From: an uncultured Lachnospiraceae bacterium
Lineage (GTDB): Bacteria; Bacillota; Clostridia; Lachnospirales; Lachnospiraceae
DNA: 40,882 bases
NCBI GenBank assembly: GCA_902785055.1
Contig: CACZXG010000008.1
Span: 1 to 40,882 of the forward strand
Reading direction: 5' to 3'
Under the pieces are notes generated by a model, which had not been told where the DNA came from, did no database searches, and was given only the letters and a program-made list of their open reading frames with translations. This document shows positions 1 through 40,882 of the stretch, in pieces (position 1 is the stretch's first letter; every line of letters begins with the position of its first letter). The position numbers were made by a program, and so were the translations under genes.

Positions 1-99
1 GCTCTTTGTCGGGATCAACGGGATGACCTGGATGATTAAAAGAGGCGAACCGGTAGAGGTTCCTGTCGAGGTAGCAGAGGTGATCAACCAGTCGCTTGC
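1..99. repeat. Terminal 99-bp overlap showing that the sequence is circular
   Basis: The first 99 bases are identical to the last 99 (40784-40882), and the reading frame of the small head gene runs unbroken across the join. This is what an assembler leaves when it closes a circular or circularly permuted genome. The true unit length is therefore 40783 bp. The copy is more likely an assembly overlap than a physical terminal repeat, because it falls inside a coding sequence at an arbitrary point. Confidence 0.95.
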
Positions 100-169
100 A
101 CAGGATGGTAAGACCGCGCAGCTCATCAGAAGTCTCGCCGGAAAGGAAGAAGAAGTTGCCGCCTATTGA
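1..169 (+). CDS. Small head-associated protein, 3' part (continues from 40695)
   Basis: This is the end of the gene that starts at 40695; joined across the circle it encodes about 85 residues. The visible part includes LFVGINGMTWMIKRGEPVEV and ends with AGKEEEVAAY before TGA at 167-169. Small proteins of this kind directly follow the major capsid gene in many Firmicutes phages and are usually annotated as hypothetical, or as head decoration or completion proteins. I recognise no enzymatic motif, so the head role is inferred from position only. The next gene, the holin, starts 10 bases after the stop. Confidence 0.85.
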   Translation, partial: LFVGINGMTWMIKRGEPVEVPVEVAEVINQSLAQDGKTAQLIRSLAGKEEEVAAY

Positions 170-179
170 GGTAAATGTC

Positions 180-602
180 ATGGAGAAAGTTTTCACAGTA
201 GTGAATGAAGCCCTCCAGAACGACATCATCCAGATTGTGATTCTTGCCGTCTGCATGGACACCGTGTTCGGCCTTCTCCGCGCCGCGAAGCAGAGGAAGC
301 TGAATAGTTCATTTGGTATCGACGGGGCGATCAGGAAGGTATCTATGATCATGTCCATCGCCTTTCTTCTCATCCTGGACGCCATCGCTCATATCAATTT
401 TCTCGGAGCGCTGCCGGAGGAGGTCCGCGCTTTCTTCGGCACTAAGATCGGAGCGGCAGAATTCTTCGGGATTTTGTACATCGCTTATGAGGCGGTGTCG
501 ATTCTCAAGAACATGTCTCTCTGCGGCCTGCCGGTAAAGGGCGTCTGGACGAGGACGAAGGGATTCTTACAGAAGTATACCAACGAGCTTCCGAAAGGAT
601 GA
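180..602 (+). CDS. Phage holin, Phage_holin_4-like (toxin secretion/lysis family)
   Basis: A 140-residue small membrane protein. It has two or three hydrophobic segments (about residues 14-30, 52-75 and 92-110) and the family-typical pattern DTVFGLLRAAKQRKLNSSFG, in which a charged lysine/arginine stretch follows the first membrane segment and leads into a serine-glycine turn. Holins of this family collect in the host membrane and open it so that the endolysin can reach the cell wall. The start at 180 is chosen because GAGGT lies about 8 bases upstream; an ATG at 96 in the same frame lies inside the previous gene and adds a non-membrane basic stretch. The endolysin itself lies 4.7 kb downstream, so holin and lysin are separated by the receptor-binding gene. 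Confidence 0.85.
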   Translation: MEKVFTVVNEALQNDIIQIVILAVCMDTVFGLLRAAKQRKLNSSFGIDGAIRKVSMIMSIAFLLILDAIAHINFLGALPEEVRAFFGTKIGAAEFFGILYIAYEAVSILKNMSLCGLPVKGVWTRTKGFLQKYTNELPKG

Positions 603-606
603 TCTC

Positions 607-984
607 ATGTGGATCAAATTCCAAAATAACCCCGCAGGAAGGAACGTGGGGGACTGCTCTGTCCGGGCGATATCAAAGGCACTCTCCGTTAACTGGGAGA
701 CGGCATACGCCATGCTTGTTGCGGCAGGCTTCAGAATGTGTGATATGCCGTCTTCCGATGCGGTTTGGGGAGCGGTGCTGCGGAAGTATGGTTTCATCCG
801 GGAATCGCTCCCGGACACATGCCCCGATTGCTACACGGCGGATGACTTCTGCCGGGATCATCCTGATGGAGTATTTGTTCTTGGCTTCGGGGGCCATGTG
901 GCAACCGTGGTCGATGGAGATATATACGACGCGTGGGACTCCTCGCACGAAGTCCCGCAGTTCGTTTGGAGAAGGAGGGAGTAA
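607..984 (+). CDS. Predicted papain-like cysteine peptidase
   Basis: A 125-residue protein with the spacing of a papain-like enzyme: a cysteine at the start of a helix (GRNVGDCSVRAISKAL, Cys17), then GFGGHVATVVDG with His97, then IYDAWDSS with Asp111. This Cys-His-Asp order fits the NlpC/P60, C39 and papain-like fold. The catalytic assignment comes from the motif pattern and is not proven. It sits between the holin and two small proteins, starts 4 bases after the holin stop, and has no signal peptide. It could be a second wall peptidase or a virion or host-acting protease. Related proteins occur in clostridial prophages as hypothetical proteins. Confidence 0.65.
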   Translation: MWIKFQNNPAGRNVGDCSVRAISKALSVNWETAYAMLVAAGFRMCDMPSSDAVWGAVLRKYGFIRESLPDTCPDCYTADDFCRDHPDGVFVLGFGGHVATVVDGDIYDAWDSSHEVPQFVWRRRE

Positions 985-987
985 CCG

Positions 988-1317
988 ATGTTATATGCCA
1001 ATGGGTATCAGCAGGGATATGGGCAGCAGTCCATGACGCCGCCGATGATCAACGCCGTGATTATCCAGATCGCCCGGAAGGACGAGATGGATAACTACAC
1101 TATGAATATCGGCCAGAGTCAGATGTTCATGCTTCGCGATGAGTCCGCAATCTTCATCAAGTCCAGGTACGCAAACGGCCAGTACGGTGTGGATGAGTAC
1201 ACCCGCAAGCCGCCGGAACCTGAGAAGCCGCCGGTCCAGTATGTGACAAAGGATGAGCTGGAGCAGATGCTTTCCGGCTTTGTGAGAAAGGAGAGTGCGG
1301 TAAATGAGCCTGTTTAA
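988..1317 (+). CDS. Hypothetical small phage protein, Pro/Glu-rich C-terminal half
   Basis: A 109-residue protein with no domain I recognise. Its N-terminus is Tyr/Gln/Gly-rich (YANGYQQGYGQQSM). It then has a short beta-like region (INAVIIQIARKDEMDNYTMN), a proline/glutamate stretch (KPPEPEKPPVQYV) and a short helix. The start has a strong GGAGG about 8 bases upstream. Its end overlaps the next gene by 14 bases, so the two are translationally coupled. Its position in the virion/lysis cluster suggests a minor structural or assembly role, but nothing in the sequence shows this directly. Confidence 0.75.
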   Translation: MLYANGYQQGYGQQSMTPPMINAVIIQIARKDEMDNYTMNIGQSQMFMLRDESAIFIKSRYANGQYGVDEYTRKPPEPEKPPVQYVTKDELEQMLSGFVRKESAVNEPV

Positions 1318-1540
1318 TTCCCTTGGTAACGGCAACCCTCAGCAGAATCAGCAGCAGATCTTTCAGAACTTCAGGAATGATCCTGCCGGGTTTATGAAAG
1401 ATCATGGTATCAATGTCCCCCAGGGCGTCAACATGCAGGACCCCTGCGCGATCCTCAACAGCCTGATGCAGTCCGGGCAGATCAACAACCAGAGGTATCA
1501 ACAGGCCCTGCAGATGATGCGGATGATGGGATATAAGTAA
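1304..1540 (+). CDS. Hypothetical Gln/Asn-rich small protein
   Basis: A 78-residue protein, overlapping the preceding gene by 14 bases, with GGAGAG just upstream of its ATG. It is rich in glutamine, asparagine and methionine (NPQQNQQQIF, QRYQQALQMMRMMGYK) and looks like a short flexible N-terminus followed by a helix. No known domain is apparent. Similar tiny Gln-rich proteins are common near lysis genes in Clostridia phages. A 16-bp perfect palindrome begins three bases after its stop codon. Confidence 0.7.
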   Translation: MSLFNSLGNGNPQQNQQQIFQNFRNDPAGFMKDHGINVPQGVNMQDPCAILNSLMQSGQINNQRYQQALQMMRMMGYK

Positions 1541-1543
1541 CCC

Positions 1544-1559
1544 GTTGCGATATCGCAAC
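1544..1559. repeat. 16-bp perfect palindrome, copy 1 (intergenic)
   Basis: GTTGCGATATCGCAAC, a perfect dyad, just after the stop of the Gln/Asn-rich gene. Three further copies lie inside genes at 13223, 16458 and 29706, with either TA or CG at the centre and always fully palindromic. The shared flanks are CC before and A after. The same spacer (1541-1626) also holds a small inverted repeat, TACCGC...GCGGTA at about 1593-1613. Confidence 0.9.
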
Positions 1560-1626
1560 ACAACACCGGCTGCCGATGGGATGCAGTCGCTTACCGCAAA
1601 AAGTTAGCGGTAGAAAGGAAAAAGAA

Positions 1627-2017
1627 ATGATGGAATCTGGAAATGGTGGCGTAAATATGTCTATGCCGGTAGCACCCGCCTATGGCGTACCCGCTTATGG
1701 CGCACCTGCCGGAGGGCGGCTCCTACGCCTACTATGATGAGGATCCACGGACTACTGCTATGGGCGGCTCTATGAGAGGCTCTTATAACGGGAACGGTTC
1801 TTACCGCATGTCCGGCAAGCGTGACAGCATGGGGCGGTATTCCAGAGCAAACGGCGGCATGGGCGGCTCCTATGAAGGAAACGGCGGTATGTCGAACCGT
1901 GGGTACTCCAGAGGGGGCAACAACGTGACCGACGGCCTCCGGGAGCTGATGTACGCGGCTCCGCAGGAGATGCAGGACGATATCCAGAGACTGATTAAGA
2001 AGTTTGGCAACATGTGA
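1627..2017 (+). CDS. Gly/Tyr/Arg-rich small protein, apparently split by a +1 frameshift
   Basis: A good ribosome binding site (AAAGGA) precedes ATG ATG at 1627. That frame encodes MESGNGGVNMSMPV followed by a Pro/Ala/Tyr/Gly-rich stretch ending PAYGAPAGG, then runs into TGA near 1735. The next frame then continues the same style of protein (GGSYAYYDEDPRTTAMGG), then SYNGNGSYRMSGKRDSMGRY, and ends with a helix, LRELMYAAPQEMQDDIQRL, stopping at 2017. The only ATG of the second frame (1682) has no ribosome binding site and lies inside the first. I infer one gene with a one-base shift in or near the GGAGGGCGG run at about 1710. This could be a real mutation, a sequencing error or less likely programmed shifting. 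Proteins with this RDSMGRYSR-like signature are common in Clostridia phages; their function is unknown. Confidence 0.6.
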
Positions 2018-2032
2018 TCAGCAGATCACGCG

Positions 2033-2066
2033 CAAGGCCGGTCCTTATTCGGGCCGGCCTTGTTTT
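2033..2066 (+). terminator. Rho-independent terminator
   Basis: A 12-bp stem (CAAGGCCGGTCC with GGGCCGGCCTTG, one G-U pair), a 6-base loop TTATTC, then TTTT. It ends the lysis/small-protein transcript just before the receptor-binding protein gene. Confidence 0.85.
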
Positions 2067-2080
2067 AAAAGGAGATAATT

Positions 2081-5000
2081 ATGATCATAGTAAAAAATCG
2101 TGAGCTACTGATCCCGGAGAACGAGCGGTATATCGGTACATCCTATGACACGGAAACCGAGAATCGGCAGTTCAGGCTGGAAAAGTTTGCTCAGAATGGT
2201 GTGGACCTTTCCGCGCTCACTTTCCGTCTTGATCTCAAATATGAGAATGACGGACTCGATACGGTACTTCTTACAAAAGAAGTGTTTGAGAACTATTTTG
2301 TCCTGACATGGACCATCACAAAAAACACGCTGAAGGTTCCTGGAACAGTTTTCATCGGTCTCCGTGCAATTGATGACGAGGCAACTGTAAGGTGGGCGTC
2401 CTATACAGCAGCGGTATATGTTGATCGACACCTGAACACTCCTGGTGCATATACTGGAGATCTGACAGAACTGGAGCAGATTGAGCAGGACCATGTCTAC
2501 ATGCTTAGTGTTGTGAACGAACTGAAGGACAACCTGGATTACAAGCATGCTGCTGAGGCGTGGGCAATCGGCAAGCGGAATGGCGAGGCGGTCGAAACAA
2601 CCGACGAGACCTATCACAACAACTCAAAATATTATTCTCAGCAGGCGGGATCCAGCGCAACGGCGGCTGCAAACTCTGCAGCGGCGGCTGCGGGATCCGC
2701 GACACAGGCGGCGGCTACCGTGGAAGATACCAATACGAGGTTTAACAACGCCATCAATGCGATGACGCAGGAGACCGAGGTGGTGGATGCCAGAGTTGGT
2801 GCTGATGCTATAGTATACAGCACTTTGAAGGGGAGACTGGACGCTGAGAATACTGATTTAAAGAACGCTTTAAGTGCTTCAAATTCTATTCACATAGAGA
2901 TTGGAAGATACAGCCAAACAAGAAAAGCCAGAGCCGAAATCTCCGATGCAAAAAATTGTTTTGCGCTTCTGATACCTTGTAGAGATGAAAGCACGGAAGT
3001 AAGGTATATCGTTGGGTATCCTTATATGGTTCATTTGTACGGTCGGGCGCTTAATCTTATATCGTCTGATCAAGACTGGAACAGTGCAAGCAAAACAGTC
3101 AGCAACGCCGGCGGTTATATGACCATTGTATATTCGAAGAATCCTTGGGCAGATTTTACTCAAGACGATGTTGACTTTTTGAAAGAGCAGTTGGCGTTCT
3201 ATGTAGATGATGGGCTTGAAGTAGAAAATACATTGGGAAATTATTCTGCTATAAAAATGACGTTAGGAACGTACAACGCATCTGCGAGAACCACATATTC
3301 CGATAATAACACTCGCTGTTTCAGTTCTTTAGTTCCATGCACAAAAGATGTCGTTGTAATACCAAGTCACTCTCTGTATCCTTTTATTGTCCACACATAC
3401 GATAGTCATTATACGCTTATTTCTTCTGATGCGGATTGGAACATGGAGAACCGATACATTGAGAATAAAGGTGGGTATATTGCTATTGAGGTTTATAAAA
3501 AACCTTGGGGCAGTGAAATAACAAACGATGATCTGAAAGAGATTGAGAATAACATATTTGTCCCTGATCCGGTTTTTACTATCGGTGTATGGAATATGTC
3601 ACGGAAAAACATCGATGCTAACACGCGTAGATGCACATCGTATTTGATAAATTGCGTTGATGACACTACCATTATTCCGTATATCCCTGGATATCCGTAT
3701 TTCTATTGGGTCTATGACAAAAACATGAACCTTATAGAGAGACATGACAATTTATCGACATGTTATTCGACTAAGTTCCACAACAAAAATGGGTATATCG
3801 TTGTAGCTTATCAAAAAGCATTCGGTGATACTTTTGATGAAGATGATGCAACTTTTATTACAAGCCATTTTTCGATAAAAAATGAAGAAGATGCTATTAG
3901 AGATGAGCTACGAAAAAAGTATGTATATGGAACAGCATACAGAGTGAGCCCGCAGAACAAAAGATGCTCTGTAGAACAAAGCGGATCGCCAGAGCGTTGC
4001 TTTTCATCGATGATATATTGCGCGCAAAAATCGATGATTGTTCCTCATATTCCTGGTTATAAACATGTAATATATTTGTTCGATCAAAATGAAGATTATA
4101 TAGCTTGTTATCCTTCAAATGAACAATTTGTTAGTGGAACACACAATGTAGAAAATGAAGGAGGATTCATTTCAATAGTTTGGGCAAAGGATGATGGGGT
4201 CTTCACAGATGCAGATGTTGAATCTATTCGTAAGGCAATTGTATCAAACAGCTATGTAAATCCTGTTATGCAAAGGGAAAACTATAGCACACCGATTCTT
4301 ACAATCATTGATGATGATGGAAGAGTTGGATTCCCTGATGAAGCTGACATGCTTGAAGATCATGGTGTAACGGGAACATTTGCGGTAATATCAGATTTTG
4401 CTGATGGGACACATAATAACTACATGAATCTTAGCCAGATACTGAATCTTCGTGACAGAGGGTTCGATGCCGTGTCACATACAGCTTCGCACAGCACAGG
4501 CATCTATGGGAACAACTATAGTGCTGGTAGATACTGTAATTTCAGCATGGTCAGTGACGAAACAGTAGCTGCAGACCTAAAACGGTCACGAGATTTTCTC
4601 TTAAAATACGGATTAAATGCTGATGCAATAATCTGGCCTTGGGGGAATTATCCGACAGGATACAACATCCACACAAATAACCCAGATCCGGAAGATCCAC
4701 TGGTTATTGGTGCAGATAATCAGAGATTGCGTTATACAAAAATAGCTCAAAACGTAGGATTCAAATACGGAGCGAACAGTACTGGTGGTCTTGTACTATC
4801 GTCTGATTTTGATGACATGTGGATTCCACGCGTTCCGATGATGGCAGATAATACAAATTATCCATTATCGTATTACACGGCAATGTTAAACAAAACCAAG
4901 GAGCGTGGTGGTTGGTTCATCTTAATGACCCATGCCAGTGACCCTTTATATGCAGACCTCCAAAAACTGACGGATGTAGTTGAATACGCTTTGAATAATG

Positions 5001-5122
5001 GTATACAAATTCTCAATTTTAAAGAGGCTTATCAGATAAAAAGGCATTCTGTTTCCATTGGATTAGGCCTTAATCCATATCATCATTTCTATGTCGGCTG
5101 TGATGGGGTTATCCATTTTTAA
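2081..5122 (+). CDS. Tail fibre/receptor-binding protein with C-terminal polysaccharide deacetylase
   Basis: A 1013-residue protein. Residues 1-130 resemble the BppU-type N-terminal domain that anchors baseplate and tail fibres. An Ala-rich helical stretch follows at about 175-215. Four tandem modules of roughly 110 residues then start near 269, 389, 498 and 614. Each has a Cys-containing strand (for example NCFALLIPC, RCFSSLVPC, RCTSYLINC, RCFSSMIYC), a PY or HV aromatic strand and an acidic end such as FTQDDVDF. From about 735 a NodB-like deacetylase follows: TIIDDDG (metal Asp), SHTASH (H-T/S-x-x-H), WPWGNY and LMTHAS. It probably binds and trims cell-surface glycans during adsorption. The part from about 2880 onward is visibly more AT-rich than its neighbours, suggesting acquisition by transfer. 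A strong AAAAGGAG ribosome binding site precedes the start. Confidence 0.85.
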   Translation: MIIVKNRELLIPENERYIGTSYDTETENRQFRLEKFAQNGVDLSALTFRLDLKYENDGLDTVLLTKEVFENYFVLTWTITKNTLKVPGTVFIGLRAIDDEATVRWASYTAAVYVDRHLNTPGAYTGDLTELEQIEQDHVYMLSVVNELKDNLDYKHAAEAWAIGKRNGEAVETTDETYHNNSKYYSQQAGSSATAAANSAAAAAGSATQAAATVEDTNTRFNNAINAMTQETEVVDARVGADAIVYSTLKGRLDAENTDLKNALSASNSIHIEIGRYSQTRKARAEISDAKNCFALLIPCRDESTEVRYIVGYPYMVHLYGRALNLISSDQDWNSASKTVSNAGGYMTIVYSKNPWADFTQDDVDFLKEQLAFYVDDGLEVENTLGNYSAIKMTLGTYNASARTTYSDNNTRCFSSLVPCTKDVVVIPSHSLYPFIVHTYDSHYTLISSDADWNMENRYIENKGGYIAIEVYKKPWGSEITNDDLKEIENNIFVPDPVFTIGVWNMSRKNIDANTRRCTSYLINCVDDTTIIPYIPGYPYFYWVYDKNMNLIERHDNLSTCYSTKFHNKNGYIVVAYQKAFGDTFDEDDATFITSHFSIKNEEDAIRDELRKKYVYGTAYRVSPQNKRCSVEQSGSPERCFSSMIYCAQKSMIVPHIPGYKHVIYLFDQNEDYIACYPSNEQFVSGTHNVENEGGFISIVWAKDDGVFTDADVESIRKAIVSNSYVNPVMQRENYSTPILTIIDDDGRVGFPDEADMLEDHGVTGTFAVISDFADGTHNNYMNLSQILNLRDRGFDAVSHTASHSTGIYGNNYSAGRYCNFSMVSDETVAADLKRSRDFLLKYGLNADAIIWPWGNYPTGYNIHTNNPDPEDPLVIGADNQRLRYTKIAQNVGFKYGANSTGGLVLSSDFDDMWIPRVPMMADNTNYPLSYYTAMLNKTKERGGWFILMTHASDPLYADLQKLTDVVEYALNNGIQILNFKEAYQIKRHSVSIGLGLNPYHHFYVGCDGVIHF

Positions 5123-5158
5123 TAGAGCAAGGGATTCTAACTTAAAGGAGGGTGTATT

Positions 5159-5323
5159 ATGGCAACCTATAATACCGGGATAGCTAATATCGAATATGAA
5201 ACAGAAGAGGAATTGAAGATATTAATGGCGGTGTATCCGAATGATGATTGCCCTGACGATCTTCCTTGTCCGCCGCCACCTATTGGTTCTGACTATTTAA
5301 TCGGTAAGGGGGTGATGAATTGA
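5159..5323 (+). CDS. 54-residue acidic, Pro-rich small protein (XkdX-like position)
   Basis: ATG at 5159 has a strong AAAGGAGGG site 6 bases upstream. The product starts MATYNTGIANIEYETEEELK, continues into DDCPDDLPCPPPP and ends GSDYLIGKGVMN. No domain is recognised. It lies between the receptor-binding protein and the endolysin, and its stop overlaps the TTG start of the endolysin. Tiny acidic proteins in this slot (XkdX-like) are often found after tail fibre genes; assignment to that family is only a guess from position. Confidence 0.75.
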   Translation: MATYNTGIANIEYETEEELKILMAVYPNDDCPDDLPCPPPPIGSDYLIGKGVMN

Positions 5324-6132
5324 TTGCGAATTCTGGACACGACGAAAGAAATAAGTACCGTGGCGGGAAGGCAGGCGACCAGACCGGCGGCGAGTATGCG
5401 GTAATCCCGTGGTATTCCCGCCCCTGGACCTGCGTCCTCCGCTGGCCCGATAAGACCGTGGCGGCAGATATCGCATACTGCGCGAGGGCAGCGGCAGAGA
5501 ATAACTGCATCGGGTATGATCAGGCCCAGAGGGCAACCTTCTGGACGGCACTTTCCCAGGTCCCCGGCTATGATCCGGCGAAGATCACGACGCCCTGTGA
5601 GAGTGACTGCACCTGCGGAGTGGCAACATGCGTTAAGGCTGCCGGTATGCGAAAGGGCAGCCATGTTCTCAAGGAGATCGACCCGGACTATTACTGGAGC
5701 GGGAATATGAGACCGGCTTTCAAGAGCCTTGGTTTCCTCGTCCTGACGGATCCTAAGTACCTGACCTCAGACCGATACCTGCTAGCCGGAGATATACTGC
5801 TCTATGAGAATCACCATGCGGCGATCAACCTGGATGTCGGCTCCATGGTCCGGGAGGACTGGACTACGGTAGCCACCTATCAGGAAGGTTGGAACCGGGA
5901 TGACACCGGCTGGTGGTACGCGACTACGGCGCACACCTATGCGAAGGACCGGTGGATGAAGATCAACAATTGCTGGTACTACTTCGACCACAACGGATAC
6001 GCCGTGAAGGGCCACCAGAAGATCGACGGAAAGGACTGGTTCTTCTGCGATGAGGCAGGCCATCCGAAGGAGTGCGCCCTGATGGTGACGGACGAAGAGG
6101 GAGCGCTGCATGTGTGGGCGCTGAGTGCTTGA
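5320..6132 (+). CDS. Endolysin: NlpC/P60-CHAP-like cysteine peptidase with choline-binding-like repeats
   Basis: A 270-residue protein. Residues 1-190 match a common Clostridia phage endolysin type: NSGHDERNKYRGGKAGDQ, SWYSRPW-like YSRPWTCVLR, the cysteine site CESDCTCGVATC, YYWSGNMRPAFKSLGF, then LAGDILLYENHHAAINLD with the presumed catalytic His. The C-terminus has Trp/Tyr-rich wall-binding repeats (GWWYATTAHT, CWYYFDHNGYAVKGHQ, DWFFCDEAGH). It should cut peptidoglycan peptide bonds once the holin opens the membrane. It starts with TTG, preceded by a GGGGGTGA site, and overlaps the stop of the previous small gene by four bases (translational coupling). Confidence 0.85.
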   Translation: MIANSGHDERNKYRGGKAGDQTGGEYAVIPWYSRPWTCVLRWPDKTVAADIAYCARAAAENNCIGYDQAQRATFWTALSQVPGYDPAKITTPCESDCTCGVATCVKAAGMRKGSHVLKEIDPDYYWSGNMRPAFKSLGFLVLTDPKYLTSDRYLLAGDILLYENHHAAINLDVGSMVREDWTTVATYQEGWNRDDTGWWYATTAHTYAKDRWMKINNCWYYFDHNGYAVKGHQKIDGKDWFFCDEAGHPKECALMVTDEEGALHVWALSA

Positions 6133-6141
6133 CATGCACAC

Positions 6142-6196
6142 TGTGACACCATACTATAATAGAAGAAAGTACAAAAATCACACGAAACATCACACG
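6142..6196. promoter_or_regulatory. Probable integrase arm-type sites, left side of attP
   Basis: TGTGACACC at 6142-6150 recurs at 6382-6390 on the other side of the att core. ATCACACG occurs twice, at 6177-6184 and 6189-6196, 12 bp apart. Short repeats flanking a tRNA/tmRNA-like core next to a tyrosine integrase are typical arm-binding sites for its N-terminal domain. Confidence 0.55.
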
Positions 6197-6232
6197 GGCG
6201 CGGAAAAGCCTTGAAATTGCGTGGATTATGTA

Positions 6233-6255
6233 GGGTTCGACTCCCGTCATCTCCA
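6233..6255 (+). other. attP core: 3' end of a tmRNA (ssrA) or tRNA-Ala-like gene
   Basis: The sequence is a T-loop with its 3' stem (GGGTTCGACTCCCG) followed by an acceptor strand TCATCTCCA, the last 23 bases of a tRNA-like 3' end. No matching 5' half exists nearby, so this is not an intact RNA gene. The acceptor strand places U at position 70 and A at 73, which fits the G3-U70 rule of tmRNA and tRNA-Ala. The site lies beside an integrase that reads toward it, so integration should rebuild the host gene. The exact left edge of the core cannot be set without the host sequence. Confidence 0.75.
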
Positions 6256-6261
6256 TGCTTG

Positions 6262-6317
6262 AAAAAGCCAGTAATTACGCGGAACATCTTGAGAAACCGC
6301 TTAATTACTGGCTTTTT
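6262..6317. terminator. Bidirectional rho-independent terminator beside attP
   Basis: Perfect 16-bp inverted repeat AAAAAGCCAGTAATTA / TAATTACTGGCTTTTT with a 24-base loop. Runs of A and T on either side make it usable in both directions. It sits between the endolysin, the att core and the convergent integrase. Confidence 0.75.
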
Positions 6318-6370
6318 ATTTTGCTATGAAGTTTTCTAAAACCGTATCAAGGGAATAAAAGCGGTACAAA

Positions 6371-6390
6371 TGTCACACGCGTGTGACACC
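6371..6390. promoter_or_regulatory. 18-bp perfect palindrome, probable integrase arm site on the right of attP
   Basis: TGTCACACGCGTGTGACA at 6371-6388 is a perfect dyad and contains the TGTGACACC element also present at 6142. It is 23 bases from the integrase stop codon (6412), so it is unlikely to be an integrase operator and more likely an arm-type or accessory-protein site for recombination. Confidence 0.5.
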
Positions 6391-6411
6391 CTGTAGCATG
6401 AAAAAAATGCG

Positions 6412-7458
6412 TCATTTCGCTAGGCTGTTGAAGTGCTCCTTTATCCGCTTCGTCTGCTTCGCTCCCTCAATGTCGATGACGTTGCGGTACACCCGTTTCA
6501 TCACACTGTCCGTGGTCCAGCCGCCGCGCTGCATGATGTACTGGTCCGGCACTCCGATTGCGTGCATGATCGAGGCTGCGTAATGCCGGAGATCGTGGAA
6601 GCGGAAGCGGGGGCAATCTGCCTCGCTGATGGCCCTCTGCCAGCGGTCAGAGAGCGCGGACGGAGTACATTGGATAATTTTACCCTCGATACCTTTCAGC
6701 TCCTCCATGACGCTCTCAGGCATCTCTATGCGGCGATATGATCCGTAGGTTTTGGTTCCCTTCACTTCCCATTCCTTGTTTGTGTTCTGCACCATGGCTT
6801 TTGAGACCGTGACCATGTTCTTTGATATCATGATATCATCCGAGGTGAGAGCACAGATCTCCGAGCGGCGGAGCGGCCCGAAGGCGGCGAGAAGGATTGC
6901 GATCCGCAGGTCACGGTCAGCTACGGTATCCAGGAGCCGCCGGACGTCCTGATCGGACGGACAGTACAGCTCTACTTTCTGCGGAGCGGGGAGAGTGACC
7001 TTGAAGCGGAAGTCCGGGGAGAACATCTCAACCGCTGACTTCACCAGTGTGTATACGTTGCGGACTGTCTTCGGAGACCGCCCGGACGCCAGATCGGATA
7101 TCCACAGCTGCAGCTCCGTGTTGGTGAGGGCCGACACCTCCATATATCCGAGAGCGGTGTTGTCAACGTATCGCGCAGCCACCCTCCGGTAGTTCAATAT
7201 GGTAGAGGGGGACAGGACCGGTTCTTTTGAATTTATGTACCGCTCCAGGGCAGACGCGACGGTAAGCCGCGGGGCCTTCACGCCGCCTTTCGCCATAAAC
7301 TCCCGATACTTAAATTCTGCTTCCGACCTGGTGGCCCCGGTGAAGCTCTTCACGATCCTGCTGCCATCAGGATTCGTTCCGACCTTCCGCTGGATCCTGA
7401 TCGACCCGGAAGGGAGCTGACACTTGTCCTCATCCTTCTTATTCCTTTTCCTTGCCAT
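6412..7458 (-). CDS. int: Tyrosine-type site-specific integrase
   Basis: A 348-residue phage integrase. The N-terminus is basic, with an AP2-like arm-binding region (SIRIQRKVGTNPDGSRIVKS). A SAM-like core-binding domain follows at about 65-160. The catalytic domain carries the expected series: PLRRSEICALT (Arg), a KGTKTYGSYR lysine region, FHDLRHYAAS (His-x-x-Arg), RGGWTTDSV and VYRNVID (Tyr nucleophile). It inserts and excises the genome at the adjacent att core. The start has AAAAGGAGG upstream on the minus strand. It reads away from the repressor and toward attP, the usual layout for temperate phages. Confidence 0.93.
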   Translation of the reverse strand: MARKRNKKDEDKCQLPSGSIRIQRKVGTNPDGSRIVKSFTGATRSEAEFKYREFMAKGGVKAPRLTVASALERYINSKEPVLSPSTILNYRRVAARYVDNTALGYMEVSALTNTELQLWISDLASGRSPKTVRNVYTLVKSAVEMFSPDFRFKVTLPAPQKVELYCPSDQDVRRLLDTVADRDLRIAILLAAFGPLRRSEICALTSDDIMISKNMVTVSKAMVQNTNKEWEVKGTKTYGSYRRIEMPESVMEELKGIEGKIIQCTPSALSDRWQRAISEADCPRFRFHDLRHYAASIMHAIGVPDQYIMQRGGWTTDSVMKRVYRNVIDIEGAKQTKRIKEHFNSLAK

Positions 7459-7498
7459 GATTCCTCCTTTTAGTTGACTAAACGAGCAAATTCCTTGA

Positions 7499-7585
7499 CT
7501 AATCCGGGTTTATTAATTGGGAATCTGACCTTATTGATTTGATGAAAAACCGGGTGTAAAATAATATCAGGACCTCCGGTGCCAT
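7499..7585 (-). CDS. Possible 28-residue ORF between repressor and integrase
   Basis: On the minus strand an ATG at 7585 follows a strong AAAAGGAGG and gives MAPEVLILFYTRFFIKSIRS plus eight more residues. An overlapping frame without a standard start reads DIILHPVFHQINKVRFPIN and ends at 7470, just before the integrase. The AAAAGGAGGAATCA box is duplicated here (7588-7601) and before the integrase start (about 7459-7472). This may be a real leader peptide, a decayed excisionase-like gene with a frameshift, or only a duplicated ribosome binding site. I recognise no function. Confidence 0.25.
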   Translation of the reverse strand: MAPEVLILFYTRFFIKSIRSDSQLINPD

Positions 7586-7607
7586 CAGTGATTCCTCCTT
7601 TTAAATA

Positions 7608-7645
7608 GCCTCCCCGTGACCGCCGACCACGGGGAGGCACTTTTT
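7608..7645 (+). terminator. Strong hairpin with T-tract between repressor and integrase
   Basis: An 11-bp GC-rich stem GCCTCCCCGTG / CACGGGGAGGC, 9-base loop, followed on the plus strand by ACTTTTTT. In plus orientation it is a textbook terminator and would stop transcripts running into the lysogeny genes from the left. On the minus strand the stem is followed by TATTTAAAA, which is weaker, so some repressor transcripts may continue into the integrase. Confidence 0.75.
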
Positions 7646-8034
7646 TATTTCTTCTGCTCCTCACGATGGAATCCGATGAATAGAGCTTCCATAGCCTTTT
7701 TAAAGGATTCCCACTGCTCATCGTCCATTTTAGCCATGGCGGTAACGATTCTCTTCTTAAAGTCATCATCATTGATTTTGGTGAGGCTTTCTGCAAATCT
7801 CTTCAGAAGATCGTTGTCGCTCTGAGGAAGGAACATAGTTCCCTCCCCGGTGCGAAGCCAGGTCTCGTCTACATTTAGCTTAGAACAAATCAAAGAAACT
7901 GCCGCATCCCCTGGATTGCTTTTCCCTGTCTCATAAGATGCAAGCGTATTCCTTGTGATCCCGATTTTATCGGCAAACTCTTGCTGAGTGAGATTCATAG
8001 ATTTTCTCAACTCTCTTAATCGTTCATTCATCAT
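7645..8034 (-). CDS. CI-like lysogeny repressor (HTH_3)
   Basis: A 129-residue protein. Its N-terminal Cro/CI helix-turn-helix is clear: RKSMNLTQQEFADKIG then ITRNTLASYETGKSNP at about residues 9-40. The C-terminal part is short and helical, with no S24 peptidase, so it would not self-cleave as LexA-type repressors do. The frame is open up to 8262, but the real start is ATG ATG at 8034/8031 after AAGGAGG on the minus strand; the upstream part covers the promoters. It should bind the three operators at 8091-8157, shutting the rightward promoter and maintaining lysogeny. How it is inactivated is not visible here. Confidence 0.88.
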   Translation of the reverse strand: MMNERLRELRKSMNLTQQEFADKIGITRNTLASYETGKSNPGDAAVSLICSKLNVDETWLRTGEGTMFLPQSDNDLLKRFAESLTKINDDDFKKRIVTAMAKMDDEQWESFKKAMEALFIGFHREEQKK

Positions 8035-8055
8035 AGTTTCCTCCTTATATTTCTG

Positions 8056-8084
8056 ATTATATTCGGGCGAAGCACTCCAGTCAA
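8056..8084 (-). promoter_or_regulatory. Repressor promoter (leftward)
   Basis: On the minus strand: TTGACT, 17-bp spacer, TATAAT, ending about 20 bases before the repressor's ribosome binding site. Its -35 lies 7 bases from operator 1 (8091-8105), so repressor bound there could regulate its own synthesis. Confidence 0.85.
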
Positions 8085-8090
8085 TAAAAA

Positions 8091-8157
8091 TGTGGCATAA
8101 CCACAAAATGGTATTGACAAGAGTGGTACAGCCACATATAATTGTGGCATAGCAACG
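8091..8157. promoter_or_regulatory. Three repressor operators
   Basis: Three related dyads: TGTGGCATAACCACA (8091-8105), AGTGGTACAGCCACA (8122-8136) and a weaker TGTGGCATAGCAACG (8143-8157). The shared pattern is TGTGGnnnnnCCACA. Operator 2 fills the spacer of the rightward promoter and operator 3 overlaps its -10 end and start region. This is the classic arrangement for a CI/Cro switch. Confidence 0.85.
8114..8142 (+). promoter_or_regulatory. Early rightward promoter (PR-like), full consensus
   Basis: TTGACA, exactly 17 bases, TATAAT. It drives Cro and the whole early operon. The spacer is operator 2, so bound repressor would block RNA polymerase directly. Confidence 0.92.
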
Positions 8158-8184
8158 GAAATCTGCTACTCTACGAGTACCAGA

Positions 8185-8214
8185 TTTGATAGGGACTTGA
8201 CAGTCCCTATCAAA
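8185..8214 (+). promoter_or_regulatory. Perfect 13-bp hairpin in the leader of cro
   Basis: TTTGATAGGGACT / AGTCCCTATCAAA with loop TGAC, between the early promoter and the cro ribosome binding site. No T-tract follows, so it is not a simple terminator. It could be an mRNA element controlling cro or the early operon, or an additional protein-binding dyad. A smaller inverted repeat TACTC-TAC-GAGTA lies just upstream. Confidence 0.6.
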
Positions 8215-8239
8215 ACATCTTGGTAAAGGAGGTTTGCAG

Positions 8240-8440
8240 ATGTCACTGGTCGACAGCATCAAAGCGGCAGCGGGTGACCGTCACTTGACCATATCTGAAC
8301 TTGAGAAGCTCGCCGGCCTGTCCGAAAACAGCATTTACCGCTGGGACCGGACGGATCCGGGGCATTCAAAGGTGGTAGCGGTGGCGGATGCCCTGGGCAT
8401 CAGTCTGGATGAGTTGAGAGCAGAGAAAAGGAGGAAGTGA
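8240..8440 (+). CDS. Cro-like transcriptional regulator (HTH)
   Basis: A 66-residue protein, essentially one helix-turn-helix domain: TISELEKLAGLSENSIYRW followed by KVVAVADALGISLDELR. It is the first gene from the early promoter, opposite the repressor, and should favour lytic growth by binding the same operators. ATG at 8240 is chosen because AAAGGAGG lies 7 bases before it; a TTG at 8234 is too close to that site. Its stop overlaps the next gene (GTGATG). Confidence 0.85.
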   Translation: MSLVDSIKAAAGDRHLTISELEKLAGLSENSIYRWDRTDPGHSKVVAVADALGISLDELRAEKRRK

Positions 8441-8883
8441 TGACAACGAAAGATCAGGAGAGAAAGGCACTGGAGCAGATCAGGAAGATCGTCGAGGGAC
8501 TTGGCGAGAACAGCTACATCGGGATGGCCTTCGAGGGCTGCTTCGAGATCGCAGAGGACAACATCGAGAACGACTTAGGGCGCAGCATGAAGCAGAGATG
8601 TAGAAGCGCGGAAAAGGAATCCGCCAAGCTGGCGAATGACGTTGTCAGACTGCAGAAAACAAACCGTGTTCTGATGGAGGAGAACGAGAACATCGCGCGG
8701 AAATACGACAAAGAGAAGGAATCCGGTACCGCTTTCGCAGTGAAGTACGCCGAACTGGATGCCCGGGCCGAGGAATACAAGTACAAGCTCTGCGAGACAG
8801 AGAACGACCTTGAGGCGGCACAGATGGAAATTATGAAGCTAAAGGCGAAGCTGTACGACTACATGGTAAAGGAGGTGAACTGA
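8440..8883 (+). CDS. Hypothetical coiled-coil protein
   Basis: A 147-residue, highly charged protein that is helical over most of its length. Heptad-like Leu/Ala spacing from about residue 50 onward (LANDVVRLQKTNRVLMEENE and later LCETENDLEAAQMEIMKLKA) predicts a long coiled coil. No enzymatic motif is visible. It starts at ATG 8440 (GTG 8437 is also possible) after AAAAGGAGG and is coupled to cro. Early coiled-coil proteins of this type are common in Clostridia phages and have no assigned function. Confidence 0.75.
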   Translation: MTTKDQERKALEQIRKIVEGLGENSYIGMAFEGCFEIAEDNIENDLGRSMKQRCRSAEKESAKLANDVVRLQKTNRVLMEENENIARKYDKEKESGTAFAVKYAELDARAEEYKYKLCETENDLEAAQMEIMKLKAKLYDYMVKEVN

Positions 8884-8886
8884 TAA

Positions 8887-9108
8887 ATGCAGATTATAAC
8901 AGGAACTCGGCGCCAAATCACTATTATGCTATGGCGTGAAGAACTTGAAAAGCACATGAAGCGCGCCAATGATTCGATGGAGTGTTTTAGGAGATTCAGC
9001 GAAGCAGACGATCTGGAACATTTGATCGAGGATTGCGAAAGGATTCTCGAAAATGCCAGAGCGGCTAAGAAAGCTATTGAGCATATGGATTATCTCGGAA
9101 TCAAATGA
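8887..9108 (+). CDS. Hypothetical small helical protein
   Basis: A 73-residue protein, mainly two charged helices (WREELEKHMKRANDSMECF and DLEHLIEDCERILENARAAK). It starts three bases after the previous stop; AGGAGGTG lies about 11 bases upstream. No domain is recognised. Confidence 0.65.
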   Translation: MQIITGTRRQITIMLWREELEKHMKRANDSMECFRRFSEADDLEHLIEDCERILENARAAKKAIEHMDYLGIK

Positions 9109-9123
9109 TAGGAGGCTGGCTTA

Positions 9124-9414
9124 GTGCCGATGGACAAAAAGCGGTATCCGCCAGACTGGAAGCGGATCGCCGCTGAGATCAAGGAGAAAGCCGGGTGGAA
9201 ATGCGAGTTCTGCGGGAAACAATGCCGCCGACCGGGGGAGCCGTTCGACACGCACAGGAACACCTTGACAGTGGCACACATGAACCACACTCCGGAGGAT
9301 GTAAGACCGGAGAATCTGAAGGCACTGTGTGCGCCGTGTCATCTGGGATACGACGCGAAACATCATGCGGAAACGAGAAGGAAGCACACTGAAAAGAGGA
9401 AGGAGGAGCAATGA
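9124..9414 (+). CDS. HNH endonuclease-like zinc protein
   Basis: A 96-residue protein with two CxxC pairs, CEFCGKQC and CAPC, and the HNH-like stretch HMNHTPEDVRPENLKALCAPCH ending in HH (quoted only up to its second CxxC pair elsewhere). This is the layout of small HNH nucleases, in which the cysteines hold a structural zinc and the His/Asn residues bind the catalytic metal. It lies in the early operon rather than next to the terminase, so a role in packaging is less likely; early DNA metabolism or binding is possible. The start is GTG at 9124, after GGAGG. Confidence 0.65.
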   Translation: MPMDKKRYPPDWKRIAAEIKEKAGWKCEFCGKQCRRPGEPFDTHRNTLTVAHMNHTPEDVRPENLKALCAPCHLGYDAKHHAETRRKHTEKRKEEQ

Positions 9415-9554
9415 GCAAAGACCTGAAAGAAAAGAAAGAGTTCCTTGAAACCATAAATGAAGCGTATCCGAAGCTGTCAGAGCGGCAGATAGGATACATC
9501 CTTGGAGTCGCAGAAACCGTAACGGAGAAGAAGGAAGAGAAGGTGACGGCATGA
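9411..9554 (+). CDS. 47-residue hypothetical protein
   Basis: ATG at 9411 overlaps the previous stop (ATGA) and follows AGGAGGAGCA. The product starts MSKDLKEKKEFLETINEAY and contains LSERQIGYILGVAETV, a helical pattern like the small phage proteins that begin a HTH-like region. It ends in TGA at 9552-9554, overlapping the next gene (GCATGA). Its function is unknown. Confidence 0.7.
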   Translation: MSKDLKEKKEFLETINEAYPKLSERQIGYILGVAETVTEKKEEKVTA

Positions 9555-9784
9555 AGCAGAACCCGTACAAAACCATGCATGTGAAGATCGCAGGCATGGT
9601 TGCAGAGGCGGCAGCGGCATCGGATCAGAGCGCTTCGGACCTGTCGAAGATGCTTGGATACGGCGATGACTACCTTCGGAAGAAGGTGGCGACCGGCACC
9701 CTGCCGGAACTGCGGATGAAGGACGTCCTTCTCCTGGCGCAGATGTCCGGGCGCCAGATCAAGATTGTGGAGGTGGCGTCGTGA
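9551..9784 (+). CDS. Small HTH-like protein
   Basis: A 77-residue protein. Helical segments ASDLSKMLGYGDDYLRKKVA followed by TLPELRMKDVLLLAQMSG resemble a minimal lambda-repressor-type DNA-binding fold, but the match is loose. It overlaps both neighbours by four bases, consistent with a tightly coupled early operon. A regulatory role is only a guess. Confidence 0.65.
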   Translation: MKQNPYKTMHVKIAGMVAEAAAASDQSASDLSKMLGYGDDYLRKKVATGTLPELRMKDVLLLAQMSGRQIKIVEVAS

Positions 9785-10425
9785 CAAAGATTGAGAGAGA
9801 ACTGAAGCGCCGGGAGCGGCGGAGAATGGCGGATCTGAACCGGAACAGCGAAGAGGTGTTCCGCGGCATGGTCCGTATCACGGTAATCGGACTGCTGATA
9901 GTCGCGGGGGCGATCATTCTTCTCCTGGCGTCAGCACTCCGGGCCGATCATGAAGCCTTCGCCGCGACGCTCCGCCGCACCCGGCTGATCAGGGAAGAAA
10001 TGGCGGAGGACAGGACGTACTACCATGTGCCGCCGCTGCCGGAATTCCCGCCGGTGGACGGAGAGCCGCCGCAGGCGATTGAGGTTGTTTCCAAAATGGA
10101 AATAGTTGAGGCCGAGACGATCCCGGAGGAACGGTGGGAAAGCCTTGGCACATACCGGCTGACATTTTACTGTCCGTGTTACGAATGTTCCGAAGGTTGG
10201 GGGCATCAGACGGCATCCGGGGCCACCGCGGTAGAAGGAGTCACGGTGGCGGTAGACCCGCGAATTATTCCATATGGCACCCGCCTGCAGATCAATGGGC
10301 ACGAGTACATAGCCCAGGACTGCGGCGGGAGCATCAAAGGCAGAAGGATTGACATCTTTATGGAGTCGCACAACGAGTGCCTGAAGAATGGCGTTCAGTA
10401 TAAGGAGGTAAGGATAAAAAGATGA
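9781..10425 (+). CDS. Membrane-anchored 3D-domain protein (wall-active family)
   Basis: A 214-residue protein with a basic N-terminus, one membrane helix at about residues 32-53 (ITVIGLLIVAGAIILLLASA), a linker, and a C-terminal 3D domain. The domain shows the three aspartates in VAVDPRIIPYGT and AQDCGGSIKGRRIDIF, plus TFYCPCYECSEGWG before them. The 3D fold (MltA/RlpA-like double-psi barrel) is found in murein-cutting and sporulation wall proteins. Here it would face the outside of the membrane. Its place in the early replication operon is unusual for a lysis enzyme. GTG start at 9781, overlapping the previous stop; its own stop overlaps the next ATG. Confidence 0.8.
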   Translation: MTKIERELKRRERRRMADLNRNSEEVFRGMVRITVIGLLIVAGAIILLLASALRADHEAFAATLRRTRLIREEMAEDRTYYHVPPLPEFPPVDGEPPQAIEVVSKMEIVEAETIPEERWESLGTYRLTFYCPCYECSEGWGHQTASGATAVEGVTVAVDPRIIPYGTRLQINGHEYIAQDCGGSIKGRRIDIFMESHNECLKNGVQYKEVRIKR

Positions 10426-10684
10426 ATGCTCACAACGAAGCGGTGAAAGTGGTCGCGAAGATATTCGGACATAGCGTGGAAGAGACCGAGAAGATCATTG
10501 CAGAGCAGAAAAAAAAGAGTGAGGAGACCGTCCGGCTGCTGTCGATCATGGATGTGACGAATGCGATAAAGGACGCGCTCTTTGACACTACGACCCGGAG
10601 GATATGCTTCAGCAGGAGCGGATCAGGAAGTCGGTGGAAAAAAAGAAGAGCCTGTGTGCTGCAACACAACAGGCTCCTGACTGA
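10422..10684 (+). CDS. Small early protein, apparently split by a -1 frameshift
   Basis: ATG at 10422 after AAGGAGG gives MNAHNEAVKVVAKIFGHSVE and then EETVRLLSIMDVTNAIKDALFD. Past about 10585 that frame turns into an Arg/Ser-rich stretch that would run 100 bases into yqaJ. In the -1 frame, open only from 10586, the sequence continues naturally as HYDPEDMLQQERIRKSVEKK and stops at 10684, just before the next ribosome binding site. I infer a single-base loss near TTTGACACTAC (10581-10591), or a sequencing error. DPEDMLQQERIRKS-type endings are common in small proteins preceding recombination genes in Clostridia phages. Confidence 0.55.
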
Positions 10685-10725
10685 AAGGGAGGTTCTTGGG
10701 GAACGTCCAAGGAGAATTATATCAC

Positions 10726-11376
10726 ATGGTAACAGTAAAAACATTTTCTTCTGCGGAGGAATGGCTTCAGGCCCGGACGGTAATAGGTGGATCGGACGCC
10801 TCGGCACTGGTCGGAATGAATCCGTATAAGACAAACATTGATCTTTGGAAGGAGAAGACCGGCAGGGAGAAGGCGCCGGATATCAGCAATGAGCCTTATG
10901 TGAAGTTCGGGCACGACGCGGAGCCGCATCTCCGGGCGATGTTTGCTCTGGATTTTCCACAATATGAAGTCGGGTATGTGGAAAACAATATGTTCTACAA
11001 CGACAAGTTTCCCTTTGCTCACGCTTCCCTGGATGGGTGGTTGATAGAACGGGAGACAGGGCGTAAGGGAGTGCTGGAGATCAAGACAACGAACATCCTG
11101 CAGTCCATGCAGCGGGAGAAGTGGAACGACAGAATCCCGGACAATTACTACTGTCAGGTGCTTTGGTATCTGATGGTCACGGAGTTTGATTTCGCGGTCC
11201 TGAAAGCGCGGCTCCGGTCCGAGTGGCAGGACGGGATCCGCATCACGATCCGGCACTACATAATTGAGCGGTCGGAAGTCCTGGAGGATATCAAGGAGCT
11301 TGAGCAGGCCGGATGGAAGATGTGGAAGGCTATACAGGATGATCGGGAGCCGAACCTGATTCTCCCAGCAATATGA
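10726..11376 (+). CDS. YqaJ-type viral recombinase/exonuclease
   Basis: A 216-residue protein of the YqaJ family. It has VIGGSDASALVGMNPYKTN near the N-terminus, VKFGHDAEPHLRAMF, and the catalytic PD-(D/E)XK core HASLDGW ... GVLEIKTT, followed by a helical end. It is a lambda Exo-like 5'-3' exonuclease that makes single strands for the annealing protein RecT, encoded 1.1 kb downstream. ATG at 10726 is chosen because AAGGAGA lies 9 bases upstream; a TTG start at 10696 would add ten residues and cannot be excluded. Confidence 0.9.
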   Translation: MVTVKTFSSAEEWLQARTVIGGSDASALVGMNPYKTNIDLWKEKTGREKAPDISNEPYVKFGHDAEPHLRAMFALDFPQYEVGYVENNMFYNDKFPFAHASLDGWLIERETGRKGVLEIKTTNILQSMQREKWNDRIPDNYYCQVLWYLMVTEFDFAVLKARLRSEWQDGIRITIRHYIIERSEVLEDIKELEQAGWKMWKAIQDDREPNLILPAI

Positions 11377-11386
11377 GGAGGCATAC

Positions 11387-11512
11387 ATGTGGAGAGCATT
11401 TCGATTTTTTGCGCTGTTTCTTAGTCTTTACTGTGTCATTTTTACGCATGCGGATCCCATTTTGAGAACCATGAATCTGGCCGCATCGGTATTTCTTTTA
11501 ACAACTATGTAA
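11387..11512 (+). CDS. 41-residue membrane peptide
   Basis: ATG at 11387 follows GAGGAGG. The product is very hydrophobic: MWRAFRFFALFLSLYCVIFT, a short HADPILRTMN turn and a second hydrophobic end ASVFLLTTM. It probably spans the membrane once or twice. It lies between yqaJ and the DUF1351 gene. Its function is unknown. Confidence 0.65.
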   Translation: MWRAFRFFALFLSLYCVIFTHADPILRTMNLAASVFLLTTM

Positions 11513-11525
11513 GGAGGTAATCACA

Positions 11526-12434
11526 TTGGCACTGGAAATGCAGATATACAACCCGCAGGAGGGCGGGTATGTCACAGAGATCAAATGGAATTACGAAGAG
11601 ATCAAGGCCGAAGTAATCGCACAGTCCGAGAGCTACGCTACGGCGGTTTACACGGATGACCTGATCAAGCAGGCCAAGGCGGACCGGGCGAAGATGAATA
11701 AGTTCGTTAAGGCAATCAAGGACCGGAGAACGGACGTCAGAAAGAAGCTGCTTGCCCCTGACGAGGAGTTCGGCCGGCAGGTGGACGAGATTGTTGGCAT
11801 CGTCCAGGCGGCGATCACCAACATCGACATGCAGGTCAAGAATTACGAAACGAAGCTGAGAAACGACAAGCTCGACAAGCTCCGCGCCGAGTTTGACGGA
11901 CTGGTGGGTGACCTGAAAGATGTGGTGACATTTGAGCGGATCTACGTCCCGGAGTGGTCGAACGCAACCTTTGCTCTCAGCAAGGCGAAAGGAATCATGG
12001 CTGAGACGCTTGAGAGCATCAGGAACGGTATCAACACCATCCAGAGCATCGACAGCCCTTACGCCGGGGACATGATGAAGGTATTTCTGGAAACCTACGA
12101 TATCGGCAAGGCAATGGAGAGGAGGAATCAGCTTGAGGAAGAAGCAAAGCGGAGGGCAGCTTATGAAGAGGAGCGCCGCAGACAGCAGGAGGAAAGAGAT
12201 CGGCAGGCCGCAGAAGAAGCGAGAAAGCAGGCGCTCCTTCAGCATATCCCCGAAGACGTCAGACCCGCAGTAAAGCAGGGAATCAACGCGGTGGTTGACC
12301 GGCCGGAGCCGGAACCGAAACAGTGGGTAGCCTTTGAGGCCCTGCTGGACACGCATCACGCTGCGCTTCTTGGAGCGTTTTTCAAGTCCCAGGGCATCGA
12401 GTACAGACCGATTAAGAAAGCAGAGGAGGAATAA
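11526..12434 (+). CDS. DUF1351 protein (recombination-associated)
   Basis: A 302-residue protein whose N-terminal two thirds match DUF1351: IYNPQEGGYVTEIKWNYEE, then VYTDDLIKQAKADRAKMNKF and a long helical, charged region. An Arg/Glu/Gln coiled coil follows at about 200-245. DUF1351 genes sit next to RecT and exonucleases in many Firmicutes phages and are thought to help recombination; their biochemistry is not established. TTG start at 11526 after AAGGAGGT; ATG at 11538 is an alternative. Confidence 0.85.
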   Translation: MALEMQIYNPQEGGYVTEIKWNYEEIKAEVIAQSESYATAVYTDDLIKQAKADRAKMNKFVKAIKDRRTDVRKKLLAPDEEFGRQVDEIVGIVQAAITNIDMQVKNYETKLRNDKLDKLRAEFDGLVGDLKDVVTFERIYVPEWSNATFALSKAKGIMAETLESIRNGINTIQSIDSPYAGDMMKVFLETYDIGKAMERRNQLEEEAKRRAAYEEERRRQQEERDRQAAEEARKQALLQHIPEDVRPAVKQGINAVVDRPEPEPKQWVAFEALLDTHHAALLGAFFKSQGIEYRPIKKAEEE

Positions 12435-12436
12435 TT

Positions 12437-13414
12437 ATGGCGGTAAAGAATCAGATTGCGAGCAGGAGTAACCAGCGGCTCGGAATGGCGGCGTATCTTA
12501 CGAACGACGCCGTAAAGAACCAGATCAACTCAATCGTCGGCGGAAAAAATGGAGCAAGGTTCATCAGTTCCATCGTGTCAGCGGTTCAGACGAACCCGGC
12601 GCTGCAGGAGTGCACGAACCAGTCTATCCTGTCAGCGGCCCTTCTGGGAGAATCCCTGAAGCTTTCGCCGTCTCCGCAGCTGGGGCAATTCTACATGGTG
12701 CCCTTCAAGGACCGGGAGCGGGGGACAGTGGCACAGTTCCAGCTCGGATACAAGGGATATATCCAGCTGGCAATCCGCTCAGGCCAGTACAAGAAGTTGA
12801 ATGTGCTGCCGATAAAGGAAGGGGAGCTGATCTCCTACAACCCCCTGGAGGAAGACATCGAAGTCCAGCTCATTGAGGACGAGGAAGCAAGGGAGCAGGC
12901 CCCCACCATCGGCTACTATGCCATGTTCGAGTACACCAATGGATTCCGGAAGGCGCTGTATTGGTCAAAACAGAAGATGCAGACACATGCGAAGAAGTAT
13001 AGTCAGGGATATGCCGCGGATCTCCGTAAGGGAACATCCTGGACCTTCTGGTCAAAAGACTTTGACGGCATGGCCATGAAAACAATGATCAGACAGCTCA
13101 TAAGCAAGTGGGGCGTCATGTCAATCGACATGATCACCGCCATGGAGTCTGATGCCGCGGTCATCAAGGAAGACCTTACCCCGGACTATGTCGAATCTGA
13201 GGAAGTGCCGGAGGCCGCTGCCGTTGCGACGTCGCAACAGCCTGCCGAAGAAGCCGCTCAGGCGGCCGAGGAAGCGAAGGAAGAATTGAAGGCGGAAGTT
13301 CCTGCACCCGAACCGGCAAAGCCGCAGGAACAGGCGCAGAGAGCGCCGGATGCACAGCCTGCAACGGAGCGTGGCGCGGCAGATGCCGTAGCAGCGGCAT
13401 TGTTCGGAAGGTAA
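12437..13414 (+). CDS. recT: RecT-family single-strand annealing protein
   Basis: A 325-residue protein. Residues 1-245 are a typical RecT: FISSIVSAVQTNPALQECTN, LGESLKLSPSPQLGQFYMVP, QLGYKGYIQLAIRSGQYK, then KDFDGMAMKTMIRQLISKWG. It anneals complementary single strands and works with YqaJ. From about residue 250 the protein is an Ala/Glu/Pro-rich tail (QPAEEAAQAAEEAKEELKAE), likely disordered, with a short FGR end. Copy 2 of the 16-bp palindrome falls in this tail as VATSQQ. Confidence 0.93.
   Translation: MAVKNQIASRSNQRLGMAAYLTNDAVKNQINSIVGGKNGARFISSIVSAVQTNPALQECTNQSILSAALLGESLKLSPSPQLGQFYMVPFKDRERGTVAQFQLGYKGYIQLAIRSGQYKKLNVLPIKEGELISYNPLEEDIEVQLIEDEEAREQAPTIGYYAMFEYTNGFRKALYWSKQKMQTHAKKYSQGYAADLRKGTSWTFWSKDFDGMAMKTMIRQLISKWGVMSIDMITAMESDAAVIKEDLTPDYVESEEVPEAAAVATSQQPAEEAAQAAEEAKEELKAEVPAPEPAKPQEQAQRAPDAQPATERGAADAVAAALFGR
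13223..13238. repeat. 16-bp perfect palindrome, copy 2 (inside recT)
   Basis: GTTGCGACGTCGCAAC, codons GTT GCG ACG TCG CAA C, encoding VATSQ(Q) at residue 263 of RecT, at the start of its disordered tail. It is identical to copy 4 at 29706. Confidence 0.9.
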
Positions 13415-13532
13415 CTCGGAGGGATCAGGCCCCTCTATGGCGTCGCTTATAAAACTGATATTGTGTCACGACAATCTCGGTAAAAGGCGTTGGTAAGCCC
13501 CCCGGAGGAATCCGGGGGCAGAAAGGAGAGCA
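13415..13532 (+). promoter_or_regulatory. 118-base untranslated spacer with a GGAA-tetraloop hairpin
   Basis: This is the longest gap in the early operon. A hairpin at 13499-13518 (CCCCCGGA / TCCGGGGG, loop GGAA) ends 5 bases before the ribosome binding site of the next gene and has no T-tract. A weak 5-bp stem ATTGT/ACAAT and a 19-codon ORF with no well-placed ribosome binding site lie upstream. The likely role is mRNA stability or translational control of the downstream genes. Confidence 0.5.
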
Positions 13533-13919
13533 ATGGTAGATTTCAACAGCCTCGCCGGCGGAGCGCTTCGGGAGAAGTTCAACCTGGCGGTGGCTCAGAT
13601 CGGGCGGGATATTCTGGATCCGAACAAGGACCAGGAAGCCGCCAGGGGTATCGCAATTACGCTGAAGTTTTCACCGAAGGCGGGAATAATCAACGTGGAA
13701 TTTGACGTCCAGACGAAGCTCGCAAAGCTGAACAAGGATAAGGCCGTCCTTCTGATCGGACAGGACGCCCGGACTGGAAGAGTTGAGATATCAGAGTACA
13801 AGAACAACCCGGCGAGGATCCAGCCTGCTGCCGCTTATGCGGAGGACACCCGGACCGTTGATGCGGAAACCGGTGAGATATATGACAGCACACCAATAGA
13901 CTTAAGGAGGACAAAATGA
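13533..13919 (+). CDS. Phage protein of the 'replication terminator protein' family
   Basis: A 128-residue protein beginning MVDFNSLAGGALREKFNLA and containing VAQIGRDILDPNKD, ARGIAITLKFSP and DVQTKLAKLNKDKAVLLIGQ. This pattern is widespread in Firmicutes phage replication modules under the label 'replication terminator protein', a name without good experimental support that I would not take as function. It starts after GAAAGGAG and overlaps the next gene by four bases. Confidence 0.8.
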   Translation: MVDFNSLAGGALREKFNLAVAQIGRDILDPNKDQEAARGIAITLKFSPKAGIINVEFDVQTKLAKLNKDKAVLLIGQDARTGRVEISEYKNNPARIQPAAAYAEDTRTVDAETGEIYDSTPIDLRRTK

Positions 13920-14185
13920 TGATGAAAATGGAACTGAAAGATACAGTAAGCGGAATGCTTTCCAACGATTACAAGGAGCGCTTCAAGGCCGAGTATTTCC
14001 AGACAAAAATCCGCTATGAGCGGCTGAAGGCTTTCTGTAACAGGATCGAAGCGGCACAGTGGACCGTGGAGGAGGCACCGAAGCACGATTGCCCGTTTCA
14101 TATGCTGAAAGACCAGCAGAGAGCGATGGGAGAGTACCTGCACATCCTGGAAGTCAGAGCAATCATCGAGGGCGTTGAACTGTAA
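13916..14185 (+). CDS. Small helical protein, crAss001_48-like family
   Basis: An 89-residue helical protein. The pattern DYKERFKAEYFQTKIRYERL, then PFHMLKDQQRAMGEYLHIL and EVRAII resembles the small phage family annotated as crAss001_48-related, in which a conserved LL/ML..Q..AM..Y..IL core follows a charged helix. The role is unknown. It is coupled to the gene before it (ATGA) and ends at TAATG, where the next frame begins. Confidence 0.7.
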   Translation: MMMKMELKDTVSGMLSNDYKERFKAEYFQTKIRYERLKAFCNRIEAAQWTVEEAPKHDCPFHMLKDQQRAMGEYLHILEVRAIIEGVEL

Positions 14186-14214
14186 TGGACAAGGTAATAG
14201 GAGGAAAAGTAGAG

Positions 14215-14958
14215 ATGGATATGACCAGAGAAGCAATGGAATTTGTCGAAGAACTTGTGAAAAAGTCGGCCCCGGTGCATGACGCAATGGTAATCTGCGG
14301 AAAGACCTACACGAATGAGAAGCTTTACCGTATGGACGAACCGCCGAGAGCGGAGCCGCTGAAGGTGGAGACTTTGACCGGCCTCCTGGAATATGTGACC
14401 GGCTGCAGACTTGAGTATAAATCTAAACCGATGATAATCCATGTATCCGGCCCTACTGAGATTGACTTTTTTTCCGGTCTGGATAACGAAAGAAAGAGAG
14501 AATATCTGTGCCACGCCTCGGCTAATGTGCACAGCTTCCGCTTTGATCAGTGGATGGGGCAGGAAGACTTCATCCTTCGCCTCCAGAGCAATTTCGCGCC
14601 GACAGAGGACCGTGATCTGCTCCTGAAGCTCGCCGGGAACGTGATGGCTCAGAACAATGTGGCCTATGCCGATGACGGCATCACACAGACAGCCACGATG
14701 AAGACTGGAGTATCAAGTGCAGCAAATGTCCAGGTGCCGAATCCGGTCACCCTGGCACCCTACAGGACCTTCCAGGAAGTGGACCAGCCGGTGACGCAGT
14801 ACATCTTCCGCATGAAGATCGCAGGTGACAGTCCGCAGTTCCTCCTTTCCGATGCTTCAAATGGCGTCTGGAAGAACGAGGCGATTGCGAACATCAAAAA
14901 TTACATATCCATGGAAATGGCGAAAAGTGATCTGCAAAACATTGCTTTGATAGGATAA
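14215..14958 (+). CDS. DUF2303/YfdQ-like hypothetical protein
   Basis: A 247-residue protein from ATG 14215, which has TAGGAGGA about 10 bases upstream; ATG 14185 in the same frame lacks a ribosome binding site. It contains EPLKVETLTGLLEYV, a Ser/Phe-rich strand VHSFRFDQWMGQEDFILRL, and FAPTEDRDLLLKLAGNV, similar to the YfdQ/DUF2303 pattern found in phage recombination/replication modules. The C-terminal part is mostly beta strand (TQYIFRMKIAGDSPQFLL). No catalytic motif is apparent. The family assignment is moderate. Confidence 0.65.
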   Translation: MDMTREAMEFVEELVKKSAPVHDAMVICGKTYTNEKLYRMDEPPRAEPLKVETLTGLLEYVTGCRLEYKSKPMIIHVSGPTEIDFFSGLDNERKREYLCHASANVHSFRFDQWMGQEDFILRLQSNFAPTEDRDLLLKLAGNVMAQNNVAYADDGITQTATMKTGVSSAANVQVPNPVTLAPYRTFQEVDQPVTQYIFRMKIAGDSPQFLLSDASNGVWKNEAIANIKNYISMEMAKSDLQNIALIG

Positions 14959-14977
14959 GTGAGAGACGGGAGAAACC

Positions 14978-15829
14978 ATGAATACAAGCTTTGTACTCTT
15001 CACAAAAATCGACGAGGTGGTAAGGGAATTAAGCCTTGAGGAAAAAGGTATGCTCTTTCAGGCTATCCTTGACTACCAGAAGACCGGCGAGGTGCCGGAG
15101 ATGGATAAGCTGCTGAAGGTGGTCTTCCTCCCGATCAAGCACGACATGGATTACTGCGAAGAACAGAAGCAGAAGGCACAGCAGCAGAAGTCCGAAGCTG
15201 GGAAGAAGAGTGCAGAAGCACGTTCAACGAAAGCTAACACCGTTGAACAGAAGGTAACACCGTTGAACGACGTTGAACACCGTTCAACGAAAGCTAACAC
15301 CGTTGAACATAATATAAATGTAGATATAGATGTAAATGTAGATAAGAAGAATAATAACACCCCCCTACCCCCCTCTTCCGAGGGGGAGATGGGTGTGTGG
15401 TCTGATCCTCTGAGGACTCAGTCGAAGAATGGACCGGCGAAGGCACCTGAAAAGAAAAAACAGTCCGAGGTGATGGAGGAGCGTTTTGAACGCTTCTGGA
15501 AAGAGTACCCCAAAAAGGTTGGGAAGAGGGACGCCAGAAAGTCCTTCCTGAAGATCAACCCGTCAGATGCTCTCCTTGGACGAATGATTACCGCTGTGGT
15601 GGCTGCCTCTGCTACCTTCCAGTGGCAGAAAGACAACGGACAGTTTATTCCGAACCCGGCTACCTGGTTAAACCAGCAGAGGTGGGAGGACGAAGTGCGT
15701 CCTGATATGGGTAAGCCTGATCCGAAGCAGGCCCCGCCGAACAGGACGCGGTTCTCGAATTTTGAGGAGCGGCCTTACGACGCGGAGGATGACGCCATAG
15801 GAACGGCGTGGATGGGAAAAGGAGGATGA
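14978..15829 (+). CDS. Replication initiator/helicase-loader-like protein (DUF6291 N-terminus)
   Basis: A 283-residue protein in three parts. Residues 1-60 (SFVLFTKIDEVVRELSLEEK ... LKVVFLPIKHDMD) match a domain common at the start of Firmicutes phage replication proteins. Residues 65-130 are low complexity (Ser/Thr/Asn/Val), encoded by the iterons described separately. The C-terminal part (RFERFWKEYPKKVGKRDARK, then FIPNPATWLNQQRWED) is the usual end of DnaT/DnaD-like phage primosome proteins. It probably opens the origin within its own gene and loads the host helicase. No separate DnaC-like loader is present, so host proteins must complete the replisome. Confidence 0.8.
   Translation: MNTSFVLFTKIDEVVRELSLEEKGMLFQAILDYQKTGEVPEMDKLLKVVFLPIKHDMDYCEEQKQKAQQQKSEAGKKSAEARSTKANTVEQKVTPLNDVEHRSTKANTVEHNINVDIDVNVDKKNNNTPLPPSSEGEMGVWSDPLRTQSKNGPAKAPEKKKQSEVMEERFERFWKEYPKKVGKRDARKSFLKINPSDALLGRMITAVVAASATFQWQKDNGQFIPNPATWLNQQRWEDEVRPDMGKPDPKQAPPNRTRFSNFEERPYDAEDDAIGTAWMGKGG
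15221..15358. other. Probable replication origin: phased iterons plus AT-rich stretch
   Basis: Six CGTT(C/G)AAC octamers start at 15221, 15241, 15261, 15271, 15281 and 15301, all separated by multiples of 10 bp, and are nested in a 29-bp direct repeat with a 60-bp period. The AT-rich run ATAATATAAATG...GATAAGAAGAATAATAA follows at 15309-15358. The copies fall in different codon phases, so DNA rather than peptide is conserved. This is the layout of lambda-O type origins. Confidence 0.75.
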
Positions 15830-15830
15830 T

Positions 15831-16658
15831 ATGTCGGAGGATGGAACTGTCGTGCAGGAGCTGCCATGGTACGCGAAATGCTCACTGGATGACGCGCGGT
15901 GCTTTATCGGTGCCAACCTCAAGACCGTGGCCCGGTGCGTGGTGGCGGTTGGGTACTATCTCAAGCAGGTGCGGGATCGGGAACTGTGGATGGATGCCGA
16001 GGAAGCAGGATATACCTCCGTGTGGGACTTTGCCTCCCGGGAATTTGGAATATCAAAAAGCACGGCCTCAAGGTACATGAGCATAAACGACCGGTTCTCC
16101 GAGGGCGGAGACTCACCGCTCATCCTGGAGAAATACGCAGAGCTGTCAAAGTCGCAGCTTCAGGAAATGCTTTACCTCACAGACCAGCAGGCCGAGGCGG
16201 TGACCCCGGAGACTACGGTGCAGCAGATCCGGGCGATGAGGATCCCGGAGCCGGAGCCGGCGGAGGTGCTGGAAGGGCAGATGTCAATCTCGGAATTCCT
16301 TGATGTTGCGCCGGAAACGGAAGAACCAGAAACGGCGGAATCTGGTTTTATTGTGCGCGAATCTGCCGAAGATGCAGGGTATAAAACCATGAGTGGTCCA
16401 ATAAAACCGTGTGTGGTCGCCATGGATGACCTGATCCCGGAAGAAGAAGCCGCTGCCGTTGCGATATCGCAACAGGAAGGCACCGGGGAACTGATCCTGC
16501 CTGCCAGATGCGAGTATTGTGCGAGGAATGCGGATAACGGTGGCGTGTATGATGACGGACGCACAAGGTGCCCGATACAAGAACACTATTGTCTTCCGAT
16601 GGATGGATTCTGCCACTTATGGGAAAAGCGGAAGGACGGTGAACAGCATGACGATTAA
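15831..16658 (+). CDS. HTH protein with C-terminal cysteine cluster
   Basis: A 275-residue protein. Its N-terminal half has a HTH-like part (SVWDFASREFGISKSTASRY), then MSINDRFSEGG and LSKSQLQEMLYLTDQQAEAV, a pattern seen in many Clostridia phages and loosely like DUF3102/ParB-type DNA-binding proteins. A long acidic linker follows, carrying palindrome copy 3 as VAISQQ at residue 210. The C-terminus is a zinc-site-like cluster, CEYCARN ... RCPIQEHYCLPMDGFCHLW. It is probably a DNA-binding regulator or replication accessory; no function is proven. Confidence 0.75.
   Translation: MSEDGTVVQELPWYAKCSLDDARCFIGANLKTVARCVVAVGYYLKQVRDRELWMDAEEAGYTSVWDFASREFGISKSTASRYMSINDRFSEGGDSPLILEKYAELSKSQLQEMLYLTDQQAEAVTPETTVQQIRAMRIPEPEPAEVLEGQMSISEFLDVAPETEEPETAESGFIVRESAEDAGYKTMSGPIKPCVVAMDDLIPEEEAAAVAISQQEGTGELILPARCEYCARNADNGGVYDDGRTRCPIQEHYCLPMDGFCHLWEKRKDGEQHDD
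16458..16473. repeat. 16-bp perfect palindrome, copy 3 (inside the HTH/zinc gene)
   Basis: GTTGCGATATCGCAAC, read GTT GCG ATA TCG CAA C (VAISQ), in the acidic linker of the HTH/zinc protein. It is identical to the intergenic copy at 1544. Confidence 0.9.
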
Positions 16659-16800
16659 AAACAAATTCAATTTTTTCATTGGGATATTTTGCGGACTGTG
16701 CTTTGTGGTAAATGTCGCAAATGGACGGGATTCATTCGTGTTAGGATTAACTGCATTTGCGGCGATTACAAACTTTATTTGTGCTTTTGTTGAGAGGTGA
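16648..16800 (+). CDS. 50-residue membrane protein
   Basis: ATG at 16648 after GACGGTGAACAGC, overlapping the end of the previous gene by 11 bases. The product has two hydrophobic helices: FNFFIGIFCGLCFVVNVA and FVLGLTAFAAITNFICAFVE. The function is unknown. It is similar to the two-helix mini-proteins often found in phage early operons. Confidence 0.65.
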   Translation: MTIKNKFNFFIGIFCGLCFVVNVANGRDSFVLGLTAFAAITNFICAFVER

Positions 16801-16805
16801 ACAGC

Positions 16806-17123
16806 ATGAGTGACGATACCATTTACAGAGCGGCGGCGATTGATGCCGTGAAGAAATACTTTAAGGAGATGATCAAACTGAACCCGGAAATTCTGGTGGA
16901 CAGCTTAATCACATTGCCGCCTGCACAGTCTGAACCGCAGTGGATTCCGTGCAACAAAAAACCACCAGATAAACCGGGAGTATATTTAGTAACCATGGAC
17001 GATGGAGTATGGACTGCTCATTGGGCTGGAAGTGTAGGAGGATGGATAGCTTATGATCAAGAAAAAATTTTGGCGTGGATGGATAGACCAGCGCCGTATC
17101 GCCCGGAAGGAGAGAAGGAATGA
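16806..17123 (+). CDS. DUF551-containing protein
   Basis: A 105-residue protein. The N-terminal third has ATG at 16806 after GAGAGGTGAAC; the upstream GTG 16797 is possible. The C-terminal part is a clear DUF551 domain: WIPCNKKPPDKPGVYLVTMD, then WIAYDQEKILAWMDRPAPYR. DUF551 is frequent in phages and may help recruit or bind proteins, but its role is unknown. The stop overlaps the next ATG (ATGA). Confidence 0.8.
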   Translation: MSDDTIYRAAAIDAVKKYFKEMIKLNPEILVDSLITLPPAQSEPQWIPCNKKPPDKPGVYLVTMDDGVWTAHWAGSVGGWIAYDQEKILAWMDRPAPYRPEGEKE

Positions 17124-17203
17124 TTTCTTTTTTGATGGGATTCTTAGCCGGAGCGTTGACGCTCGCCGTGGTGGCCGTGATCTTGACGTCGGAGGACAAG
17201 TAA
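17120..17203 (+). CDS. 27-residue single-span membrane peptide
   Basis: ATG at 17120 overlaps the stop of the DUF551 gene and has GGAGAGAAGG upstream. The product is MISFLMGFLAGALTLAVVAV then ILTSEDK, one membrane helix with a short charged end. It is followed by AAGGAGGTGAAGG for the MazG-like gene. The function is unknown. Confidence 0.6.
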   Translation: MISFLMGFLAGALTLAVVAVILTSEDK

Positions 17204-17215
17204 GGAGGTGAAGGT

Positions 17216-17509
17216 ATGACAAAAGCAGAGATTGCAAAGGTGATCGGGAGACCGGCGCTCCTGGAGCAGACCGCAGAAGAGTGTATGGAGTTTGCACATG
17301 TCTGCCTCAAGATAGCACGGAAACTCCGCGGAGAAAACTTCACGCCGGCAGCAATGCCTCTTCTGGAATATGAATTGCACGAAGAGGCAGCGGATGTCAT
17401 CAACTGCATCGACACGTTACACTCTGACGGGATCCTCGATTACGACAGAATATCTGCTATTGCCGCCGGAAAGATGGACCGATGGTCGGAAAGGATTGAG
17501 AGGCAGTAA
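17216..17509 (+). CDS. MazG-like nucleotide pyrophosphohydrolase
   Basis: A 97-residue protein with the all-alpha MazG signature: QTAEECMEFAHVCLKIAR, with Glu pairs for metal binding, then LHEEAADVINCIDTL, the second EExxD motif. The family hydrolyses nucleoside triphosphates, and phage copies may clean the pool or lower alarmone levels during growth. A strong AAGGAGGTGAAGG precedes the ATG. Confidence 0.8.
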   Translation: MTKAEIAKVIGRPALLEQTAEECMEFAHVCLKIARKLRGENFTPAAMPLLEYELHEEAADVINCIDTLHSDGILDYDRISAIAAGKMDRWSERIERQ

Positions 17510-17511
17510 AG

Positions 17512-17757
17512 TTGGGATTCTATGTAAACCAGAGAATCAAAGCGAAATGCCCTCTCTATGAGGGAATCGTGAAGTCAAAGAACTGCAAGATAGCCGGGAT
17601 CCAGTGCGCCTGCATGTGCCCCGGCTCTGATGCGTCTATCATAGTGCGGAGGCACGGCTTTAACGACTTGATGAGGTACAAGCGACAATTCTGCGACAGC
17701 ATTGAGGGATATCGGACGTGTAAGTGTTTCCAGGAACATGCAAGGCACAACAAATGA
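17512..17757 (+). CDS. Cysteine-rich hypothetical protein
   Basis: An 81-residue protein with seven cysteines (KCPLYEG, KNCKIAGIQCACMCPG, CDSIEGYRTCKCFQ), a pattern suggesting a metal site. The start is TTG at 17512, three bases after the MazG-like stop. I know of similar small proteins in Clostridia prophages but no function. It is the last gene of the early operon and ends inside the terminator stem. Confidence 0.65.
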   Translation: MGFYVNQRIKAKCPLYEGIVKSKNCKIAGIQCACMCPGSDASIIVRRHGFNDLMRYKRQFCDSIEGYRTCKCFQEHARHNK

Positions 17758-17784
17758 GGAGTCAGCTTTCGCTGGCTCCTCTTT
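17756..17784. terminator. Bidirectional terminator between convergent genes
   Basis: Stem GAGGAGTCAGC / GCTGGCTCCTC with one G-U pair, loop TTTC, then TTT. It lies over the ends of the rightward early operon and the leftward ribbon-helix-helix gene, closing both. Confidence 0.7.
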
Positions 17785-17947
17785 CGATTTTCTCCGCGAT
17801 TGCGGCGAGGAAAAACTGCCGCATACTTTTGTACCCCTGCCGTTCCGCTGCCTGCTGGAAGGATTCGTACTCCTCCGGTTTAACACGGAAGCGGATTTCT
17901 TTGAGCTTTGAGAGGTACTCAATGGTGTAGTTTTTGTCGTATGCCAT
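17762..17947 (-). CDS. Ribbon-helix-helix (Arc-like) DNA-binding protein
   Basis: A 61-residue protein: MAYDKNYTIEYLSKLKEIRF with KEIRFRVKPEE as a likely ribbon, then helices YESFQQAAERQG and SMRQFFLAAIAEKIE. Two in-frame ATG codons (17950 and 17947) follow GAGGGGGAA on the minus strand. Arc-like proteins bind DNA as dimers and often control their own operon; some are antitoxins. It is cotranscribed with the gene to its right, with only 13-16 bases between. A candidate target is the group of three 12-bp sites at 18367-18440. Confidence 0.75.
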   Translation of the reverse strand: MAYDKNYTIEYLSKLKEIRFRVKPEEYESFQQAAERQGYKSMRQFFLAAIAEKIERGASES

Positions 17948-17963
17948 CATCAATTTCCCCCTC

Positions 17964-18302
17964 TCACCAGTTCTCAAGAATTTTGCCGTCCGGGTCTACG
18001 ATGGAGTGACCAAGCGGATAGTCGTTCTCATGGTCGTAGCAATAGTTGATCGCCAGCGCATCGTTCTTAAACTCAGCGACGAGCTCTCCGTCGTGGTCAC
18101 CGCCGCAGGCGTAAACCTTATAGCCGAAGACGTCATTATAGGTGATTTCTTCAACGCAGATAGGATCGTCACCCTCTTCGATTACGGCGATTAGGCCGTT
18201 CGGGAAGTTCTTCAGCATTCCTTTCGCCTCTTCCAGATCATAAGAACCGTATCCCCAATCGTTATCCTCCCTGTTCATCTCTACTGCGTACCATTTTGCC
18301 AT
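17964..18302 (-). CDS. Acidic hypothetical protein, partner of the ribbon-helix-helix gene
   Basis: A 112-residue acidic protein: MAKWYAVEMNREDNDWGYGS, ICVEEITYNDVFGYKVYACG, and ALAINYCYDHENDYPLGHS. No domain is recognised. It has GAAAGGAG before its ATG on the minus strand and is the first gene of a two-gene leftward operon. The pair could be a lysogeny-expressed or toxin-antitoxin-like unit, but the protein shows none of the known toxin motifs. A small GGCC-ATTGT-GGCC hairpin lies in its leader. Confidence 0.7.
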   Translation of the reverse strand: MAKWYAVEMNREDNDWGYGSYDLEEAKGMLKNFPNGLIAVIEEGDDPICVEEITYNDVFGYKVYACGGDHDGELVAEFKNDALAINYCYDHENDYPLGHSIVDPDGKILENW

Positions 18303-18366
18303 TGTTTTTCTCCTTTCGTCTGGCCATTGTGGCCGGTGTTTTTTGATCTGTCTATATCTTAATTGT

Positions 18367-18440
18367 TTAGCGCACTAATTTCAATCGGCAGAATAGCTAA
18401 AATTAGTGCGCTTATTTTGTGCAATATGTTAGTGCGCTAA
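18367..18440. promoter_or_regulatory. Three related 12-bp sites upstream of terminase
   Basis: TTAGCGCACTAA (18367-18378), TTAGTGCGCTTA (18403-18414) and TTAGTGCGCTAA (18429-18440). The first is the reverse complement of the third, and the first two form a 13-bp inverted repeat with an 18-base loop. They lie between the leftward ribbon-helix-helix operon and the small terminase gene. They may be operators for the Arc-like protein or binding sites (pac/cos) for the small terminase. Confidence 0.7.
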
Positions 18441-18485
18441 AAGCAAAGGGCGCAGAAGAAATCCGAAATCTGTGATGATGACAGC

Positions 18486-18884
18486 ATGGGTAAAGGAAAA
18501 TGGCAAAACTGGATAGAGCCGGACGGACTTCTGCTGATAGAAGGATGGGCCAGGGACGGACTGACCGACGAGCAGATCGCGAAGCAGATGGGCATAAATG
18601 TTGCCACGTTGTATAGATGGAAGGAGCGCTTTTGCGAGATTCGCGACGCCCTAAAAAGGAGCAAAAATCTTGTCGATCTTGAGGTCGAGAATGCCCTCTT
18701 CAAGTCAGCAATAGGTTTTGTTGGCCCTGACGAGAAGTATTATCCGCCGAACATCACTGCCCAGATCTTCTGGCTGAAGAACAGGAAGCCTGCGGCATGG
18801 CGCGACAAACCTGTCGAGGTTGAGAACGACGAGGACACCGGCATTATCATGATGCCGCCGATTAAGGAGGATCCTGATGCCTAA
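18486..18884 (+). CDS. terS: Terminase small subunit
   Basis: A 132-residue protein. A HTH is clear near the N-terminus (DGLTDEQIAKQMGINVATLY), followed by a helical oligomerisation region and FWLKNRKPAAWRDKPVEVEN, a typical end for Firmicutes TerS. It recognises the packaging site and passes DNA to the large subunit. No strong ribosome binding site precedes ATG 18486, so translation may be weak. It overlaps the next gene by eight bases. Confidence 0.85.
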   Translation: MGKGKWQNWIEPDGLLLIEGWARDGLTDEQIAKQMGINVATLYRWKERFCEIRDALKRSKNLVDLEVENALFKSAIGFVGPDEKYYPPNITAQIFWLKNRKPAAWRDKPVEVENDEDTGIIMMPPIKEDPDA

Positions 18885-20319
18885 CGTAGTATGGGAACCT
18901 CAACCGCGCCAGTACATGGCAATGCAGAGACCGGAATATGAGCTGTTCTATGGTGGCGCTGCCGGTGGCGGGAAGAGTGATTACCTGCTGGTGGAGGCAC
19001 TGCGGCAGGTACATCTGCCGAATTATAACGGCATCATCTTCCGTAAGACCTACCCACAGCTCTCCGAGATCATAGACAGGGGGCAGTACCTTTACAAGAG
19101 GGCATTTCCAAAGGTGAGGTACAACGACTCAAAGCACGTCTGGACGTTCCCTTCCGGGGCGAAGATCTTCCTGGGAAACATGCAGCATTCCTCCGATAAA
19201 ATCAACTACCAAGGGAAACGCTATGATTTCATTGGTTTTGATGAATTAACGCAATTTACATGGGAGGAGTACAGCTACCTCTACTCCCGGAATCGACCTT
19301 CCGGTCCTGGGACGAGGGTATACCGCAGGTCAACAGGAAACCCAGGTGGCATTGGTCACGGCTGGGTGAAATCGTATTTCGTGACTGCGGCTCCTCCGAT
19401 GACGCCGGTGGAGCAGGTCATCACGGTGCCTGATCCAGACGGCAGACTCATGACCTACAAGCGGAAGAAGATCTTCATTCCCTCAAAGGTGTGGGACAAC
19501 AAGAAACTCCTGGATGCCGATCCGAACTACATCGCGAACCTCTCGCTGATGGATGAGGCAGACAGGAATGCCCTTCTTGAGGGGAACTGGGATACTTTCC
19601 AGGGGCAGGTGTTTTTAGAGTGGAAGGACAGCCCGGAAGGGTACCAGACGAGACGATGGACGCATGTTATTGATGATTTCCTCATCGACGCAAGCTGGAA
19701 GGTATACAGATCGTTCGACTTTGGTTATGCGAAACCATTCTCTGTGGGATGGACGGCGGTTGACCATGTAGGCCGAATGTATCGCATCCATGAGTTCTAC
19801 GGATGCACACGGCAGCCGAACACCGGCGTGAAGCTGACGCCGCAGGAGATCGCGAGAAAGATCCGCGAGATTGAACAGACCGAACCTAACCTGAAGGGCA
19901 GGAAGATTCTTGGCATTGCTGATCCTGCCATCTGGGACGTCTCCCATGGCGAGAGCATCGCGGAGATGATGGAGAAGGAGGGCGTTTACTTTGACAAGGG
20001 AGACCACAAGAGACTCGCCGGGAAGATGCAGTTCCATTACAGACTCGCATTCGACAAGATGGGAATTCCCATGTTCTATGTGTTCAAGTCATGTCGAGAC
20101 TTCATAAGGACCATCCCGAACCTGGTATATGACGATAAACACGTTGAGGACATAGACACCGAAGGAGAGGACCATATCTACGATGAGCAGAGGTACCTAT
20201 TCATGGAGCACCCACTTAACCCGCGAAAAAATGAAGCGTTTACTCCGCCCACTGAGGATCCGCTGAACCTCTGGGCAGACAGACACCAATACACAGGAGG
20301 ACGAGGACTATATGGCTGA
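18877..20319 (+). CDS. terL: Terminase large subunit (packaging ATPase/nuclease)
   Basis: A 480-residue packaging motor. Walker A is GGAAGGGKS (26-34), Walker B YDFIGFDEL (about 115-123), followed by STGNPGG (coupling region). The C-terminal RNase H-like nuclease begins with RSFDFGYAKPFSVGW at about 273. It cuts concatemeric or circular DNA and pumps it into the prohead through the portal. It starts after AAGGAGG and overlaps both neighbours by eight bases. The cutting mode (headful or cos) cannot be told from the gene alone. Confidence 0.95.
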   Translation: MPNVVWEPQPRQYMAMQRPEYELFYGGAAGGGKSDYLLVEALRQVHLPNYNGIIFRKTYPQLSEIIDRGQYLYKRAFPKVRYNDSKHVWTFPSGAKIFLGNMQHSSDKINYQGKRYDFIGFDELTQFTWEEYSYLYSRNRPSGPGTRVYRRSTGNPGGIGHGWVKSYFVTAAPPMTPVEQVITVPDPDGRLMTYKRKKIFIPSKVWDNKKLLDADPNYIANLSLMDEADRNALLEGNWDTFQGQVFLEWKDSPEGYQTRRWTHVIDDFLIDASWKVYRSFDFGYAKPFSVGWTAVDHVGRMYRIHEFYGCTRQPNTGVKLTPQEIARKIREIEQTEPNLKGRKILGIADPAIWDVSHGESIAEMMEKEGVYFDKGDHKRLAGKMQFHYRLAFDKMGIPMFYVFKSCRDFIRTIPNLVYDDKHVEDIDTEGEDHIYDEQRYLFMEHPLNPRKNEAFTPPTEDPLNLWADRHQYTGGRGLYG

Positions 20320-22210
20320 CATCCCTATCAACATTATGCCGGTCTCCATGGCTGACGCCAGACCGGACCCCGCTGCCGTCACGGCAGGCCGCGCCATTGG
20401 TGAGGCAGAGCTTAAAGCCGCGCAGGACCGCCTGGAGCGGTACAAGGAAGGCAAGGCCAACTACGATGACCGCATCATCGAGAACGAGGACTGGTGGCGG
20501 TTCCTGCACTGGCAGAACTTCAAGCACAGCCCAAGGAAAGTCGAAAACAAGCAGCAGAATTACAATGCGAAGCCTGTCTCCGCATGGCTTTTCAATTCCA
20601 TAATGAACAAGCACGCTGACGCGATGGACAACTTCCCTGAGCCTGCGGTGCTTCCGAGATCTGCAGATGATGAGGGCGCAGCCAAGACGCTCAGTTCTAT
20701 CCTTCCGGTAATCATGGAGAACTGCCGCTTTGAGAAGACATATTCTTCTGTGTGGTGGGACAAGCTGAAAAACGGAGTCGGAGTTTACGGCGTGTTCTAC
20801 AATCCAACGCTTCTCAACGGAATCGGAGACGTGGACATACGTCCGATTGACGTCCTCAACCTGTATTGGGAGCCTGGAATCCAGGATATCCAGGACTCGA
20901 AAGACGTGTTCCTGCTCTCGTTGAAGGATAATGACCAGCTGGAATCAGCGCACCCGGAGCTTAGGGGAAAGCTGAGGGAATCTGGTCTGACACAGAAGCA
21001 ATACCATTACGACGACCACGTGGACACAAGTCATAAGTCCGTGGTGGTGGACTGGTATTACAAGAAGAACAGCGGCGGCAGGGATGTGCTGCACTACGTC
21101 CAGTATGTGGATGACGTCATCCTCTACGCTTCTGAGGATGACCCGAAATACACCGACACCGGCTTTTATAACCACGGGAAGTACCCGTTTGTCATGGAAG
21201 TCCTGTACGAGGAGAAGGGGACGCCGGCGGGATTCGGCCTTATCGACATTATGCGGAATCCGCAGGAGTTTATTGACCGCCTCGACGGCGCGATTCTGGA
21301 CAACGCATTGTGGGCCGCGAAGCCGCGGTATTTCGGTAAAGATTCCATGGGGATCAACGAGGACGAGTTCCTCGATACAAACAAGCAGATCGTGCATACA
21401 ACCGGTTCTCCGAACGAGGATAACCTGAGACCTATTGAGACAAAGGAACTGTCCGGGAATACGCTGTCTGTGCGTCAGGGGAAGATTGACGAGCTGAAGG
21501 AGACCTCCGGGAACCGGGATTTCTCTCAGGGCAGCACAACCGCGGGAGTGACCGCGGCTTCCGCAATCGCGGCGCTCCAGGAGGCTGGGTCTAAAGGCTC
21601 CAGGGACATGATAAAGGGGGCATACCGGGCATATACGGAAATCTGTAACCTGGTGATCGAGCTTGTCAGGCAGTTCTACGACCTCCCAAGGGCTTTTCGC
21701 ATCACCGGAGAGAATGGCCAGCCGGAGTACATCGAGTTTGACAATTCCGGGATGCAGTCCCAGCATATCACCGAATATGGAATGGATTTCGCCACGAAAG
21801 AGCCGATATACGATGTTAAGGTTAAGGCCCAGAAGTCCAACCCTTACAGCAGAACGGCGCAGAATGAGTTGGCGCTCGAGTTCTATGAGCGCGGATTCTT
21901 CAACCCGCAGATGAGTGACCAGGCATTGGCAGCCATTGACATGATGGACTTTGAGGGTAAGGAGCGCGTCCGTGAGACTATCCGTAACAACGGAACACTG
22001 TTTGAGCAGCTCCAGCAGATGACGCAGACCGCGATGCAGCTGGCGCAGGTGGTTGCTGGGCTTAACGGAGACACCAGACCGCTTCAGGCGCTGCAGATGC
22101 AGGCCGGGATTACGCCGGAAGCCTCCCCGCAGATGGCACAGCAGGGGAACAGAGAGTCCAGCTTTGACAGAGCAAGAAGACGAGCAGCGGAGGTGACGGC
22201 AGTACGATGA
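20312..22210 (+). CDS. Portal protein, P22-like
   Basis: A 632-residue protein. N-terminal helices (AAQDRLERYKEGKANYDDRI), then DIRPIDVLNLYWEPGIQDIQ, YDDHVDTSHKSVVVDWYY, a NPQEFIDRLDGAILDNALW stretch and GVTAASAIAALQEAGSKGSR, the long stem/crown-helix region. This is the P22-type portal of short-tailed phages. It forms the 12-subunit ring for packaging and ejection. The C-terminus is Gln/Met-rich helical (barrel). It is coupled to terL and to the protease gene that follows. Confidence 0.88.
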   Translation: MADIPINIMPVSMADARPDPAAVTAGRAIGEAELKAAQDRLERYKEGKANYDDRIIENEDWWRFLHWQNFKHSPRKVENKQQNYNAKPVSAWLFNSIMNKHADAMDNFPEPAVLPRSADDEGAAKTLSSILPVIMENCRFEKTYSSVWWDKLKNGVGVYGVFYNPTLLNGIGDVDIRPIDVLNLYWEPGIQDIQDSKDVFLLSLKDNDQLESAHPELRGKLRESGLTQKQYHYDDHVDTSHKSVVVDWYYKKNSGGRDVLHYVQYVDDVILYASEDDPKYTDTGFYNHGKYPFVMEVLYEEKGTPAGFGLIDIMRNPQEFIDRLDGAILDNALWAAKPRYFGKDSMGINEDEFLDTNKQIVHTTGSPNEDNLRPIETKELSGNTLSVRQGKIDELKETSGNRDFSQGSTTAGVTAASAIAALQEAGSKGSRDMIKGAYRAYTEICNLVIELVRQFYDLPRAFRITGENGQPEYIEFDNSGMQSQHITEYGMDFATKEPIYDVKVKAQKSNPYSRTAQNELALEFYERGFFNPQMSDQALAAIDMMDFEGKERVRETIRNNGTLFEQLQQMTQTAMQLAQVVAGLNGDTRPLQALQMQAGITPEASPQMAQQGNRESSFDRARRRAAEVTAVR

Positions 22211-22554
22211 TCGGAATCACAGTAAGACAGAACGAGAGATGCGCAGAGTTTATCGTGGGCGGACACGCAGAATATGCCGAAAAGGGAAAGGATATAGTAT
22301 GCGCCGGCGTCAGCACGCTAGTGAACGCCCTGGCGAATATCATCCGGGAGCTGGGTGAAAAGGATATCATTCCGCTCTGGATGATATGGCCTGACGAGGA
22401 TCCGTTCCATATCTATGCGGAAACCGGCGGAAATCCCGCAGTGAACACTGTAATGGACACATTTGTTACAGAGTTTTGCCAGATCGCGGGGCAGTATCCT
22501 GATAATGTGCAGGTCCAGATTATCGGAGAAAGGAGCGAAGATGACTCTCGCTGA
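22207..22554 (+). CDS. Prp-like cysteine protease (candidate prohead protease)
   Basis: A 115-residue protein with the Prp signature GHAEYAEKGKDIVCAGVSTL: catalytic His20 and Cys32. Host Prp of Firmicutes removes the N-terminal LxLQFFA peptide of ribosomal protein bL27 and is also used by staphylococcal phage 80alpha to trim its scaffold and capsid protein. Here the phage carries its own copy next to the portal, and its scaffold and capsid both have LxLQRF(A/G) near the N-terminus, so prohead maturation is the likely role. Starts four bases before the portal stop. Confidence 0.85.
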   Translation: MIGITVRQNERCAEFIVGGHAEYAEKGKDIVCAGVSTLVNALANIIRELGEKDIIPLWMIWPDEDPFHIYAETGGNPAVNTVMDTFVTEFCQIAGQYPDNVQVQIIGERSEDDSR

Positions 22555-22930
22555 ACTGATCGCCTACGTTGACCAGATCAGGCCCAACGCCTACGACAAG
22601 GACGTTGAGACGGGCTGGATCAACGAGATCGAGCACAAGGTATATGAACAGGTAGTGAGCAGAGCGGTGGACTCCGGGGACTTCTACGGGCCGTACAACT
22701 ACGACCGGGACGCAGAACGCACACTGATCGTTGAGGATGCCCACAAGGCGGTCTATGTCACATATCTTCTCGCCCAGATGGACTACGCAAACATGGAACT
22801 GGACAGATACAACGCGGACGCAGCCATGCATCAGGCGGCATGGGATGAGTATGCGGCAGAGTATCGCAGAAATCATATGCCGAGGACACATGAGTTTACC
22901 GTTCCTCCGAAGTATTACTGGAATCCGTGA
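22541..22930 (+). CDS. Head-tail connector protein
   Basis: A 129-residue protein from ATG 22541, after GGAGAAAGGAG. MTLAELIAYVDQIRPNAYDK, VETGWINEIEHKVYEQVVS, an ILVEDAHKAVYVTYLLAQMD-like helix region, and EYRRNHMPRTHEF fit the small all-helical adaptor (gp6-like) placed after portal and protease genes. It would bind below the portal ring. It overlaps the next gene by about 40 bases. Confidence 0.8.
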   Translation: MTLAELIAYVDQIRPNAYDKDVETGWINEIEHKVYEQVVSRAVDSGDFYGPYNYDRDAERTLIVEDAHKAVYVTYLLAQMDYANMELDRYNADAAMHQAAWDEYAAEYRRNHMPRTHEFTVPPKYYWNP

Positions 22931-24965
22931 GCGCACGGTAGGGCAGTGGGGCGGCCTCGATGAACGCCTGATCATCGACGAGAACGCCTTTTCAGCCATG
23001 AAGAACATGAGTACGCGGTTCTTCCCGGCAATCGCCACAAGACTGCCGAGAGGGGCCGCACAGCAAACAGTCGATAATCCGCACGGCCTTTACTGGAAAA
23101 ACCATCTGTTCTGGGTATCCGGGACGCAGTGTTACTACGACGGCAGTGCGGTGGACGGCATGACGGTGACGGACGGTGACAAGCAGATCGTGGGCATGGG
23201 GGCCTACATCGTGGTGTTCCCGGATAAGAAGATCTTCAACACTGCGACCGGGGAAGTAACTGCGATTGATGCGGCCTACACGCAGAGCAGCACGATCACA
23301 TTTTCGGAACTGAGTGCAGATTCCGTCTTCTGTAAGATCACCGCCACAGGGATTGATGATGTCTTTAAGGCTCACGACGGCGTGAAGATTGAGGGCGTCA
23401 ACGACAAATCCTTTCTGGTGGAGGGGGAACCCGCCACAAAGACAATCAGCGATATCGGCACCGGGTACATCGTGGTGCCGGCCGTGATCCAGAACAGCTT
23501 TGTGGGTAAAATCAGCATGTGGGCCAGCGGCAGCGGAACAAAGCTCCAGGGGACCGGAATTCATGAGAACTTCGGTGTCAACGACATTGTTAAGGTCGTG
23601 GGGGCAAAGGATGACGCACTGAACGTGGAAGGGAAGGCCGTCACAGCGGTGGGAGCGGACTATATCGTGATAGATTCGCCGTTCCAGAGCAAATCCTATA
23701 CGCAGTCCCAGAACGTGATCTTCAGTTCTTACTACGAAGGCTCCAATCTCACGCGGATATATGCCAGCGACATGGGCGACCTGTTCTCCGAGGGAGATAA
23801 AGTCACCATCGCGGGATGCACCAACGCGGCCTACAACGGCAGCTTCATCGTCAAGGCGGCGGGGACAAACTACATTCTGGTGGATGGGACACTGGAAACG
23901 GATTTCACGCAGCAGAGCGGCCTTTCCATCACACGAACATCCTTTGAGCATGCGGGTGTGACCGTGAAGCGGACATCCTTCACCAGGGCGTCCGGGATCA
24001 CCATCAAGCGGACCTCACAGGACTTCGACTTTGTCTGTGAGCATGAGAACCGGCTGTGGGCCTGCAGCAGCGAGAACCATGAAGTATATGCTTCAAAGCT
24101 GGGAGACCCGACGAATTGGAACTGTTATGAGGGCATCAGCACTGACAGCTATACCGTGACCATCGGATCAGACGGAGACTTTACCGGGTGCTGCTCCTAT
24201 ATGGGGCAGGTGCTGTTCTTCAAAGAGCAGACCATTCACATGCTCTATGGCAACAAGCCGAGCAACTACCAGCTCAGCGAAATGCACATGCCGGGAGTCC
24301 GGGAAGGCAGTCACCGGTCACTCTGCGTGGCAAATCAGACGCTTTACTATATCGGCAGGAGCGGCGTTTACCGCTTCAATGGCGCTGCCCCGGAGAAAAT
24401 CTCAGACCAGATCACATCTGAGCTGTCTGAGGGCGTGGCGGGGGCGCAGGACGGTAAGCTGTACCTTTCCTGTTTGAAGGACGGCGTGAGGGCGCTCCTT
24501 GTCTATGATCCGAAGTACCAGACCTGGTATCACGAAGACGGTACGCAGTTCCGGCACACCGCCAGCGAAGGCGGCAAGCTCTACTACATAGATGGAACCG
24601 GAGTGCTGCAGACCATCACCGGCGACAGCACCGACCTTATCAAGTGGAGCATTGAGTCCGGTGACCTGCGGGAGTCCTCGCTTGATCAGAAATATATATC
24701 CAAAGCGAAATTCTCGCTCTGGATGGATGCGGGAGCGGAGGCGAACATTTTCTTCCGGTTTGACGAAGATCCTCTCTGGCACCGGGCAGGGACCGTACAT
24801 TCCGTGACCGCGAAAACGTACAACATTCCCATAGTGCCGCAGCGGTGCGGGAGATTCCGCTGGAAGATGGAGGGCAAAGGACAGGTGAAGCTCCTCGCGA
24901 TGGGAATCACAGTGGAAGGAGGCAGTGAAATCAATGGCAACTTACACTCCTGGTTCCGCAAGTGA
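22890..24965 (+). CDS. Tail hub/nozzle-like beta-rich protein
   Basis: About 691 residues from ATG 22890 (SLPFLRSITGIRERTVGQWG). This start gives the usual N-terminus; upstream codons in the same frame lie within the previous gene and are not protein-like. The middle contains repeated Ig-like or OB-like strands (DVFKAHDGVKIEGVNDKSFL; SEGDKVTIAGCTNAAYNGSF). The C-terminal half resembles a beta-propeller: NRLWACSSENHEVYASKLGD, FFKEQTIHMLYGNKPSNYQL, LYYIGRSGVYRFNGAAPEK. Such proteins form the tail hub or nozzle of short-tailed phages (P22 gp10, T7 gp12). The assignment rests on style and order. Confidence 0.75.
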   Translation: MSLPFLRSITGIRERTVGQWGGLDERLIIDENAFSAMKNMSTRFFPAIATRLPRGAAQQTVDNPHGLYWKNHLFWVSGTQCYYDGSAVDGMTVTDGDKQIVGMGAYIVVFPDKKIFNTATGEVTAIDAAYTQSSTITFSELSADSVFCKITATGIDDVFKAHDGVKIEGVNDKSFLVEGEPATKTISDIGTGYIVVPAVIQNSFVGKISMWASGSGTKLQGTGIHENFGVNDIVKVVGAKDDALNVEGKAVTAVGADYIVIDSPFQSKSYTQSQNVIFSSYYEGSNLTRIYASDMGDLFSEGDKVTIAGCTNAAYNGSFIVKAAGTNYILVDGTLETDFTQQSGLSITRTSFEHAGVTVKRTSFTRASGITIKRTSQDFDFVCEHENRLWACSSENHEVYASKLGDPTNWNCYEGISTDSYTVTIGSDGDFTGCCSYMGQVLFFKEQTIHMLYGNKPSNYQLSEMHMPGVREGSHRSLCVANQTLYYIGRSGVYRFNGAAPEKISDQITSELSEGVAGAQDGKLYLSCLKDGVRALLVYDPKYQTWYHEDGTQFRHTASEGGKLYYIDGTGVLQTITGDSTDLIKWSIESGDLRESSLDQKYISKAKFSLWMDAGAEANIFFRFDEDPLWHRAGTVHSVTAKTYNIPIVPQRCGRFRWKMEGKGQVKLLAMGITVEGGSEINGNLHSWFRK

Positions 24966-25734
24966 CCTCGATTCGCTCGACAGCATAAAGAAGGTTCAGG
25001 AGTACCTGATCAAGCAGGAGCGGAAGCTGGATTACATGTTCAATAATCTGGATCCGCAGGATAACTACTCCGAACAGGCGCGGCTCATCATGGTGGAGGA
25101 TGGTGAGCGGCAGGCGTCGATAGAGGTATCCCTTAACCAAATCGCGCTGAACTATGTGTCAAAAAGCGGCGTCGTTTCTGCCATCAATCTGTCTGAAGAA
25201 ATGATCCAGATAGAGGCGTCAAAGATCAAGCTGGAAGGCATGGTCACGGTGAATGGATACTTCAAGGTCGGCCTTGACGGGAGTATAGAAGCGCGGAATG
25301 GTAAGTTCTCCGGGGATATCAGCGCATCAACCATCCGCGGCTCCCACATCTACTCTTCTTACTACGGCACAAATCAGGATGACTTCTACATCGTTGAGAC
25401 TGAGACGGGCACGGAGATAGGCTTCGCAGGCTTTGAGGGATGGGGAGACAAGATTCTTCGGTCACATACCCTTGGGAGCTGGGAGAATCCGGCATCGCAG
25501 GATGATTCGAGAATAGCACTTAACAGCAACAATGGCGCCGCCGGATTCACTTATCTGTATGTGATGGGTGTCAGGAATGATATAGCATCGGAGATATCCG
25601 CTATATGGGACGCAATAGAGTCCATCGACGACGGTGGAGGCGATGAAGAAGGCGGCGGAGAAAGTGGTGGAGGCGATGAGCCGATCTCCGGCAATGGCGA
25701 TGTCGAGGGAACAGATGCAAACATCAATCCGTAA
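24934..25734 (+). CDS. Minor tail protein
   Basis: A 266-residue protein from ATG 24934 after GAAGGAGG (GTG 24925 is an alternative). A helical N-terminus (SLDSIKKVQEYLIKQERKLD) is followed by beta-helix-like repeats typical of phage minor tail proteins (ALNYVSKSGVVSAINLS, KLEGMVTVNGYFKVGLDGSI, RNGKFSGDISASTIRGSHI) and ends in a Gly/Asp/Glu-rich tail. It probably forms part of the tail tip below the hub. It overlaps the hub gene by 32 bases. Confidence 0.75.
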   Translation: MATYTPGSASDLDSLDSIKKVQEYLIKQERKLDYMFNNLDPQDNYSEQARLIMVEDGERQASIEVSLNQIALNYVSKSGVVSAINLSEEMIQIEASKIKLEGMVTVNGYFKVGLDGSIEARNGKFSGDISASTIRGSHIYSSYYGTNQDDFYIVETETGTEIGFAGFEGWGDKILRSHTLGSWENPASQDDSRIALNSNNGAAGFTYLYVMGVRNDIASEISAIWDAIESIDDGGGDEEGGGESGGGDEPISGNGDVEGTDANINP

Positions 25735-25744
25735 GGGGGAATGA

Positions 25745-25930
25745 ATGAAATATACAGAGACACAGATTCAGAGTGTGCTACAGCTTCTTAACCGCATAGA
25801 AGTCAAAGGCGTCGATAACTGTAAACGGATTTGCATAATAGAGCAAATCCTCCAGAATCCGCAGAGGGAGGAAAAAAATGGCAACTGCAGTGAAGAGAAA
25901 CACCCGGTCACAGGAAGAGATCAGGCGTAG
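25745..25930 (+). CDS. Small hypothetical protein
   Basis: A 61-residue protein: MKYTETQIQSVLQLLNRIEV then KGVDNCKRICIIEQILQ, a pattern common in tiny phage proteins (LL..I.v.G..Nc..i..i..IL). It has AAGGGGGAATG upstream and overlaps the next gene by 53 bases; the overlap part is charged and looks non-essential. The function is unknown. Confidence 0.6.
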   Translation: MKYTETQIQSVLQLLNRIEVKGVDNCKRICIIEQILQNPQREEKNGNCSEEKHPVTGRDQA

Positions 25931-27416
25931 CCTTGGCCTTCTCGCCGGGAACAGCGGGAAAAGCGGGAGCAATACTCCCATTGCAAGCACAGGAACTGTG
26001 CGGCCCAGAACCGGCGCCACGGAGGCTCCGGCGGGATGGTACGGCAGCAACCCCACACCGTCCGCGTCGCAGATTCAGGGGATGCCGAGCAACCCGATCA
26101 GCTTCAGCGGCCCGTCTCAGGCGGTGACGCAGGGGACCGGTAACGTCCGTGTTGGGCAGGCTCCGGGGGCAAATGCCGGTGCAGTGAGCACTCCGGGAGC
26201 GACCGCGGCGGGAGTCCGGGCGAAGTACAACCCCTTCAATGAGACGTTCCAGCGGAGGCAGTTCTCTACAAGCGGGGATACGGACGAGTATTATGACCTC
26301 ATGCGTGAAACCGAAGAGAACCGCCCTGATCCATTTCAGAGCCGCTATGAGGGTGCGATTCAGACCATCTTAGACGGAATCCTGAATGGTAATCAGGAGA
26401 AGTTCGATTTAAACAAGGATGCCAACTATCAGCAGCTTTACAACCTCTATGCCCAGCAGTACCAGGCGCAGGCAAACAGAGGTATGCGGGATACCATGGG
26501 CGCCATGCAGGCTGCAACCGGCGGGTACGGAAGCACTGCCGCAACTGCCGCTGCCGGGCAGGCGTATGACCGTGCCATGGAGGGCCTGAACGACCGGAAT
26601 ATGCAGCTTATGCAGATGGCATACCAGATGTACGGAGACGCACAGAATGACAGATACCGGCAGCTGGGAGCCGTGACCGGCCTTGATGATACGGACTATG
26701 CAAGATACAGGGATACCGTCGGGGACTGGCATCAGGATCGTAACTATTATGCGGGCCAGTACCAGAACTTCTTCGGAAATGACTGGGCTGAGCATCAGTT
26801 CGACGCCGGAATGGACTGGAGTGAGTATGTAGACAGAGCGAACCGGGCATGGCAGGAGTTTGAGTATGGAGATCAGAAGGAGTACCAGAAGCAGAGGGAT
26901 GCATTAAGCGATTATGACAATGCTTTCAATGTTGCATTAAAGATGGCCAATGCCGGACAGCAGGTGCCTTCTCATTATGCTTCAATGCTTGATCCTGCGG
27001 ATGTTGAACAGCTTAACGCACTTGCCGCACAGATGCAGGCAGAAATGCTTGCAGGTGGTTCTGGTGGTGGCGGTGGACGTGGCCGCGGCGGGAGAAAATC
27101 TTCCGGTAAGCCGAATGTAGAGGTTCAGACTGGACAGCCATTCGCGTCTACGCTCGGATACGATGTTAATCGTAATATTGCTGCAAATGCTGTTAATGCT
27201 CAGACCGGTGACCAGGCGAAATATAACAGCATTGAAGATGCCGTGGTTACTGGACTGATCACACCGGAACAGGGCCTTGAACTGATTCGTTCTGCTGGTC
27301 TTGGTATCAGTACGGACCCGGCACAGATGCAAAAGGATGCTGCGCTCCGCAAGAAGAAAGCGGATGAAGAAAATGTTTACAGTCCGATACGACAGGCTAT
27401 GAGACTTCGGAGGTAA
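25878..27416 (+). CDS. Internal virion/ejection-like protein
   Basis: A 512-residue protein, mostly helical and rich in Ala, Gly, Gln, Asn and Tyr. The middle (RGMRDTMGAMQAATGGYGST, AATAAAGQAYDRAMEGLNDR, then YRQLGAVTGLDDTDYARYRD) is the repetitive style of podovirus ejection proteins, which leave the head first and build a channel for DNA. A Gly/Arg-rich hinge (GGSGGGGGRGRGGRKSSG) at about 395-413 splits it. It stands directly before the giant gene and after the tail proteins. Function is inferred from order and composition. Confidence 0.7.
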   Translation: MATAVKRNTRSQEEIRRSLGLLAGNSGKSGSNTPIASTGTVRPRTGATEAPAGWYGSNPTPSASQIQGMPSNPISFSGPSQAVTQGTGNVRVGQAPGANAGAVSTPGATAAGVRAKYNPFNETFQRRQFSTSGDTDEYYDLMRETEENRPDPFQSRYEGAIQTILDGILNGNQEKFDLNKDANYQQLYNLYAQQYQAQANRGMRDTMGAMQAATGGYGSTAATAAAGQAYDRAMEGLNDRNMQLMQMAYQMYGDAQNDRYRQLGAVTGLDDTDYARYRDTVGDWHQDRNYYAGQYQNFFGNDWAEHQFDAGMDWSEYVDRANRAWQEFEYGDQKEYQKQRDALSDYDNAFNVALKMANAGQQVPSHYASMLDPADVEQLNALAAQMQAEMLAGGSGGGGGRGRGGRKSSGKPNVEVQTGQPFASTLGYDVNRNIAANAVNAQTGDQAKYNSIEDAVVTGLITPEQGLELIRSAGLGISTDPAQMQKDAALRKKKADEENVYSPIRQAMRLRR

Positions 27417-27419
27417 GAC

Positions 27420-30400
27420 ATGGCGAGACAGATTGGCATGCGCGATGAGACCGAGAAGGTCTATTCGAAAAGGAAAAAGGTAATACATACTGCTGAGACT
27501 ACACCTGCAGGCTCATTACAGTATCATGAGAACAAAAAGGTAATCGGCAAAGGTGATGATCGGGCGGAAAGAAGGATGGCTTTCCGCCAGTTCGTATCAA
27601 AGAATCTCCAGATGGCACAGCCTGCGCAATCTTCACAGCCGGCGCGCCCAGCTCCGGCACAGAGGATCAATCCCTTTGATTCTATTACCTATCAGAATCC
27701 TGCGGCACAGGCCATGCACCAGCAAACCGGATGGATGGATCCGACAACGAAGGCGTTGTGGGATATCGCGAATCAGTCCATCGGGAAGCGGGGCAGCGTG
27801 TCTCCGAGCACGCTCCATGCTGTAGGTGGGCTTCAGTTTGATGTCCAGAATAATCGAGACAGGCTGGACTCCATGGTTCAGATGGAGAACCGGCGTCAGC
27901 AGGCGGAAGATCGGAGGAACCGGCAGCAGGAAGCATTCGATAACGCGAAGACCAGAGCTGACAACGCGAGAAGGACACAGCAGGTGTCCAATAATCCCAT
28001 GCGGCCTTCCTATGTCGTAAAGAATTCTGATGGAACAAATGAAATCCATCGACCTACTTCGGATGATATCAGGCCGTGGGAATCCATTCAGGAAGCACCT
28101 ATAGCATCTATAGTTAGAGGCGTTACAAATGGGTCCGGCGTTCCGTCCCTTGGGTACGCGGTTTCTGGTGCGTTTGCAAATGCTACTGGCAATGAGCGTT
28201 TGAAAGAAGCGATAAGGCGAGACTCCATGAATGAAGCGCTCCGTTCACAGCAGGCGCAGGAACGTCATCCGCTTGCTTATGGCGCCGGTAATATAGGTGG
28301 AAATCTTGCGCTCATGGCCGCAACTGGAGCTGCCGTAAACGCCATAGGAGGCGCGGCTCTCGGTGCAAGGAACTTCGGAAAGATCGGCAACGCGGCACTG
28401 CGAATGGGAACAGGCGCGTTGAACTTTGCCGCCACAACTGCGGTCCAGGAATCTGGAGCAGCCGTGAACGGCCTTATGTCCCCGGAGGATTATGCAAAGG
28501 ATGTTCTGGTATCCGGCGGCGCGGGCCTGACACAGTCCATTGCTTCCATGGCTGCGGCTGGCGGAATTGAGAAGATTCTTATGAAGACAGGGAATCAGAC
28601 GGCGTTCCTTGATTTTGTGAAGAATCTCACTGCGGCCTCTACTGGTTCAGCAGCAAGAATCGGTTTCGAATATGGATTTGAAGACAAGAACCCGACATCT
28701 ACATTCCGTTCCAACTACCTGTCAACTCATGCCGGCGCAACGGAGGAAGATGTCAGGAGGGCATATGAAGCATCGTTGAGGCAGAAGGCCGCGATCCAGT
28801 TCGGCACATCCTTCTGCTTTAGTCTCCTGTCATCGTACAGATCCACGCTGGAGACAAACAAAAGGATGAGCGCTTACCTCGAAAATGAGTTTGACCAGCT
28901 GGAAAGAGACATGGAGTCTCTCGGCAACATGCGTATCTCTGAGGGAGAGATCGGCTCATGGAAACAGTCGGTCAACGATCGCACCAACAGGCTGAGAAAT
29001 ACGCTTTCAGAGAATTATTTCGCTGGGCAGCAGGACAAAGTGAACGCCATGATGGAGTTGCTTGACGAGATTGATGACCGCGCGGATATGGCCTATAACA
29101 ACATTATGGGCGCCGGGGAAGCGGATGCGGCGGCGTCGAACACACCGCCTTCACAGGGATTCGTTGACGCTATTGGCGCTGCGGTAAGGCAGGGCGCAGA
29201 AGAAGCGGGAACCGTATCTGCTCCTTCCGCCTCAACGGCAGACATGCTTACCGAGATTGCCAACACGCCGATGCCTGCATCTGACGAGCTGAATATGACC
29301 GTGGACGAGCTGAACGATGCCTTGAACAGCCCCTTTGCAGTTTTTGATGCAGATGAAGCGAGGGCAGCGGAAGAAGAGCGTAGAATCAACGAGGCGGTTG
29401 ACAACATCAACATGGAAGTTGATAACCGTCGCTGGCAGGCGGAGCAGAACCGCAAACGGCAACGGCAGATAGAGAAAGGTATTCCGGCTCAGACAACCGC
29501 TCCCACAACCGCTCCCACAACCGCTCCCACAACTGAAACCGCTGCTCCCTCAATAGATATTGAGGCGGAAGCCGCTGCCAGAAGGCAGCAGAACGCTGCC
29601 AACCTGCAGCGTCGGCAGGAGATTGAAGAAGGAATCCCCGCGCCGGTCCCGGCCCCCTCAACGGAAGAACTGCTTCAGGAAATCGCAAATACGGAAGTGT
29701 CCCCCGTTGCGACGTCGCAACAGCAGCCGGAAGCTCCTGCACAGGAAAACAGGACACCGGCCCCGGAACTTAAGACAGATGAGACAGAACGTGAGACGGC
29801 ACCTGCTGTTTCGCCTTCTTCTGCTGCCCCGAGCACGGATGAGCTTGCGAGTATCTTCCCGGAAGGCGCCGCGGAAGTCTATAAGAAGTACGCCGCGGAG
29901 GATTCAGACGATATTCTCTATTATCATGACAACATGCTGAAAGCGTACCAGGCAGGAGTAAAGGAGCAGAGCCTTCAGTCCCTCATGCTTAATGACGAGG
30001 ACTTTGAGGACTTCTGGTTCTCTCATGAGGATGCCGTTGAGGACATTTACCGCCAGGGCTATCTTTCAAAGGTTCAGAGAGACAATGAGAACCGGATTGA
30101 AGAGGCACAGGCTCCATTGAATGAGGCACCGGCAGAGGGTAAAATAGAAGAAACGGAACCGTCTACCCCCGCGCCTAGAACAGAATTTGCCACCGCAGAG
30201 GCGTCGCAGCTCAGCTCTGATCTGTTCCAGCGGAAAAGGGTAGACCAGAACGGTTTCAGATATTCAGTAAGGGGCGATGATGGTCAGTTCTTCGGAAGCA
30301 TTGAGCGGATCGGAGAAGGTACTGTCAGAAACGCGAGAGATACCGTCTATACCGTCGGCCCGAAGGCGACGATTCAGGAAGTGGCTGACGATCTCGCGGC

Positions 30401-33400
30401 GGTGGCTGAAAACAATAGATTCCTTACTGAAAGTAATGAAAATGCGCCAGAACCGAAACGGCCGGTATCGACAGGTGAAAATACCACTGTTGCCAAAGCT
30501 GGCACTCCGCAGGCTCAAATTGCGGAATCAGTGAAATCCATGCTGGAAAGCGGCAAGGATTTTACCGTTGATTGGCTGTACGGGGAAGCGAATAAGGCGT
30601 TTGGCGGCACCATGGCAGAGGGTGCTTATACTGTCAAAGATGCTTATGATGGAATGGAACTTGCCATCAATAAGTACCTCATGAGCGCTGATTTCGTCAA
30701 AAATGGGAATGGTTCTCTTGCCACTGCAAAGAATACACTCACCTCGATCCAGCGGATGATGAGCAAAATCCCGACGCAGAGCAAGCGAACTGAAGAGATG
30801 GAGCAGTTCCAGCAGTATTCCACGCCGCCGAACATCGCGTATACTGCGGCGAGAGTTGCCAATATCAATCAGAACGATGTTGTTTTGGAGCCGTCTGCCG
30901 GTATCGGTGGTCTGGCGCTGTGGGGGAAAGCATGGGGAGCAAAGGTATACGGCAACGAACTGTCGGAGCGGCGCCTTGCTTTTCTAAATGAGCTGGGCCT
31001 TGATGGGACATTCAATGAGAACGCCGAGCAGATCAACAATGTGCTGCCGGACAACATTAAGCCGACAGTTGTGATCATGAATCCCCCGTTCTCTGCAACC
31101 GCAGGCCGAATGACGAAAAACGCCACAAAGAACGCAACGCGGCATATTACTCAGGCCCTCGACCGTCTGGAAGATGGCGGAAGGCTTGTGGCTATCCTAG
31201 GGCGCGGCATGGCGGACGATTCACCTTCCTTCAGGAAATGGTGGAACGAACTCCGCCAGGACTATACCATCCGGGCAAATGTGCGGATAGATGGCTCCAA
31301 TTACAAGAAGTACGGCACAACTTTTGACGATCAGCTGGTAGTGATCGACAAGATCGGGCCGCAGACAGGTGAAACCATAACCGGCGAATATAAGGACCTG
31401 AGTGAATTACTCACTGATCTGGAGGGGGTAAGAAATGAAAGGACACAGCTTGAAGGAAGAAATACAGAATCTGATCGACTGGTATCGGGAAGCAGAAACG
31501 ATTCCGGACAACGTAATGGAGAATCATTACAGGGAGGACGAGATACTGGACGGAATGGAGGAGTGGCTGCCGGACAACGATCAGGAACTGAAACAGGTTC
31601 TGACGGAGGAAGCAGAAGGAATAGAAACAGGGTACGCCAGGGAAATAATACCGGAAATAATGGACGGGCTGAAACTGCTGGGGAATCGGCAGTATCCGGG
31701 GTATCCGAAGAAAGGACAGGAAGAAGTGGCAGCGAAAACGCTGGACAAACTGATAACTCTGTCAGACTTGTACCTGGATCGGTTCAGAGACCACGAGTAA
31801 AGGATATCAATCTTGACAGTGCATTTACAGAATATGTCCCTGCCAAAGTGAATATTGCCGGAGCAAAACCGCATCCGGGAAGGCTTGCGGAAAGTGCCGC
31901 AATGGGCGCGGTTGAACCGCCGGCTGCAACGTATACTCCACATCTTCCGCAAGAGCTTATTGAAAAAGGTGTGGTATCTTCAGCTCAGCTTGAAAATATT
32001 GTGTATGCAGGGCAGGCACACTCGCAGGTGCTTCCAGATGGGAACAGGAAAGGGTATTTCATAGGTGATGGCACAGGCGTAGGAAAGGGGCGTCAGCTTT
32101 CCGCAATCATCCTGGACAACTTTAACCAGGGCCGGAAAAAGGCACTTTGGATAAGCAAAAGCCAAAACCTTTATGAAGATGCTCAAAGAGACTGGAAGGA
32201 TCTTGGAGGAAACCCGAAAGAGGTTTATAGCCTTTCTAAAGTTAAAAAGGCGAATGATATTCCTTACGGCGACGGTATCCTTTTTGGTACTTACGATACT
32301 CTTGGAAGCAGAAAAGAAGACGGCATCAAGAAGCTGCAGAAGTGGCTTGGCAAAGATTTTGATGGTGTGATTGCACTGGACGAGGCTCACGGTATGGCCG
32401 GCGGCGCACCGGTAAAAGGTGCTCGTGGTACAAGGAAGCCTTCTCAGAAAGCGCTTTGGGGCATAGAGCTTCAGAAAGCATTCCCCAATGCACGTGTTGT
32501 ATATGCGTCTGCTACAGGGGCGTCATCCCCGGAAAACATGGTGTATTTGCCGCGCCTTGGCTTATGGGGAAAAGGAACCGCGTTCACCGATTTCAATGAT
32601 TTCTATACAAAAATATCCAGCGGCGGACTCGCAGCAATGGAGCTTGTCGCAAGAGATATGAAGGCAATGGGCGTCTACCTGGCACGCAGCATCAGCTATG
32701 ACGATGTTACTTACGATACACTTGAACATGACCTGTCGCCGGTTCAGACCGAAATCTATAATAGAATGAGCGATGCGTGGCAGGTCGTTTTAAGAGACAT
32801 TAACAAGGCGCTCAAAATCACTGGTGGAGATAAACCCGGTGGCGGAAAAGGTGCTGCATATTCTGCCTTTTGGGGAAGTCTTCAGAGATTTTACAATCAA
32901 ATCATTACTTCCATGTCTATGCCGTCTGTCATAGAAGATATTAAAGCAGAATTGGCAAACGGGAGAAGTGTAGTAATTCAGCTCACGAATACAAATGCAG
33001 CTCAGGCGGACAGAGCTATTGAGAAAAACGCAAAGGAAGGGGGAGACTTAGAGGATCTTGATCTTACACCGTCTGAAGAATTGATAAACATGGTGAGAAA
33101 GTCCTTCCCCGTTCAGTCGTATGAAGAATACACGGACGATGAAGGAAATACGCGTGTTCGGCCTGTTTTGGATTCAAAAGGCAATCCGGTAGAGGATAAG
33201 AAAGCGGTTGAACTGCGCGAACAGCTTATTGCAGAAATCGGCCAAATGCAGGTGCCGGATGGACCGCTTGAGATGCTTCTGGATGCTTTTGGCACGGATC
33301 AGGTCGCAGAGGTAACCGGAAGAAACAGACGTGTCGTTTACAAGAAGCAGGCTGACGGCTCCATGAAACGTGTTATAGAAAAGCGCGGTGATGCGGCCTC

Positions 33401-36400
33401 TCTTGCCGACGCAAATGCTTTCCAGGCTGGAAAGAAGCGTATCCTTGTCTTTTCCGAAAAGGGCGGCACTGGTAAGAGTTATCATGCTGATCTAAGAGCG
33501 AAAAATCAGCAGCAGAGAGTTCATTATCTGTTACAGCCCGGATGGAAAGCGGACGCTGCTATTCAGGGCCTCGGAAGAACTCACAGAACAAATCAGGCGA
33601 GTGCTCCGATATATAAACTTGTGACAACAAATGTCATGGGCCAAAAGAGGTTTACTTCCACTATTGCGAGAAGACTTAACCAGATGGGCGCTCTAACGAA
33701 GGGACAGCGCGATGCTGGAAGTGGCGTGTTTAGTGAGAAGGATAATCTTGAGAATCCGATTGCGATGGATGCGCTTGCCAGCTATTACAAATCTGCTCCT
33801 GATGATGTTATCCGCAAACTTGGAATCAAAATTAAGGATTCTAATGGAAAGATCAATGAATCTGCTGATGACCTTAGAAATATCAGTAAATTCCTCAATC
33901 GTATTCTCGCTTTAAATGTGGACGAACAGAACCAGGTATTTGAAGATTTTTATGCGGTTCTGGAACAAATGACCGATGCCGCCATTGCCAACGGGACAAT
34001 AGATCGCGGCATGGAAAACTATAAGGCCGACAAAATTGAACTGATCGACGAAAAGACGGTTCGAAAGGATCCTTCCGGCGCGGATACAAAGTATGTTCAG
34101 ATGAAGACATACAATAAGCCGAAGCCGCTGAAGTACAGCAGTCTCCCGGATGCACACCGCGGATACATGGGCCTGTATCGCCTTGATGACGGTTCTGTTC
34201 GTGCAGCATACGACATCGGAAATATCACTGACCAGAGAGGAAACGTAAGCAGAAAATTCCGCCTTGATTCACCTGTAAGGGGCAAGTTCAGCACCTTTTC
34301 AGAGAAAACATTCAAGGAAAGAACTACGAAGCTGCCGGAATCTAAATGGAAAGCGGCATGGGAAGAAGAGATAAGTAAACTCCCTGAATATGATGAAAGC
34401 ACGCTCCATCTTCTTACGGGTACGCTGCTGCCAATATGGGATAAGCTCCCGGAGCAGAACACCCGCGTTATGCGTGTCGTCACGTCTGACGGGAATCAGT
34501 ACCTTGGACGTGTTATAAATCCTGATCAGATCGACAGCGTTCTGCGCGGCCTCGGCGCAAACCGTACAGTCAAAACGTACACCGCCGATGAAGCGTATTC
34601 GGAGGTAATGGACAAGGGCCGCGAAGTGGCGCTCCGCGACAATAAGTGGAAGATCAACCGCAGGCGTGTGTCCGGTGAATGGCGCATGGAAGTAACAGGC
34701 AATAACGTCTGGTCGCTTCCGAAGTACGTCCAGGGCATCATAACGGAGAAGATCAATTATCAGTACAGATACTTTATTCCGACTGGTGACCGTGGGAAAG
34801 AAGTCCTGCGGCGTCTTCTTGAATTTAATCCGGTTCAGGATGTTCGGACGTCATCTTCATCAGAAATTCAGCAGATGAGGACCGGCACAAAGAACGCTGC
34901 CGGCGCAGCTCCGTCACCCGCCTCTCGTTGGGAAGCCTCACGAGTAGGAGATAAGAACAAGGCGCCGATGCCTATTTCGGACATTATTTCGAAAATGAGG
35001 CATGACTTTGGATTTAACCTTACAACCGGTTATGTGCGAGGGAAAGGCATCCAGGGAACCTTTAACACGCAGGACAAGGGCCTCCGCACAAGGATCGCCA
35101 ACAATCTGCCGACCGTGGCCCATGAATTCGGACACTGGCTGGATGACAGGTACGGGATCACGAACCACGTAAACATCACGCCGCAGATTCATAAGGAACT
35201 GGAAGCGGCGTACCAGAAGACGCTTGGAAAGAGCGGTGCCAATTACAGGGCAGACCAGATAAGCGGGGAAGGCATGGCGGAGTTTGTCCGCGAGTACCTG
35301 CAGAACCGTGAGACTGCGGCGATAGAGTACCCTGAGCTTACAAAGCATGTGCTTGGGAGCCTGACGCCGGAGGACCTGGCAAAGCTCACCACCTTTGCGG
35401 ATGAGATCAACGCATACTATTCCCTGGATGCAGATTCAGCGGCAAGCTCCATCAGGTTGAAGGAGCAGGGAAACCCGGACTTCCGCACAAGGACGGAAAA
35501 GCTGCAGGATGCGAATGACCGCTTCCAGCAGGCATGGGTAGATTCCAATTACGCCATTAAGCAGTTCCAGAAGGAAATGGGCGGCGATGCCTATACACTT
35601 GCCACCAATGCGGCATATACCGACGCGGTGGCGGCGAGGATCCTTGAGGGTGACCTGACGGATATCCACGGGAGGTATGTCGGTCCCGGCCTTGGAGCGG
35701 CCCTTCACGGCATTGACACAAAGAACAAAGATGAGTACATCGCCTTCAACGAGTACTTGATTGTCCGGCATGGCCCGGAGTGGCTGGCGGACGGGAAGAT
35801 GGTGTTTGCGGATGACCGGAAGAACAGCACTCAGTGGATGGAGCGGCGGCAGTCAGAGCTTGAGTCGCAGTATCCTGAGTTTGAAGCGGCAGCGGAACGG
35901 CTCTATGAGTTCATCAAGAATATGACCCAGACATGGGGCGTGGATACCGGTCTGATCAGTCAGGAGACCATCGACAGCCTGAATAAGAAATATCCGAATT
36001 ATGTACCGTTCAACCGCGCTGTGCCGATTAAGAGACGCGGGAGAGGAGCAGGAAGAGGTTTCGCCAACCAGGCGGGGCCGCTGAAAGCGGCGAGGGGCAG
36101 CGGCCTTGACTTCATCGCCCCTGTGGACAACGTAATCGACATGGTGGTGACGTACACCAATATCGCCAGTAAGAACCGCGTCATGCAGGCCATGCGGGAT
36201 GCTGCCATCAGGCATGGTGATGCAACATGGATGGAGAAAGTACCGATGCCGGTGCAGAAACAGACCTTCGACCTTCGCGGAATGAAGGGACGGCTCAGTG
36301 AAGCGGCGGACCAGGCGCTTATCCAGGGAGAGATTGATTCCGGCAGCTGGACGTTTGCTGGGGCACTGATTGACCAGATCAATGACCAGATGGTGAAATA

Positions 36401-38600
36401 CGTGGAGGGGCGCCCGAAGAATGACGTCGTGACGGTCCTTGTGAACGGAGAAAAGGAGTTCTGGAAGATCAATGATCCGATGCTCCTTGAGAGCGTTACG
36501 AACCTTAGCAAACCTACGCTGAATGGATTTCTTGAGGTGTACGCGAGATTTTCGCGCTTCCTCACTATGAACCTGACAGGGAATAACCCCATCTGGGGTA
36601 TTTCCAACCTGATCCGCGACTATGGCACGTATTCCAACTACACGCCGAATAAGAACCTTGTGACGAGACTTGCTGGGATAGGGGAAACCTACGTGAACGC
36701 ATGGAAGGAATTCCTAGGAAAGGATATTGACCCCATCTATTATGAATACCTCGCCATGGGCGGCGGGACCGGATCTGCTTACACAGCCGACATCAACCTC
36801 GCTGAGCGTGTGAGGAACGAGTTTGGAAGAGGCTTCTGGCAGAGGACATGGACAAAGTACAACCCTGTGGCTTTCATTTCCTTCCTGATGGATACCATAG
36901 AGCAGGGGCCGCGCTTTGCAACCTACAAATACTGCCGGACGGAAATGGGAATGTCTGCGGAGGAGGCGCTCTACGCATCAAAGGACGTTACAGTGAACTT
37001 CAGGAAGTTCGGAACCATGGGACGTCAGATGAACGCGCTTATGCCGTTTTCCAACGCTGCAGTACAAGGCGCAGACAAGATGGTCAGATACTTCACTGCG
37101 GACGATGTGGCCGGCGGCAGGCGGGCCAGGGCGAACGTCGCAGCTGGAAGGTGGGCGCGTTGGATTGCCGGAAGTATGATCGCGGCCCTGATTCCCTATA
37201 TGCTGAACAACAGGGACGAAGAGGCGGAGGAAGCCTACGGCCGTCTCAGCAACTATACGAAGAACAACTATTTCTGTTTCTACCTGGGTGATGAAAAGTT
37301 CCTTACGCTGCCGAAGCCGAGGGAGCTTGCAGCCATTACTACCGGAATTGAGCGGACAATAGATTCCACAAAGGGTGATGAATTTGCCTTCGCGGAATTT
37401 GACGAGTACCTCGCAGACGCGATTCTGCCTGATGTGGCGTCGGATATTGCGCAGATCCCAGGGGACGCACTGAATAAGAAGCAGGGATTAAACCAGGCAT
37501 TAAACAATGGAGTATTCCAGGTGCTTGGTGATTTCGGTATCGCCGGTGTCGGTGTACAGATTGCTTCAAACAAGGACTTCTTAGGAAGGCCGATTGTAAG
37601 CCAGAAGTATGATGGCTATCTTTCGAAGGACCAGTACAACGACAAGACGAGCAAGATGGCGTACTGGATCGGGCAGGGCCTCGGTCTCTCACCTATGCAG
37701 ACAGATCACTTTGCGAAGAACACGCTTGGTTATATGTGGAAGATTCCTTCCGCCCTGTTCCCGGTAAACCCGGAGAATGCTGATATGACACTTGGCATGA
37801 AGAACAGCTATGTCAGGGATTCGCTACATTCAAACGATATAGTGAACCGCATGTATGATGATGCTGATTTCTCTGCGAGGGATTCAAAGAGCAACCCGGA
37901 TGACGGGGAAAAGACCCTGATCGGACAGCTTGATGCGAACAAAGTCACTTTCTACAATAACTTCAGTAAGCTGGAGCGGGAAGCGGGAGAAGACCGGAAC
38001 GCGCTGAAGGATGTGCTTCGCATGATTGACGCATACCAGAGAGCGCCGGAAGGAAAAGCCACAAACCAGACGGAGGAGCTTGTTTACAATCTGGTAAGGC
38101 AGAACAATGACAAAGACCTGCTTCCTGGCGTCATGAAGACGAAGATGAAGGATAGCGGTGGAAAGGAGCACGTTCTTACTCCTGCACAGTATGTACGGTT
38201 CCAGAAAGAATATGAATCGCAGTATTGGAAGAACGTGGAGAAGTACGTCTATACCGGAGCGGATGAAAAAGAACAGGCGACACTGATTGAACACGCGAAA
38301 GCCCTTGCGGCCCAGCAGGCGACAAAGTATGCGTTAGGAATGGTTAATGCAGAATACAAAGTCGAGAAGTCGTCTGAGCTTGCTTATATCGAGGCGGGCG
38401 GAAGCAGCCTTTCCAACTATAATGATTTTGTCGAAGCGAAAAAAGAAGGCAAACAGGACGGGGCTGTTGATTACCTGAAGAACAGCAACCTGTCCGAAAG
38501 CGAACGGCAGGCCCTGTTCAGTCTGTATTACAAGCTCGAATCGACGAAAGACGGTAAGGTTACTGATCCGCTTGGAAATTATAAAGATAAAATGAAGTAA
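27420..38600 (+). CDS. Giant polyvalent protein: methyltransferase, helicase, zincin peptidase, LPD38
   Basis: 3726 residues, starting four bases after the previous stop. In order: a Gln-rich N-terminus; a Gly/Ala hydrophobic region at about 283-385; a disordered stretch with TTAP repeats (about 692-703) and palindrome copy 4 (763). Then an N6-adenine methyltransferase (EPSAGIGG from 1157, NPPF 1221), a Gly/Arg/Asn-rich linker (1339-1461) and a strawberry-notch/DarB-like SF2 helicase (GDGTGVGKGRQ 1549, DEAH 1654, QGLGRTHRTNQ 2049). A zincin peptidase follows (HEFGHWLDD 2568, with EGMAEFVREYL downstream), then LPD38-like NPIWGISNLIRDYGTYSNYT from 3055 and a long helical C-terminus. Domains of this kind define large polyvalent proteins (Iyer et al.), thought to be ejected with phage or conjugative DNA to counter restriction. 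Its place among virion genes supports packaging. The exact border of each domain is approximate. Confidence 0.88.
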   Translation: MARQIGMRDETEKVYSKRKKVIHTAETTPAGSLQYHENKKVIGKGDDRAERRMAFRQFVSKNLQMAQPAQSSQPARPAPAQRINPFDSITYQNPAAQAMHQQTGWMDPTTKALWDIANQSIGKRGSVSPSTLHAVGGLQFDVQNNRDRLDSMVQMENRRQQAEDRRNRQQEAFDNAKTRADNARRTQQVSNNPMRPSYVVKNSDGTNEIHRPTSDDIRPWESIQEAPIASIVRGVTNGSGVPSLGYAVSGAFANATGNERLKEAIRRDSMNEALRSQQAQERHPLAYGAGNIGGNLALMAATGAAVNAIGGAALGARNFGKIGNAALRMGTGALNFAATTAVQESGAAVNGLMSPEDYAKDVLVSGGAGLTQSIASMAAAGGIEKILMKTGNQTAFLDFVKNLTAASTGSAARIGFEYGFEDKNPTSTFRSNYLSTHAGATEEDVRRAYEASLRQKAAIQFGTSFCFSLLSSYRSTLETNKRMSAYLENEFDQLERDMESLGNMRISEGEIGSWKQSVNDRTNRLRNTLSENYFAGQQDKVNAMMELLDEIDDRADMAYNNIMGAGEADAAASNTPPSQGFVDAIGAAVRQGAEEAGTVSAPSASTADMLTEIANTPMPASDELNMTVDELNDALNSPFAVFDADEARAAEEERRINEAVDNINMEVDNRRWQAEQNRKRQRQIEKGIPAQTTAPTTAPTTAPTTETAAPSIDIEAEAAARRQQNAANLQRRQEIEEGIPAPVPAPSTEELLQEIANTEVSPVATSQQQPEAPAQENRTPAPELKTDETERETAPAVSPSSAAPSTDELASIFPEGAAEVYKKYAAEDSDDILYYHDNMLKAYQAGVKEQSLQSLMLNDEDFEDFWFSHEDAVEDIYRQGYLSKVQRDNENRIEEAQAPLNEAPAEGKIEETEPSTPAPRTEFATAEASQLSSDLFQRKRVDQNGFRYSVRGDDGQFFGSIERIGEGTVRNARDTVYTVGPKATIQEVADDLAAVAENNRFLTESNENAPEPKRPVSTGENTTVAKAGTPQAQIAESVKSMLESGKDFTVDWLYGEANKAFGGTMAEGAYTVKDAYDGMELAINKYLMSADFVKNGNGSLATAKNTLTSIQRMMSKIPTQSKRTEEMEQFQQYSTPPNIAYTAARVANINQNDVVLEPSAGIGGLALWGKAWGAKVYGNELSERRLAFLNELGLDGTFNENAEQINNVLPDNIKPTVVIMNPPFSATAGRMTKNATKNATRHITQALDRLEDGGRLVAILGRGMADDSPSFRKWWNELRQDYTIRANVRIDGSNYKKYGTTFDDQLVVIDKIGPQTGETITGEYKDLSELLTDLEGVRNERTQLEGRNTESDRLVSGSRNDSGQRNGESLQGGRDTGRNGGVAAGQRSGTETGSDGGSRRNRNRVRQGNNTGNNGRAETAGESAVSGVSEERTGRSGSENAGQTDNSVRLVPGSVQRPRVKDINLDSAFTEYVPAKVNIAGAKPHPGRLAESAAMGAVEPPAATYTPHLPQELIEKGVVSSAQLENIVYAGQAHSQVLPDGNRKGYFIGDGTGVGKGRQLSAIILDNFNQGRKKALWISKSQNLYEDAQRDWKDLGGNPKEVYSLSKVKKANDIPYGDGILFGTYDTLGSRKEDGIKKLQKWLGKDFDGVIALDEAHGMAGGAPVKGARGTRKPSQKALWGIELQKAFPNARVVYASATGASSPENMVYLPRLGLWGKGTAFTDFNDFYTKISSGGLAAMELVARDMKAMGVYLARSISYDDVTYDTLEHDLSPVQTEIYNRMSDAWQVVLRDINKALKITGGDKPGGGKGAAYSAFWGSLQRFYNQIITSMSMPSVIEDIKAELANGRSVVIQLTNTNAAQADRAIEKNAKEGGDLEDLDLTPSEELINMVRKSFPVQSYEEYTDDEGNTRVRPVLDSKGNPVEDKKAVELREQLIAEIGQMQVPDGPLEMLLDAFGTDQVAEVTGRNRRVVYKKQADGSMKRVIEKRGDAASLADANAFQAGKKRILVFSEKGGTGKSYHADLRAKNQQQRVHYLLQPGWKADAAIQGLGRTHRTNQASAPIYKLVTTNVMGQKRFTSTIARRLNQMGALTKGQRDAGSGVFSEKDNLENPIAMDALASYYKSAPDDVIRKLGIKIKDSNGKINESADDLRNISKFLNRILALNVDEQNQVFEDFYAVLEQMTDAAIANGTIDRGMENYKADKIELIDEKTVRKDPSGADTKYVQMKTYNKPKPLKYSSLPDAHRGYMGLYRLDDGSVRAAYDIGNITDQRGNVSRKFRLDSPVRGKFSTFSEKTFKERTTKLPESKWKAAWEEEISKLPEYDESTLHLLTGTLLPIWDKLPEQNTRVMRVVTSDGNQYLGRVINPDQIDSVLRGLGANRTVKTYTADEAYSEVMDKGREVALRDNKWKINRRRVSGEWRMEVTGNNVWSLPKYVQGIITEKINYQYRYFIPTGDRGKEVLRRLLEFNPVQDVRTSSSSEIQQMRTGTKNAAGAAPSPASRWEASRVGDKNKAPMPISDIISKMRHDFGFNLTTGYVRGKGIQGTFNTQDKGLRTRIANNLPTVAHEFGHWLDDRYGITNHVNITPQIHKELEAAYQKTLGKSGANYRADQISGEGMAEFVREYLQNRETAAIEYPELTKHVLGSLTPEDLAKLTTFADEINAYYSLDADSAASSIRLKEQGNPDFRTRTEKLQDANDRFQQAWVDSNYAIKQFQKEMGGDAYTLATNAAYTDAVAARILEGDLTDIHGRYVGPGLGAALHGIDTKNKDEYIAFNEYLIVRHGPEWLADGKMVFADDRKNSTQWMERRQSELESQYPEFEAAAERLYEFIKNMTQTWGVDTGLISQETIDSLNKKYPNYVPFNRAVPIKRRGRGAGRGFANQAGPLKAARGSGLDFIAPVDNVIDMVVTYTNIASKNRVMQAMRDAAIRHGDATWMEKVPMPVQKQTFDLRGMKGRLSEAADQALIQGEIDSGSWTFAGALIDQINDQMVKYVEGRPKNDVVTVLVNGEKEFWKINDPMLLESVTNLSKPTLNGFLEVYARFSRFLTMNLTGNNPIWGISNLIRDYGTYSNYTPNKNLVTRLAGIGETYVNAWKEFLGKDIDPIYYEYLAMGGGTGSAYTADINLAERVRNEFGRGFWQRTWTKYNPVAFISFLMDTIEQGPRFATYKYCRTEMGMSAEEALYASKDVTVNFRKFGTMGRQMNALMPFSNAAVQGADKMVRYFTADDVAGGRRARANVAAGRWARWIAGSMIAALIPYMLNNRDEEAEEAYGRLSNYTKNNYFCFYLGDEKFLTLPKPRELAAITTGIERTIDSTKGDEFAFAEFDEYLADAILPDVASDIAQIPGDALNKKQGLNQALNNGVFQVLGDFGIAGVGVQIASNKDFLGRPIVSQKYDGYLSKDQYNDKTSKMAYWIGQGLGLSPMQTDHFAKNTLGYMWKIPSALFPVNPENADMTLGMKNSYVRDSLHSNDIVNRMYDDADFSARDSKSNPDDGEKTLIGQLDANKVTFYNNFSKLEREAGEDRNALKDVLRMIDAYQRAPEGKATNQTEELVYNLVRQNNDKDLLPGVMKTKMKDSGGKEHVLTPAQYVRFQKEYESQYWKNVEKYVYTGADEKEQATLIEHAKALAAQQATKYALGMVNAEYKVEKSSELAYIEAGGSSLSNYNDFVEAKKEGKQDGAVDYLKNSNLSESERQALFSLYYKLESTKDGKVTDPLGNYKDKMK
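29493..29528 (+). repeat. Tandem 12-bp repeat coding TTAP
   Basis: Three copies of ACAACCGCTCCC in tandem, encoding TTAPTTAPTTAP in the disordered linker upstream of the methyltransferase. Such an exact short tandem repeat can change in copy number by slippage and would vary only the linker length. Confidence 0.9.
29706..29721. repeat. 16-bp perfect palindrome, copy 4 (inside the giant gene)
   Basis: GTTGCGACGTCGCAAC, codons GTT GCG ACG TCG CAA C (VATSQ), residue 763 of the giant protein, in a Pro/Glu/Ala-rich linker. It is identical to copy 2. Confidence 0.9.
31435..31800 (+). CDS. Nested 121-codon gene inside the methyltransferase-helicase linker
   Basis: In the +1 frame relative to the giant gene, ATG at 31435 follows GGAGGGGG by 6 bases, as good as any ribosome binding site in the window. 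The product is an ordinary-looking acidic helical protein: MKGHSLKEEIQNLIDWYREA, EILDGMEEWLPDNDQELKQV, LPKK-free helices EIIPEIMDGLKLLGN, and TLDKLITLSDLYLDRFRDHE. Leucine is almost always CTG, as in other genes. The giant frame over the same bases is Gly/Arg/Asn/Ser-rich with many GGA, CGA and AGA codons, as expected when the other frame is the constrained one. I do not recognise the family. It would be made separately from the giant protein. Confidence 0.7.
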   Translation: MKGHSLKEEIQNLIDWYREAETIPDNVMENHYREDEILDGMEEWLPDNDQELKQVLTEEAEGIETGYAREIIPEIMDGLKLLGNRQYPGYPKKGQEEVAAKTLDKLITLSDLYLDRFRDHE

Positions 38601-38622
38601 ATATAAGCAAATATGCTTTTTT

Positions 38623-38659
38623 AGAAGTACGCCATAGCAAAGGGCGTACTTCTTTTTTT
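38623..38659 (+). terminator. Rho-independent terminator after the giant gene
   Basis: Stem AGAAGTACGCC / GGCGTACTTCT, 9-base loop, then seven T. It separates the giant gene from the head genes. Confidence 0.9.
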
Positions 38660-38686
38660 GCGTCCAATAAACTCAGGTTGTAATCA
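38658..38686 (+). promoter_or_regulatory. Possible weak promoter for the head genes
   Basis: TTGCGT, 17-base spacer, TAATCA, directly after the terminator and 42 bases before the scaffold gene. The match is weak; it is listed because head genes need a promoter after this terminator unless read-through or an antiterminator is used. Confidence 0.25.
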
Positions 38687-38727
38687 AAACCAGACACGCC
38701 GGAGAGACGGCAGAGGAGTACATCCGA

Positions 38728-39585
38728 ATGAAAAGTTTTTACATCTTGAGGCTCCAGAGATTCGCAGAAGGCGAAGGAGACGGGGCCGCGACGGGCGTAA
38801 CATCCCAGGACGCCGCTGGGAGTACGGGCGGAGAAGTGACGCAGGACGCCGCTGCGGGACAGGAGACAAGGGTACCTTTTGAGGAGCTGATTAAGGGCGA
38901 GTATAAGGAGGACTACGATAAGGCGGTCCAGAAGATCATGCGCCAGCGGTTCCAGAAGGCGAGAGCAAACGAGGAGAAGCTGTCTAAGATTGCTCCGATT
39001 CTTCAGACCTTCGCTTCCAGGTACGGCATTGACGCCGACGACCTGGACAGCATGGCGCAGTACGTCAACGCGGACGATGCTCTGATCGAGGAAGTGGCGT
39101 ATCAGAACAACATGACGCCTGAGCAGTACCGGAAGATGAACGCCATGGACGCGCAGCTTCGAGTGCTTCGCGCAGAGAAGGAAGAGAACGAGAGAATCAG
39201 AGCGGCGAACGAGTGGGTTCGCAAGAATGAGCAGGTAGTTGAACAGCTCAAGGCTGAGTTCCCCGACTTCGATCTTCCTACCTTGATGCAGGATGAGCAG
39301 TTTACCAGAATGGTAAATCCGAACAACCCGTATGCAGTAGGCATCCGGGAAGCGTATCTCGCCTTGAACATGGATCACATTCTGCCGGGAGCCATGAGCT
39401 ACGCCGCCCAGCAGGGCGCGAAGAAAGCGCAGGCCACCATCGCTCAGCGGGGATCCCGCCCGGTGGAGGGCGGAATGTCCGGCCAGGCATCAGCGAAAGC
39501 GGGAACCGACGTCTCCAAACTCAGTAACGCGGAGATTGCAGATTATGTCCGCCGCGCACAGCGCGGGGAGATCATTACTCTGTGA
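38728..39585 (+). CDS. Capsid scaffolding protein
   Basis: A 285-residue, mostly helical charged protein, with the usual scaffold style: KAVQKIMRQRFQKARANEEK, SKIAPILQTFASRYGIDADD, NNMTPEQYRKMNAMDAQLRV, then a Gly/Ala-rich C-terminus ending in NAEIADYVRRAQRGEI. It guides capsid assembly. The first 13 residues, MKSFYILRLQRFA, have the LxLQRFA form of a Prp cleavage site, suggesting that the N-terminus is trimmed by the phage's own protease. A GAGGA site lies about 9 bases upstream. Confidence 0.85.
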   Translation: MKSFYILRLQRFAEGEGDGAATGVTSQDAAGSTGGEVTQDAAAGQETRVPFEELIKGEYKEDYDKAVQKIMRQRFQKARANEEKLSKIAPILQTFASRYGIDADDLDSMAQYVNADDALIEEVAYQNNMTPEQYRKMNAMDAQLRVLRAEKEENERIRAANEWVRKNEQVVEQLKAEFPDFDLPTLMQDEQFTRMVNPNNPYAVGIREAYLALNMDHILPGAMSYAAQQGAKKAQATIAQRGSRPVEGGMSGQASAKAGTDVSKLSNAEIADYVRRAQRGEIITL

Positions 39586-39647
39586 ATCCGCACCGGCCCC
39601 CACATGAGGGAGGCCGCTGACCTTAAACAACTAAAGGAGACAGAGCA

Positions 39648-40640
39648 ATGAACAAGAACAGAAAGCTCATGTATGCGCTGGACCTTCAGCGCTTTGGTGC
39701 GGATGTCATGAACGCAACGACTTCCGCAACGACCGGGAACGATCTTCGCCCGGAAATGAAAACCTTTTATGACAAGAACCTTATCCGGCTGGCTGAGCCG
39801 CTTCTGGTGCATGACCGTTTCGGTCAGGAGAAGCCGATTCCACGCGGCAACGGCAAGACCATTGAATTCCGTAAATTCAGCAAGCTGCCGAAGGCGCTTA
39901 CCCCGCTGACGGAAGGTGTCGCTCCGGACGGTCAGGCTCTGAATGTGACCGCGATCACGGCTACTGTGCAGCAGTACGGCGGCTACGTGAAGGTAACGGA
40001 TCTGCTGCAGCTTACCGCCATCGACCCGATCATCACCGAGGCGACGGAACTGATCGGTCAGCAGGCGGGACGCACTCTGGACACCATCACCCGCGAGGTA
40101 CTGGTGGGCGGCACCAATGTGGCATATGCGAACGGCAAGACTGCGAGAAACGCGCTGGCTGCGACCGACACCCTTAAGGTAATCGACGTCCAGAAGGCTG
40201 TCGCTGCCCTGAAGGCGCAGGATGCTCCGATGCTGGACGGCGGCTACTATGCTGCCATCATCCACCCGAATGTAGCATATGACCTCATGAGAGACCCGGA
40301 GTGGATCGACTGGCAGAAGCATACAAGCCCGGAGCATATGTACAACGGTGAGATCGGCCGGATTTCCAACGTGGTCTTTTTCGAGTCCACGGAGGCGAAG
40401 ATCTTCGATGGCGGCGGCGCTTCCGACGCAAACGTCTATGCGACGCTAATCATCGGCAAGAACGCATACGGCAAGACCTCCATTCAGGGCGGTGGTCTGG
40501 AGACCATCATCAAGAGCAAGGAGCAGGCCGGTGGGCCGTTAAATCAGTATTCTACGATCGGATGGAAGGCGACCAAGACCGCCGAAAGACTGGTCGAGGA
40601 GTACATGATCCGCATCGAGAGCGGATGCTCCCTGGGCTGA
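39648..40640 (+). CDS. Major capsid protein, N4-gp56 family
   Basis: A 330-residue HK97-fold capsid protein of the N4-gp56 family: MKTFYDKNLIRLAEPLLVHD, KPIPRGNGKTIEFRKFSKLP, LTEGVAPDGQALNVTAITAT, QYGGYVKVTDLLQLTAIDPI, and the peripheral-domain end GGPLNQYSTIGWKATKTAER. The N-terminus MNKNRKLMYALDLQRFGADV carries LDLQRFG, which parallels the scaffold and the bL27 type of Prp target. Cutting after Gly17 or Phe16 is the predicted maturation. Strong AAAGGAGAC upstream. Confidence 0.95.
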   Translation: MNKNRKLMYALDLQRFGADVMNATTSATTGNDLRPEMKTFYDKNLIRLAEPLLVHDRFGQEKPIPRGNGKTIEFRKFSKLPKALTPLTEGVAPDGQALNVTAITATVQQYGGYVKVTDLLQLTAIDPIITEATELIGQQAGRTLDTITREVLVGGTNVAYANGKTARNALAATDTLKVIDVQKAVAALKAQDAPMLDGGYYAAIIHPNVAYDLMRDPEWIDWQKHTSPEHMYNGEIGRISNVVFFESTEAKIFDGGGASDANVYATLIIGKNAYGKTSIQGGGLETIIKSKEQAGGPLNQYSTIGWKATKTAERLVEEYMIRIESGCSLG

Positions 40641-40652
40641 TCTGTAAATTAA

Positions 40653-40678
40653 GCCGGGGGCCGGTTCAGGCCCCTGGC
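40653..40678 (+). promoter_or_regulatory. Intercistronic hairpin after the major capsid gene
   Basis: Stem GCCGGGGGCC / GGCCCCTGGC with one G-T pair, loop GGTTCA, no T-run. It lies between the capsid stop and the ribosome binding site of the small head gene. Such hairpins often protect the very abundant capsid mRNA or lower expression of the next gene. Confidence 0.6.
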
Positions 40679-40694
40679 ACAAAGGAGAATACAA

Positions 40695-40882
40695 ATGGCA
40701 AAAGCACCTATGGTAAAGAAAGGTCTTTCCGGTAAGACCACGACCGTCAATCTCTTTTATGACGGCGACAAGTACAAGGACCCGCTCTTTGTCGGGATCA
40801 ACGGGATGACCTGGATGATTAAAAGAGGCGAACCGGTAGAGGTTCCTGTCGAGGTAGCAGAGGTGATCAACCAGTCGCTTGC
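40695..40882 (+). CDS. Small head-associated protein, 5' part (continues at 1)
   Basis: ATG at 40695 after AAAGGAG starts MAKAPMVKKGLSGKTTTVNL, continues through FYDGDKYKDPLFVGINGMTW and runs off the window end, to finish at 167-169 of the circle. It is one gene with the entry at 1-169. It follows the major capsid gene and probably has a head completion or decoration role. Confidence 0.85.
   Translation, partial: MAKAPMVKKGLSGKTTTVNLFYDGDKYKDPLFVGINGMTWMIKRGEPVEVPVEVAEVINQSL

Follow-up and report, generated by a model that had tools for sequence, protein, structure and literature searches.

The window (the whole analyzed stretch of 40,882 nucleotides) is a 41-kb circular phage contig that contains four exact copies of a perfect 16-bp palindrome, GTTGCGA(TA/CG)TCGCAAC. 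We consider it quite probable that this palindrome is a site bound by the phage's own HTH protein. Judging from sequence comparisons, that protein is a member of an uncharacterized temperate-phage family that is distantly related to DUF3102. The pairing of site and protein would tie this family from temperate phages of Firmicutes, and DUF3102 by homology, to a concrete DNA target and to residues that are candidates for its recognition. It would be the first handle on the family's role, making this role testable, and the palindrome could serve as a short marker to find and group such phages.

Four copies of a palindrome in a phage contig

The four sites, to which no strand is assigned, are divided between one gene junction and three genes. 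The site at 1544..1559 (TA center) is at a junction, 3 nt past the stop codon of the ORF at 1304-1540. The site at 13223..13238 (CG center) is in the C-terminal linker of recT (12437..13414, + strand; Pfam PF03837, 3.5e-44; PHROG 148, 1e-72), where it reads VATSQQ. The site at 16458..16473 (TA center) is in a linker encoded by the gene of the HTH protein itself and reads VAISQQ, and that at 29706..29721 (CG center) is in a linker-like stretch of a giant ORF of 3726 aa (27420..38600, + strand) and reads VATSQQ. The three coding copies share the frame GTT GCG A... A first-pass annotation, made from the letters of the window, had listed these positions and centers and had placed the three coding copies in linkers in one common frame; all positions proved exact and the shared frame is confirmed.

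The same annotation had held that four copies in 41 kb are beyond chance, and a first-order Markov model agrees. It predicts 0.00019 exact copies in the window, and P(≥4) is roughly 5e-17, which is to be read as an effect size and not as a formal test, the pattern having been picked post hoc. Allowing one to three mismatches gives no additional match in the window; shuffled sequences average 1.84. Perfect palindromes of at least 16 bp number six in the window, and four of these are GTTGCGA(TA/CG)TCGCAAC. The remaining two, one of 18 bp at 6371 and one of 16 bp at 6823, have no relation to it.

Among the matches listed, IMG/VR included, there are at least 142 copies, with centers CG (at least 56), TA (at least 53), CA/TG (at least 11) or other (at least 22), a tally that takes in the window, duplicate loci of the window and near-identical phages. 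These centers bear on the idea that the palindrome is an RNA hairpin affecting translation or mRNA stability. The palindrome could indeed pair as RNA, and it frequently abuts a ribosome-binding site. However, the central two bases would be unpaired in the loop, yet 109 of 142 copies among the matches listed have TA or CG there. Moreover, most copies in family genes are deep in the coding sequence, and the site covaries with a DNA-binding domain (see below). We regard a hairpin as extremely unlikely.

Selection on DNA in linkers and at gene junctions

One same frame is used by 91 of 97 in-gene copies, and the palindrome's arm codons encode 55 of 55 VA[TIM]SQ peptides, so selection acts on DNA. 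This codon usage, along with the non-coding copies, rules out VATSQQ as a peptide-level motif. The common frame and the codons also fit the earlier suggestion that linkers tolerate the palindrome. This illustrates how DNA signals can be accommodated in the protein linkers and gene junctions of densely coding genomes.

For gene junctions we used 37 copies, after long-frame copies and similar contexts had been dropped; a 52-row set with coding copies was set aside. The palindrome is 13-17 nt ahead of the start codon in 24 of the 37. An operator that overlaps a promoter was considered for these junctions and rejected, as the 20 nt before the site show no -10 enrichment relative to a control stretch (37 rows).

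The HTH protein and sites in its own gene

The proposed binder is a protein of 275 aa encoded at 15831..16658 (+ strand) that matches PHROG 15077 (function unknown; 1e-46). AlphaFold, applied to residues 1-142 (mean pLDDT 91.7), predicts a folded, mostly helical domain at residues 19-136 (15885..16238, + strand). Within it, the predicted helix at residues 76-89 (KSTASRYMSINDRF; 16056..16097, + strand) is likely the HTH recognition helix, a role that we infer, and residues 130 and 134 of the helix at 130-135 (VQQIRA; 16218..16235, + strand) co-vary with the site variant. INPHARED phages yield one partial match to the protein (39% identity over 38%, in an unannotated record), and plasmids (PLSDB) yield none.

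Merging proteins whose first 120 residues are identical reduced 128 family matches to 113 distinct genes. With a criterion for family palindromes that was set post hoc, after a first tally of own-gene sites, and with a family HMM and alignment (A2) seeded with motif-found proteins, a palindrome is at most 100 bp from the gene in 83 of 113 cases and within the gene, at varying positions, in 80 of 113. A perfect family palindrome is absent nearby in 30 of 113. Gene regions have 92 family palindromes in 165 kb, compared to 61 in 1,347 kb of flank. Outside the stretches found by the motif scan, a palindrome is near 43 of 62 genes in cellular genomes, relatives that were chosen without regard to the motif, and near 31 of 41 in viral records.

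An additional association is seen at the level of genomes. Of 397 genomes of the host family, 34 contain the 14-bp core TTGCGAYRTCGCAA, compared to 4 with a reversed control pattern. The HTH family is present in 18 of these 34 genomes, versus 29 of the 363 others (Fisher, 5e-10). No relative is detectable in 16 of the 34, and about 4 of the 34 may be chance occurrences, given the control pattern. Among the matches listed, 26 of 49 motif-bearing IMG/VR records also have no detectable relative; when the records of at least 30 kb are considered, this applies to 11 of 26. G196 and G222 have four sites each and no relative. A sensitive search for a hidden relative in site-bearing, matchless phages covered eight records and the window; none turned up in G196, G222, G220 and G238. 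The repressor of G222 was also considered as a binder and rejected, as the repressor-cro gap (31412-31543) contains no such site.

Homology to DUF3102 comes from profile-profile comparison of the family alignment with a DUF3102-type alignment (hhalign 95.7%, E 1.1e-8) and from a Foldseek match to the DUF3102 phage protein A0A2H4J025 (E 8.8e-3, probability 1.00). The window's protein itself does not match the Pfam model of DUF3102 (PF11300). Among motif-found remote relatives, L064 (30.5 bits) and L022 (25.0) pass this model's cut-off of 24.4 bits and L046 (18.9) fails. In both groups palindromes are tied to the gene, but the site is inside the gene in the window's family and upstream of it in DUF3102-type loci, where 18 of 31 loci have a palindrome with core CGACGTCG no more than 130 nt ahead of the gene, versus 6 in 200 kb elsewhere. 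The literature matches listed for the domain name include none on DUF3102 function, a search for four core palindromes found one of them, in an unrelated context, and a further word search gave no relevant-looking match among those listed.

Covariation of site variants and protein residues

The half-site varies by clade, with TTGCGAC, TTGCACC and TTGCGCC as the clade forms. Near the gene we found TTGCGAC 43 times, TTGCACC 17, TTGCGCC 12, TTGCGAT 6 and five rare forms 6 times in total, counting perfect palindromes alone, which builds in the symmetry of variants. Further copies in one locus have the same core in 30 of 38 cases (permutation mean 15.0, maximum 26 in 2000).

The half-site variant is in step with residue 130 in 96 of 97 cases and with residue 134 in 94 of 97, although these residues were selected after a scan of all columns, positions 22, 52 and 51 scored almost as high, and the variant labels include a few probable chance palindromes (L197, L235). 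V or I at residue 130 accompanies A at the second base pair from the dyad (58 of 59), and K, R or A accompanies C (38 of 38). For residue 134, R or K accompanies G at the third base pair from the dyad (72 of 72), and other residues accompany A (22 of 25). It is important to consider that kinship of the relatives may explain part of this covariation; a phylogeny-aware test had three supported pairs only, of which two agree, none opposes and one has no change (p 0.5).

If the pairing is true, the window's HTH protein should prefer GTTGCGATATCGCAAC and GTTGCGACGTCGCAAC over GTTGCACCGGTGCAAC, and relatives with TTGCACC or TTGCGCC sites should prefer their own variant. Natural relatives with K130/Q134 carry GTTGCACC sites, and those with R130/R134 carry GTTGCGCC sites. 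Own-gene sites, covariation and remote relatives together support the early proposal of a dimer-binding site with the HTH protein as candidate binder.

Conservation in relatives and hosts

The first-pass annotation had suggested checking whether site positions are kept in relatives, and the outcome is mixed. They are kept in three related prophages (G311, G479 and G563), whose sites are identical in 16/16, 16/16, 16/16 and 15/16 positions, with flanks identical in 142/281, 109/302, 195/314 and 214/299; the flanks of the second site of G311 barely align. However, L130 (36.5 kb), the nearest relative identified, keeps the in-gene site alone, that at 16458..16473, which is also present in L131.

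These observations affect another early suggestion, namely that of a tiny mobile palindromic element tolerated in linkers, considered here together with a recombination-promoting palindrome (a boundary sequence) that spreads between phages. Some copies are at apparent module borders, e.g., before integrase and portal genes (judged by eye), and the spacing of 13-17 nt before start codons in 24 of 37 junction copies would also suit it. However, sites are kept where flanks have diverged, the variant follows the co-encoded protein, and the palindrome is not found elsewhere in the source genome (3.13 Mb, 87% complete). We consider such an element very unlikely. A REP/MITE-like repeat was likewise rejected, given that hosts lack many copies and that positions are kept in prophages. 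The idea of a host-directed motif fared no better, as the rest of the genome has no copy and the core is in 34 of 397 family genomes (control 4).

Comparison with known systems

The first-pass annotation had called the palindrome parS-like. This is apt as an analogy: parS is often near parB, and a palindrome predicted to be the cognate site is in or near the binder's own gene in 83 of 113 family genes. However, homology to ParB is not established. No N-terminal ParB CTPase domain is matched by Pfam at E up to 0.1 in the window's HTH protein, whose folded helical domain starts at about residue 19. PF13614, the only ParA model searched, is found in 0 of 32 viral records, which are possibly incomplete, and at four places in the source genome, none on the window's contig (C8). 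There is a weak ParB-like PHROG match (3e-4), hhalign of the family with five chromosomal-type ParB proteins gives 0.4%, and the best Foldseek matches in the PDB are not significant (E 2.8 and 4.7; VirB core, 9.0 and 9.8). Given the undetected CTPase domain and PF13614 ParA and the hhalign result, membership in ParB is not supported.

The plasmid prophage N15 encodes SopA and the ParB-type SopB; its Sop system has dispersed centromeres and reportedly affects late gene expression. Like this phage, N15 has a few palindromic sites over its genome, but no ParA of PF13614 was found here.

KorB of plasmid RK2 is described as a CTPase sliding clamp that works with KorA and OB operators (PMC11790492). 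As in the proposed HTH system, an element-encoded DNA binder regulates genes of its own element, partly at a distance (PMC11790492). However, the HTH protein has no recognized CTPase domain, and its site is often within the binder's gene. For ParB and Noc, base 6 of the half-site is A in parS and C in NBS, and residue 201 (G or R) discriminates between the two (PMC7383237). In the palindrome, too, a base near the dyad is A or C, co-varying with V/I or K/R, but residue 130 is the counterpart of 201 by analogy only, and no PF13614 ParA or Pfam CTPase domain was found. Finally, stoperators of cluster A mycobacteriophages are asymmetric, transcription-oriented 13-mers to which the immunity repressor binds; there are more than 20 per genome, dispersed along it and partly in short intergenic spaces (PMC9283540). 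The sites here are similarly spread, but they number up to 6 per record and, as palindromes, lack the asymmetry and transcription-linked orientation of stoperators.

Possible functions

The likeliest mechanism, which we propose tentatively, combines autoregulation with a role as a genome-wide roadblock and organizer. A dimer of the HTH protein would contact both half-sites, and helix 130-135 would recognize the bases close to the dyad, as the covariation suggests. Most family members hold a site in their own gene, and an element may have as many as about five others, at junctions and in linkers, where 16 bp can fit harmlessly. The protein, made from the early/replication region, would bind within or ahead of its gene and thereby limit its own expression; on the dispersed sites, it would act as a roadblock to and organizer of phage transcription. 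This would be akin to KorB at operators, Sop at the dispersed centromeres of N15 or a repressor at stoperators, and would work without a recognizable ParB CTPase domain or ParA.

A rather unlikely alternative is a centromere-like or organizing site, where a protein marks and clusters phage DNA (for segregation, replication or compaction) and hardly affects transcription directly. Copies occur over whole elements (in the G479 stretch at 3.5, 18.3, 26.5 and 48.1 kb), where 16 bp fit and not at promoters, and the site in the binder's gene is comparable to parS by parB. However, the ParA and CTPase results above do not favor this, nor does the operator-like location just upstream of the gene in DUF3102-type relatives.

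Phage-wide marking of sites without ParA or a CTPase is, on balance, unlikely. The binder's gene would carry its own site so that both travel together through mosaic exchange, and the sites would also serve in trans, with matching sites on prophages that lack the gene but share a genome with an element that has it.

We think it quite unlikely that the palindrome is a plain autoregulatory operator, the remaining copies being side sites or relics that travel with gene cassettes. Against this reading, 80 of 113 genes have the site within the coding sequence, at positions that vary, and G311, G479 and G563 have kept their distant sites. For it, there are the upstream palindromes in 18 of 31 DUF3102-type relatives, and in L175 and L250 a site directly precedes the family gene. 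In six phage records, moreover, a TA site precedes the same small gene (MKYRKKP), four of the six being without the protein.

Four copies of a palindrome in a circular phage contig

The window is a phage genome. PHROGs matches identify small terminase, large terminase and portal genes, a Pfam match identifies RecT, and integrase-like and repressor-like ORFs were read from the sequence by eye. Its 40,882 bases make up a complete contig (G000:C8) within a 3.13-Mb genome assembly, and a 99-base overlap of the contig ends indicates a circular assembly. The first-pass annotation reported four exact copies of the 16-bp palindrome GTTGCGA(TA/CG)TCGCAAC, and we confirmed all of them, at 1544, 13223, 16458 and 29706, against 0.00019 exact matches expected in the window. 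Scanning the window at up to 3 mismatches yielded no weaker copies. The motif has no match in the rest of the 3.13-Mb genome, and 3 of 195 related genomes (this one counted among them) contain a match. Two other perfect palindromes in the window are unrelated to the motif: one of 18 bp (6371-6388) lies directly past the integrase-like ORF and one of 16 bp (6823-6838) within it. The copy at 29706 lies in a single ORF of 3726 aa (27420-38600), whose first 400 residues have no PHROG match at 0.01.

A motif search of IMG/VR with the centre left free returned at least 120 stretches. Among the matches listed, the centre is TA or CG in 109 of 142 copies, CA or TG in 11 and another dinucleotide in 22, a count that takes in the window, duplicates and near-identical phages; TA or CG would be expected in about one eighth of copies if the centre dinucleotide were free. 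The symmetry runs right to the dyad centre, as is expected of the site of a symmetric DNA-binding protein. In four loci (L041, L048, L129 and L009) the palindrome adjoins a second similar element, GTTGTGACGTCACAAC (or its overlap) or GTTGTAACGTCACAAC.

Association of the palindrome with a helix-turn-helix gene

Long ORFs in the GTT-GCG frame around the IMG/VR copies repeatedly come from a single protein family. Its member in the window is the helix-turn-helix (HTH) protein (15831-16655, forward strand), which matches PHROG 15077, of unknown function (E 1e-46). Relatives were gathered by protein similarity from viral contigs, the 195 related genomes and named genomes (mostly Lachnospiraceae); proteins found through the motif served as seeds for the family profile and for alignment A2, and some viral records were already known via the motif. 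Among 113 distinct family genes, 87 have some perfect palindrome of at least 14 bp within 100 bp, 83 have a motif-family palindrome within that distance, and 80 have one inside the gene. Motif-family palindromes number 92 in 165 kb of gene regions versus 61 in 1,347 kb of flank. Outside the motif-scan stretches, such a palindrome accompanies 43 of 62 genes from cellular genomes and 31 of 41 genes from viral records, so the rule does not depend on the way in which the initial loci were obtained.

Half-sites vary between clades: TTGCGAC (43), TTGCACC (17), TTGCGCC (12) and TTGCGAT (6), with five rare forms making up another 6. Because perfect palindromes alone were counted, each variant's symmetry is built in, and the evidence is the excess at the gene. 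Of 38 additional copies in the fetched loci, 30 share the core, against a permutation mean of 15.0 and a maximum of 26 over 2000 runs. The HTH protein had been proposed as a candidate binder; the association with its gene, together with the covariation and conservation described below, strengthens that proposal, and the protein probably binds these sites. One locus (L154, on G074:C24) carries six CGACGTCG-core palindromes in the roughly 1.6 kb surrounding a single HTH gene, with varying arms: GTTTCGAC, GTTCCGAC twice, GTTGCGAC twice and GTCTCGAC.

Candidate specificity residues

We read covariation across 97 labelled genes, numbering residues as in the window protein. With A at the second position from the dyad, 58 of 59 genes have V or I as residue 130; with C there, all 38 have K, R or A. 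At the position after that, G goes with R or K as residue 134 in 72 of 72 genes, and A goes with another residue in 22 of 25. Residues 130 and 134 were picked by a scan over alignment columns, in which residue 130 has the highest mutual information (1.18) and positions 22, 52 and 51 score 1.07, 1.04 and 1.02, near-equal values such as clade differences would produce. A predicted helix (130-135) would place the two residues one turn apart.

On a tree lacking both columns, the site base requires at least 5 changes and residue 130 at least 4. Switches of the site base in L240/L241, L242, L224 and L132/L134 are accompanied by R or A as residue 130, and inside a clade that has A with Q134, L244 pairs G with R134. 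A formal pair test found 3 supported pairs (p 0.5), too few, so the covariation is suggestive, short of proof, that residues 130 and 134 set the preferred site variant. For ParB/Noc, PMC7383237 describes residue 201 (G or R) as discriminating half-site base 6 (A or C), with R contacting guanine. The likeness is that an A-or-C half-site base is paired with one residue; no structural equivalence of 130 and 201 is claimed.

Conservation and placement of the sites

All 55 VA[TIM]SQ peptides in the 113 family genes are encoded by palindrome-arm codons (53 by the full 16-mer, 2 by a 14-mer), which indicates that selection acts on the DNA rather than on the peptide. The shared coding frame noted for the linker copies extends to 91 of 97 in-gene sites (frame 1 has 6, frame 2 none); since frame 0 yields small and polar residues, this bias is best read as tolerance.

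The related prophage-like regions G311, G479 and G563 have four sites each: in the HTH gene, between early and late genes, in the gene that separates portal-like from capsid-like genes, and past a lysis-like region (genes read by eye). Site identity is 16, 16, 16 and 15 of 16 positions, whereas flank identity is 142/281, 109/302, 195/314 and 214/299; the second-site flanks in G311 barely align, so that its location there is a candidate equivalent. The expectation that sites are kept in relatives has a mixed outcome. It holds for these regions with diverged flanks; in L130, the window's closest relative found (HTH protein 91% identical), the 36.5-kb record retains the in-gene site as its sole site. 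The recT stretch (gene 12437-13414) gave no blastn alignment to L130.

At gene junctions, a start codon lies 13-17 nt past the site in 24 of 37 cases, and -10-like sequence is not enriched ahead of these 37 sites. Taken with the positions in linkers, this suggests placement in spots able to hold 16 bp rather than at promoters.

Sites without the gene

Among 397 genomes of the taxonomic family, TTGCGAYRTCGCAA occurs in 34 (a reversed control pattern in 4), the protein family in 47 and both in 18 (Fisher 5e-10, the two counts coming from separate draws assumed to cover the same genomes). No relative of the protein was detected in 16 of the 34 or, among the IMG/VR matches listed, in 26 of 49 motif records, which are often fragments; of the 26 motif records of at least 30 kb, 11 lack one. 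G222 has four TA sites. Three precede genes, at distances of about 50 nt (endolysin-like), 14 nt (portal-like) and 16 nt (integrase-like), and the fourth closes a sigma-like gene (genes by eye); a sensitive search of G222 found no HTH relative.

It is possible that gene-less elements use their sites in trans, with the HTH gene on another element of the same genome. Under IMG 2915695283, G198 has the HTH gene and G238 has sites without it; G256 has sites on contigs C14, C19, C16 and C21 and HTH genes on C16 and C21; and G107 has six sites and one HTH gene, far from the five sites listed. In other motif genomes, an HTH relative occurs nowhere in the genome. Six IMG/VR records (L016, L017, L028, L053, L054 and L088), two of them with the HTH family, share a small gene starting MKYRKKP. 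Ahead of it there is repeatedly a terminator-like hairpin, then the TA palindrome, then a ribosome-binding site, packed together with barely any gap. This gene and its lead look like a travelling cassette.

Possible function

The window HTH gene lies after recT and before the small terminase gene. By eye, the family gene follows seemingly replication or recombination genes in five loci, in 3 of which an HNH-like gene comes next. This context and the site placement favour an early lytic DNA-binding protein, which would bind the sites, presumably as a dimer, limit its own expression, and occupy the dispersed sites as a roadblock or organiser; the present results would fit either role. KorB-OB, N15 Sop and stoperators offer possible analogies for how protein and sites work. 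A role as ParB is unsupported: the window protein has no match to a ParB CTPase domain, ParA (PF13614) is absent from 32 viral records and from the window contig, comparison of the family with ParB by hhalign gave 0.4%, and PDB searches by fold and by sequence gave no significant match.

Remote relatives

In a literature search that covered few subscription journals, no paper naming DUF3102 (PF11300) appeared to concern its function, and the four core palindromes gave a single occurrence, of one of them, in an unrelated publication. Three IMG/VR motif matches (L064, L022 and L046) lie within or directly before genes resembling DUF3102, although L046 falls under the Pfam cut-off. Profile comparison of the window family with an alignment of DUF3102-resembling proteins gave 95.7% (E 1.1e-8). 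Sufficient upstream DNA was available for 31 L064-type loci, many of them near-copies of each other; 18 have a CGACGTCG-core palindrome at most 130 nt upstream and 13 lack one, and elsewhere such palindromes number 6 in 200 kb. The arms of the L064-type palindromes differ (AAAGTTGCGAC.., AAAGTTTCCGAC.., AAATGCGACGAC..).
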